Part shown: positions 1 through 64,000 of the stretch, in pieces
Layout of the letters: every line of letters begins with the position of its first letter
How positions within the stretch are numbered: position 1 is the first letter of the stretch
Source: Cinnamomum chago
Lineage: Eukaryota > Streptophyta > Magnoliopsida > Laurales > Lauraceae
Direction: 5' to 3'
Assembly: GCA_038049695.1 (NCBI GenBank)
Contig: CP142453.1
Span: 132,854,001-132,918,000 of the forward strand
Length of the DNA: 64,000 nt
Translations under genes and position numbers: made by a program
The notes under the pieces: generated by a model
The model's database searches: none
What the model saw: only the letters and a program-made list of their open reading frames with translations
What the model was told of the DNA's origin: nothing

Positions 1-1370
1 ATCATACTCTATGAATGTTCATTTGAGGCGGAAAACATTCATAGATTGTACTCATTGGTCTTAAATTATTCCATGAGGGTAGGTTTAGGAATTTAATGTA
101 TTTTCTCATAAATTGTGGCACCAAATAAATGATAGTAATACATTGATCTTCAAAAACTACCTTGAAATGGACGATGAGAGACTATGACTTAAATAGATTA
201 GAGTTGGTTAGTAAATTACCTTGATTCTTTGAACTCTCTTGCATTTCATATTGAGTAATATTAATATCATTGACCTTCAAGTGGTGATCAATGCATTATA
301 TGTTGATGTCTTCTATTCCGACTAATATAATTGGAGTTGACTCTTGAAATAATAGGAATGTGAACATTTGTTGTTGATTGGTTCAATTCGATTTGAGATT
401 ATGAGATTTTATATCTATATTGGAAATTTCATTCACATTCTATTATTATTTTGATTCGATTGGTCTGGCACTACTGAGCTTCGACCTCGTGATATCCGAC
501 GGGGTTAAACTTGGTTTAGTTATTTGAGATCACTGCAGTAGATCATCTGGAGCACTGGAACTCCAGAACCGGGTAGCCAGCTAGCCTTTGGCCGGGCCGC
601 TGGTGACTTCCCAACTAGATTCGCTCTCTATTTGAGAGGATGAGCTTAATGTGGTAGCCAACTAGTATGTTTTATTCCCCATTGACTCGTAAAGCATGAA
701 TTATTCAACTTTAGCACAATTGCCTAGTTATTACTTGATATTGACATCTTTTAATTAATTGTCTATAAATCCAATTTGTTACATTATGTAATTTATTATT
801 AATGCATCTACTTGCCGAATCGTTGTATTCATGATGCTATTCTTGGTGTCACAGACGCAGGTGCAGCTCCCTGTCCTGAGGAGGCCCAGGAGGGAGAGGA
901 GGTTACCCAAGAGGTACCTTCAGATCTAGAGGAGTGGCTAGAACAGGGGCCTGCTTAGAAATTCTCCTCGGAGTGCGGACTACACTTGTAATTACCATAG
1001 TTCATGTGATTATCCTTTTATATGGTCATACGAAATTCTTTTGAATATACTTTTGGTAGTAGTTGTATAGGGTTCTTTCATTGATCCCTCTTTGTAACTT
1101 AATGTATATATTTGTTAAATTCTTTTGTATTAAACTTAAATGTTTAACTGAACTGGATGGAATTTGATACCTTATATGAATGAATTACGACTTCCGCTGT
1201 GTTTAAATGTTATTGTTTATGTTAGTGAGTTTGACTCACAGGTGGACTATTCGATTTTCTCTCCTTCGTGTGTTGTATTTGGCTCGAGACAGGTACAACA
1301 TGCGGGAGTACGTGTGACACATCTCGGGAATTTCCCTATGCCAGGGTGATTTCGGAACCGGGATGTGACA
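1..1370. repeat. Possible LTR-retrotransposon remnant (left edge)
   Basis: No gene is recognised. A short acidic open stretch, 851-958, ends in TAG and follows a pyrimidine-rich tract ending in CAG, so it could be the tail of a coding exon. The segment closes near 1370 with GGGATGTGACAC, which resembles the 3' end of some plant Gypsy LTRs. The left part lies outside the window, so no terminal-repeat pair or target-site duplication can be tested. The assignment is an inference from style of sequence only. Confidence 0.3.
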
Positions 1371-4300
1371 CAAATCAACACATTACCACTGCCGCATAAA
1401 TAAAGAATGTTGCGGCAGCTAATGACGCCACACCTGGAAATTCTTATACAAGACAATGCGTCTATGGAAAAGACAGACCAGGCTAAGAAGATGTAGGATT
1501 TTGGCCTCTCTCAGTACCACTCTACTGTATTGTTATTAGTACTGGATCATCTCTATCTGTGTGTAATACTGAAATGTATTGTACTATTGCTAATAGTAGA
1601 TTTTCCTTTTATGGTTTAAGAGTCCATTTGGATGGGAAACGATGAGTGAGAAACTTCTACAAGGTGGAGAAATTAAGAGAAATAAATTTAAAGGTTGAGA
1701 ATCCCCCAAACTTTTTTTTTTTTTCCTCCTGAAAGTCATGCTTGGGTGGATTTAACCATGGATATCGGCTGATGTCATGTTCGGTAGGTTTCATGCTCTT
1801 AAAATAATTTATTCACAAGATCAAACTCCATTATGTAGGCTCTTACCATAAGAGCATCTATAATCTTAATGAGATTTATATTGATTAGGATAAAGCGCAA
1901 GCACACGGCTTTGATGACTAACAACTCAAACCAAGATAGCACAATGTCGTGTTTAATTTGACAATCGACCCCTAACTCACAACCTTTTTATGCATCTGCT
2001 AGAACTACTGAGGCTGATTCTTGGACAGCTTTAGTCTCGAGTCTTAACAAAATCAGCGTTGGTGGTTTTTATATTATTTTTATATTGTAAGGGATCGCCC
2101 ACAAAAACTACCTACTACTCCTAGACCCCATCAGAGCCACTTGAAATTTCCCTAATTTGACAAAAGATGAACCCCATATTCCCAAATTCGACTAATTTCG
2201 CATATAAAAAGGGCAGATTGAACATACCCATGTAGTAAAATTAGAAATCTAAATCACAGAAAGACCATTCGAGTTCTCTGATGATGAATTTTGTACCGTT
2301 CTCAATTATTCAAAACGTCTGCTTTTGAATGAAAGATAGGAACCTCTCACAAGCATGCATGAGTGTTTGGCGGTGTCGCTTTCTATCCAGCTGATTCTTG
2401 GTAAGATGAACTTTTCTGAATCTTGCAGTAGATACTCTCCACATGAAAAGACAATGCTTTGGATGAGACTTTAAAACACCCACATTTAGACCATTCCTAA
2501 TAATACATTCACATGCATTAATACAAGATGATCAGCAGATGAAGAGGGCACGGTCTGAACCTACATCTCATTGCTTTCCACTAGGCACCTAAAAATGTTC
2601 GGTGGAAGTGAACTCCATAAATTTTTGGAGACATCTAATCCAAATCAAGTTCAGACGTTGTGTGTATGGTAAAATTATGGTATTGCTTACATTTGAGTAT
2701 AATTTAGATTTCTTGATTAAAAAAAATAAGAATTAGATGAAAAGGAAAACACTATAAAGTTGAGTAGGTTTTATGTCCTGAGTTAGTAGATTTTCTTTGT
2801 TATGTTCAATGAGGGGCGGAACCAGGATATATGCATTTTGTTTTTGGGTTTCTAATTAATAGTATTTTATCTTGTTAAATTTCCTACCTGTACTTTTAAA
2901 AGTTAAGGTTATTTCAATATGATTTTATATGTAAGGGTGTGTGTCTATGTTGCGAAAGTAGTTCAAGACAATGTTTTAAAATGAAGTATATGAAGATTTT
3001 CTTTTTATGTAAGTCATATAAAAAATTTCGATAACCTAGCCATGCATATAATATACTGTGTATTATTCTTGTACATCTATAATTTGTAGATGATACAATT
3101 TTATTAAAAATCTGAGTATTAGCCCGTATCTTTTGAAAGATATGGCATACAAAATATATTTTTAGAAAATTTATAAATACATGCATTATACATTTTTATT
3201 TTAGAAGAACTGAACATTTTTATTTTAGAACTGAGCCACTATGTTCCAAAATCCTCCTATATTTGGTAAGGCTGGTGATGCCTATAAATTGTCTCCATTT
3301 ACACTTTTTTTTCCTACCTACCATTTCCTTTTGTGGGTGATTTTCATTTAAGTAGTTATAATTGTGTATGTTTACAAACATTATTATGATTGTCTATGTT
3401 TAGTTGTTTACGTTTTACCCAAAGCGTTTAGTTACTAACTTACTATTCTAGAAACATGGGATGAAGAATCCTGCACTACTTATCATATACTCAAGGTCTA
3501 TCTACTTGCTTTTCTGATATGATTAGCTTTTCTGCTTGGATAAAGTGAACATAATTCTAATTGACAAGTAGATGTTGTTTTTTTGTTTCAAGTTGCATTC
3601 ATTCTGTTTTAGCCTATTCATTCAAATTGTATATTGTAAGATCTTTTTCAGTGTCCTTTTATGCACGGGGATTGATATTGTGAAATAGAATTACATTTTT
3701 ATTTTATTTTTTCCATATCAAGTGTTTAGATGTATGAAACACTCTCTCATTCTGTTCTCGTGTAAGAGATTGAACTACTCAATAGAATACATACTCTACT
3801 TCTTTCCTCTTGCTTTGCTTTATTTTTATGGGCTTATACTGTTTTAATGTAGTTTTCATGCGACTTATTAAGATGAGAGCAAAAAAATGGCATGTGTATT
3901 ATTATGAGCATGTCTTACAAATGGCATCCTTAGCATACAAAGGGGAATAGATCCTGGGGTAATGATTTATATGCTTCCTCATCAAACACTTAACATGGTT
4001 TGGGAACACAATTTGACTCTTTGCTACAGATTCTGCTTCGTTTGAATATAAATAGGTATGGTTCATTTTATACAGTTTTGCTTTATTCTAGGCTGAATAA
4101 TCTATTCATAAGTTTCATAAAGTTGATGAAATGAATGTAGCAATCCCCTCATCCCCAATTGATAGCTATCTTCATTTTCAATTGTCCATTGGAGCCAAAT
4201 GCAACATAGAATAATTCTGGTTTAAAGAAAATAATCTGTTCTATATTTGGTTTTCTTCTTTTTTAATAACATTAGGATGACAACCGTTTTGAAATTGATA

Positions 4301-5929
4301 TGTTTGTGTGCATGGACCATGATGACATTGATTAGTTTTCCAAGGTGCCTTTGGTGTAGTTGAAACGTCATTTCATTTCAAAAACTTGGTTTGATCATTT
4401 TACCTTTAAGAAATTGTTTCTCCATTTTGAGCTTTACCTTTTTTCTTTTTTTTTTTCATATAATAAAAATTACACAAATGGTTCAAGTGAGATTGAAACA
4501 TGTGCAGCCTTCCTTATTTCATCATAAAACCTCTCTTATAACATAAGGGTGGTCTTCTTAGCCAACTTTGGTGGAACAGGTAGAATATTTAGTTCCAAGT
4601 CTGGTTAGTTTTGCTGGAAACGGATGGAATCATATAATATGTTGTTTGAAACTTATGAAATCTTGTTCATCATTGGTGAAAATGGATTGAATAAGTACTA
4701 CTTTACTATAACCTAATAATACTAAAAGACTTAAAGGCTTCTTACGAAGAGAAAAACAAGACCCAAGTGTTTAGAACAATAAATCTACCTTATGTTTTAA
4801 CTTGACCCAAGGGAGAATTCATTCTTTTTCCTTTTTTTTTTAATCCATTCTTACCTCAAATCAAATAGTTATAAACCAATGGGATGCTTAGGATTTTCAA
4901 CAATGTTATATATGTGCCTGATACTCCTATGGCTTTTATTTTTCAGAACAAGGCCCCAAATAAGGAGTGGATGACTTTGTATGTGTTTTTTAATGCCATA
5001 AGATGAGATGACCTTTTCTTTATCTTGCCTTTTTTGACTTGCGCATTTGCTCTTGTTTGTTTTATATGGGTAGCTAGAGGTGGTGGTGGAGATGGTGTAT
5101 AGGTTGTGTTCGTGTGGAATTGATTCAGGTAAAACTCCAAGTAAATGCATGACATAATGAAGTGGATTGGATTGGACGACCATTAGCATTTTTTAGACTC
5201 TGCTCATCCTACAATAGAGAAATTTGGAAAGGTGTAAAAGGGCTGTAAGCATCAATATGTCCAAAAAGCAGAGTGTATGTTGTGTTTGGAATTAGGGGTC
5301 GACTAGCTTCATACAAAACGACATGGCAAGTACATACCACAATACCAAGCTATCAGAACTAAATGATGAGCCCAATCCAATGAGAACCAACCAATATCAT
5401 TACCAAAGAAGATAATGTACAAAATTAACTATGTTTGGAAGCCGATATTCTTATACTTTTGTATAGGTGGTATAATATTCTTAGGACGCTACAAAATATA
5501 TTTCCTACATGAAGCATGACAACAAGCATTGAAATTACTCACTGATTTTAAGTGTCAAGCAACTGAGGCTGTCTATGGAAGTCAAGAGCTCTTGCTTTAC
5601 AGGCAACTGAGGCAGTGTTGATGTCAAAATTTTGCCAAACAAAAAATGTTGATGAAAATTGATCTAGGTCCATTAAATCAGCATGATTCAATGACCTGAT
5701 TAATCAAAACTTCAAAATATTTTTTCTAGTAAACTAATATTCTGATTAATTTAAACTACATGAGTAATTGTAGGTAAAGTGGTGGAAGCCAATGCGAAAC
5801 TCGGCTGTGGAGTTTTGATAGTTACCTTCACCGACTCCCCCACTCACTCCATGATATGGTAGTTATCATAACCACTCAAGAAAGGGAAATAAAAAGGGGA
5901 AGAGAGGAATGAAGGAAGGAGAATCGACT
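1371..5929. other. Gene-poor AT-rich intergenic DNA
   Basis: Only short open frames without recognisable domains are present on either strand. No RNA gene, no convincing terminal repeats and no tandem array were seen. Runs of A and T are frequent. Confidence 0.6.
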
Positions 5930-6400
5930 ATTTTCTAACAAAGAACAAAAAGAAAAGAAGGAGAAGAGAAGAAAGAAAGAAAGAAAATGGTGAGATCTAC
6001 ATCATCTTCCCCTTCACTCCATCTTCTCCATTTCATTTTACATAATATCTCCATTTCACTTCCTATCGGAGATTCGAATCTTTATTTACTAAGAATCTGC
6101 CCTCCAACCACCAAATCATTTTCATTCCATCATTCCCCATTTTGTTTTCTTTCTCAAATGGAGATTCAGATTTCTTTTTTAGAAATCTGCCCTCCCATAA
6201 GAAGACTGAAAAATATAGAGATTCGAAGACTTAAAAGGTCTCCGCCCTCTGCTAAAATCTCATATACACAGTGACTTGACCAACATTTGAAAATGGAGAT
6301 TTAGATCTTTATTTAAAGGTTTCTACCCTCCAACATTGAAAATGGATATTAAGATCCTTATTTAAAGCTTTCAGCCCTCCACATAATCTTGAATCCCTCC
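5930..6400. repeat. GA-rich tract plus degenerate tandem repeat of about 40-60 bp
   Basis: A purine tract with several GAAA units (about 5950-5986) is followed by roughly five imperfect copies of a module built around GGAGATTC..ATCTTTATTTA and ending in CTGCCCTCCA. Copies are seen near 6065, 6160, 6215, 6293 and 6343. The short open frame over it (5987-6274) has no known domain, and its composition follows the repeat, so it is not called as a gene. Confidence 0.5.
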
Positions 6401-6599
6401 AAACGCCCATAAATCGAATTCTCCCAACCAAACACTCTGGAATAATTAGAACCAAACACCCAAATAAATTCAAATCCCTCTAAACAAACAACTTGGGTCC
6501 TCATATCCAAACAAGCTGAACAACTGTAAAACTGAAATAGCTTAAAATCTGTCCAAACAATTATCGAAACTTGACTAGATTTTATCTCAAACACTTGCA

Positions 6600-7920
6600 T
6601 GGGTTGAGAGTTTGATCAAGTCTAGAGCTCTAATTGGGTTAAAAATCACCCCAAATAGATAGATGTGGCGGGCTGAAACACAGCCTAAAAGAGAAGTCCT
6701 ACATGGACTGAAAACTAGCTCAGCAAACTCCTATGAAAAAGCTAAAAAACAGTTCTGTGAATAGCCTTAAAATTACTCCAGAGTTTGGCTACAAATAGGA
6801 TTTAGTTAAAGTGGATTGGCTAAAAAAAAAAAAAGGTTTTTAATGAATACAGGCCTGAACCCTTGACCAAGCGGCTAAAAAATGGCCAAATAAAAATGGG
6901 TTGAAGACTCAACCCTAGTTTGCCCTTAGAAAGGGGTTAAAATTAGCCCAAGTATGACTTTAAATGGGCCAATAAATGAGAGCTATAAATCTGTATCATG
7001 GGCCTAAGTGTGTCTGTAAAACAGCAGTATATAACTAAATATGGCTTTACAAAGGTTAAATATGGTCTCAAATGGTGACTATAAACAGTTTCAGACCTAG
7101 CTTGAATGAGGGTTGAAAATAAATCGGGTTACATCAAACATACAGGTTGGGCTTCACTAAACATATACCTTGAACCCATAACCCCGATGCAATCAAAACA
7201 TTAAATATGTTGGGATGCAATCAGAACATTACATATGTTGGGTTTTCAGCAAATATGTTGAATTTATCCAAGCAAAGAATGAATTTAGATTCTAGCTTGA
7301 TTGTCTACATTGGTCTATGCCCTATGGTGGGATTACAAATGGGTTACAACTTGACCCAAATTGGTTTCTTTAAACGGGCTAAGACTTGACCTAAACTGGA
7401 TTCTCTAAATGGGTTTCAGCTCAAACTGAAATTGCAAACCGTCTCATTATTAGGTTACAATTTGCCCAGATTTCCTTTAGTAAACTCTCTCATTATTAGC
7501 CTAAAAGGGACTGAAATTGGCCAGAATCTCAGCTCATTAATGACAAAGATATTGGGTCTGATTCAAGCCACATTTTGGGTCTAAATAAGGCCAAATTTTG
7601 GGTCTAATTCAAGACAAAATATTGGGTTTAAATCGGGCCAGATTTTGGGTAAAAAATTAGGACAGATTCTGGGGTAACTCAGGCCAGAATGATAGGCCAA
7701 ATCAGGCTAGAATTACAAATTCAAGTCAAGCAAGAATCAGTCCATACTTATAATTCTAAACCAGACTAGACTTAAGGGTCGAAACTGGACCAGAATTATA
7801 GAACAAAATCAGCCCAAATAAAGACTGAAATTTGGTGAGATTAAACCTAAATATTTCCTGAAATTGAGCTAAAATATAGTTTAGAGGCTGAGATTGGGTA
7901 ATATGGGTCTGTAATTAGCC
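6600..7920. repeat. Diffuse GGGTCTAAATTGGCCAGA-like degenerate repeat
   Basis: Sequence around 6700-7900 is dominated by loosely periodic motifs such as ATTTTGGGTCTAA, GGCCAGAATT and GGGCTAAAATT, spaced roughly 25-45 bases apart. It has no long open frame and no terminal repeats. Similar degenerate GGGTT/GGCCC-rich stretches occur at 20860-21180 and 32290-33400. From 7921 to 8237 nothing further is recognised. Confidence 0.45.
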
Positions 7921-8237
7921 CATAAAAATACAAGGAGTGGCCCACTTCCATATAAAAAAAATCATCATAAAATTCATCAATTCATGAACCCAATCGAGAA
8001 ATGATCGTGAAGATCCAGGTGAATCGAAAGACTACTTCTGACAGCAAAGGCAAAGAGCTGGAACTTGTCGATTTTTATTTTATTTATTTGTTTAATTTCT
8101 GTATTTCCTTTGTAAATTTTATTGAGTCAATGTCTTGATAATCAAAGGTTTTCCATTGAGGATGTAATTATCGATCGATGAGTTCTAATGATCGAGAGTA
8201 TGATGTACCCACAAAGTCGAATGTAAAACCTCCATTT

Positions 8238-8353
8238 TAAATTTGTATCCAATGAACGTGCATTTCTTTATTTATGCATGAATTTATTGTGTACGTAAAT
8301 TTGTATCCAATGAACGTGCATTTCTTTATTTATGCATGAATTTATTGTGTACG
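8238..8353. repeat. Perfect 58-bp tandem duplication in the MLO 3' UTR
   Basis: Two head-to-tail 58-bp copies (8238-8295 and 8296-8353) are identical. They start 6 bases beyond the MLO stop codon (8360-8362, minus strand). On the minus strand each copy contains AATAAA-type hexamers, so the duplication doubles candidate poly(A) signals. Confidence 0.9.
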
Positions 8354-8359
8354 TAAAGT

Positions 8360-11300
8360 CTATTGATTCAGGGGCTTTGCATCTCCCTCTTCCATCAAGG
8401 AATCTCTCTGCCCCATCTTTTGCAATTGGATTACTGTAGAAGACCCATCTGATTTCCCTGCCTGACTAGAACCCTCCTGACTGTTAGGAGTTCTCAGTGC
8501 CTTCTTCTGTTTCACCTTCTGTGCCCAACCAACAAGGCTCTCATGCACATGCTCATCGAATATGGCCTTCTTGAAAGAACTCCCCATCTTCATCAAAACC
8601 ACAGTAGGGGCTGTCAGTAGGACTATAGGGTGCCACTGATTCTCAAGTAGTTTAAAGGTCACGACGCAACAGACACGTATGTTCCAATGCAAGTATTTTG
8701 CACAAAGTAGAGCCATGATATGGTGATCTTGCTTACAGGTTGAAGAGTGAGGCATGCAGAAAAAATTTGCACATCACACTAAATGGCCCAAAGATGGATA
8801 ACAAGTAATGGAGTGGAAGACAGGCCAAATCTTGGATGACCAGGACAGGACATCTACAAAGTTGATCAGATAGCATCAATCACCATAGCAAGGCCCCCAC
8901 TTGTACAGAATGTGAACATCAGGATAGCACACTGATGCCTCCGATCCCTATAATGCTCTCTTTATTCTTAGAAGCAACAAACTAATAAAAGATTTGAGTT
9001 AATCTGCAACTCACCTGAGTAACAATGGCATAAAGTGGTAGGGTGCTGTAGCTGCAAAGTATCTGAATAATTACCCTACATGCCACCAAACAAAATATAA
9101 AAAAAATGCATAGATAAGGATGTGTGTGTGTGCGTGTAACAAACGTCGCAGAGAGTGAGGAAAGTTTATTGCCCCGGTGGATGTAAGAGTTAGAAGGAGA
9201 GTTACCCAATTATAAGTCTGGGGACAATATACTGAACTTGTCCCATGATGCAGGTGTCAAACCCATATGTAGTCTGCAAATAATAGATTAAATTAGCACC
9301 TTGGAATGATTCCCAGGGGAAGAGTTTAAGGGATCACAAGTGTGCAACATGTTGACTGGCTAAATTATGCCTTTATATTAATTAAATACATTATAGTGAC
9401 AAAACAGACTGTTAAGGGAGGAAGCTACTCAAACAGCAGATGTAGGAAAGCCCAAGGAAGTTTCAAATAGCAGAGAGAATCAATGGTTCATTCAGCAAAA
9501 CTCTGTACTGATGGAGGTCATTATTTTTCAATGCACAAAGATCTTTTTATCTTCGAATGGTTTAGTAGAAAGAAATATTACCAAATAATGGTTCCATTAT
9601 TTGGGAGAAGGCAAATATGGACCTGTGTGTTTTTAAAAAAAAAAAACTATGTGCATTCCATTACAAATTCTGTACAGATGGAACCCACATTCAATAACCA
9701 CAGTGGTTCCAACCTGATGAATGATCGGGACCCCTGAAATGAGAAACCTACTCGTACAGCACCAATTGAGTCAAGTGGTCTCACCTAGCATGTGCCTGAC
9801 CCAGGATTTGAGGACATCTGGTTAAGAATAAACACCCTAGTGAATTGTAAAGAACCACTTACCAATATCCAAAAGAAAAATGCTATCTCAAAAGCATTCT
9901 GGAAGAGGATGAAATGGATCAAATAGAGTACAATTCGAGGGCGCCGAAACCAAAAGTGATCATCTGAGGGCTGAACTACCAAGTCCCCTTGTATCGCTGA
10001 ATGTTTCTCAGCAACATCACGGGCCAACTGAGAAATTACATGATCTAGCTTAGTGCCCACGGCAAGTAGAAGCTGCAAAATGCCATAGAGAAGTCAAAGT
10101 TTGGTCTCTAAAGAAGTGAAAGCATGCAAAATCAAAACATCATAGCGCTTGCAGATATGCACGCACGCTGAATGCATAGATTAAATTGTTTCTGCCATGC
10201 ATGAGTGGTTTGTTGGATGAGATGGTTGTCAACAACAAACAGGTGTATTTCAGAAACGTGCCTTTAATAAGCAAACCTAACAAATGCTTGTTGTGAGATT
10301 TTGATGAACAAATCTTAGACAATACTATTAAATATCAAATCACACATCAAACATCTGCTGGTTGATTCAAATTTCTGTACTTGTATTTAGAGTGCAAGTG
10401 CACACAAGCAGAGACACCAAGTACGCCAGGTATGGAAATCTAGATAGAGAGGGTTATTCAGAAGTTAGGTATACTTACAACTAATGGAATGAATGCTATC
10501 CAAAAATACGTATGCCAACCTGCACAAGTAAATAAGAGTGAAAGTGCTTGGAGCAAAAACAGCAGAACGGAAACCCAGGGGGAAAAGTCATGATTTTAGA
10601 AATCTTAGCACCATTTACATGAATGGCCATCAATTACTTCTGTATTCGCCAATCAGTTAGTGTCCATATACAACTTCATGAATGACATATAACAAAGTCC
10701 CCATCTATGAAATTTATCAGTGGAGTAGGTTGGGATTGAGCTTACCACCAACATTCAGCAACAAGAAAATGACCACAAATATCCAAAGGTACCAACTGCA
10801 ATGGAAGAGAAACAGAAACTAAGAACCACAAAGAACTTCGGAGTTCTCCAGCAATCCAAGTTTCAAATGTTGCCGGTAAAGAGAACAAATTAACAAGACC
10901 ACATCTTACCTTATACCAACAACTTTCTTAAAATCAGCTTCAAGGGCTCGTACCATGTATCTATGAAAATTAAATTTTGGGTTTCCCTTGCAATGTGTCT
11001 ACAGTAGAAATAAGTTTAGCCAAAATAGAAAGTGCTAAAGGCAGGCAACAAAACTAAGAATAAAAAAGAACCATTAAAAAAATGCAGTACATTGGTTTAT
11101 TGACAATCAATATAAATATCTTACATTAATGAAACCAAGTCGAAGCGTAATGTAATCTGATTTTGTCACAGATCCATAGAATTGTTTGACGAAAGAATGC
11201 TGAACAAAAAAACCATGGCAACACAACACCAGTCAGATGTCTTTCATTACATCTATCGGAAGAAACAAAGGAAAACATTTGATCATATGTTCTCATAAAA

Positions 11301-14300
11301 ATGAACAGTTACGAGAGATTAAAAAAAAAAACTATCTCATGCCTATGGCTACAGTCTGAGACACAGCAGCAATGTGGAGCTGCAGTCTCTAGCAAAGAAA
11401 AGAAAATCCTGACACTGTCAATTCCTATTTTACATATTCAACAGCTGGAGGCTGAAGGAAAACTATCAAAATAAGAAACACAATGGAGAAAATTCATATT
11501 TTCAATTCCGTTCCAGTTTATCTTGGTCAATTTCGGTTTTCTGTTTCAGAAAATAAACGAAAAAAAAAAAAGAATACCTAAATTTGAAAAAAAAGCAGAA
11601 ATTAGGCTATTGACCTGTTTTTAATTAGAGTTAATTTGGCTAGGGCTTGTTTCCTATTAGAGTGAAATTTGTTTGGGGCCTTATTTCCTATTAGAGTAAA
11701 ATTTGGCCAGGGCCCATTTCTTATTAGAGTAAAATTTGGTTAGAGTCCTATTTCCTAATAGAGTTAAATTTGGATAAGGTCCGATTAGAATAATTTTCAT
11801 GAGTGAGACATTTGTTTTATATGGTTTAGATCTTAATAGATGGGAACCGCTTCACATATCATGGCCGTACACAAAAGAAAAAAAGGAAAAAAAAAAAAAA
11901 AAAACATTCAAAGGGTGAATGCCCTTTTCATTGCCTAGAGCAAACGTAAAGAGAGTGCAGACAAAGAAGAAGAGGAGGAGGGGGCGGAGGTGGTGGGGTA
12001 TAAGAAGAAGAAATGAGGAGAATAAGAAGTGGAGATGCTCGCTCCTCTCCTCCTCTTCTCTTTTATCTCCCTTCTTGAGGGGGTTGGCTGGAACTTGCCT
12101 ATTTCTGTCGTTCCAGCTGTTTCGTTTAACATCTATAAATTATAATAACTGAAAACACTTACAAAATAATAATAAGAGTAACCCTGATTCTTCCTGTAGT
12201 TATGTTGGGCTGCAGTCTTTCAACTTTAATGACCATTGTTTTCTAAACACTAGGAGAATCTTCTCCTTTAAGTGGACTGCATATAGACTCCAGCTCTATA
12301 GGGCTCCCTCAGGGCCATCTTTGACCTGTGCAGGTACTTTCACATTCTTATTCACCCATGATCTAACACCATGTCCATATTTATGCTCATCAAACCTTTA
12401 CTCGCTAATGGCTTGAAGCCTTGAATAAAAAAAAAAAAAATCCATGGTTAAAGGACCATGAAACTTATAGGCTGTTAAATCAAGAGCTAAAATAATCTGA
12501 TGGGGCTGATATTTTGCATGACCCTTATCAGTAAAGAGACCTTTCTGTCTATCCTACCCCCAATGATAAGAAAGCATTCAAGTGGGCCCCAGGAGCAAGA
12601 CGCACAATATGCAATCTGCTTGTAGGTGAAGATTTTCCCTAAACATTGAGTCATATATGAAAGGGCATACGTCTTGGACAATTAGCTTATCTAGCATCAC
12701 ATTTGTGCTCCATTACATGTGTTGTACATTATTTAATGTTGAAAACATTCAATAATCCATGTTCAACAGTTTATCTGGGAGAGTTAATAATAATTAAAAA
12801 AAAAAATCTTGGTTACTTTGACCACCCAATATAATTCAAGCTAAACAAAGAGTTCACATCAACATTACCAAAAATGTCAGATTATCAGCTGGGACAGTCC
12901 ATTTTATTGGACCCCAGACTGCCCAATTGGTGTAATAGTCACTTGGATTATATAATTCTAATCATTAGATTAATGACCAGCCAAATGGGCTGTCTAGATT
13001 AATTATGAGGATTTAGGATCGGAGTTACAAATGTTCATCTTCACCATGTCTCTTAATATTATCCTTCCCTGTTAATAATCAATTTAATTAAGCAAATCCT
13101 AAACATTAAATTAAGGATTCTTTAAATGAGTTGCATACTGTGTATTGCCATGGATTCTCATGTCAGATTTTTCATAACAACATACAGAATTCCTCTAATA
13201 ATAGATTTAACATTGTTTTGTCGGTGGAAAACTATATTATGTCTTTTCTTCTTTCTTCTTTGGAAGTATTACCAAAAAAAAAACACACTGAAATAAGAGT
13301 AAATGATCATTTCATGCTAACCCATTTGACAAGTGCAATCCACCTTGATCCAAACTCATTCACATCACATACAGCTAGTCAGCTATATAGGCATAGGTGC
13401 ATGGCCCAAATCTTACTCCAAGTGGAGTGATATCACCATTGGGTAAGTCACTTGTTAGAAGGATGGCACTATATTTTAAACATGATTAATCCAGTGATGT
13501 AGAACACTCCACTTGGAGTAAATTGCAGGTCAATGTCTATGGTCAGGGTGTATGAGGCGAATGGGTTTGCTCAAGTAGAGGTGGGCCTCACACCTGTCAA
13601 ATAGATGGGCAAGTAGTCATGTTGGAGATATAAGAGCATTCCACTTGAAATTTGTATAAAGTAAGACATGTAAGCTATCTTAAATGAATTTTAATATCTT
13701 GGGGAAACCACAACCCATTTTTAAGGATTTACCACTGTTGGACATGGTAGAGTACCATGTACTTAAGCAGCTTAGGTTGGTGGCTACTAGAGTGGTTGGG
13801 TTTGAGCCGCTCGACGATGGTGAGGCTACAAGAGGAAGAGAGTGCATCCAGGTGGAGGGAACAGGACAAAGCAGTAACAAGATGGAAAAGATTGGGTGCT
13901 GAGTGACAATGAAGTTAGAGATGCACCAACATGTATTGGGATGAGACTGGTGGAGAATGTGATTGCAACAAGTGTTTGAGGAACACTGGTTCAACAGAAC
14001 AAAGGAGGAGACAACATGTTTGAAAAATGGCAAGTTTCCATTTGATCGGCAACAACAGTCGAGTGTGTTAGCGACAGAGAAACAGGCAGGAGCAAATAGA
14101 TCAGACATAATCAGCAAGTCGCTCGAGCGTACAATCAAGGCAGCTCACAGAAGGGTAGAGGAGCAGTTTGATCATCCATCCATGACAAAACATATGACTC
14201 CAATACCAAGCTACATCACATAAGAATTTAATGAAAACAACTTAAACTATTGCAACAAGCCAAACAATATACATCAAGTATAAAAGGTAAAATCTACCAG

Positions 14301-16722
14301 CTTATGCAGCTGCATACACCAAAAAGCTACACAGATATCTTAAATAGTAACATAAATATTCACAAAAGCCTTTGATTCAATATCAATTTCTTAAATCCAT
14401 ATCCATGAATGAAAATCAATCCAATAATTAAAAAAAGTACGACACATGTTCTATAATTCCACTTTTTGAACTGAACAGATATCAGTTTTGAACCATAAAG
14501 GATTAAATAACAATAGCTTACCAACCAACTTAGTATAGCTGAACCTTCCCCAATACCCGAAAAATGTTCCCTGATAAATGCATGCTGCTGTACATGGGTG
14601 ACCTTTGAACTCAAAACTGCAGAGAGATCATTCTCAAGTTAGAGAGATCACACAAAGATATGGCAGATGGTTTCCTAAAGCTTCTTAGCCACTAATGATC
14701 TAACACCCAACAATTCACGAAGGAAACATTATGTTAAGCAATGAAGAACATTACCCTTGTCTGTGTCATATTTTTCCTGTGCAATAGCATTCTCCCAATG
14801 CTTCCATTGTTGTATCTGAATCATGAAAAGAGACAGGAATGCTTCAAATATTCATATGGTCACCACCCATAAATCACAATATATTATTAATGAAGAAAAC
14901 TGACAGTATACAAGGCAGTTTAGATCATTTACCCTTGCCCCTCCTAAAATCATAGTGAGGACACTGAAAACTACATGGGCTATTGCCAGTACAAAGATGA
15001 AGATGTGTAGTTGATGTAACGCTTCTAGCGAAAACATTGGGACCTTCCCCTGAAAAGCAAGAAAATAAATGAATAAATATTCTAGTTCTCAAATAGGCAA
15101 GCAATACAAGGGTTTTTTAGGATGCCTGTAGAAACAGATCAGACATGAGGATGGTTAAGTTGTTTGTCATGCCTATACTCAAACTGCAAACTAGTTCAAC
15201 TGAAGAAATTCACGGCTTGATTTCAATAACTCAAATGAATCAAATGAAAAAACCAACACGGTTGCTTCAGGTTATATGATATATCCATTTCAAACCACAT
15301 CCTGCATAATGATTTCTGAAATATGTGCTGCTCAACATGCATACAGTTGAACATACAGATATAATGGTTTTGGGAAATGGTTGTTTCAACTTCCAATATT
15401 TTGGCCGGATGGACTGCTCCAAACAAGTGTTAGCATTCATGCCGACAATTATTTGAAAATTTACTAATAAACAAATGATTTAGGGCAATTAGGCAGTAAA
15501 AAATTGTCTATATCATTTCCATTTCTTTTTTACTGATAATAGTACATATTCTATCCGTAAGATTAGAAGCTGTATAATGTTCAATGCCTGCGAGCTATGT
15601 GAAAGGAGCTTCAAATACAAAATTCTCTCTGTCAATTAGTTTTACGAGAGACTACAACCTACACGCCCAGGGATAGGTCCCTGGGCGTTTCAGTGGAATT
15701 TGGGAGCCAACACCACTAAGCTACCAGTGTATTAACCTATCAATACCTTTTCTGATAAAGCAACCGCTATACTGTTAGCCACTTGTATTATGTAGGATCC
15801 AATGCCATTAAAAATCCAATGTGAATCTCCACAATACATAAATTCCAATGAAGACGTCCCAAACCTTTAATCTCAACATCAAATCCATATTTCTTTCTAT
15901 ACTTCCTATCCATGTTAGCTGCTACCACTAAAATCTTCAGTATGCCTTTTCACGCGAAAAGTCAAAACAGCAAAAGACTAATTTTGCTTGCAATTGGTAA
16001 ACCCCAAATCGAACAGAAATAACAAGTGGTTCTTCCAAATGCACCAAACCAATTGAACCTTAGCAACAAATATAATCTAAACTACTAAAATCTTATAACA
16101 GATCAAGATGCAGTGTACAGAGCAAAAAGGTACCGCTGGGCATGTAATATCACTGGATCCTCCACTTAGCAGACGACGGCCGCTGCCAGAAATACCAGAG
16201 AAGAAGAAGCTTGCAAAATGCTCAGTGACCTTCGCGTGCTGCGATTCCATCTTACAGGGAAGCATATGGAGCATCAGCGACTCCGTAATGCAAATGCGGG
16301 AGATTGCGCCTTGGAATACGGTGAGCAAAAGGGATATAAACCCCAGAAGCATCAGTTCTGCAAGCAGAAATCTCTAGTCACAGATCCATCACCATAAACT
16401 AAAGAATCCAAACTATTGAGTGAGACAGAGAGAGAAACACATACCTTCTTTCACTTTCTGTAGGGCTTCGTACAGAGGCTTTTTGTTCTTCTTCTTCAGA
16501 TACTGCATAGAAAAAAGAAATAGATTCAAATGCTTGAGATTTGAAATTGGAGTAAGATTGGAGAAGAATGCTTTGTGAATTGGGCATAAATACCTTTCCA
16601 AGAATATGAAGGAGTCGTTCAAGAGCGAGAGAAATGACGACGATGACAGTGCATACAGAAGCCACTACCCATGTGGGTGTGTATTCTAATGGCATTTCCT
16701 TCAATTTTCCTCCTCCACCCAT
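8360..16722 (-). CDS. MLO1-like: MLO family seven-transmembrane protein, MLO1-like (clade II)
   Basis: Plant MLO proteins are plasma-membrane proteins with seven membrane spans and a cytosolic calmodulin-binding tail; they act in cell-surface signalling, and some clades in mildew susceptibility or root and pollen growth. Coding exons in order: 16722-16594, 16502-16445, 16357-16134, 15049-14933, 14815-14755, 14616-14522, 11199-11125, 10998-10910, 10795-10746, 10519-10479, 10072-9863, 9273-9206, 9075-9015, 8587-8360. All junctions are GT-AG with matching phase, giving 1506 bases, 501 residues plus TAG. Visible family marks are ELMLLGFISLLLTVFQG (63-79), four conserved cysteines (85, 97, 135, 391), KSDYITLRLGFI in exon 7, FWFRRPRIVLYLIHFILFQN in exon 11, and the calmodulin-binding segment LVGWAQKVKQKKALR (444-458). 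GKVPMFSLEALHQLHIF and the GSSQAG tail resemble Arabidopsis MLO1, hence clade II. Intron 6 (3.3 kb) carries repeats. No break is seen. Confidence 0.93.
11620..11785. repeat. Degenerate 35-bp tandem repeat in MLO intron 6
   Basis: Five imperfect units with the core TATTAGAGTAAAATTTGG recur about every 35 bases (near 11624, 11655, 11690, 11722 and 11758). The block lies wholly inside MLO intron 6 (11200-14521) and has no coding potential. Confidence 0.75.
13414..13520. mobile_element. Stowaway-like MITE or short fold-back in MLO intron 6
   Basis: Perfect 17-bp inverted repeats at 13413-13429 and 13505-13521 (CTCCAAGTGGAGTG and its complement) bound about 103 bases. The inner element, 13416-13518, starts CTCC and ends GGAG and is flanked by TA on both sides, as Tc1/mariner Stowaway MITEs are. 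The arm is itself nearly palindromic, so a simple fold-back remains possible. Confidence 0.5.
15663..15688. repeat. Perfect 11-bp hairpin in MLO intron 3
   Basis: ACGCCCAGGGA, then TAGG, then TCCCTGGGCGT forms a perfect GC-rich stem with a four-base loop in the intron between exons 3 and 4. It could fold in the pre-mRNA from either strand. No role is known. Confidence 0.8.
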
Positions 16723-16753
16723 CTTTCTCTTTCTCTTTCTCTTTCTCTTTCTA
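16723..16753 (-). repeat. GAAAGA microsatellite in the MLO 5' leader
   Basis: Directly upstream of the MLO start codon the minus strand reads as about five tandem GAAAGA units. It would lie in the 5' UTR; such purine-rich leaders are common in plants and vary in length. Confidence 0.8.
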
Positions 16754-16879
16754 AATTAATCTAACACTTGCAGTAAGGAAGGAGAGCGTTATATGGCAGT
16801 GTTGCAGCAAGAGCATGTGGGAACAACCCATAAATAGGGAGAGTGACAGTGAAGAGGAAACACGGAGATAGATTCTCCA

Positions 16880-17340
16880 AACAAGGCTAAGGTTTTTTTA
16901 GTCTTTTTTTCAAAAACCTTTTTACTTAGTACCTAAGTTTTCGAGGAAGTTTTTAATCAAGGACATCAGTCTTTGAGTTGTATTTTATAATTTTTTTTTT
17001 CAAAAATATCAAAAATATCATTCATTTAAAGCTATGACATAGTTCTAACAACCATTACATTCAACCGATCGCTGTGGAAATGCTAGCTATCCTTGATCAT
17101 TAAGAGAATGCCGGTGAAGAAAAAGAATGAAATACATCAAAAGTGAATGATGATTTTTATTTTAATGAAGGTTGATTTGAGTAATTCAAAATTTTTGAAG
17201 AAACTAATTGTCAGAAAATAGCTTTAAATGGATGAATATTCTTAATTAAAAACTCCCTCGAAAACTTAGAGATTAATTTGAAAAGTTTTGAAATTTATGT
17301 TATTTTTTTATATAAGATAAAAACTTAAGGCCTTATTTAA
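16880..17340. mobile_element. Fold-back (MITE-like) element upstream of MLO
   Basis: Long imperfect inverted repeats are visible. The segment at 16932-16960 (CTAAGTTTTCGAGGAAG...) is the near complement of 17242-17271, and the inner segment 17021-17040 (TTCATTTAAAGCTAT...) that of about 17213-17235. Weaker outer arms around 16882-16930 pair with 17272-17335. The whole could fold into one hairpin with a loop of about 165 bases. No clear target-site duplication was found, so the superfamily is open. The near end is about 160 bases from the MLO start codon, inside the likely promoter. Confidence 0.65.
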
Positions 17341-19394
17341 AACTTTTTGTATTTTCACTGTAATAATGTATTCAATGACAAGGAAAGGAGAGATAAGGAC
17401 AAACTAGCATGAAGCCCCTGCGATGCACAGATTAAGTCTCTTGCGACCTAAATAATATATTAAAACTAATATCCCTTTCATGTAAATCTAACAAAATAAT
17501 TAAAAAATTCAAATCAACCAAAAAAATATGAAATCAAACCTTTCTTTCTTTAATGAACGTAAGCATACATAATTCATATTAAGAATAAAGAATTCAAAGA
17601 ATACGTATGCATTTCTGCTCATTTTGAATACTATATCAAAGCTTTGAAAATAACCTTAATTTGTAGAGTTGGAAAGCATCCCTTTGAATTTGATCACATC
17701 CATACAAATGGGCCCAAGAGACACATTTTATTGAAAATGCACATATGTAGCCCAAGAGACACATTTATTGAAAAGACAAATATTATGTATTTTTAAAAGA
17801 ACACATTCACAAATGGGCCCCAAAAAGCAGATGTAGCTTCTCCTACTTTCATAATTGAGATTTTTTTTTTCCAACCAACATTCAGCTTTAAAGAGAGTCC
17901 TCACCAGAATCAATAAATGTTGAAAAAGAAACATTATTCATTTTGAAAAAGGAACATCCAACAAGACATGTTGGTGGCCAGTTTCCAGGCCAACCTACCT
18001 TTTGGGGATGGATTCCTTTTGGGTGGTTTGTGATTTTTTCAATGTCTCATCAATGGGTTATTTGTTTGGATCTTATGGTTTTTTAGATGCTCTAGTCTTA
18101 GGTATGCTCCAACAGATTAGATGGATTTAATGTGCATAACTACTTCTACTAATTTCACTTTACTCTGACTCAACGATTTTAAAATAAAAATTAGGCATGG
18201 CACACCTTTGACATGATGGATAGATAAATTAAGTTCTAAGCAAAGTCTGATCTTGATGCGACTCATTAACCCACTTAATTATAGTGACAACCTGCTGTTT
18301 AGGATTTAGTAGAAAAGTTTCCATCTTGTTTTTTTTCCGGACAAAAAAGGATTAGTACACTGATGTCCCTAACCAATTGAGTTGGGGCAATGAGTTCGTG
18401 TTAATATTTTAAACATAATAATAATCAGGGTAGAAGTGAATGCTGGGAGAACAAGGGGAGTCAAATGGTTTTCAAATTAGATCTTCACCTCTGCTAATTA
18501 GTGATATTCCCAATATCTCCGTGGTTGAGAGTGGTATTGGCCATTGCATTCGAGTCCAGATCCCACAAATGAAAGGAGTAGAACTCTTGAAACCCATCCT
18601 GTGAAAATCCAAGCGGTTTAAAAAATACTTCCTTGCCATTTTTTAGATATCTGCAAAAAAAACGAAAAATAACAATAATAGAAAAAAAAGTCAATCAAAG
18701 AAGAACACAACACAGAACACAAAACACAAGATTGTGTATATGTTATAATCTTTTGTATTACTAATCGTATATGCATCAATCACATTTTTAACTATAAACA
18801 CAATCTTGTGCCGGGATCAACTCGTGTTGAGATAAAAATTGAGGATTGATCAAATACAGTGTTCCACATGAAGTGTAGTCCAATTAGCAAGAAATAGCAC
18901 CTTTAAAGCGGCAAGGTCGTGTCATAATGAATCAGAATCCCCAGTTTTGCCCTATCGAATCATGTCTATAAAATCTTTTTCTTAATTTTTCTCTCATTTC
19001 AAGGAGGGTGGTAGTTGGCATGAGATTTTACACACTTTGCCTGATTTAATTTGGAGAAACAGCATCTCCCTATTTCTGGAAAAGAGGGGATTGGGACTCT
19101 GCCACCAGGCTGTACAAATTAGAGAACACCTGATTCCAGTCAAAGCAAAAGAGAAATGGAAGTTTGGGAGAGCCCATGTATGTGGAAGTCTGTGGAAACG
19201 AAGAAGAAGGTAAACTTCAATCCAACCGTCAGACGTGCCGGATTTTAAGGAATTCACTGATGCAGTATGGGATTCCTATTCATAATTTCATACCCACTAA
19301 AAACATGCACGCACGTACGTTTGGTGTGAAACCTCCAAAACCTCTAAATCATGGGCCATCCGTTATTCACGGTAGAAAAAAAATCTCAATTTTT
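17341..19394. other. Intergenic, no recognisable gene
   Basis: Short open frames on the minus strand (18494-18694 and 18994-19257) have no domain that I recognise and no conserved neighbour. The sequence is AT-rich with scattered homopolymers; no terminal repeats were found. Confidence 0.5.
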
Positions 19395-19409
19395 TTACCA
19401 ATTAATGAT

Positions 19410-19638
19410 ATTTTTTTGATATTTTTTTGCTATCGGAGGGTTCCCAACTATTTGGGCTTGGACTAATCCCTCTGAGCACATAGGAAAGCCGAATAAAACC
19501 CCTGTGGCCCCCAGGTGACAGTACTGGTAGATTCAACATTCGGTTCTGAAGAAGGGGAAACCGGGGATTGACACAAAAACGTCTAGCTCCAGAAGGGAGA
19601 GGAATTGTGGTCCTGACTACTCAGCCAACCTCTTGGTA
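19410..19638 (-). mobile_element. SINE, copy A, minus strand
   Basis: Read on the minus strand the 229-bp element begins near an A-box-like GGTTGGCTGAGTAGTCAGGA, has a B-box-like GTGTCAATCCC, and ends ACCCTCCGATAGC followed by an A-rich tail. It is flanked by 15-bp direct repeats, TTACCAAyTAATGAT, at 19395-19409 and 19639-19653 with one mismatch. It matches the second SINE at 21544-21774 along its length, including GAGGGATTAGTCCA. An internal pol III promoter, an A tail and a long target-site duplication define a tRNA-derived SINE. Confidence 0.85.
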
Positions 19639-19653
19639 TTACCAACTAATGAT

Positions 19654-19985
19654 TTCTTTCAATATGACAATGTGATTCATGATTTTAGCATCCAACATCC
19701 GAAACTGATATGTAATCTATTTTTATTACGATTGAATTAGAAAGAGGGAGTTGCTAACATAATGCATGTCTAATCCAGCTCAATGGGGGTACGATTGGGC
19801 CCAGCTTTGATCGGTGCAGCCCTTTTGATGCTCTATCATCCCATACATGAGGAACTTTTGCTCATCAAATTTAATATTAGACAAATATTAACAGTTAAGA
19901 CACCTTTTTTAAATAGGCCCCATGAGTTAAACTACATATTTTTAATGGTAGAACGTCGCGTTGTCTTTATAGAAAGAGTAAAAGG
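19654..19985. other. Intergenic, nothing recognised
   Basis: No gene or repeat was recognised between the SINE and the MITE; an open frame at 19783-20034 runs into the MITE and has no known domain. Confidence 0.5.
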
Positions 19986-20157
19986 AGTGGAAGCAGGGGT
20001 GGACCTACATGCATGGCCCCCCTTAAGTTTTTAGAATTTTATTTCTTACCACAAGTTTTTTTGTAATTTTTTATTTTGACTCTTAAATTAGTAAAATTTT
20101 CTTTTAATAATTTTCATTTGGTCCCTTCCATTATCTCGGTCCGCCCCAGAGTGGAAG
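19986..20157. mobile_element. hAT-type MITE, 156 bp, with 8-bp target-site duplication
   Basis: The element 19994-20149 starts CAGGGGTGGACC and ends GGTCCGCCCCAG, a 12-bp terminal inverted repeat with two mismatches. It is flanked on both sides by a perfect 8-bp direct repeat AGTGGAAG (19986-19993 and 20150-20157). The CAGGG-type ends and 8-bp duplication are the marks of the hAT superfamily; with no open frame it is non-autonomous. Confidence 0.9.
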
Positions 20158-21531
20158 TACTTGTTTTTCCCTTGTTCACATGATGCAAATGTAAATTATT
20201 TTGTGGGAAGAAGACAAAGTGGAAAGGCAATTTACGGCGAGAATCAAGCCGTTATGGTAGGGTTGGGACACAGCACATGCAAAACCGCGTTTGAAATTCT
20301 GAACGTGTGGACCAATCTGCCATTAAAGAAATTGACATTACATGATTCTTCTTGATTTGATTACCTATCTTTACCAACCAGTGTCTTATAATGGCCCATT
20401 GTTTTTTGAGTAGGAGTGCTCGTGGCCGGGGCCAATACGGGATTTATAATAAGGGTTGGTTTAGTATTTAGGTTGGTTTTGGATTAATTTATAGAAAGAC
20501 TAAAGTTTGAATCAAAGATTTTTTATTTCTCTAAATCCATGACCGGCAATTGTAAATTTCAGAGGATTTGGATGAATAAAAATCTTCATTTGTTAGGATT
20601 TTCAAATCTAACCACCCCCATAAAATTTAAAAATCCTCAGGATTTGCACACCAAACTCTATTTTTCTCAGTTGTATGCATTGATACAAACCAATATCAAT
20701 GTGAAATCCTCAGCTATACAAATTTCCAACGAGGAATCCTTGTTCCAGTGGTAGTGAAGAATCATCAGATCTATGGATTCCTTACTTGTTACCAAACATG
20801 CTCTAAGTGTTTGCAATTTAATGATACTTTGTCCACAGAATTGCTAGAATGCTCAAATGAAAAATGCTCAGCTTGGCCCGGTCCAATTATATGGGTAGGC
20901 TTGGAGCTGACATTTATTATCCATGTTTTGGCCCAGATATGAGCCTTTGTTTCTAAAGTTAGGCCGGGCTCGGATATGCCCTTGCATGTCCTGACTTGGG
21001 CCATGAACACATAACACCCCTAGCTTTGAGTCTCCATGGGTTTACAGCAGATTGGGCTCTTAACGGGCTTCGATCCAACTCAAATCAGTTTGAGCCCAAC
21101 TATTACAAATTGGCAAGATTCGGAGTCAAGCTGGTTCGGGCTAGGTTTGGGGTCTGGATCACTTATTGGGTTGAATCAAAGCAGCTAAAAGTGATGATCA
21201 TTAATAAAATTAAAATGATCAAACAAAGGGCGTTCGACTTCGGCCTTTGGTTTTCTGTCAAATAAAACGGGCCTAAAAGAGACCGTTAGAAGACTTGTCA
21301 GGTTGACCAACTCCAAGCATACCAAAAGTCATGAGAAAAATGAGACGCGCGCGACATATTCATGTGGGATGGGGCAAAGACTTAATTTTTTCTTTTGTAC
21401 GAGGCAAGTTCACTGGGGCCTTTGGCAGACCCGAACGACTAGGGAATGGAAAAATAAAAAAACGTACTCTTTCGGGCAAAGACTCGATTTTTTTTTCGAT
21501 CATGAAAAAAACGAGAAATGTGACATATGAT
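20158..21531. other. Intergenic with degenerate GGGCTTGG repeats
   Basis: No gene is recognised. Around 20860-21180 there is a loose repeat rich in GGCTTGG, GGCCCGG and GGGTT motifs. Between about 21330 and 21510 a segment with GGCAAAGACT followed by a T-run occurs twice, about 100 bases apart, and ATGAGAAAAATGAGA recurs near 21330 and 21930. Confidence 0.4.
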
Positions 21532-21543
21532 GACTAGGTGATT

Positions 21544-21774
21544 AACCTTAGGGGATTGGCCGAGTGATTAGGATCATGATTCCTCCCTCTTCTGAAGCTA
21601 GAGGTGTTGATATCTACCACCGGTTCTCTTTCTTTAGAAATCGAATGTTGAGTTTACTAGTGCTACCACCTTGGGGTCACAGGGGTGTTTACCGACTCCC
21701 CTCTGGGATCGGAGGGATTAGTCCAGCCCAAAGGGTTTACAACCCTCCAATAGCCAAAAAAAAAAAAAAAGAGA
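21544..21774 (+). mobile_element. SINE, copy B, plus strand
   Basis: A 231-bp element with an A-box-like TGGCCGAGTGATTAGGA near its 5' end, the family motif GGAGGGATTAGTCCAGCCC, and the end ACCCTCCAATAGCC plus a run of A. It lies between perfect 12-bp direct repeats GACTAGGTGATT (21532-21543 and 21775-21786). It belongs to the same family as the minus-strand copy at 19410-19638. The A box is tRNA Ser/Leu-like, which suggests the parent RNA, but no cloverleaf was checked. Confidence 0.9.
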
Positions 21775-21786
21775 GACTAGGTGATT

Positions 21787-22036
21787 GTGGAAAGTTTTTT
21801 TTTTTTTTTTTTCTCAATTGCACCATCCAAGGTGGTTCGGAGTTTTTAGCCCTTTAACAAACTAAACCGGGAGTAAACCCTAGAACATGTTGAGAGGTAG
21901 AGGAGACCCAATTTTTTTTTTTTTTTTTTATGAGAAAAATGAGAGATGTAAGCTAATGTAGGAGTAAAACCCATGCACGTTAGAAAAATAAGTTTGTCAG
22001 AAAAAACAAGTAGTATAAGGGAAACGGATCTCCTAT
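21787..22036. other. Spacer with two poly(T) tracts
   Basis: Holds long T runs near 21797-21814 and 21912-21929 and no open frame of interest. It abuts the truncated Athila LTR directly. Confidence 0.5.
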
Positions 22037-22923
22037 TTCGCTGTGATGACCAGTGGGCCCGGACCCGACGGGAATCCGACTCCTACACGAATTGAAGACT
22101 TTTTTCACCCCAAAACTTATATATAGGAGCCCTAACTCGTTTTTGGGGATATTCACACTTTGGGAGAAGATCTGGAGCAAGGTTTTGGAGCTTTTGGAGG
22201 CGGAGCCATGGCGATTTCTTCGGAGAATCTTTGTCAATCGTCTTCCATGCGTAACTAACTCCTTATCTTAGGGTTGTGATGAAGCCCTAGTTTTGTGTTT
22301 ATGGTGATGTATAGGTTCTAGGGTTTTATTTTAAATGCTTTGATTATATGACATTGATTTAATCCATTGATTGGATTCATTTATTAATGCAATATCTCTT
22401 TTGGTGTTTTATTCTTGTAGTTTAGAATACCAAGTCATATAACATGATGCTTGAATGAATGCGTTTGTTAGATCTAGGATAATCTATGCCATAGAGATAG
22501 GTTATGCCCTGATTTGCATACACTACCCTTATTTGGTGACTATGTGAAGGTTTGTAACCAAAACGAGTCTGGAAAGCATTGACAGTGAAACCCTAGACCT
22601 ATATTCGCCATTGCACATGCTATGGTGGATTCATACCCTAAGACTTTTCTCTAATTGAATCAACCCTGTCTTTTAATTTGTTAATTTAGAAATCTTTAAT
22701 TTGTTAATCAAAACCAATCAGCCCATTACTTCGTTTTCTAATAGGATTAGTTTAATAATCAGAACTTTGCTTTCCAATAGAATTAGTTTAGGAATTTAGG
22801 AAACAGCGCAACTTAGCCTTTTTGTCCCAGTGGATACGATACTCGGTTAACATCTCTGCTTTTGCAAGCGGAGATAACAGCGGAGAATAATTAATAATTG
22901 CAACCCTGTTCTAGGATTGATCA
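22037..22923 (+). repeat. Athila left LTR, 5'-truncated
   Basis: Matches 29254-30140 with three visible substitutions and ends TTGATCA before the primer-binding site. A TATATATA box is kept at 22118-22125. The first 485 bases of the intact right LTR (28769-29253) have no counterpart here. Confidence 0.9.
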
Positions 22924-22929
22924 TAATTT

Positions 22930-22947
22930 TGGCGCCGTTGCCGGGGA
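22930..22947 (+). promoter_or_regulatory. Primer-binding site, tRNA-Asp type
   Basis: TGGCGCCGTTGCCGGGGA, six bases after the left LTR, is complementary to the 3' end of plant tRNA-Asp, the primer usual for Athila elements. Confidence 0.88.
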
Positions 22948-23087
22948 CAATTAGCACGGTTGTTTGTTTCTTTTAATTCTGATTTTAGTTTAGTTTAGGT
23001 ATTTTTTTTAGTCTGTTTTTTCAGCTTTATTCGCATTGTTTATTATCCTTACTGCAGGGCATTGATTTTAACACAGATTTCTAGAAT

Positions 23088-26009
23088 TTGTGCAGGGATC
23101 TAAGAGAGTTCACAAATGACAAAGTTTTTCTCAAAAAGAAATCTCTCCTCTCCTCCCAAGGGCACTGTAAGCCTAGACTTTCTGATTCTTTTCATATAAT
23201 TGCAGTAAATTTTTTTTGTGTGTGCATGCTTGGTCGTCGCTCTTGTCATCCAAATTTGATTTCTTTAGATCAAAATTTAGAGCGAGCCCTTAGAAAGATT
23301 AGATCATCTAAACACCATTCTGCTGTCTCACACACAAATTCATTAATGGCTGAAGAAAGAAAAGAAGATGAGGCTCCACCTCTCCGGCCCTTGAAGGAGC
23401 ACTATACTCCTTCAGAATACGCGTCACCATCGTGTATTCAGCTGCCTACTGTACAGGCAGCTCAATATGAAATCAAGCCTAGCACAATTAATCTTATTCC
23501 TTCTTTCTATGGCTTGAACAATGAGGACCCGTACAATCATATTGATGAGTTCTTGGTTATTTGTTCCACAGTGCGGATAAACAATTTCAGTAATGAGGCC
23601 TTAAAAATGTTTCTCTTTCCGTTTTCATTGAAGGACAAAGCCAAGTATTGGCTGAGTACCTTACCTGCAAACTCCATCACTTCTTGGGCCCAACTACAAC
23701 AAAAATTCTTAGATAAATATTTCTCTGTGGGCAAAACAAATCAGTATAGGAGATCCATCACCTCCTTCGCCCAAACCGACAGTGAACAATTTCATGAGGC
23801 GTGGGATAGATTTAAGGATCTCCTTAGAAAGTGTCCTCATCACCAAATTGCCAAATGACAATTAGTGCAATTCTTTTATGATGGGCTATCCCCCGAATGG
23901 CGAAACATGGTAGTAACTGCCAGTGGGGGATCAATTATGCTGAAAAATGAGGATGAGGCATGGGAGCTTTTTGAGAACATGAGTGAAACCTTTCAGCACC
24001 ATGCTTCCACTGCTAGATTAGAGAGGCCGACAACCTCTAATTTGAAAAAACCTAGAGGTGTGTTTGAAATTCAGCCCTCTAATGCGCTCACAACCCAAGT
24101 GGTTGCCTTGACCCAAAAGTTAGATCAGCTGATTTCTGGGGGACAATCTCTCCAATCTTCATCTCCCCAGCCCCCTGCTCATCAAGATGCTTGCGCTTTA
24201 TGCAACAGTCCCATTCATTTTGTGAGCAATTGTCCTGCAGCACTCCAATTTCCTGACTTTGTGCAAGAGCAAGTGAATGCTGCACAGGGGTTCTCCAAAC
24301 CGGGTAATGATCCATTTTCGAATACTTTTAACCCGGGATGGCGCAATCACCCCAACTTTTCATGGAAGTCGCCCGGTCAAGGCACTTCATTCTCTCAACC
24401 GGGAAATGGGCCAAATTTTCAATACAATCCTGCGGCCTATCGTCCCCAACAATCCTACCAGCAACCCAACCCTCAACCACCTCAAAGAACTCCATCATTT
24501 GAGGAGACAGTGTTGCAAGAGCTCAAAGAGCTCAAAGCAACCACTCAGCTGGTCCATTCCCACTCTCAATCCATAGCTAAGCTAGAGGTCCAAAATGGGC
24601 AAATAGCTAATGCTCTTAACAAAAGAGAGGAGGGACGCTTGCCTAGCCAACCCACAGTTAACCCTAAGAATTCTTTTGATGTGGGTAGTGGCTCGCAACA
24701 TAATGATACCTATCATGAGCAAGTGAAAATGGTTGTCACATTACGGAATGGGCGTGAGGTTGAGACTAGGCCTGAGGAGCCTAGGCAAGATGTGAACGAG
24801 CCCACAGCCAATCCCAAGAGCTCTCGGGCTGACATGGTTTCTAAGGGAAATGAGGCACCCCCATATGTGTCTAAAGTCCCTTTTCCTACTTGTCTTGACA
24901 CACCCTCTCCCTTTAGTAAAAAGAAAACAACCATGGATGAAATGTTGGAGGTGTTTAAGCAAGTAAAGATTAACCTGCCTTTGCTGGATGCTATCAAGCA
25001 GGTTCCTTCTTATGCTAAATTTCTGAAAGATTTGTGCACTCAAAAACGCAAATCAAAATCTCATGTGTCAAAGAAGATTTTACTTACCGAGCAAGTGAGC
25101 TCAATTCTCCATAATGACACTCCTCCCAAGCTGAAAGATCCTGGCACTCCCACCATTACGTGCACAATTGGGAGTCACGTTATTGATCATGCATTGTTGG
25201 ATCTAGGAGCGAGTGTCAATCTCTTGCCTTACTCGGTGTATGAGCAGATTGGGCTAGGGGACTTAAAGCCCACTCCGGTTACCTTACAACTTGCTGATAG
25301 GTCTGTTAGAGTGCCCCGAGGAATAATTGAGGATGTTTTGGTCAAGGTCGACAAGTTCTTTTTTCCTGTCGATTTCATCGTCCTTGACACTGAACCAGTG
25401 CAAAATTCACGGAAGCACACTACTGTCATTCTTGGACGGCCCTTTTTGGCCACGGCCAATGCGAACATTAATTGCCGAACCGGAGTTATGGATGTTTCCT
25501 TCGGGAATATGAAAGTGAGGCTGAATGCTTTTAGGGCCTCTCATCAACCTTCAGACCAAGATGACTGCTTTGCAGTCAATGTTGTTGATGAGATTGTAGA
25601 AAACGCTCTTCACCTTGAGGATACTTTGCCAGCTGTCATTGCTCCTGATCTGTCTGACGGTCAGGAAGCTCAAATTTTGGATGTGTTGGAAATGCACAAA
25701 AGTGCACTCGGCTATTCAGTCGCCGAGTTGAAAGATATTGATCCCTCCATCTACATATCTTGTCTCCCTTGCATTGCTGATTTTACACTTTCGCGAGATA
25801 TGCAGAGATTTTTAGATCCTAACCTGGAGGAGGTAGACATGAAAGAAGTGCTGAGTCATGTCTTTTTGCAAGTTTGGTTTGTACTTCTTAGGTTTTCTTT
25901 GTTCCTGTTTATTGTGCTTGCCGCTAACATTCCGCAGGTACTTTGGTCTAAGTTGGGGGGAGTGGTGGAGTCCATTGCTTTAATGGACCCGTCCTATCCT
26001 ATGGGCTGA
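23088..26009 (+). pseudogene. Athila gag-protease, interrupted and truncated before RT
   Basis: Gag packages the element RNA and the protease cuts the polyprotein. The likely gag start is ATG 23346 (MAEERKEDEAPP), after an upstream in-frame stretch with LERALRKIRSSKHH, typical of Athila leaders. An in-frame TGA at 23856-23858 splits gag; the frame is the same on both sides. The second part carries a CCHC zinc knuckle CALCNSPIHFVSNC (about 24193-24234) and the protease core LLDLGASVNLLP near 25197. Homology to the polyprotein fades after DMQRFLDPNLEEVDMKEVL (about 25850), the threshold of the RT domain, and the last 50 codons read through 3' non-coding DNA. It is a relic that might still yield a protein from the second part. 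Confidence 0.85.
25923..25960 (+). repeat. PPT-like module, first copy
   Basis: GCTAACATTCCGCAGGTAC...AAGTTGGGGGG recurs in near-identical form at 27325-27362. The AGTTGGGGGG end equals the true polypurine tract at 28759-28768 and another copy at 27493-27502. Confidence 0.75.
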
Positions 26010-26236
26010 AAATACTTGACGTCTGGCTGACGACGTTAAACCAAGCTCTTGCGGGAGGAAACCCGATTGTAGATAGAGTCGTAGCATAGGTGTAGTGTCT
26101 TTTCCCCCTTTTTATCGTTACAATTGAGTCCATTATTGGGTCACCCAAGATGGAGGAGGGGGATACCTTTAGGTAGTGAGTCCTAGCCATGAGGGCTAAA
26201 AAAAAAAATAAATAAATAAAAAATAAAAATAAATCT

Positions 26237-26372
26237 CCGGCGTCTGGACGCCCGGAATTTTTAAAAGCAGGCTGCTCTCTGTCTCCGGGCGTCTGGACGC
26301 CCGGAGCCGGCGTCCGGACGCCCGAGATGTTTTTAAACCAGGTTGGTCTCTGGAATGGGGCGTTCGGACGCC
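26237..26372. repeat. Cluster of four GC-rich palindromes
   Basis: Four related hairpins occur at 26237-26255, 26283-26306, 26307-26324 and 26359-26372, all variants of CCGGGCGTC/GACGCCCGG. The second is perfect: CTCCGGGCGTC, TG, GACGCCCGGAG. They sit in otherwise A-rich DNA between the gag-protease relic and the captured polygalacturonase piece. Confidence 0.85.
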
Positions 26373-26402
26373 AGAAATTCCGAAAAAAAAAAAAAAAAAA
26401 AA

Positions 26403-26900
26403 AGTGATGTCTCTCACATACCCAGTTCCAGTCTGCCATGTTTTTATCCTTTCACCATTGGTGGTGTCTTTGAACGTGCAATGAAACAGATGAATCTGTT
26501 CCACCTTTGCAAGGCCTCCGTCTTTACCTAAGCTTCCAATGCTTATGCCATGGCCAGGCCCACATGTGAGCTAGCTAATATTAACATTAATAGTGTTGTT
26601 CAGAAGGGCAATACAGTCATCTCCTGTTGCTATTGTGGAGTTGTAAATCTGCAAATCTTCTGTGTCTTGTATGTCAATTCCATCTGTGTTTGGGGAATCT
26701 CCGGGAGCTGTAATAGCAAGGTTGGAGACGACGCCTCCGTTGCAAGCTAACAAACTGATGTCGTTCCTTGGGTTGTTGTGAAGATGCAAACCATTGAGAC
26801 GAAGGCCATTGCCAGAAACAGAACACAACTTGGGGAAGAAGAAATTGTAAAAGGAGACTTTGACTTGGTAGTCCGAGGTACATGGAAATTAATGCTCTCT
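26403..26900 (-). pseudogene. Polygalacturonase (GH28) fragment captured in the Athila element
   Basis: Polygalacturonases cut the pectin backbone in cell walls. On the minus strand all four hallmark blocks of the family appear in one frame and in order: SPNTDGIDIQ, TGDDCIAL, CGPGHGISIGSLGK and GERIKTW, which hold the catalytic Asp, His, Arg and Lys residues. A TAG at 26571-26573 interrupts the frame between the GDDC and GHG blocks. The fragment stops at an A/T homopolymer (26383-26403) after GYVRDITF; the upstream limit is uncertain, with clear homology from about 26835 and weaker sequence to 26900. There is no start codon, signal peptide or C-terminus. The reverse orientation and the position between gag-protease and the 3' LTR mark it as a captured host-gene piece. 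Confidence 0.88.
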
Positions 26901-26929
26901 CAAGCGCCACATAAATTGGTGATCCCTCA

Positions 26930-27205
26930 GTCCTGGTTATAGGCCAGACCAGTTTCGGGTCAGGTTGACCCGGTCCACGCAGAAACCCAGCAGCAAGGTG
27001 CTGACATCATTGCTGACATCAGCGCGGTACGGTCAAAGGCAGATTTGACCAATCAACAGTTGAAAATTGTTTTCGCGATATCTTGACGATCCGGAGTCCG
27101 ATTTGAGATCCGTTTGAACCTACGGACTCGTCTCGAGGAGATCTACGCAGGTGTAATGAAAGATCTGCGAAATGGCTGCTAAATTCGAGATTGAAAAATT
27201 CGACG
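26930..27205 (+). repeat. Probable Copia leader and gag-start fragment
   Basis: The ATG at 27172 opens MAAKFEIEKFDGKS, which closely resembles the N-terminus of many plant Copia gag proteins, and is then cut off by a run of A. The preceding 240 bases resemble Copia leader sequence in style. It is the second foreign segment in the 3' region of the Athila element. Confidence 0.5.
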
Positions 27206-28758
27206 GAAAATCCAAAAAAAAAAAAAAAAAAAAATCTTTTTGCTTTTTTTTTCCTTACTGTTCTTCTTCTTAATTCTTTTGCACTTGTTCAGTTGTGCAC
27301 CCTCCTGCGGGGTGGGTCTTTGGTGCTAACATTGTGCAGGTTCTTTCATGCAAGTTGGGGGGTCTACCCGACTTTTCTTTACTATGTATCGTTTTGTTTA
27401 GCACTACCCAGGTGATATCCCTCATTTTCCCTTTACTTTTATTGTCCTTTATCTTTTATTCTATGTTTAATATTGTGGACACTGTTACATTCAGTTGGGG
27501 GGTAGGGTATTGACCTTGGGAGTAGTTTAGGGGTAGTTTTAGCAGTTTTATTTTTGTTTGCTTGTTGTTTTGTTTATTTGCCTTTTCTTTTTCCTTGTCT
27601 TTTCCTTTTAAAAAAAAAAACAAAAAAAAAAAAAAAAGTCTTTTGCTTATTTTTTGGTAGTCTTTCGGGAGATTTCTAACTGGGTTTTTATGAAACGAAG
27701 ATACCCTGTTTTTGGAACTTTTTGTGAGGAAAAAGAGAAAAATGGTTCACTATTTTGTTTTAGGAAAGAGTTCTTGAGAAAGTGTTGAATTATTGATCTC
27801 TCACTCAACACGTATTATATAGAAAATTTGGAATGTGAGACTATGATTTCCATGCCAGTGAAAACTTTAGAGCAAGTATGATGGAAAGCTGACCCTCAGT
27901 CATACTTAAGTCGGGCATATGGAAAGGGCTACCTATTGTTGGGGATTGTTTCCAAAAAAAAAAAAAAAAAAAAAAAAAGAAAAAAAAAAGAAAAGAAAAA
28001 GAAAAGACTAGTCTGGGTTCGTAGCCTTTTTAACTCGAGCCAGTAAGCCCATAGGGGTATTGCCATACCTAGTGCCCTAAGGACATCTGTCTTGGGAGTC
28101 ATTGGCTGAATGCTCGTTACATGGGTTAATTAGAAAGCTTAAGGGACCTGGGCATTGCACAGTCATTTCTTAAAAAAAAAAATAATAATAATAAAAAAAA
28201 AATAAAAAAAAAGAAAAAAAAAAAGAAAAAAAAAATCAAAATAGTGTTGTCCTTTGAAAAACAATAGCGTGAAAGCCACCACAAATGCCTTGAGATGATT
28301 CATAGCTTTTACTGAGGTTCGGTGGCCCAGCATTTTGAAAGAAAAAGATGGGTTTTCACGGAGATTGTTAGTGGATCATTTTATGCTTTAATGCCTCTAT
28401 ATGTACACAATTTTCACCGTGCACGATTAATTTTTCCAACATGATTTTGAGGATTTCTGACCAAAAGATAGGATTGGTGAACCACATTTGAGTGTGGATT
28501 GAAAACCCCAAAAATCAGGAATATCCGGTGTTCGTCGATACCTTGGCGGAAAATTCTCCCTGTTTTTCTTTTTTTTGTGTTAGGAATTTTGTGGGTAGAT
28601 TCACTGCAAACCCTCACGAGACTATAACTCGTCCTCTAGGGGGAACTTAGAAGTTTAAAGGCTTGCTGCACATGCTAAGTGCAGCCGTGCTCCCTACGAA
28701 AGTGGCCTTAGTTAGTTTTCTTTTTGTTTTAGCTTTGTTCGAGGTCTAGCAAAGTGTA
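27206..28758 (+). other. Athila 3' non-coding region, A-rich
   Basis: Contains several long A tracts (about 27213, 27609, 27953 and 28170-28236), two extra PPT-like motifs (27353-27362 and 27493-27502) and no domain-bearing frame. Long 3' non-coding regions are normal for Athila elements. Confidence 0.65.
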
Positions 28759-28768
28759 AGTTGGGGGG
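28759..28768 (+). promoter_or_regulatory. Polypurine tract
   Basis: AGTTGGGGGG directly precedes the TGTGATGAG start of the right LTR, the expected place for plus-strand priming. Confidence 0.8.
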
Positions 28769-30140
28769 TGTGATGAGAGCCTAAAAGATACATTTTAGGC
28801 CCCTTAATGAGGACTTGGTTATACCTTAGAAAGAGATTAATTAAACTAATTATGTTATTTTATTGTTTGTAGGCCCTACAAATGCAAGGAGAGAAATTCA
28901 TAGCTAAAATGGAAGAAATCACAAAGCATGACAAAGAAGGAGTTGCAAGTAAGAAAGATTGCCAAATATGGGAGGAGACTCAAATAAGAAAGCAAAGCAA
29001 GAGTCCAAACATTCCTTGGATATCCAACATGGGTCCCACTCACCCCATAGCATGCCAACATGGAAGGTCTTCTAATTGCACTATGATTCTCGGAATTTTC
29101 AGGGGCAGCAACTTGAAATGGTCATAACTTTCAACTCGAGTGTCGGATTCGTAAAATCTACGTACCGTTGGAAAGCTCTTTTCGAGTAGATATCCGTGGA
29201 GTCCAAGATTGTGTAAATCAGAGCTATATCGAGGGAGATATGACATCGCGAAGTTCGCTGTGATGACCAGTGGGCCCGGACCCGACGGGAATCCGACTCC
29301 TATACGAATTGAAGACCTTTTTCACCCCAAAACTTATATATAGGAGCCCTAACTCGTTTTTGGGGATATTCACACTTTGGGAGAAGATCTGGAGCAAGGT
29401 TTTGGAGCTTTTGGAGGCGGAGCCATGGCGATTTCTTCGGAGAATCTTTGTCAATCGTCTTCCATGCGTAACTAACTCCTTATCTTAGGGTTGTGATGAA
29501 GCCCTAGTTTTGTGTTTATGGTGATGTATAGGTTCTAGGGTTTTATTTTAAATGCTTTGATTATATGACATTGATTTAATCCATTGATTGGATTCATTTA
29601 TTAATGCAATATCTCTTTTGGTGTTTTATTCTTGTAGTTTAGAATACCAAGTCATATAACATGATGCTTGAATGAATGCGTTTGTTAGATCTAGGATAAT
29701 CTATGCCATAGAGATAGGTTATGCCCTGATTTGCATCCACTACCCTTATTTGGTGACTATGTGAAGGTTTGTAACCAAAACGAGTCTGGAAAGCATTGAC
29801 AGTGAAACCCTAGACCTATATTCGCCATTGCACATGCTATGGTGGATTCATACCCTAAGACTTTTCTCTAATTGAATCAACCCTGTCTTTTAATTTGTTA
29901 ATTTAGAAATCTTTAATTTGTTAATCAAAACCAATCAGCCCATTACTTCGTTTTCTAATAGGATTAGTTTAATAATCAGAACTTTGCTTTCCAATAGAAT
30001 TAGTTTAGGAATTTAGGAAACAGCGCAACTTAGCCTTTTTGTCCCAGTGGATACGATACTCGGTTAACATCTCTGCTTTTGCAAGCGGAGATAACAGCGG
30101 AGAATAATTAATAATTGCAACCCTGTTCTAGGATTGATCA
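28769..30140 (+). repeat. Athila right LTR, complete (1372 bp)
   Basis: Starts TGTGATGAGAGCC after the polypurine tract and ends TTGATCA. The TATA box is TATATATA at 29335-29342. Positions 29254-30140 equal the left LTR; 28769-29253 are unique to this copy and show that the left one is truncated. Confidence 0.85.
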
Positions 30141-31599
30141 TATACATACCCCAATCAGGTTTAAAGTGGCATTCACATGTGCATATAAATGGTGACTTTT
30201 CTTTATTCTGTCACTTGAAATGTCCTTGTAATGGTTGTCTACTAGGGCTTGTTTGTTTTGTGTAATTAAAGACAGAGAAATGGTAAGATGTCCATTTCTA
30301 GATGCGGTTATACTTCAAGAAATAAAACTCAATTTTAAAAAATGACTATCAAATTATCTTTCTTTTAGTGGAAAATGAATTAAGGGGAGACGGATCGAAA
30401 ATGAATACATAGTTAGTACCTTAGTAATTCAAATGACACGAAAGTGAGAGTTGCATTTACGTCTCTATTTTATATCATCTTTTACCTCAATAATCATTGT
30501 TGGAGCCCATTTGGCCATAAGTTTTTATGTATTCAATTCCCATGCACACAAACACGCCCCAGTATTGGGTTTGCAAAATTCACAGTGCAAGGGGCTTACA
30601 TCGAAGAGAGTTAAAGAGACAAGAAAAGTATCTAATGTGGTATTTTAATTAGAACCATCACTTGCTAGCATTTAGTATATTAGGATGGTGAGTGTGTTAT
30701 CATTTTCTGTAGAACAAGATCATATTATTTGACGGCCCATGTGAATCTCCATCTTTAATTCTTAAATTTTCAGCCATTTGATAGAAAGGCATTAACCGAT
30801 TAAATAAAAAGGCCCACAAATTTTTAATGGGGGAATCATTTTAATTCATCTCAAAGCTTTGCCATCCACTCTATTCTCAAGCTATATGAGCTTTTACATG
30901 TAGGGCTCATGAATCATGATTCAGGCATCCACACCATCAATTAGTGTGTCTCACAGTCCAACTATAATGGGGATGTATCCAACACAGGCCCCCTTTTTTT
31001 GGATCCGGATTCTCTTTCCTCCGCCCCCTCTGCCCCCGTTTTGTGTAGCCCCCCGATACGTCCAAACATGGGAGTTTCCTTTTTTTAATAAGTTTAGTAT
31101 GGTTTTACTCCTAAACAAGTGCCATTTGTCATCTCTTAACCATTTCTTTATGTTTAGAGCATTTTCTTTCACCCCCTTAGATTGCAATTAAATTATTTGT
31201 CTAAGTATTCTTTGATTGCTACCAAAAGCAATGTCATAAAACGACATGTTTGTAATGATGTGTGAGGAAAACATCACCTTCAAGTTCAAGTGCCTTGTGT
31301 TATTTAATATATAGAGATGTGGAGTTGCTCAATCTCATTCTCAATCTCATCTTACCCTAGGTGGAGTTAATATTAATATGTCATTTTCCATTGCCCAAGC
31401 TTACGATGATAGCCATGTAGATGCCGATAAAACCCGAGCTTCTGGAGTGCCAACAAGACACTTATCCTTTATCTTCTAGTGGTTAGCGTAAGAGCATTTC
31501 TTTTCTTGCATGGTTGAAGATATATTTTAAAAAGCTGATATGTTCTACTACGATACCTTGTAATTTTATACTGGTTAAAAATGATAAACGAAAAGGTGA
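30141..31599. other. Intergenic between Athila and the tandem array
   Basis: No gene recognised. CCTTAGTAATTCAAAT near 30418 also occurs near 31670 just inside the array, so both may be parts of one dispersed repeat. Confidence 0.5.
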
Positions 31600-34590
31600 G
31601 TAACCAGAAATGACTCTCTTATTTCGTAGAAATTGAATTGGGGTTGAAAATAAAAATCCAGTTATCACCTTAGTAATTCAAATCTTATAAAAGTCAATCT
31701 TCTCGTCTACATTTCTACCTCCCCTCACCTTATATCCTACATACCTTTCCCTTTTAATAATTTTTCAGTCAAGCTCATTTGACCCTGACTTCCTTTGTAT
31801 TTAATTTTATGTATTCTATGCAAACATATAGGCCCTAAAGGTACATAAGCTCTCTGTTATAATGAAATCATCTTGTCCGTGATTAGCTATTAGTTGTGAT
31901 ATTGGTTATTGCTTAACTAATAGGTAGTATAATACATGAATAAAAACTTGTTTTTTTGACTTTTCCTTCCTTTATACAACTATCATTATACGTTTTATTA
32001 ATTTCCTTCTACCAAAAAAGAAAGAAAGAAAGGAGCCTATTCTTTAACCCTACCTTTGGGCATGATCACCAAAATAGCATGAGAATATTCAGTAGTCTCT
32101 TGCTTTTAGAATTTGTTTTAGCAAACTCATTTTTTTGTCAAAATATATTCAACAAATGACAAACATGGCCCTCTTTGATGAGAAATTATGTATTTGATAT
32201 TTTTTTGATTTGTTAAGAGCGTAGGGGGTGGGGTGGGGTGGGGTGGGTTTAACTCGGGGGGCGGGGGGGGGGGGGGGGGGGGGTTAACTAGGAGTGGTAT
32301 TTTTTACCTAACCCAACCTGCTAAAGCAACCTAAACTGAACCCACCAATTCTAGGTTTAGGCGCCCATTTTTGGGTTGGGTTTAAGTTGACATGTTTTTA
32401 CGTGATTTACAAAATGCTGGATTCAAGTTGAGTCCATTCTTACTATTCACTATGCCGGCCACTCAAATAATGGCAATGTGATGACCAAACCAACTTGAAA
32501 TTGATTTCACAATTTCATGGTTTTGGTTGACCCCTTAACTTTCAGTTTGGATTTGTATTAAGAAATTTAACTTGATTGATAAATGGGATTCAAATCGAGC
32601 CTATACATATTTATCCACTGTGCTAAACCCAACTGATCCATTATCTAATTGAAGTGATATATTGGCCGTGAGGGTAGCAATGGATCCGGTCGGATTGGCT
32701 TTTGACAAGAACTATGGGCAATATCTATAGGTTTAATTCGAACTTGATCCTTTCTTAGTTGGGTTACTGGAAATTTCTACACGAACTTACTCAAAAGTTA
32801 AAATATAGGGTTTCGTTTGTTGTGGGTTATAGTGCAATTAGTCAAATTGGATCAGGTTGGCGGGTCAAAAAATATTAGCGTAAACCCAACCCAAAATAAA
32901 AAGGGTTAACCCAAAGGTTGAATTGCTGGAATGCATTCGGGTTGGATTGTCAGGTCAAAGTCAAGGATTGTGGCCCTTAATTGGACCCTCAAAATGTTAC
33001 CATGTCCATATTAATTTGGAAACTTTGATCTTGAAAGTTAAAGAATAATTGACATTTTTACCAGATACTTCCCTTGCAAATCATGAGTGTTGCCCGGCCC
33101 AATAAGTATGTGAGAAATTCAAAAGACCTAATTTACCAACACAGCACATCTAGTAGGCAAGAACCAACAGAAGAAAGAGCCGTGTAAAAATTGGCTGGAT
33201 CAGGGATGGATTTTCAATTAAGTAATCATGCTGAGCCTAATTGAATCCTAATCCTAGGCTCTGTCTATTGATTAGGATTGCACATGTATTGGCTGAAGCA
33301 AGCCTAGACCCTGGACATCCAGTTAGGAGGGTGATGTTTAGCCCAAAGCAAGGTTGGCTTTGGCCAGGCCCAGGTTGGCCCAGCTAAGGTACAACCCCAC
33401 TATTGATGGTCAGGGCATGTTTTTGTACACCAACTTTTTGTGCCAATCTTTTTCACGGTGATTTCATTTTATCCTGAGATTAAAACTGATTTTCTACACT
33501 TCATTCTCAATTACTTGTTGTCATGAAATATTTTCCATAAATCTGTTCTTTTGTGAAATCCTACCTCTGGATTCCAAAGTTTGGATTTTGCCAAGGATTG
33601 TAGAGAATAATTTCACCTTAAGCAAAAAAACAAAAAAAAAAAGTGCATATAATGGAAATATGAAATAACAAAAAAAAAAAAAAAAAAAACTCTCTCTTTA
33701 AGATTTGTTTGTGCAATGAGAGGATTCCACACTCAGTGGAATCTTGTAATCATAGAAGAGAGGAATTTTGCATTCCCATACCTCGCATTGGAAATCAGAA
33801 TCTTCTCTCTATTGAAGAAAATAAGTTTCTTTTTCTAGTTTTGAAAAATAAATGTGTCACACCAAATATGAGCTTTATGAATTCAGTTAAAAAAGTCAAG
33901 CCAATTTTCTCTCTGTCATAAAATTCTCCCATCACACAAATGCACCCTTTGAAACTAATTTTATTTTCCGTAAAACTTTTTCATGCCAACAAATCTCAAG
34001 TTAAAAGAAAATCCTCTACTCTGTAGAAAATGGGCTATACTGCAAAAAAAAAGAAGAAAAACAAAGGTGACTTTTAGCAGCTTAAAAAGGTCTATAGCGG
34101 TGGAAGTTTTTTTCCGCAACTAAAAGTGCCATTTCTAGCTCCTCTTATGTCTAAGAGTTTCCGCCTATTTTAGCAACAAAAAATTTGAATATATGAGACT
34201 TCTAAAAATAACTATGTTTTAGCCCCCGCTCAAGGCGGGCCTAGGTGTTATAACATGAGTGCGATCGCACCTGGTTTGAGAAAATTTTAAAATAATACTT
34301 AAAGTCTTTTATTTTTTTATTTTACTTCTTAACTTGTTCATTACCCGCACCACCCAAATGGAAATCTGGAGTCCGCCCCCCACTGTTAGAATTGTAGATT
34401 CTCTGTGAACGCAAAGCCCATCACTGTCAATCCACAAATGACAATTAAGCGGCTGCCTCATCATATCTTCTCTACCTACAAGAAAGAAAAATTCCCCTCC
34501 TGCTAACAAGAAGGAACAATAATACACTAAGCTCCAAAAACCATATCATCAAGTCGTTAATACCAAACACTAGAAGAGATTCCTTGACAG
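31600..34590. other. P450 upstream region, copy 1
   Basis: Non-coding. It holds GAAA microsatellite units near 32019, a G-run at 32223-32283, diffuse GGGTTGGG repeats (32290-33400) and A tracts (33621-33688). The counterparts are 42052-45004 and 58772-61720; these two resemble each other more than they resemble this copy, for example sharing the deletion of the G-run. Confidence 0.7.
32223..32283 (+). repeat. G-rich tract with a long poly(G) run, copy 1 only
   Basis: Four GGGG(T) units are followed by GGGGGGC and an unbroken run of about 22 G. Copies 2 and 3 have only GTGGGGTGGGTGGG at the same place. The strand can form G-quadruplexes. The exact run length may be a sequencing estimate. Confidence 0.8.
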
Positions 34591-34635
34591 CCTCCCTCTC
34601 TCTTTCTCTCTCTCACAAGTTAGCAGTATATATAT
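34591..34635 (+). promoter_or_regulatory. P450 copy 1 core promoter: CT tract and TATA box
   Basis: A short interrupted CT microsatellite (34591-34614) is followed by TATATATAT at 34627-34635, about 100 bases before the start codon. The spacing suits a TATA box with a 5' UTR of about 70 bases. Confidence 0.65.
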
Positions 34636-34735
34636 GTAGGCATGGAAAATGCAAAAACCAAGGTTAAGATAACAGAAGTGTAGTTCCTGTTTAAATGCCA
34701 AAGTGGCGTTGAGCTTTCCCAGTTGAAATTCCACC

Positions 34736-36363
34736 ATGTCTTGGACTACCCTTCTCTGGGTGCTGTCAATAGGTGTCTTTTTCTTTGCATATCTCCTGCG
34801 TGCAGTGAGAGGCAAATGGGTCATAAAAAGCAAGTCCATGTTGCCTCCTGGGCCCCCAGGACTTCCCATTCTAGGGAACCTTCACATGTTGGGTGAGCTC
34901 CCTCACCATGACCTCTACAGGCTAGCCAAGGAGTATGGACCCATAATGTACTTGCGCCTCTGCTTCGTCCCCACCATCGTTGTATCATCCCCCCAAGCAG
35001 CCCAACAGTTCTTGCAGACCCATGATCTCATCTTCGCCACCAGGCCCGTCACAGAGGCCTCAAAGTACATGTCCTACGAGCACAAGAACATGTCCTTCAA
35101 TGTGTATGGGCCTTACTGGCGCAGCGTTCGCAAGTTGTGCACGTTAGAGTTGCTTAGCAACCGAAAGATTGATCAATTCAAGCCCATGAGAAGAGAAGAA
35201 CTAGGCATCATTATTGGGTCAATAAAAGATATGGCCAAGGCCCGTGTTGCCGTGGACCTCAGTGCAAAGGTGGCTTCTCTCACTGCAAACATGATATGCC
35301 TAATGGTATTTGGCAGGAAGTACATGGATGAGGACCTTGATGAAAGAGGGTTCAAAGGAGTCATGGATGAGGGGATGATCCTAGCCGCGGCCTTCAATGT
35401 AGCGGATTACATCCCTTTCATTGGGCCACTTGACCTTCAAGGGCTAAATCGCCGCATGAAGGCCTTCAGTAAGGTGTTTGATGCTTTCTTCGAAAACATC
35501 ATCAACGAACATGAGAAAAACAGGGAGAGGGGGCATCAGAGGGACTTTGTTGTCGTCTTGTTGGGCCTCAAGGAGTCCAATGATACCGATTTACAGCTCG
35601 ACCGACCCCATATCAAAGCCATCATCTTGGTAGGGGAACACAAAATACTAACACTTCATTCATAATCAAAATTAAAGATATGGGGATTTGTTTGACACAC
35701 TTAGCTATCAATTGTCCCTTTTTCTTTTTGTAGGATATGCTTGCAGCTGGCATGGACACATCATCGACCGCAATTGAATGGGCCCTCTCAGACATGTTGA
35801 AGCACCCACAAGTCTTGAAGAAGGTCCAGGAAGAGTTGGAGAGGGTGGTGGGCCTAGAGAGGATGGTGGAGGAATCAGACCTGGCCAACTTAGACTACTT
35901 TGACATGGTGGTGAAGGAAAGCATGAGGCTTCACCCTGTAGGCCCATTGCTCATCCCCCATGAGGCCATGGAGGACTGCACAGTTAATGGCTTCCACATA
36001 CCTAAAAAAGCACGCGTCATTATAAATGTTTGGGCAATCGGGCAGGACCCTGAAGTGTGGCCTAACCCCCAAGAATTCATCCCGGAGAGATTTGCAGGTA
36101 ACAATATAGACGTTAGGGGCCGCGATTTCCAACTCCTTCCTTTTGGGTCAGGACGCAGAGGTTGCCCTGGTCTGCAGTTGGGTCTCACCGTGGTTCGGTT
36201 GGTGTTGGCACAATTAGTGCATTGTTTTGATTGGGAGCTCCCAGATGGTTTGCACCCCAGCAATCTGGACATGAGCGAGAAGTTTAGCCTTGTTGTGCAC
36301 AGGGCCAATCATCTGTTGGCAATTCCAACTTATCGCCTTTGTGATTGTACTCTTAGCCAATGA
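34736..36363 (+). CDS. Cytochrome P450, CYP71 clan (CYP71AU/CYP736A-like), copy 1
   Basis: A membrane-bound haem mono-oxygenase of the ER that would use O2 and NADPH-P450 reductase to hydroxylate a small metabolite; the substrate cannot be read from sequence. Exons 34736-35629 and 35734-36363 (GT-AG, phase 0) give 507 residues, the family's usual length and its usual single intron. Seen: N-terminal membrane anchor (about 3-24), proline-rich hinge [12 protein letters not shown] (36-47), I-helix AGMDTS (303-308), ExxR at 360-363 (ESMR), PERF at 415-418 and the haem loop [10 protein letters not shown] with Cys 442. Differences from copies 2 and 3 include I158, A219, V273 (Asp in the others) and T310. 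V273 lies in the otherwise conserved DFVDVLL segment. No stop or frameshift is present. Confidence 0.93.
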
Positions 36364-37515
36364 TGCAAGGGATCGATGGTTATTGGTTGTAATCTCTTAC
36401 AACATTTTTTAGGGAGTGTATCAGAATTCTAAAAAGATCCAACTTTTAATTTCAAATTCTGCTATCATATGAATGATTTTATATATAAAAAAATTCCTTG
36501 CATTGAAGTTAGATAATATCCTTTTGGAAGACCAACATCCCAAGTCTAATAGAAGACAACAAAGTTCTCCTGTATCTGGTGTTGAAAGTGCCCCACAAGC
36601 TTTGTCCCATTCTAATTTTTCAGAAGTTGTAGTTTACTGCTCACAGCTTTTTCAGTAGAGACCCAGCATAGTTTTTTTTTTTTTTTCTTCCTTTGTTTTA
36701 ACCGTTGCTGAAAGAGACAAATCCTTTGTAAGTGTTTGTAAGGTGTTGATGTCAGCTGACATCTGATTTCACCTATGTGAGGTGCACGTATGTGCAGAAC
36801 TCACTCAAAGGAGGGGACTGGGAGACCTGGTCCCAACTATTTTAAGATAAGCTACATGATTTATGCTTCTCCATTTGGGTCTACCTTACGTTAAATCCTT
36901 AGATAAGTTGCACTTCTTCAGATCTATCTTTACTACTTTCATACTAGTCTTGTTTGACCTGCTCCTTTCCTTGAGGGAAGGTAAGCCTACATATACAAAA
37001 AAATTCCTTGCTGGCACTATCTAAATTGAGCCTCTCTAAATTTGCCTGCAAGGTTGGTTTTACGGAGAATTTGCTTCTATAATGATGAAATCGCCAATGC
37101 CTGAGGTCTTGTGACTTCAAAGATTGTGGAGGGAGTTTATTATTCCAGTGGGTGTAGTATGGTTGCAGTAAGTACGAGGAGAGGAACAAAATTGAGAATT
37201 TGTTTACCTATACAACCAAACTTAATTTGATCAGTGGTTGGTTCATGGAAACTCTAGAGGGTGCAATGCATAGCAAGAACAGGAATCACTCTAGGGAGGT
37301 CAGGCTATATTACCCTGATGTAAAATGTCCAAGAACTACACAACACACTCAACTCTAACAAATTTTAAAGAAGTTACAAAATGAACACATCGACCAGTAC
37401 ACACCAACATGGTTCTTTTTCTCCATGATTGACCATTCATTTGCACAAGAGATGTATTCTGACGCAAGCATGGCCAAAGATATCACTACAGCACCATTTT
37501 CAAGACCAATTCATT
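36364..37515. other. P450 downstream spacer, copy 1
   Basis: Non-coding. It includes the empty Copia site AGTTG at 36906-36910 (filled in copy 2). Short minus-strand frames here are repeated in copy 2 only because the whole block is duplicated. Confidence 0.6.
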
Positions 37516-39428
37516 TCAAAGACCTAAAGAGGAGATGAAAAATAAACAGACAGAGAAGAAGGTTTGAATGAGGGTGAGACCAAGGAGAATGACTGCAGCT
37601 ACCACAGAAAGAACTGCCCATGGAGTGTTGAAGTAGTTGTGTGCCAAAGCTGCCAACCCCACCAATGCCTCTTGGTCTTGCAATACAAGTTCACTCCTGT
37701 GTACATGCCACAAAGGTAATGGTCCAAGAGGTAAAGGCGGGAATGGTTGGAGGCTGCCCTGGTTAGCTTGTTGAAGAGAAGAGACACATCTTCATTGCTG
37801 CCCAACATATGTTCAGTAATGTTTTCACTGTGGAGCAATGCGATTGCGAGGTGTTGATGAGGTAATCAAGGAACAGGAACATGTAGTAAAGAGAGGTTTC
37901 ATATTTGGGCAAAGTCGTTCGAAGGTGATGAGATTTCGAAACTGACACATTGTAAAGGAGTCTGTAAAGGTGACAGGAGGTGTCAGATCCAGTAAAGGAA
38001 GAACCATAGCTCGCTATAGCGAGCGTGGCGGACGGAGGAAGCCCGGTTGGATACGAACTCTGTCTTAGAATTTGAAAAAGGACTTCCTTCCTGATTGTAT
38101 TATTCTTAGAAGTCTTATGCACGGATTTGAGGCTAAATATTGAGTGTTTCTTACAACCCAAAGAGACATAGATTATCTCTCAAGATCTAAATTAGAGATC
38201 TAATTGAGAGAAATCTTCTCTAATGATTTTTTTAAGAGTTTTGTTGCCAAATTCTCTAGAGAGTAAGTTTCTTCTACATCCCTTGTAGAAGATCATCTTC
38301 TTGCGTAAAAGATTTGATGAGTCAAGCACTGGATTGAGTCTTCTGTAATCAATGGTGTGAAGTCGTTGAAGCGTAAAGTAACACAATGTAATTGTAGTTC
38401 TTAGGTAGGGGATATCTAGGGGGAATCTGAGTTTCTTGTAATTGCGAGATTCATAGTGCTTGATTGTTAATCCATTTCGGATATATGATTTTTCACCCGG
38501 TTAGGGTTTTCCACGTTATATTTGGTGTCCTTGTGGTGTGTGCCTTTTGAGTTTATTTTCCGCTGCATACTTCATTATTTTTTGCACACAATTGGATTGT
38601 TTTATTGAGTAGACCAATCTAGAGATCTCATACCAGATCCTTCAAAATCTATGACAAAAGGTGGGTTTTTATCACCCCCATTGTTGAATTCAATGTCCAA
38701 GAGGCTACCCTCTTTCTTCTTGAACTTAATCCCTGCCTCTACGAGCACTATCGCACAAGGGATCATCTATCCATTTCTTCCCTGAATCTTCTTCGAGATG
38801 ACTTGGACAATTGTGTGACCTAGGAAGGAGAAATAAGTAATAAAGATGAAGCAAATGATGGACGGGTTTAGGAGGAAGACGTATTGCAGCCTTCTAATTG
38901 TAGACACTGAGCAAGATGTAAGAAAGAAATTGGGTATGATTGGCCCTCAGTTGCAATGTAAAATATGAGCTCAAGCATGAAGAAAGGGAGCTGGTTTAAT
39001 AGTAAGAGGATATCATACTGTATTTGCGGAACTAGCCAAACCATAGTGGGTACTCGTCCTCTTTATTCTCCTTGAGCCAGAGAAGGAACTCCACTATGAA
39101 GCACCCAATAAAAATTAGCATCTCCACAAACTGCTTGCGTCCAAGTTTGATGCTATTTTCATAGTAGCAGCTTCTGGCCGTCCTCTCCAACAGCTTAATT
39201 CTATCAATGTAGTCCTTCAAATGATAGTTCTCGTTCCCATAGAGGATTGCTTGGACATATCGCCATTTATATATGCTTCTCCATGTCCCTGAGCTTCGTT
39301 TTACCCCAGTGGTAATGCCCAATGGAGGATATCAAGGGCTCATAAAGCCTTGTCCTCAGCTATTTGAAGAAGTGTTTCTGGGACTTATGGGTTGGAAGTT
39401 GTGTGGGGTCATTTCATAATTACAGATT
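37516..39428 (-). pseudogene. DUF247/UPF0481 protein, degenerate, copy 1
   Basis: DUF247 proteins are plant-specific membrane-anchored proteins of unclear role. Reading the minus strand, pieces of one protein appear in order: SIGHYHWGK near 39330, HLKDYIDRIKLLERTARSCY and FVEMLIFIGCFIVEFLL (39032-39250), GSLLDIEFNNG and PPFVIDFEGS (about 38640-38760), KYETSLYYMF and FLDYLINTSQ (about 37860-37900), EDVSLLFNKL (about 37770), and the C-terminal membrane segment NTPWAVLSVVAAVILLGLTL (about 37570-37630). The pieces are in different frames, with stops between them. A 650-bp insertion (37991-38640) splits it, and the Tat LTR at 39429 cuts off its N-terminus. It is certainly non-functional. Confidence 0.88.
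37991..38640. mobile_element. 650-bp insertion in the DUF247 pseudogene, probably Copia-LTR derived
   Basis: The segment is bounded by direct repeats CAGATCC (37984-37990 and 38634-38640), and removing it joins the DUF247 frame. It contains GGGTTTTCCACGTTATA and TTTATTTTCCGCTGCAT, a pair typical of the 3' part of plant Copia LTRs. The ends do not read TG...CA cleanly and the repeat is 7 rather than 5 bases, so the type is uncertain. Confidence 0.5.
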
Positions 39429-40067
39429 TGTGGGGGACCGCTCCCCAATTCCAGGATTATCCCTGGTCTCGGTGTTGAGCCAGCTCAATAGAAGCGCCAG
39501 TTCGGGGAAGCGCGGAGTCCGTCTCGGTGGCCACGCCTACGGGTGTCCACCCCGGTCTCGGTCCTAGCTTGATCTCGGTCTGCTGTCATTCAGCCATAAA
39601 TGCAACTATAAATGCACTGCCATGACGGTGGACGACGACTGACAAGTAGAGTGGGCGCCGGACCTAGATAAGTGGCACGCCTTATCTCAGGGTTACATCC
39701 ACAGGCATAGGGGATGGCCCGATGGGACACTCACTTTTTACCTACCCCCACTCAGGAGAGAAAGTACATACTGATGGGACTTTCATCTCTCCCTAAGGGT
39801 CCACTCCAATGAGACTCCCACGTCTATATAATGCATGGAGAAAAACGACAGGAGGTAAGCAGTAAGCCTGACCTATACTTTTTCTTCCCGATTTCTCTCT
39901 CAGTTACCAAGCTAACTTAGCCATCGGAATGCCCTCGACTACCCACAGCCAGGGGCCCTGACTCTTGTTCTTCCTTTCAGGTCACCGGACGCTGATCCTT
40001 TCCAAGAATCATCAAATTAAGAGTTTAATCCTCTCCAAACTAAGTTCGTAATTTTTAGGCACTTACA
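39429..40067 (+). repeat. Tat-lineage (Retand-like) Gypsy LTR, copy 1
   Basis: A 639-bp LTR starting TGTGGGGGACC and ending GGCACTTACA, followed by a primer-binding site. A TATATAA box lies at 39825-39831. It interrupts the DUF247 pseudogene. No second LTR in the same orientation is present in the unit because the element is cut at the duplication junction. Confidence 0.8.
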
Positions 40068-40069
40068 GT

Positions 40070-40086
40070 TGGCGCCGTCTGTGGGA
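40070..40086 (+). promoter_or_regulatory. Primer-binding site, Tat type, copy 1
   Basis: TGGCGCCGTCTGTGGGA follows the LTR by two bases, the characteristic Tat/Retand primer-binding site. The same site in copy 2 lies at 56790-56806. Confidence 0.85.
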
Positions 40087-40121
40087 ACAGAATCTCTACC
40101 AAAACCAAACCTGCAAAAGCC

Positions 40122-42065
40122 ATGCCTCCAAAAACCAAATACGGCGGCGAGGGATCGTCAAAGTCCCGGAGAGCGTCATCCTTTCCTCCTCCGGAACAAC
40201 CCCCATTTCCACCGTTTTCGCAGCCTCAGCCGCCCCAGCCAGTACCTCCAGTGCTACCTACTGGCGTTCACTCTGCTCTTCTTCCCATTCTGGGTCCAGC
40301 GGAGGTTCCCCCCGTCCAACAGGAGTTGCCAGGGATTCCCCGCCAGAGAAAGTCCGGAGGAAATTTCGGCCCCATGTACACAGAGGGTGTTATCCAGTCG
40401 AATTCCTCATCTCGACCTATGACAACACTCCCCCGGCGTAACGACCGCCATGAGGCTACTCACCCCCTAGATGATCAGCCACCTAGGGGCTCGCAGCGGA
40501 ATGTCTCCCCACCAGATCCTCGACGACGAGGCAAAACCCTTGTCCGAGCAAAATCCCATCACTCTTATCATCGCATTCACAATGACGATCAGTCCTTTCA
40601 TCGGGCCCATGGAGGAGAAGACGACCCCCTGCTTGATGAGCTCGATGCCCAGAATCGGGTCCTCCAAGAGAAAGAGGAGTTGATTCGTCGTCTCCGAGAG
40701 CAGCTTGAGGCAAATGATAGAAGAACTCTTGCTCCACCTCCCAGGCGACAGCAACACCGTTCGGACAGCCGGGACTTGAGACAGGTCCTCAACGACAGAA
40801 GACGAAATCGCTGCGAAGAAGAAGGCTCAAGCAGCAGCTATCTGCGTAGCAATCTCGGGGGGTCGCGTCGCGAGCCAGAATCCCCGAGGCCAGAGAACAT
40901 GACGGGCCTGAGGGAGCTGCTCGACCACTATGTAAAACAAGAGGTCCAGGCCCGGATGACCAAGATCGGCTTCTCCCGAGACCAATCAGAGGCGTGTGAT
41001 GCAGAAGACCAGGGCATGTCCCCCTTCTCCCAGGAAATAAAAGACTTCTCTCTCCCCGAGAGATTTAGCGTGCCGAGGTTCGTCCTCTATGACGGGACCT
41101 CGGATCCAAAAGCGCACCTATGACATTTCACTCAGCGGATGTCGGTGTGGGGAGATGTCGGCCACCTTAACTATAGGGTCTTTTCCTCCAGTCTAGGTGA
41201 CCTCCCACTCCGATGGTTCTGCGCGCTCCCTCCTGGATCGGTCTCGAGTTGGCGGCAGCTCCGAAGCTCCTTCGTTGAGAAGTTCCAAGCGCACCGTGTC
41301 ATCCCGAAGACGGGTGGCAACCTCATGGCGATCCGTATGAAGGACAGTGAGAGCATTATTGCGTTCACCAGGAGATTCTGGACGATCTATAGCTAGATCA
41401 CGGACGCTAAGGACGGCATCGCCATCATGTGTTTTCGGCAGGCGTTGCTCTTAGGCAATGAGCTCCGCAGAGACCTGGTCCAGACCCCCGTGACCACAAT
41501 GAAGGCGCTAATGGCCAGGGTGAATCAGTACATCGAACAGGAGGAGGACGAAGCTCATGGCAAGGAGCGGTTCGGCCTCTCGCAGAAGGGCCAAACCTCC
41601 AAAGGAGAGGGGACGTTCCCCAAGCAGAGGCCAGATAAATGGAGGGCCACCGCCAGTTCGGCAACCTTCTCCACCTCGATCTTTGGCAGCAGCAAGAGAC
41701 CAAAGTTCAATCCTACCAGGCCGGCCGGAGATCCTTACAGGGCCGTCAATGTTATCTTTAAAGAGCCCATTTACAGACTCTTAGGCAAGATCAAAGCAGA
41801 ACCTTACTTCCAGTGGCCACAGCCGATGAAGGGCGACCCATCTACCCGAGACCGGAGCAAGAATTGTTCTTACCATAAGCAACACGGGCACATGACTGAG
41901 GACTGCATGACCCTGAAGTCCCACCTCGAGAAGCTCGTCAGGAATGGACACCTTCGGGAGTATATCAAAGAAGGAGAAATGATCAACCAGGCTCAGCAGC
42001 GCGCTCCACCACCTCCACCCGATGATGATCAAGACAGCGACGGGCCAGTGGGTAACCAGAAATGA
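40122..42065 (+). pseudogene. Tat-lineage gag, copy 1, two internal stops, cut at the junction
   Basis: One frame from ATG 40122 encodes a proline-rich N-terminus, a coiled-coil stretch (LQEKEELIRRLREQL), the retrotransposon gag core (ALPPGSVSSWRQLRSSFVEK) and a zinc-knuckle-like CSYHKQHGHMTEDC. It is interrupted by TGA at 41121-41123, shared with copy 2, and TAG at 41394-41396, unique to copy 1. The frame runs a few codons past the duplication junction at 42051 and stops at 42065, so its last residues (NQK) come from the next unit. Protease and all of pol are missing. Confidence 0.88.
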
Positions 42066-42470
42066 CTCTCTTATTTCATAGAAATTGAATTGGGGTTGGA
42101 AATAAAAATCCAATCATCACCTTAGTAATTCAAATCCTATAAAAGTCAATCTTTTCGTCTACATCTCTACCTCCCCTCACCTTATATCCTACATACCTTA
42201 CCCTTTTAATACTTTTTCGGTGAAGCTCGTTTTACCCTGACTTCCTTTGTATTTAATTTTATGTATTCTATGCAAACATATGGGCCCTAAAGGTACATAA
42301 GCTCTCTGTTATAATGAAATCATCTTGTCCGTGATTAGCTATTAGTTGTGATATTGGTTATTGCTTAACTAATAGGTAGTATAATACATGAATAAAAACT
42401 TCTTCTTTTTTTTCACTTTTCCTTCCTTTATACAAGAATCATTATATGTTTTATTAATTTCCTTCTACAA

Positions 42471-42502
<32 letters not shown>

Positions 42503-45004
42503 AGCCTATTTTATAACTCTACCTTTGGGCCTAATCACCAAAATATCATGAGAATTATTCACTAGTCTCTTGGTTTTAGAATTTGTTTTAGCATACTCAT
42601 TTTTTTGTCAAAATATATTCAACAAATGAAAAACATGGCCCTCTTTGATGAGAAATTATGTATTTGATATTCTTTGACTTATTAAGAGAGTGGGGTGGGT
42701 GGGTTAACTAGGAGTGGTATTTTTTACCTGACCCAACCTGCCAAAGCAACCTAAACTGAACCCACCAATTCTAAGTTTAGGCGCCCATTTTTGTGTTGGG
42801 TTTAAGTTGGCATTTTTTTATGTGATTTACAAAATGTTGGATTCGGGTTGAGTCCATTCTTACTATTCACTATGCCGGCCCGGGCTGACTCAAATAATGG
42901 CAATGTGATGACCAAACCAACCTGAAATTGATTTCACAATTTCATGGTTTTGGTTGACCCCTTAACTTTCAGTTTGGATTTGTATTAAGAAATTTAACTT
43001 GATTGATAAATGGGATTCAAATTGAGCCTATGCATATTTATTCACTATGCTAAACCCAACTGATCCATTATCTAATTGAAGTGATATATTGGCCGTGAGG
43101 GTAGCAATGGATCCGGTCGGATTGACTTTTGACAAGAACTATGGGCAATATCTATAGGTTTAATTCGAACTTGATCCTTTCTTAGTTGGGTTGTTGGGAA
43201 TTTCTACATGAACTTACTCCAAAGTTAAAATATTGGGTTTTGTTTGTTGTGGGTCATAGTGCAATTAGTCAAACTGGATCAGGTTGGCGGGTCAAAAAAT
43301 ATTAGCATAAACCCAACCCAAAATAAAATGGGTTAACCCAAAGGTTGAATTGCTGGAATGGGTTGGATTGGATTGTCAGGTCGAAGTCAAGGATTGTGGC
43401 CCCTTAATTGGACCCTCAAAATGTTACCATGCCGATATTAATTTGGAAACTTTAATCTTGAAAGTTAAAGAATAATAGACATTTTTACCAGATACTTACC
43501 CTTGCAAATCATGAGTGTTGCCCGGCCCAATAAGTATGTGAGAAATTCAAAAGACCTAATTTACCAACACAGCCCATCTGGTAGGCAAGAACCAACAGAA
43601 GAAAGAGCTGTAAAAATTGGCTGGATCAGGGATGGATTTTCAATTAAGTAATCATGCTGAGCCTAATTGAATCCTAATCCTAGGCTCTGTCTATTGATTA
43701 GGATTGCACATGTATTGGCTGAAGCAAGCCTAGACCCTGGACATCCAGTTAGGAGGGTGATGTTTAGCCCAAAGCAAGGTTGGCTTTGGCCAGGCCCAGG
43801 TTGGCCCAGCTAAGTACAACCCCACTATTGATAGCCATGGGCATGTTTTTGTGCACCAACCTTTTGTGCCAATCTTTTTCACGGTGATTTCATTTTATCT
43901 TGAGATTAAAACTGATTTTCTACACTTCATTCTCAATTACTTGTTGTCATGAAATATTTTCCATAAATCTGTTCTTTTGTGAAATCCTACCTCTGGATTC
44001 CAAAGTTTGGATTTTGCCAAGGATTGTAGAGAATAATTTCACCTTAAGCAAAAAAAAAAAAAAAAAGTGCATAAAATGGAAATATGAAATAACAAAAAAA
44101 AAATAAAAAATCACTCTCTCTTTAAGATTTGTTTGTGCAATGAGAGGATTCCACACTCAGTGGAATCTTGTAATAATAGAAGAGAGGAATTTTGCATTCC
44201 CATACCTCGCATTGGAAATCAAAATCTTCTCTCTATTGAAGAAAATAAGTTTTTTTTTTCTAGTTTTGAAACATAAATGTGTCACACCAAATATGAGCTT
44301 TATGAATTCAGTTCAAAAGGTCAAACCAATTTTCTCCCTGTCATAAAATTCTCCCATCACACAAATGCACCATTTGAAACTAATTTTATTTTCCGGAAAA
44401 TTTTTTCATGCCAACATATTCTCAGGTTAAAAGAAAATCCTCTACTCCCTAAAAAATGGGCTGTTTTGCAAAAAAAAAAAAGGTGACTTTTAGCGGCTTA
44501 AAAAGATCTATAGCGGTGGAAGTTTTTTTCCGCAGCTCAAAGTTCCATTTCTAGCTCCTCTTATGTCTAAGAGTTTCCGCCTATTTTAGCAACAAAAATT
44601 TGAATATATGAGACTTCTAAAAGTAACAATGTTTTAGCCTCCGCTCGGGCGGGCCTAGGTGTTATAACATGAGTGTGATCGCACCTGGTTTGAGAAAATT
44701 TTAAAATAATACTTAAATTCTTTTATTCTTTTATTTTACTTCTTAACTTGTTCATTTCCCGCACCACCCAAATGAAAATCTTAAGTCCGGCCCCCACTGT
44801 TAGAATTTTTGATTCTCTGTGAAGGCAGGGCCCATCACTGTCAATCCACAAATGACAATTAAGCGGCTGCCTCATCATATCTTCTCTACCAACAAGAAAG
44901 AAAAATTACCCTCCTGCTAACAAGAAGGAACAATACATGACTAAGCTCCAAAAACCATATCATCAAGTCGTTAATACCAAACACTAGAAGAGATTCCTTG
45001 ACAG
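42052..45004. other. P450 upstream region, copy 2
   Basis: Counterpart of 31600-34590. A GAAA microsatellite (about 42473-42501) is longer than in copy 1, and the poly(G) run is absent. Confidence 0.7.
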
Positions 45005-45005
<1 letters not shown>

Positions 45006-45053
<48 letters not shown>

Positions 45054-45071
45054 AGTTAGCAGTATATATAT
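45006..45071 (+). promoter_or_regulatory. P450 copy 2 core promoter: long CT microsatellite and TATA box
   Basis: An uninterrupted CT run of 45 bases (45006-45050) precedes TATATATAT at 45063-45071. It is about twice as long as the tract in copy 1. Confidence 0.65.
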
Positions 45072-45171
45072 GTAGGCATGGAAAATGCAAAAACCAAGGT
45101 TAAGATAACAGAAGTGTAGTTCCTGTTTAAATGCCAAAGTGGCGTTGAGCTTTCCCAGTTGAAATTCCACC

Positions 45172-46799
45172 ATGTCTTGGACTACCCTTCTCTGGGTGCT
45201 GTCAATAGGTGTCTTTTTCTTTGCATATCTCCTGCGTGCAGTGAGAGGCAAATGGGTCATAAAATGCAAGTCCATGTTGCCTCCTGGGCCCCCAGGACTT
45301 CCCATTCTAGGGAACCTTCACATGTTGGGTGAGCTCCCTCACCATGACCTCTACAGGCTAGCCAAGGAGTATGGACCCATAATGTACTTGCGCCTCTGCT
45401 TCGTCCCCACCATCGTTGTATCATCCCCCCAAGCAGCTCAACAGTTCTTGCAGACCCATGATCTCATCTTCGCCACCAGGCCCGTCACAGAGGCCTCAAA
45501 GTACATGTCCTACGAGCACAAGAACATGTCCTTCAATGTGTATGGGCCTTACTGGCGCAGCGTTCGCAAGTTGTGCACGTTAGAGTTGCTTAGCAACCGA
45601 AAGATTGATCAATTCAAGCCCATGAGGAGAGAAGAACTAGGCCTCATTATTGGGTCAATAAAAGATATGGCCAAGGCCCGTGTTGCCGTGGACCTCAGTG
45701 CAAAGGTGGCTTCTCTCACTGCAAACATGATATGCCTAATGGTATTTGGCAGGAAGTACATGGATGAGGACCTTGATGAAAGAGGGTTCAAAGGAGTCAT
45801 GGATGAGGGGATGATCCTAGCCGCGTCCTTCAATGTAGCGGATTACATCCCTTTCATTGGGCCACTTGACCTTCAAGGGCTAAATCGCCGCATGAAGGCC
45901 TTCAGTAAGGTGTTTGATGCTTTCTTCGAAAACATCATCAACGAACATGAGAAAAACAGGGAGAGGGGGCATCAGAGGGACTTTGTTGACGTCTTGTTGG
46001 GCCTCAAGGAGTCCAATGATACCGATTTACAGCTCGACCGACCCCATATCAAAGCCATCATCTTGGTAGGGGAACACAAAATACTAACACTTCATTCATA
46101 ATCAAAATTAAAGATATGGGGATTTGTTTGACACACTTAGCTATCAATTGTCCCTTTTTCATTTTGTAGGATATGCTTGCAGCTGGCATGGACACATCAT
46201 CGGCCGCAATTGAATGGGCCCTCTCAGACATGTTGAAGCACCCACAAGTCTTGAAGAAGGTCCAGGAAGAGTTGGAGAGGGTGGTGGGCCTAGAGAGGAT
46301 GGTGGAGGAATCAGACCTGGCCAACTTAGACTACTTTGACATGGTGGTGAAGGAAAGCATGAGGCTTCACCCTGTAGGCCCATTGCTCATCCCCCATGAG
46401 GCCATGGAGGACTGCACAGTTAATGGCTTCCACATACCTAAAAAAGCACGCGTCATTATAAATGTTTGGGCAATCGGGCAGGACCCTGAAGTGTGGCCTA
46501 ACCCCCAAGAATTCATCCCGGAGAGATTTGCAGGTAACAATATAGACGTTAGGGGCCGCGATTTCCAACTCCTTCCTTTTGGGTCAGGACGCAGAGGTTG
46601 CCCTGGTCTGCAGTTGGGTCTCACCGTGGTTCGGTTGGTGTTGGCACAATTGGTGCATTGTTTTGATTGGGAGCTCCCAGATGGTTTGCACCCCAGCAAT
46701 CTGGACATGAGCGAGAAGTTTAGCCTTGTTGTGCACAGGGCCAATCATCTGTTGGCAATTCCAACTTATCGCCTTTGTGATTGTACTCTTAGCCAATGA
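45172..46799 (+). CDS. Cytochrome P450, CYP71 clan (CYP71AU/CYP736A-like), copy 2
   Basis: Exons 45172-46065 and 46170-46799 encode 507 residues with all P450 motifs intact: hinge, AGMDTS, ESMR, PERF and the Cys 442 haem loop. It differs from copy 1 at a handful of sites (C32, L158, S219, D273, A310); at D273, S219 and L158 it agrees with copy 3, so copy 1 is the odd one there. C32, just after the membrane anchor, is unique to this copy. The intron is conserved. The Copia element sits 558 bases beyond the stop codon, downstream and in the same orientation, so it may affect the 3' end or chromatin state but not the reading frame. Confidence 0.93.
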
Positions 46800-47356
46800 T
46801 GCAAGGGATCGATGGTTATTGGTTGTAATCTCTTACAACATTTTTTAGGGAGTGTATCAGAATTCTATTACGATCCAACTTTTAATTTCAAATTCTGCTA
46901 ATCATATGAATGATTTTATATATAAAAAAATCCCGTGCATTGAAGTTAGATATTATCCTTTTGGAAGACCTACATCCCAAGTCTAATAGAAGACTACAAA
47001 GTTCTCTTGTTTCTGGTGTTGAAAGTGCCCCACAAGCTTTGTCCCATTCTAATTTTTCAGAAGTTGTAGTTTACTGCTCACAGCTTTTGCAGTAGAGACC
47101 CAGCATAGTTTTTTATTTTTTTATTTTTTTTGTTTTTTCTTCCTTTGTTTTAACCGTTGCTGAAAGAGACAAATCCTTTGTAAGTGTTTGTAAGGTGTTG
47201 ATGTCAGCTGACATCTGATTTCACCTATGTGAGGTGCACGTATGTGCAGAACTCACTCAAAGGAGGGGACTGGTACACCTGGTCCCGACTATTTTAAGAT
47301 AAGCTACATGAGATCTGCTTCTCCATTTGGTCTACCTTACGTTAAATTTTTAGATA
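46800..47356. other. P450 downstream spacer, copy 2, left of the Copia element
   Basis: Counterpart of 36364-36905, with a few substitutions and a longer T-rich tract near 47110. No gene recognised. Confidence 0.6.
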
Positions 47357-47361
47357 AGTTG

Positions 47362-48214
47362 TGTTGGGTTTTTTTTAGTTTCAAAAATTCTAAAGGATGT
47401 TTTTGTAAAAGTTGTTTTGTCTTTTCTCTTGTTGCTTTATGGGTTGTGTAGGCTTATGGAAAACAACACATCCCACATTGCTCAAGTTCAACTTTTGAGG
47501 TGGGTTTATATGTGTTTTCATTCCTTTACACTTTAAGAATAGTTGAAGGCTTTTGCCATGGGCCCTATGCGCGCACGCGAGCCAGGCCCAACCCGGGGTG
47601 CTGGGTCCGGAAAACGTTTAACCGGGCGTGCGTCCGCGACGCGCATCCGGTCGGCTGGCCTAGAAGAGGGACCCATATATTGATATAGATTTTTTAATGA
47701 TGATTTTAAACCTTCCTTTAATCGCTGCTAACGTTGTGAAATTAAACTGTTTTTAACCTGTTTTTAAAACTGTTTTAATGTGGATTAAATATGGCCCAAC
47801 GGAATACTAATCCAATATATATTAGGGCCATCTGCGCATTTGAAAAATATAGAAAAAACCCGTTTTCCTCTTCTTCTTCTTCTCTCTGTTTTTTCCCTCT
47901 GAGCATTGACAAAAGGGAGTCTGCTACATTCGGGCCTGAGTTGCGAACAGAGCCTGAAGCGAGAAGGCCGTTGTATCCTGGGGGCAGTTCTGCTGAGAAC
48001 CTTCGCATCTGGGAATAGAATCCAGGGGGCGGAACTCGTCCTAAAGAGAGCGTCATCAGACGTGCCTCGGTCACAGATCTTCTACTGTTGCTGATCTACG
48101 CTCTTCTTTTTCCGCCTACAAGTCACAGTTGCAGCCTTCTTCAATCGGGTACTTTCGTTCCATTTACATTCTGTTTTACAGAACCATCTGCTCTGTAGCC
48201 AGTAGTTTTCAACA
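47362..48214 (+). repeat. Copia 5' LTR (853 bp)
   Basis: Starts TGTTGGGTTTT and ends TTTTCAACA. Relative to the 3' LTR it lacks a GC-rich segment after GCGCATCC and a hairpin segment (AAATGGCAA..TTGCCATTT), and differs in the run around 47728-47775. Confidence 0.9.
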
Positions 48215-48241
48215 ATTTTAGGACGATTTGCCTCTCCTGCT

Positions 48242-51200
48242 ATGGCTACTTCTGCTATCAAGTTCATGCACCGGGACCTAGTTCGGTTGGATAACTTTGA
48301 TGGATCTAATTTTCGACGTTGGCAGCAGAAAGTCTTATTTCTGCTGACATCTTTGAAAATTGCATATGTCCTTACCGAACCATGCCCTGATCGTGAAGAA
48401 GGACCAGGTGGCTCTTATGCACGGAAGAAATGGAAAGAAAACGATTACCTGTGCAAGAGCCATATCTTAAACCTTGTAGCAGACAACATCTATAACATGT
48501 ATTCTGAAGCCCGATCTGCTAAAGACCTCTGGAGAGATCTTGATAAAAAATATAAAACAGAGGAGTCTGGAGCTAAGAAATATGCGGTTGGTCGCTATCT
48601 GAATTTCAAGATGGTAGATGACAAACCCATTCTTCCTCAAGTACATGATTTACAAACTATTGTTAATGAAATTGTTAAAGAAGGGATCCGAATCGATGAA
48701 CAGTTCCAAGTGGCTACAATTATTGAAAAACTACCACCCACTTGGAAGGATATACAGAAAACCCTTCGACACAAGAGAAGGGACTATTCTTTGGAGCGCC
48801 TTCAGCGCTACTTGAGAATTGAGGAAGAAGCCCGAAATAGTGATCAGAAGGATTTGGCTGAGAATGGTGGCAGAATAAACTTAGCTGAATTTAAATCACA
48901 AGGTGATGGTGAAAAGAAAGGGAAATTTGACCAAAATCTGAGCAGGAATAAGCAGTCTAATCCTTCCTTTAAGAGGAAGAATTCGAAGCAAAACCAGAAC
49001 AAAAAGTTCAGTAATCAAGGCCAGAACAAAAATCAAGGGACTGTCAAGCCACAGGCTAAAGGCAGTTGCTTTGTTTGTGGCAAGCCTGGACACTTTGCAA
49101 GAGAATGTCGTCACCGGAAAAAAGGTCCACAACAATATCAAGCAACCAAGCCTCAAGCTAATGTTGCTGAAGCCGAACAGTTTGTTGCTGTTCTGTCTGA
49201 GGTAAATGCTGTCAGCACAGCAAAGAGCGAAGGATGGTGGATTGACACTGGTGCAACCAACCATGTCACTTTTGACAGAAATCAGTTCAAGACCTATGAG
49301 AAGGTCACGAATGATTGTAAACTCGCTCTGGGAACTACCGTTACTACTCAAGTAATCGGTAAAGGGAAGGTTGAAATTCAGTTCACTTCCGGGAAGACGG
49401 TAACACTGCTGAACGTCTTTCATGCACCAGAATTAAGAAAGAACCTTGTGTTTGGTTATCTTCTTAATAAGGCCGGATTTAAACAGGTAATAGAATCCGA
49501 CCAATTTGTGATCACCAAGAAAGGTGTATTTGTGGGTAAGGGTTATGCATGTGAGAATATGTTTAAACTGAATATTGTCAATAATAATATTGCATCTTCT
49601 TCTGCTTATATTATCGCTTCAGTTGATGAATGGCATGGTAGATTAGGTCACATTAATTTCAGAACTATGAGAAATATGAGTAATGATGGATTAATTGATA
49701 AATATGATGATGATCATAAGAAATGTATTATATGCTCTCAATCCAAAATTACTCGTAAGCCATTTAAACATGTGGAAAGGGAATCAGCCTTACTTCAATT
49801 GGTTCATTCTGATATATGTGATCTAAGTAAAACTATGACTAGAGGTGGTAAATATTATTTTATTACTTTTATTGATGATTGTTCTAGGTATTCTTATGTA
49901 TACTTATTAAGAACTAAAGATGAAGCACTATCTAAATTTCAAGTTTATGTGACTGAAGTTGAAAATAAACTGAATAGAAAGGTAGTGACATTCAGAAGTG
50001 ATAGAGGTGGAGAATACACCTCAAAAGGTTTTTTAGACTATTGTGAATCTAAAGGAATTAAGAGAACTTGTACTGCCCCATATACACCCCAACAAAATGG
50101 TATAGCAGAAAGGAAAAATAGGACTTTGATTGAAATGGTTAATTCTATGTTAATATCATCTGGGAGTCCTAAAAACTTATGGGGTGAAGCACTGTTGACT
50201 GCCTGTTACATCTTAAATAGAGTTTTACATTCTAAAACTAATAGAACACCTTTTGAGATTTGGGAAGGGAGAAAGCCTAACCTTAGATACTTTAGAGTTT
50301 GGGGGTGTTTAGCACATGTCAGGATAGTAGATCCAAAAAGACCTAAATTAGGACCCCACTCATGGGAGTGTGTTTTCATTGGCTATGCACAAGATAGTGC
50401 TGCCTACAGATTCATGAAATTAGAAGATCTAAGCCTAGTTGAATCTAGAGATGCAGACTTCTTTGAAGACCTTTTTCCTTTTAAAACTAAGTTTACATCA
50501 GAACCTTCTTCATTGAATAGAGTATTAGGAACTCATGAGGAAGAGGAATCTCAACCTAGAAGGAGTAAGAGACAAAGAACAGCTACTAGTTTTGGTCCTG
50601 ACTTTGAAACCTATCTAGTAGAGGAAGATCCATTTACTTTCCAGGAGGCTATGACTGCTCATGATGCTGTCTTTTGGAAGGAAGCATTAGATGATGAAAT
50701 TGAATCTATTTTAGCCAATAATACCTGGGAATTAACTGACTTATCTTTAGGTACTAAACCTTTAGGGTGCAAGTGGGTTCTCAAGAAAAAACTTAGGCCA
50801 GATGGGTCAATAGAGAAATATAAAGCCAGGCTAGTAGCCAAAGGCTTTAGGCAAAAAGAAGGAATTGACTTCTTTGATACTTATTCCCCTGTGTCTAGAA
50901 TCAGTTCTATTAGACTCTTGATTGCTATTGCTGCTGTTCATAATTTGATTATACATCAGATGGATGTAAAAACTGCTTTTCTAAATGGAGATTTGGAAGA
51001 GGAAATTTATATGGATCAACCAGAAGGCTATGTCATAAAAGGACAAGAACATAAGGTGTGTAAATTAATAAAGTCCCTATATGGACTAAAACAAGCACCT
51101 AAACAGTGGCATATGAAATTTGATGAAGTAATTCTATCTTATGGCTTCAAAATAAACGAAGCTGAAAAATGTATTTATTATAAATCTAATGGTTGTTCAA

Positions 51201-52174
51201 CAATTATAATATGCTTATATGTTGATGATTTACTTATATTTGGCTCTGACATGGAAAGCATCAAAGATATAAAGAGACTTCTCTCTCATAACTTTGATAT
51301 GAAAGACTTGGGAGAAGCAAATGTAATATTGGGAATTAAAATTATAAGAGATGATTCTGGAATCAAGTTATCCCAATCACATTACATTGAAAAAATATTG
51401 AGGAAATATGATCATTTTGATTGTAAACCAGTGTCTACTCCTTTTGATCCTAGTATTAAATTAGTAAAAAATGATGGTCAATGTGTATCTCAACTTGATT
51501 ATGCAAGTGTAATTGGTAGCTTAATGTATGCTATGAATTGTACTCGTCCTGATATAGCTTATGCAGTCAGTAAATTGAGTAGATATACCAGTAACCCTGG
51601 TATAGAACATTGGAAAGCTGTATCTAGAGTACTTAAGTATTTAAAGAATACTATAGACTATGCATTGTATTATTCTGGTTATCCACCTGTAGTTGAGTGT
51701 TACAGCGATGCTGACTGGAATTCAGACTTAGATGATTCTAAGTCTACAAGTGGATATATTTTCACTTTGGGAGGAGCTGCAGTATCTTGGAAATCAAAGA
51801 AACAAACTGCAATTTCTCATTCCACTAAAGATTCAGAATTCCTGGCTCTAGGAGCTGCTGCGATGGAATCTGAATGGATTAGAAATTTATTATTTGATAT
51901 TCCTTTGTGGACTAAACCTATTCCTCCTATTATTATTCATTGTGATAACACTGCAGCAATTATTACTGCTAACAATACCACGTATAATGGAAAGTCTAGA
52001 CAAGTGCGACTACAACATAGCTATGTGAGACAATTACTCAGTGGAGGAGTAATTTCAATTGATTATGTGAGATCAAAGGATAACTTAGCAGATCCTTTGA
52101 CAAGAGGCCTTGCAAGGGAAAAAATTAAAGAAACAACTAAAGGGATGGGTCTTAAGCCCATAAATCATCAATAG
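48242..52174 (+). CDS. Copia polyprotein (gag-protease-integrase-RT-RNase H), 1310 aa
   Basis: A single open frame encodes everything needed for retrotransposition, in the Copia order. Gag with an N-terminal [15 protein letters not shown] motif covers about 1-230; the CCHC knuckle [14 protein letters not shown] is near 276-289. The protease active site [10 protein letters not shown] is near 333. The integrase has [10 protein letters not shown] (about 463), a Cys pair (CIIC) near 498 and the catalytic D, D and E in HSDICD (about 521), RSDRGGEY (about 586) and NGIAERKN (about 622). RT has [22 protein letters not shown] and the YVDD box near 993; RNase H has YSDADWN near 1154 and DSEFLAL. No stop or frameshift. 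The start lies only 27 bases after the 5' LTR. Length is normal for an intact Copia; the lineage is not assigned. Confidence 0.95.
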
Positions 52175-52695
52175 TGGGAACCCAACCTAATGACCGGAGA
52201 TCCCGAGAATTAGGTTCAATGGGAAAAACAAGCTATCTCGATGATGTGAAGTACCGACATATAGAGTATGATTACTCTGAACTCATCCCTGTTGTGTTTG
52301 ACTCATTTGATGGTTGGTACTTAACCTGTAGCGAATTAGGTTGAATTTAATTCTTAATGAGATCTATAGCCTATATGGTGGGGTGCACAGCTGCAGGAGC
52401 ACTCTTGATAGACTCACCTATATGAGTGTGGAAGTGGGGCCGCTTCCTATGAGAATTTGGGCAGATTCTCTAGAGCACTCATGAAATCCGGGATTAAGCA
52501 CATGGCCGTAAAGTGCTGACCTCATGACTCCAAGATCAAACTTGACATAATTTTGAACTGATATAAAAAGTTGAAGTTCAAGAACTCTTTCACTTCAACT
52601 CCTAAAGGTTTGAAATTATGTCATGACGGTAAGGTTCAAGCCTGGTCACCTTACCAGTGAAATGCTCATTAAATATTTTGAAACAAGGGGGAGAT
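52175..52695 (+). other. Copia 3' untranslated region and polypurine tract
   Basis: About 0.5 kb without open frame, ending in AACAAGGGGGAGAT (52682-52695), the usual Copia polypurine tract directly before the 3' LTR. Confidence 0.8.
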
Positions 52696-53624
52696 TGTTG
52701 GGTTTTTTTTAGTTTCAAAAATTCTAAAGGATGTTTTTGTAAAAGTTGTTTTGTCTTTTCTCTTGTTGCTTTATGGGTTGTGTAGGCTTATGGAAAACAA
52801 CACATCCCACATTGCTCAAGTTCAACTTTTGAGGTGGGTTTATATGTGTTTTCATTCCTTTACACTTTAAGAATAGTTGAAGGCTTTTGCCATGGGCCCT
52901 ATGCGCGCACGCGAGCCAGGCCCAACCCGGGGTGCTGGGTCCGGAAAACGTTTAACCGGGCGTGCGTCCGCGACGCGCATCCTGCGTGTATATCGCGCGC
53001 AGGGGGGGTGCAAATCCCGGTCGGCTGGCCTAGAAGAGGGACCCATATATTGATATAGAAATGGCAACCTTTTGCCATTTTTTTTAATGATGATTTTAAA
53101 CCTTCCTTTAATCGCTTAAAACGTTGATTAACGTTGTGAATTAATCTTTAAAACGTTGTGAATTAATGTGGATTAATCACTGTTTTAATGTGGATTAAAT
53201 ATGGCCCAACGGAATACTAATCCAATATATATTAGGGCCATCTGCGCATTTGAAAAATATAGAAAAAACCCGTTTTCCTCTTCTTCTTCTTCTCTCTGTT
53301 TTTTCCCTCTGAGCATTGACAAAAGGGAGTCTGCTACATTCGGGCCTGAGTTGCGAACAGAGCCTGAAGCGAGAAGGCCGTTGTATCCTGGGGGCAGTTC
53401 TGCTGAGAACCTTCGCATCTGGGAATAGAATCCAGGGGGCGGAACTCGTCCTAAAGAGAGCGTCATCAGACGTGCCTCGGTCACAGATCTTCTACTGTTG
53501 CTGATCTACGCTCTTCTTTTTCCGCCTACAAGTCACAGTTGCAGCCTTCTTCAATCGGGTACTTTCGTTCCATTTACATTCTGTTTTACAGAACCATCTG
53601 CTCTGTAGCCAGTAGTTTTCAACA
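52696..53624 (+). repeat. Copia 3' LTR (929 bp)
   Basis: Starts TGTTGGGTTTT and ends TTTTCAACA at the AGTTG duplication. It is 76 bases longer than the 5' LTR through several local indels and is otherwise almost identical to it. Confidence 0.9.
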
Positions 53625-53629
53625 AGTTG

Positions 53630-54234
53630 CACTTCTTCAGATCTATCTTTACTACTTTCATGCTAGTCTTCTTTAACCTGCTCCTTTCCTTGAGGGAAGG
53701 TAAGCCTACATATACAAAAAAATTCCTTGCTGGCACTATCTAAATTGAGCCTCTCTAAATTTGCCTGCAAGGTTGGTTTTACGGAGAATTTGCTTCTATA
53801 ATGATGAAATCGCCAATGCCTGAGGTCTTGTGACTTCAAAGATTGTGGAGGGAGTTTATTATTCCAGTGGGTGTAGTATGGTTGCAGTAAGTACGAGGAG
53901 AGGAACAAAATGGAGAATTTGTTTACCTATACAACCAAACTTAATTTGATCAGTGGTTGGTTCATGGAAACTCTAGAGGGTGCAATGCATAGCAAGAACA
54001 GGAATCACTCTAGGGAGGTCAGGCTATATTACCCTGATGTAAAATGTCCAAGAACTACACAACACACTCAACTCTAACAAATTTTAAAGAAGTTACAAAA
54101 TGAACACATCGACCAGTACACACCTACATGGTTCTTTTTCTCCATGATTGACCATTCATTTGCACAAGAGATGTATTCTGACGCAAGCATGGCCAAAGAT
54201 ATCACTACAGCACCATTTTCAAGACCAATTCATT
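53630..54234. other. P450 downstream spacer, copy 2, right of the Copia element
   Basis: Counterpart of 36911-37515. No gene recognised. Confidence 0.6.
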
Positions 54235-56148
54235 TCAAAGACCTAAAGAGGAGATGAAAAATAAACAGACAGAGAAGAAGGTTTGAATGAGGGTGAGACC
54301 AAGGAGAATGACTGCAGCTACCACAGAAAGAACTGCCCATGGAGTGTTGAAGTAGTTGTGTGCCAAAGCTGCCAACCCCACCAATGCCTCTTGGTCTTGC
54401 AATACAAGTTCACTCCTGTGTACATGCCACAAAGGTAATGGTCCAAGAGGTAAAGGCGGGAATGGTTGGAGGCTGCCCTGGTTAGCTTGTTGAAGAGAAG
54501 AGACACATCTTCATTGCTGCCCAACATATGTTCAGTAATGTTTTCACTGTGGAGCAATGCGATTGCGAGGTGTTGATGAGGTAATCAAGGAACAGGAACA
54601 TGTAGTAAAGAGAGGTTTCATATTTGGGCAAAGTCGTTCGAAGGTGATGAGATTTCGAAACTGACACATTGTAAAGGAGTCTGTGAAGGTGACAGGAGGT
54701 GTCAGATCCAGTAAAGGAAGAACCATAGCTCGCTATAGCGAGCGTGGCGGACGGAGGAAGCCCGGTTGGATACGAACTCTGTCTTAGAATTTGAAAAAGG
54801 ACTTCCTTCCTGATTGTATTATTCTTAGAAGTCTTATGCACGGATTTGAGGCTAAATATTGAGTGTTTCTTACAACCCAAAGAGACATAGATTATCTCTC
54901 AAGATCTAAATTAGAGATCTAATTGAGAGAAATCTTCTCTAATGATTTTTTTAAGAGTTTTGTTGCCAAATTCTCTAGAGAGTAAGTTTCTTCTACATCC
55001 CTTGTAGAAGATCATCTTCTTGCGTAAAAGATTTGATGAGTCAAGCACTGGATTGAGTCTTTTGTAATCAATGGTGTGAAGTCGTTGAAGCGTAAAGTGA
55101 CACAATGTAACTGTAGTTCTTAGGTAGGGGATATCTAGGGGGAATCTGAGTTTCTTGTAATTGCGAGATTCATAATGCTTGATTGTTAATCCATTTCGGA
55201 TATATGATTTTTCACCCGGTTAGGGTTTTCCACGTTATATTTGGTGTCCTTGTGGTGTGTGCCTTTTGAGTTTATTTTCCGCTGCATACTTCATTATTTT
55301 TTGCACACAATTGGATTGTTTTATTGAGTAGACCAATCTAGAGATCTCATACCAGATCCTTCAAAATCTATGACAAAAGGTGGGTTTTTATCACCCCCAT
55401 TGTTGAATTCAATGTCCAAGAGGCTACCCTCTTTCTTCTTGAACTTAATCCCTGCCTCTACGAGCACTATCGCACAAGGGATCATCTATCCCATTTCTTC
55501 CCTGAATCTTCTTCGAGATGACTTGGACAATTGTGTGACCTAGGAAGGAGAAATAAGTAATAAAGATGAAGCAAATGATGGACGGGTTTAGGAGGAAGAC
55601 GTATTGCAGCCTTCTAATTGTAGACACTGAGCAAGATGTAAGAAAGAAATTGGGTATGATTGGCCCTCAGTTGCAATGTAAAATATGAGCTCAAGCATGA
55701 AGAAAGGGAGCTGGTTTAATAGTAAGAGGATATCATACTGTATTTGCGGAACCAGCCAAACCATAGTGGGTACTCGTCCTCTTTATTCTCCTTGAGCCAG
55801 AGAAGGAACTCCACTATGAAGCACCCAATAAAAATTAGCATCTCCACAAACTGCTTGCGTCCAAGTTTGATGCTATTTTCATAGTAGCAGCTTCTGGCCG
55901 TCCTCTCCAACACCTTAATTCTATCAATGTAGTCCTTCAAATGATAGTTCTCGTTCCCATAGAGGATTGCTTGGACATATCGCCATTTATATATGCTTCT
56001 CCATGTCCCTGAGCTTCGTTTTACCCCAGTGGTAATGCCCAATGGAGGATATCAAGGGCTCATAAAGCCTTGTCCTCAGCTATTTGAAGAAGTGTTTCTG
56101 GGACTTATGGGTTGGAAGTTGTGTGGGGTCATTTCATAATTACAGATT
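54235..56148 (-). pseudogene. DUF247/UPF0481 protein, degenerate, copy 2
   Basis: Same broken gene as 37516-39428, with the same order of conserved pieces, the same 650-bp insertion (54710-55359) and the same Tat LTR at the N-terminal end. Few substitutions separate the two, for example IDRIKVLERT here against IDRIKLLERT in copy 1. The shared damage shows that decay preceded the duplication. Confidence 0.88.
54710..55359. mobile_element. 650-bp insertion in DUF247, copy 2
   Basis: Identical in length and boundaries to 37991-38640, with CAGATCC at 54703-54709 and 55353-55359. Confidence 0.5.
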
Positions 56149-56787
56149 TGTGGGGGACCGCTCCCCAATTCCAGGATTATCCCTGGTCTCGGTGTTGAGC
56201 CAGCTCAATAGAAGCGCCAGTTCGGGGAAGCGCGGAGTCCGTCTCGGTGGCCACGCCTACGGATGTCCACCCCGGTCTCGGTCCTAGCTTGATCTCGGTC
56301 TGCTGTCATTCAGCCATAAATGCAACTATAAATGCACTGCCATGACGGTGGACGACGACTGACAAGTAGAGTGGGCGCCGGACCTAGATAAGTGGCACGC
56401 CTTATCTCAGGGTTACATCCACAGGCATAGGGGATGGCCCGATGGGACACTCACTTTTTACCTACCCCCACTCAGGAGAGAAAGTACATACTGATGGGAC
56501 TTTCATCTCTCCCTAAGGGTCCACTCCAATGAGACTCCCACGTCTATATAATGCATGGAGAAAAACGACAGGAGGTAAGCAGTAAGCCTGACCTATACTT
56601 TTTCTTCCCGATTTCTCTCTCAGTTACCAAGCTAACTTAGCCATCGGAATGCCCTCGGCTACCCACAGCCAGGGGCCCTGACTCTTGTTCTTCCTTTCAG
56701 GTCACCGGACGCTGATCCTTTCCAAGAATCATCAAATTAAGAGTTTAATCCTCTCCAAACTAAGTTCGTAATTTTTAGGCACTTACA
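56149..56787 (+). repeat. Tat-lineage Gypsy LTR, copy 2
   Basis: A 639-bp LTR, nearly identical to 39429-40067, followed by the same primer-binding site at 56790-56806. Confidence 0.8.
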
Positions 56788-56841
56788 GTTGGCGCCGTCT
56801 GTGGGAACAGAATCTCTACCAAAACCAAACCTGCAAAAGCC

Positions 56842-58785
56842 ATGCCTCTAAAAACCAAATACGGCGGCGAGGGATCGTCAAAGTCCCGGAGAGCGTCATC
56901 CTTTCCTCCGCCGGAACAACCCCCATTTCCACCGTTTTCGCAGCCTCAGCCGCCCCAGCCAGTACCTCCAGTGCTACCCACTGGCGTTCACTCTGCTCTT
57001 CTTCCCATTCTGGGTCCAGCGGAGGTTCCCCCCGTCCAACAGGAGTTGCCAGGGATTCCCCGCCAGAGAAAGTCCGGAGGAAATTCCGGCCCCATGTACA
57101 CAGAGGGTGTTGTCCAGTCGGATTCCTCATCTCGACCTATGACAACACTCCCCCGGCGTAACGACCGCCATGAGGCTACTCACCCCCTAGATGATCAGCC
57201 ACCTAGGGGCTCGCAGCGGAATGTCTCCCCACCAAATCCTCGACGACGAGGCAAAACCCTTGTCCGAGCAAAATCCCATCACTCTTATCATCGCATTCAC
57301 AATGACGATCAGTCCTTTCATCGGGCCCATGGAGGAGAAGACGACCCCCTGCTTGATGAGCTCGATGCCCAGAATCGGGTCCTCCAAGAGAAAGAGGAGT
57401 TGATTCGTCGTCTCCGAGAGCAGCTTGAGGCAAATGATAGAAGAACTCTTGCTCCACCTCCCAGGCGACAGCAACACCGTTCGGACAGCCGGGACTTGAG
57501 ACAGGTCCTCAACGACAGAAGACGAAATCGCTGCGAAGAAGAAGGCTCAAGCAGCAGCTATCTGCGTAGCAATCTCGGGGGGTCGCGTCGCGAGCCAGAA
57601 TCCCCGAGGCCAGAGAACATGACGGGCCTGAGGGAGCTGCTCGACCACTATGTAAAACAAGAGGTCCAGGCCCGGATGACCAAGATCGGCTTCTCCCGAG
57701 ACCAATCAGAGGCGTGTGATGCAGAAGACCAGGGCATGTCCCCCTTCTCCCAGGAAATAAAAGACTTCTCTCTCCCCGAGAGATTTAGCGTGCCGAGGTT
57801 CGTCCTCTATGACGGGACCTCGAATCCAGAAGCGCACCTATGACATTTCACTCAGCGGATGTCGGTGTGGGGAGATGTCGGCCACCTTAACTACAGGGTC
57901 TTTTCCTCCAGTCTAGGTGACCTCCCACTCCGATGGTTCTGCGCGCTCCCTCCTGGATTGGTCTCGAGTTGGCGGCAGCTCCGAAGCTCCTTCGTTGAGA
58001 AGTTCCAAGCGCACCGTGTCATCCCGAAGACGGGTGGCAACCTCATGGCGATTCGTATGAAGGACAGTGAGAGCATTATTGCGTTCACCAGGAGATTCTG
58101 GACGATCTATAGCCAGATCACGGACGCTAAGGACGACATCGCCATCATGTGTTTTCGGCAGGCGTTGCTCTTAGGCAATGAGCTCCGCAGAGACCTGGTC
58201 CAGACCCCCGTGACCACAATGAAGGCGCTAATGGCCAGGGTGAATCAGTACATCGAACAAGAGGAGGACGAAGCTCATGGCAAGGAGCGGTTCGGCCTCT
58301 CGCAGAAGGGCCAAACCTCCAAAGGAGAGGGGACGTTCCCCAAGCAGAGGCCAGATAAATGGAGGGCCACCGCCAGTTCGGCAACCTTCTCCACCTCGAT
58401 CTTTGGTAGCAGCAAGAGACCAAAGTTTAATCCTACCAGGCCGGCCGGAGATCCTTACAGGGCCGTCAATGTTATCTTTAAAGAGCCCATTTACAGACTC
58501 CTAGGCAAGATCAAAGCAGAACCTTACTTCCAGTGGCCACAGCCGATGAAGGGCGACCCATCTACCCGAGACCGGAGCAAGAATTGTTCTTACCATAAGC
58601 AACATGGGCACATGACTGAGGACTGCATGACCCTGAAGTCCCACCTCGAGAAGCTCGTCAGGAATGGACACCTTCGGGAGTATATCAAAGAAGGAGAAAT
58701 GATCAACCAGGCTCAGCAGCGCGCTCCACCACCTCCACCCGATGATGATCAAGACAGCGACGGGCCAGTGGGTAACCAGAAATGA
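56842..58785 (+). pseudogene. Tat-lineage gag, copy 2, one internal stop, cut at the junction
   Basis: Same frame and domain order as 40122-42065. The TGA at 57841-57843 is shared with copy 1, but the second stop is absent: this copy reads CAG where copy 1 reads TAG. The part after the stop is open for 308 codons from 57859 and ends at 58785, 14 bases beyond the junction with copy 3. Protease and pol are absent. Confidence 0.88.
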
Positions 58786-59187
58786 CTCTCTTATTTCATA
58801 GAAATTGAATTGGGGTTGGAAATAAAAATCCAATCATCACCTTAGTAATTCAAATCCTATAAAAGTCAATCTTTTCGTCTACATCTCTACCTCCCCTCAC
58901 CTTATATCCTACATACCTTACCCTTTTAATACTTTTTCGGTGAAGCTCGTTTGACCCTGACTTCCTTTGTATTTAATTTTATGTATTCTATGCAAACATA
59001 TGGGCCCTAAAGGTACATAAGCTCTCTGTTATAATGAAATCATCTTGTCCGTGATTAGCTATTAGTTGTGATATTGGTTATTGCTTAACTAATAGGTAGT
59101 ATAATACATGAATAAAAACTTCTTCTTTTTCACTTTTCCTTCCTTTATACAAGAATCATTATACGTTTTATTAATTTCCTTCTACAA

Positions 59188-59219
<32 letters not shown>

Positions 59220-61720
59220 AGCCTATTTTATAACTCTACCTTTGGGCCTAATCACCAAAATATCATGAGAATTATTCACTAGTCTCTTGGTTTTAGAATT
59301 TGTTTTAGCATACTCATTTTTTTTGTCAAAATATATTCAACAAATGAAAAACATGGCCCTCTTTGATGAGAAATTATGTATTTGATATTCTTTGACTTAT
59401 TAAGAGAGTGGGGTGGGTGGGTTAACTAGGAGTGGTATTTTTTACCTGACCCAACCTGCCAAAGCAACCTAAACTGAACCCACCAATTCTAAGTTTAGGC
59501 GCCCATTTTTGAGTTGGGTTTAAGTTGGCATTTTTTTACGTGATTTACAAAATGTTGGATTCGGGTTGAGTCCATTCTTACTATTCACTATGCCGGCCCG
59601 GGCTGACTCAAATAATGGCAATGTGATGACCAAACCAACCTGAAATTGATTTCACAATTTCATGGTTTTGGTTGACCCCTTAACTTTCAGTTTGGATTTG
59701 TATTAAGAAATTTAACTTGATTGATAAATGGGATTCAAATTGAGCCTATGCATATTTATTCACTATGCTAAACCCAACTGATCCATTATCTAATTGAAGT
59801 GATATATTGGCCGTGAGGGTAGCAATGGATCCGGTCGGATTGACTTTTGACAAGAACTATGGGCAATATCTATAGGTTTAATTCGAACTTGATCCTTTCT
59901 TAGTTGGGTTGTTGGGAATTTCTACATGAACTTACTCCAAAGTTAAAATATTGGGTTTTGTTTGTTGTAGGTCATAGTGCAATTAGTCAAACTGGATCAG
60001 GTTGGCGGGTCAAAAAATATTAGCATAAACCCAACCCAAAATAAAATGGGTTAACCCAAAGGTTGAATTGCTGGAATGGGTTGGATTGGATTGTCAGGTC
60101 GAAGTCAAGGATTGTGGCCCCTTAATTGGACCCTCAAAATGTTACCATGCCGATATTAATTTGGAAACTTTAATCTTGAAAGTTAAAGAATAATAGACAT
60201 TTTTACCAGATACTTACCCTTGCAAATCATGAGTGTTGCCCGGCCCAATAAGTATGTGAGAAATTCAAAAGACCTAATTTACCAACACAGCTCATCTGGT
60301 AGGCAAGAACCAACAGAAGAAAGAGCTGTAAAAATTGGCTGGATCAGGGATGGATTTTCAATTAAGTAATCATGCTGAGCCTAATTGAATCCTAATCCTA
60401 GGCTCTGTCTATTGATTAGGATTGCACATGTATTGGCTGAAGCAAGCCTAGACCCTGGACATCCAGTTAGGAGGGTGATGTTTAGCCCAAAGCAAGGTTG
60501 GCTTTGGCCAGGCCCAGGTTGGCCCAGCTAAGGTACAACCCCACTATTGATGGTCATGGGTATGTTTTTGTGCACCAACTTTTTGTGCCAATCTTTTTCA
60601 CGGTGATTTCATTTTATCCTGAGATTAAAACTGATTTTCTACACTTCATTCTCAAATACTTGTTGTCATGAAATATTTTCCATAAATCTGTTCTTTTGTG
60701 AAATCCTACCTCGGGATTCCAAAGTTTGGATTTTGCCAAGGATTGTAGAGAATAATTTCACCTTAAGCAAAAAACAAAAAAAGAAAAGTGCATATAATGG
60801 AAATATGAAATAACAAAAAAAAAAAAATCACTCTCTCTTTAAGATTTGTTTGTACAATGAGAGGATTCCACGCTCAATGGAATCTTGTGATCATATAAGA
60901 GAGGAATTTTGCATTCACAAACCTCGCATTGGAAATCAAAATCTTCTCTCTATTGAAGAAAATAAGTTTTTTTTTTCTAGTTTTGAAAAATAAATGTGTC
61001 ACACCTAATATGAGCTTTATGAATTCAGTTCAAAAAGTCAAACCAATTTTCTCTCTATCATAAAATTCTCCCGTCACACAAATGCACCCTTTGAAACTAA
61101 TTTTATTTTCCGTAAATTTTTTCATGCCAACATATTCTCAGGTTAAAAGAAAATCCTCTACTCCCTAGAAAATGGGCTATACTGCAAGAAAAAAAAAGGG
61201 TGACTTTTAGCTGCTTAAAAAGGTCTATAGCGGTGGAAGTTTTTTTCCACAGCTAAAAGTGCCATTTCTAGCTCCTCCTATGTCTAAGAGTTTCCGCCTA
61301 TTTTAGTAAAAGAAAATTTAAATATATGACACTTCTAAAAATAACTATGTTTTAGCCCCTGCTCAAGGCGGCCCTAAGTGTTATAACGTGAGTGCGGTTG
61401 CACCTGGTTTGAGAAAATTTTAAAATAATACTTAAATTTTTTTATTTTTTTATTTTACTTCTTAACTTGTTTATTACCCGCACCACCCAAATGGAAATCT
61501 GGAGTCCGCCCCCACTGTTAGAATTGTAGATTCTCTGTGAAGGCAAGGCCCATCACTGTCAATCCACAAACGACAATTAAGCGGCTGCCTCATCATATCT
61601 TCTCTACCTACAAGAAAGAAAAATTCCCCTCCTGCTAACAAGAAGGAACAATACACTAAGCTCCAAAAACCATATCATCAAGTCGTTAATACCAAACACT
61701 AGAAGAGATTCCTTGACAGC
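58772..61720. other. P450 upstream region, copy 3
   Basis: Counterpart of 31600-34590 and 42052-45004. It matches copy 2 best, sharing the expanded GAAA run (about 59187-59219) and lack of the poly(G) tract. Confidence 0.7.
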
Positions 61721-61764
<44 letters not shown>

Positions 61765-61782
61765 AGTTAGCAGTATATATAT
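61721..61782 (+). promoter_or_regulatory. P450 copy 3 core promoter: compound CT/CA microsatellite and TATA box
   Basis: CT repeat at 61721-61745 runs into a CA repeat at 61746-61763, then TATATATAT at 61774-61782. Only this copy has the CA part. Confidence 0.65.
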
Positions 61783-61882
61783 GTAGGCATGGAAAATGCA
61801 AAAACCAAGGTTAAGATAACAGAAGTGTAGTTCCAGTTTAAATGCCAAAGTGGCGTTGAGCTTTCCCAGTTGAAATTCCACC

Positions 61883-63510
61883 ATGTCTTGGACTACCCTT
61901 CTCTGGGTGCTGTCAATAGGTGTCTTTTTATTTGCATATCTCCTGCGTGCAGTGAGAGGCAAATGGGTCATAAAAAGCAAGTCCATGTTGCCTCCTGGGC
62001 CCCCAGGACTTCCCATTCTAGGGAACCTTCACATGTTGGGTGAGCTCCCTCACCATGACCTCTACAGGCTAGCCAAGGAGTATGGACCCATAATGTACTT
62101 GCGCCTCTGCTTCGTCCCCACCATCGTTGTATCATCCCCCCAAGCAGCGCAACAGTTCTTGCAGACCCATGATCTCATCTTCGCCACCAGGCCCGTCACA
62201 GAGGCCTCAAAGTACATGTCCTACGAGCACAAGAACATGTCCTTCAATGTGTATGGGCCTTACTGGCGCAGCGTTCGCAAGTTGTGCACGTTAGAGTTGC
62301 TTAGCAACCGAAAGATTGATCAATTCAAGCCCATGAGGAGAGAAGAACTAGGCCTCATTATTGGGTCAATAAAAGATATGGCCAAGGCCCGTGTTGCCGT
62401 GGACCTCAGTGCAAAGGTGGCTTCTCTCACTGCAAACATGATATGCCTAATGGTATTTGGCAGGAAGTACATGGATGAGGACCTTGATGAAAGAGGGTTC
62501 AAAGGAGTCATGGATGAGGGGATGATCCTAGCCGCGTCCTTCAATGTAGCGGATTACATCCCTTTCATTGGGCCACTTGACCTTCAAGGGCTAAATCGCC
62601 GCATGAAGGCCTTCAGTAAGGTGTTTGATGCTTTCTTCGAAAACATCATCAACGAACATGAGAAAAACAGGGAGAGGGGGCATCAGAGGGACTTTGTTGA
62701 CGTCTTGTTGGGCCTCAAGGAGTCCAATGATACCGATTTACAGCTCGACCGACCCCATATCAAAGCCATCATCTTGGTAGGGGAACACAAAATACTAACA
62801 CTTCATTCATAATCTAAATTAAAGATATGGGGATTTGTTTGACACACTTAGCTATCAATTGTCCATTTTTCATTTTGTAGGATATGCTTGCAGCTGGCAT
62901 GGACACATCATCGGCCGCAATTGAATGGGCCCTCTCAGACATGTTGAAGCACCCACAAGTCTTGAAGAAGGTCCAGGAAGAGTTGGAGAGGGTGGTGGGC
63001 CTAGAGAGGATGGTGGAGGAATCAGACCTGACCAACTTAGACTACTTTGACATGGTGGTGAAGGAAAGCATGAGGCTTCACCCTGTAGGCCCATTGCTCG
63101 TCCCCCATGAGGCCATGGAGGACTGCACAGTTAATGGCTTCCACATACCTAAAAAAGCACGCGTCATTATAAATGTTTGGGCAATCGGGCAGGACCCTGA
63201 AGTGTGGCCTAACCCCCAAGAATTCATCCCTGAGAGATTTGCAGGTAACAATATAGACGTTAGGGGTCACGATTTCCAACTCCTTCCTTTTGGATCAGGA
63301 CGCAGAGGTTGCCCTGGTTTGCAGTTGGGTCTCACCGTGGTTCGGTTGGTGTTGGCACAATTGGTGCATTGTTTTGATTGGGAGCTACCAGATGGTTTGC
63401 ACCCCAGCGATCTGGACATGAGCGAGAAGTTCAGCCTTGTTGTGCACAGGGCCAATCATCTGTTGGCAATTCCAACTTATCGCCTTTCTGATTGTACTCT
63501 TAGCCAATGA
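61883..63510 (+). CDS. Cytochrome P450, CYP71 clan (CYP71AU/CYP736A-like), copy 3
   Basis: Exons 61883-62776 and 62881-63510 encode 507 residues with intact hinge, AGMDTS, ESMR, PERF and haem loop. Substitutions found only here include L16, T349, V372, H428, D475 and a Ser for Cys four residues before the DCTLSQ end region. H428 replaces an Arg eight residues before the haem-loop start and is the change most likely to matter. The 3' flank is shortened: an inverted LTR begins 120 bases after the stop codon and may alter polyadenylation. Confidence 0.93.
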
Positions 63511-63629
63511 TGCAAGGGATGGTTATTGGTTGTAATCTCTTACAACTTTTTTTAGGGAGTGTATCAGAATTCTAAAATGATCCAACTTTTAATTTCAAAT
63601 TCTGCTATCAATATCATATGAATGATTTT

Positions 63630-64000
63630 TGTAAGTGCCTAAAAATTACGGACTTAGTTAATGGAGGATTAAGCTCCTGATGCAAGGTTTTGAGGGAGGT
63701 AAGGGGAATGGATCGAGCCTCCAATGACCTGAAAGGAAAAGAACAACGGTCAGAGACCCTGGCTGTGGGTAGCCGAAGGCCCTCCGACGGTTAAGTTAGT
63801 GCAGGGACTGAGAGAATGGAGAGAAAGAGTTCTGGGAGGGAGAGATTATGCGTGTGCGTACCTTTCATGGATTCTCTCATGCAATATATAGGTGGAGAAG
63901 TCATCATTGGACTGTCTTCCTGAGGAGACGGGAGTCCCATCTGAGCGTACTCTCATCTCCTGAGTGGGGGTAGGTAAAAAGGGGACGTCCCATCGGACCA
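63630..64000 (-). repeat. Inverted, diverged Tat-type LTR (partial)
   Basis: From TGTAAGTGCCTAAAAATTAC (63630) the sequence is the reverse complement of the 3' part of the LTR at 39429-40067, with clear substitutions and indels throughout. The left flank is unit sequence, not a primer-binding site, so this is the outer end of a minus-strand 3' LTR or a solo LTR. It continues beyond the window. Confidence 0.8.

Follow-up and report, generated by a model that had tools for sequence, protein, structure and literature searches.

The 64-kb stretch of Cinnamomum chago DNA analysed here, referred to as the window, contains a tandem array of CYP736A-like cytochrome P450 genes that probably goes back to an older tandem duplication, with subsequent exchange among the units through unequal crossover and/or gene conversion. 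The anatomy of the array, the mosaic of divergence along it and the intact reading frames can be read directly from the window. It gives a clear view of a P450 cluster at a stage between duplication and divergence, in a plant of what is probably a magnoliid family, and is a tidy but ordinary example of plant gene cluster evolution.

The array is built from a 10,452-bp unit that starts at 31596 and recurs in head-to-tail order, with further starts at 42048 and 58768, as found by self-BLAST and a repeat finder over the 64-kb window, with the three copies in register and in direct orientation:

31596..42047, plus strand: unit copy 1, 10,452 bp, left flank not shared with the other copies (self-alignment, edge comparison)
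42048, unstranded: junction of copies 1 and 2, within the Tat gag (edge comparison)
42048..58767, plus strand: unit copy 2, 16,720 bp (self-alignment, edge comparison)
58768, unstranded: junction of copies 2 and 3 (edge comparison)
58768..63629, plus strand: unit copy 3, of which only the first ~4.9 kb from the left are present, broken off by an LTR (self-alignment)

Copy 2 measures 10,457 bp once a 6,263-bp copia element is removed. Both junctions read Tat gag ...gacgggcca followed by GTGGGTAACC, and they are exactly identical over 162 bases to the left and 185 to the right of the join. A microhomology of 3-6 bp (GTGRGT) is possible at the junction of copies 1 and 2. The left flank of copy 1 differs from the sequence at both junctions, and no unit-like sequence was detected in this flank by blastn at 1e-5. 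Within the window, the unit ends fall inside gag and not at the end of a mobile element, the copies being adjacent and in direct order. As far as the window goes, this speaks against an EPSPS-like amplification through extrachromosomal circles or transposable elements, for which dispersed units or units delimited by element ends would be expected. No RNA gene in the window reached the Rfam gathering score. The head-to-tail repetition of a 10.4-kb unit with identical junctions, reported in a first-pass annotation, is thus borne out. Its count of three copies holds for the unit starts only: copy 3 is unit-like over 58768-63629, and since a Tat-type LTR begins at 63630, the window holds about 2.5 units and not three whole ones.

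Each copy carries one P450 gene:

34736..36363, plus strand: P450 gene copy 1, exons 34736-35629 and 35734-36363, 507 aa (PF00067)
45172..46799, plus strand: P450 gene copy 2, exons 45172-46065 and 46170-46799, 507 aa (splicing by coordinates)
61883..63510, plus strand: P450 gene copy 3, exons 61883-62776 and 62881-63510, 507 aa (splicing by coordinates)

As had been claimed, the frame is intact in all three, with two exons, a single 104-bp GT-AG intron and a TGA stop. PF00067 is matched in both exons of copy 1, the sole copy scanned. The P450 signature comprises the heme-binding FxxGxRxCxG, ExxR, PERF and the I-helix AGxDTS; all five motifs sought are kept in every copy, among them these four at residues 435, 360, 415 and 303, respectively. 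Judged by sequence, the genes are cytochrome P450s of the CYP736A or "71AU50-like" type. By convention, a P450 subfamily is delimited by more than 55% amino acid identity to named members. The copy 2 protein lies above this value with 65% identity to CYP736A266 (P0092; 92% covered) and 59% to CYP736A54 (P0116; 99% covered), which by this convention places it in CYP736A; many of its further database matches are labelled 71AU50-like. Its best full-length match is a Persea americana protein (93%), in line with a plant that is probably of the Lauraceae, and none of the matches listed is near-identical, which suggests a Lauraceae species other than Persea americana or a locus lacking annotation. 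The three copies differ from each other at 5-10 of 507 residues. When the window was searched by tblastn with the Persea protein (E values up to 1), the three genes were the sole matches, and remains of older P450 genes were not detected. The copies may encode working enzymes. However, residue 76 is C in all three and G in 110 of 110 homologues, and copy 1 has V at residue 273, where the other two copies, like 106 of the 110, have D; therefore activity is not assured.

The remainder of the unit consists of gene debris and mobile elements:

37519..39331, minus strand: DUF247 remnant, copy 1 (PF03140)
39715..42047, plus strand: truncated Tat-type Gypsy element, copy 1 (LTR end, primer-binding-site-like sequence, gag)
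47362..53624, plus strand: copia element, only in copy 2 (PF14223, PF00665 and PF07727, in pieces)
63630..64000, minus strand: second Tat-type LTR, beginning TGTAAG on the plus strand and continuing past the window edge

The DUF247 remnant survives as an N-terminal piece within 39035-39331, which passes the Pfam cut-off (51.5 bits), and a C-terminal piece within 37519-37791, which at 21.7 bits falls below the cut-off of 24.8; this DNA recurs in copy 2. In copy 1, the Tat LTR ends at about 40066 and is followed by a primer-binding-site-like sequence and by a gag that is broken by stops and then cut off at the unit junction. The copy 2 counterpart has a frame at 57844-58767 that matches PF03732. 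The Tat gag has a top match of 61%, its first match with a named source being Persea americana at 55%, and an Athila-like gag has its top match in Persea americana (71%). The earlier description of all but the P450 gene as dead is consistent with the fragmented DUF247 and the truncated gag. The 6.26-kb copia element in copy 2 is young: it has LTRs at 47362-48214 and 52696-53624, a target-site duplication (AGTTG) and one stop-to-stop frame of 1,322 aa. Its target site is uninterrupted in copy 1, and copy 3 stops short of that point. The second Tat-type LTR is 71% identical to the unit's own and has the opposite orientation. Neither the copia insertion nor the uneven divergence along the unit was mentioned in the first-pass annotation.

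Divergence between the copies is strongly uneven. In upstream DNA, some copies are about 5% apart and others 0.4%; divergence is 0.6-1.4% in the gene bodies and 0.3-0.6% in blocks of low divergence, among them two that span the junctions (0.4-0.6%):

36957..43580, unstranded: block J1, from the right part of copy 1 into the left part of copy 2, with almost the same sequence as J2
53676..60298, unstranded: block J2, from the right part of copy 2 into the left part of copy 3 (left boundary approximate)

J1 and J2 differ at 30 of 5091 and 6 of 1506 sites. In 31596-33152, copies 2 and 3 differ at 6 of 1506 sites and copies 1 and 3 at 73 of 1506, copy 1 being about 4.9% away from both others. In 33408-34500, all pairs are diverged, with 52, 49 and 64 differences in 1073 sites for pairs 1-2, 1-3 and 2-3 (4.6-6.0%). 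Copies 1, 2 and 3 have 18, 33 and 30 private sites there, and therefore at least three distinct sequences are present. A single identity figure for tandem copies is thus misleading, since adjoining segments of one pair differ more than tenfold: copies 2 and 3 go from 0.40% in the first segment to 5.96% in the second (P = 9e-19). Copies 1 and 2 go from 18 of 445 sites in 36496-36956 to 30 of 5091 in 36957-42047 (P = 1e-8). Both tests assume independence of sites. The classes of the 190 informative sites are clustered, with none of 20,000 shuffles having as few switches. Faster mutation in 33408-34500 was considered as a cause and rejected, because copies 1 and 3 are equally diverged there and in 31596-33152 (P = 0.78), while copies 2 and 3 are far more diverged.

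The switches extend into the gene. In its 5' part, pair 2-3 differs at 4 of 1126 sites and pairs 1-2 and 1-3 at 9 and 10; from exon 2 to 36403, pair 1-2 differs at 2 of 666 sites and the other pairs at 13 and 11. The best split lies between 35767 and 35884, and 28 of 2000 shuffles were equally good. It is therefore moderately supported that the copy 2 gene is a chimera, with a copy-3-like 5' half and a copy-1-like exon 2. Silent sites in the gene, for which the values are approximate, have diverged by 1.0, 2.3 and 1.4%, versus 4.7, 4.5 and 5.8% in the upstream segment, a difference found in all three pairs (P = 6e-6, 0.018 and 3e-6). This indicates that the copies have exchanged sequence in addition to being under selection, although part of the gene-body conservation may be due to purifying selection. 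Substitution rates of 1.3e-8, 7e-9 and 3e-9 are in use for dating; they would give about 1.9-8 My for 5% and 0.1-1 My for 0.3-0.6%, ages on which we do not rely.

Two features expected of concerted evolution are found here, namely direct repeats with a common junction and, by independent-site tests, switches in the closest copy pair. The order of events, the mechanism of the founding join and the dose effect, as we infer them, would be as follows. A Tat LTR element would have inserted downstream of a single P450 gene. The repeated junction would then stem from a founding duplication in which, with little homology, the interior of gag became linked to a site that lies about 3.1 kb upstream of this gene. 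A join at an LTR end was ruled out, as it sits inside gag. The units may then have drifted about 5% apart outside the gene, before unequal crossover and/or gene conversion, as forms of non-allelic homologous recombination among the 10.45-kb units, would have left the gene bodies and junction-spanning blocks near-identical and the copy 2 gene chimeric. Finally, copy 2 would have received the copia element and copy 3 the Tat-type LTR next to its gene. The likely outcome would be a higher dosage of a single P450 whose copies each carry a few residue changes. Copy 2 matches neither copy 1 nor copy 3 in 33408-34500 and differs from copy 1 in 36496-36956, a segment before which copy 3 ends; one unequal crossover therefore does not suffice, and one must assume a third lineage of units, additional conversion tracts or a donor that lies beyond the window.

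A simple recent expansion, in which repeated tandem duplication lately produced all three copies at about the same time and no other process took part, would account for the intact frames, the identical junctions and the large blocks at 0.3-0.6%. It is very unlikely, given that segments at about 5% (33408-34500 in all pairs, 31596-33152 for copy 1 versus 2 and 3) lie beside blocks at 0.4% and that each insertion is seen in one copy only; these diverged segments imply that the founding duplication was not very recent. Of the recent copy-number expansion of a metabolic gene proposed initially, the gain with intact frames stands and "recent" applies to the 0.3-0.6% blocks only. The near-identity of these blocks could also come from the assembly, if fewer units exist and two haplotypes were joined one after the other; 36957-43580 and 53676-60298 would then be allelic. 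Their 0.4-0.6% is within the ordinary heterozygosity of an outcrossing tree, and a haplotype switch would give the same order of pieces as unequal crossover; but the three distinct sequences in 33408-34500, the lack of copia at its copy 1 site and a second LTR in copy 3 that copies 1 and 2 do not have there make such an artefact rather unlikely. The switch points and insertions would allow reads to tell a real array from an assembly error.

It is highly doubtful that the similarity of the P450 bodies is due to purifying selection by itself, without exchange. The core motifs are conserved and dN/dS between copies is 0.46, 0.31 and 0.28, with only 8-19 changes per pair, but silent sites are low too, and near-identical Tat and DUF247 DNA and sharp switches would be left unexplained. 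The contrast of an intact P450 with a dead remainder is not on its own a demonstration of selection, and the Ka/Ks comparison suggested earlier, although below 1, is to be read with these few changes and low silent sites in mind. The array could also be decaying, its frames open only through youth and its enzymes already impaired. C76 and V273 would fit this, as would 11-12 departures at 191 highly conserved columns (homologue median 5, Persea 9), a count that favours more departures in the copies because the columns were picked on homologues without them. Decay is nevertheless improbable: no copy has a stop or frameshift, the heme, ExxR, PERF and AGxDTS motifs and the splice sites are intact, dN/dS is below 1, and at least one homologue has 21 departures. 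Beyond the reshuffled older duplication that we favour, a less likely possibility is that P450 copy number is polymorphic at this locus of a Lauraceae tree and that recombination is still active, in which case exchange would be focused on the transcribed gene body (~34522-36404) while promoter-distal DNA diverges, the window being part of a longer array that gave copy 2 its third lineage. If so, dose could change while the enzyme stays uniform.

HMA4 of Arabidopsis halleri is a close published parallel. Passages of that report (PMC3749932) describe a tandem triplication with a coding identity of 99-99.3%, credited to ectopic gene conversion, and promoter segments that cluster otherwise than coding segments. 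Both cases thus have three tandem plant gene copies with near-identical coding sequence and a different upstream pattern. HMA4, however, encodes a metal pump for which data on populations and expression exist, while here it is a P450 known from one sequence, and the homogenised DNA here includes a gene-free or dead junction-spanning block. In the human RCCX module with CYP21, as outlined in PMC8362596, unequal crossover alters copy number and gene conversion acts in short tracts, so that it too is a P450-bearing tandem module reshaped by these processes; it contains several genes and the pseudogene CYP21A1P, whereas here only the P450 looks alive, with three open frames. According to passages on grapevine (PMC6023221), most P450 sequences lie in physical clusters through tandem or segmental duplication, four large clusters are similar in non-coding DNA too, and CYP736 members are pathogen-induced. 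Physical clustering and alike non-coding DNA are shared with the present array; those passages treat cluster sizes and expression, and here it is a unit-by-unit recombination mosaic that is described. Sandalwood CYP736A167, which according to PMC10235099 belongs to specialised metabolism and converts santalene to santalol, is likened to these genes by its common subfamily name and not by sequence.

When the window is compared with itself, a single unit recurs three times in register:

31596-42047: unit copy 1, 10,452 bp
42048-58767: unit copy 2, 10,457 bp once a 6,263-bp copia element is discounted
From 58768: unit copy 3, whose match to the unit ends at 63629

As the first-pass annotation had proposed, the units are arranged head to tail with identical junctions, both being exactly alike over the 162 bases before the join and the 185 after it, while the left flank of copy 1 differs from the junction sequence and is unique. 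The proposed number of three copies stands as far as the register is concerned, but the window holds only about two and a half units, because copy 3 leaves the unit sequence after 63629.

Every unit contains a CYP736A-like P450 gene (+ strand; starts at 34736, 45172 and 61883) of 507 codons, split by a single 104-bp GT-AG intron and ending in TGA, and the frame is indeed intact in all three copies. Both exons of copy 1, the copy used in the Pfam scan, match PF00067. The PPGPPGLP hinge and the AGxDTS, ExxR, PERF and heme-binding motifs are kept in all three proteins. In a protein search with copy 2, scoring was restricted to the 7989 candidates with the most words in common; among the best 120 of 4090 matches, the best full-length one is MRB53_004134 of Persea americana (93% over 507 aa). 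A longer Mucuna protein scores higher at 61% identity, and the relatives with names belong to CYP736A or are labelled "71AU50-like". The stretch TATATATA and a CT repeat of variable length are kept upstream of the start codon in every copy:

45006-45050: CT repeat of copy 2, 22.5 copies, shortly upstream of the start codon
61721-61745: CT repeat of copy 3, 12.5 copies, shortly upstream of the start codon

Residues were compared with those of 110 of the 120 listed homologues, all between 470 and 560 aa; the other 10 were excluded on length. All three copies have C at position 76, where 110/110 homologues have G, and copy 1 has V at position 273 (0/110), where D is found in 106/110. The copies also vary at positions 16 and 32, where homologue coverage (18/110 and 6/110) is too thin to judge, and by T310A and I372V, which by convention we take to lie near substrate-recognition sites 4 and 5. 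In 191 highly conserved columns, picked without the copies and hence biased toward more departures in them, each copy departs at 11-12, against a homologue median of 5 and maximum of 21 (Persea, 9). The three proteins may plausibly be active enzymes.

Downstream of the P450 gene, DUF247 is present as pieces in separate frames:

39035-39331 (-): DUF247 piece, Pfam match
37519-37791 (-): weaker DUF247 piece, under Pfam's cut-off

Beyond it follow a Tat-type LTR end, a sequence resembling a primer-binding site, and a gag cut off by the junction. Two gag pieces from copy 1 gave no Pfam match; the gag frame 57844-58767 of copy 2 matches PF03732, and the first named match of the Tat gag is from Persea. 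The unit ends ...DSDGP/VGNQK (slash, join), where gag relatives reaching that far continue ...DSDEPEGII... or ...DSEPEG[IV]I.... Since these relatives read on past the unit's stop point, the join falls within gag and not where an element ends. At the left breakpoint, copy 1 has GTGAGTAACC and the two junctions have GTGGGTAACC; the protein relatives suggest a possible short microhomology, GTGRGT, at the founding join.

Two insertions serve as time marks. AGTTG borders the copia element of copy 2 at either end, and copy 1 has the uninterrupted site; the element's gag, integrase and reverse transcriptase domains are recognised piecewise by Pfam. Its LTRs (47362-48214 and 52696-53624) are for the most part free of substitutions but differ by a closely spaced group of indels and replaced bases, which template switching, repair or faulty assembly could have produced. 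From 63630 to the window end, an LTR beginning TGTAAG is 71% identical, in reverse, to the Tat LTR end of the unit (39715-40067, copy 1); it is specific to copy 3, with no LTR at the corresponding point in copies 1 and 2.

Left of the array lie further features:

22037-30142: Athila-like Gypsy element, LTRs about 889 bp with 3 positions different
26574-26888 (-): polygalacturonase gene fragment (GH28, PF00295, 3e-17), between these LTRs
8363-16755 (-): MLO-family gene, PF03094 pieces within 16402-16755, 14855-15088 and 8363-8773

The Athila-like element contains gag-protease, and its outer ends showed no clear target-site duplication. Persea is the top match of the Athila-like gag, as well as the source of the best full-length P450 match and of the first named Tat gag match, so the plant probably belongs to Lauraceae. 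The polygalacturonase fragment is a possible gene capture by the retrotransposon.

Divergence between the unit copies changes abruptly along their length.

Differences between unit copies at aligned gap-free sites (coordinates on copy 1 unless stated; pairs 1-2/1-3/2-3)
31596-33152: 1506 sites, 75/73/6
33141-33420 (copy 1), 43569-43846 (copy 2), 60287-60565 (copy 3): ~280 bp, 3-4/277 per pair
33408-34500: 1073 sites, 52/49/64
34501-35629, gene 5' part: 1126 sites, 9/10/4
Intron: 104 sites, 1/3/2
Exon 2 to 36403: 666 sites, 2/13/11
36496-36956: copies 1-2 only, 18/445
36957-42047: copies 1-2 only, 30/5091 (26 transitions, 4 transversions)

The clustering of site classes exceeds chance: 65 switches occur over 190 informative sites (5 three-way sites removed), and as few were found in 0 of 20,000 shuffles, which assume site independence. 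The ~280-bp stretch alike in all copies sits 1.3-1.6 kb upstream of the P450 gene, flanked by segments differing by ~5% in at least one pair, and could be either a conversion patch or a conserved element. Silent-site divergence in the gene (about 694 synonymous, intron and adjacent non-coding sites, a hand-entered approximation) is 1.0, 2.3 and 1.4% for pairs 1-2, 1-3 and 2-3, against 4.7, 4.5 and 5.8% upstream (P = 6e-6, 0.018 and 3e-6). dN/dS is 0.46, 0.31 and 0.28, from 8, 19 and 14 changes. Because protein-level selection alone would leave silent sites undiminished, sequence exchange between the gene copies, with selection on top, seems likely.

Copy 2 is nearest copy 3 at the far left and in the gene 5' part, and nearest copy 1 in exon 2 and at the far right, the order that an unequal crossover within the P450 gene would leave behind. 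The switch fits best at 35767-35884 (25 sites, without copy-2-private and three-way sites), with an equally good split in 28/2000 shuffles. Two features speak against a single crossover: copy 2 carries its own variants in 33408-34500, and copies 1 and 2 differ in 36496-36956, where copy 3 does not reach. Two histories fit, neither of them preferred: in one, the array had long contained three units, and conversion tracts came later over the junction block and the gene; in the other, a crossover was succeeded by conversion from a unit outside the window.

The P450 array is real and tidy, and belongs to an already known kind. The nearest published parallel found is HMA4 of Arabidopsis halleri, whose three tandem copies are 99-99.3% identical in coding sequence, an identity attributed to ectopic gene conversion (PMC3749932). 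In the human RCCX module, unequal crossover and gene conversion likewise both act on a P450 gene (PMC8362596). The P450 gene starts are 10.4 and 16.7 kb apart; in rice, conversion is reported to be most frequent at pair distances <5 kb and to become infrequent above about 35 kb (PMC2277409).
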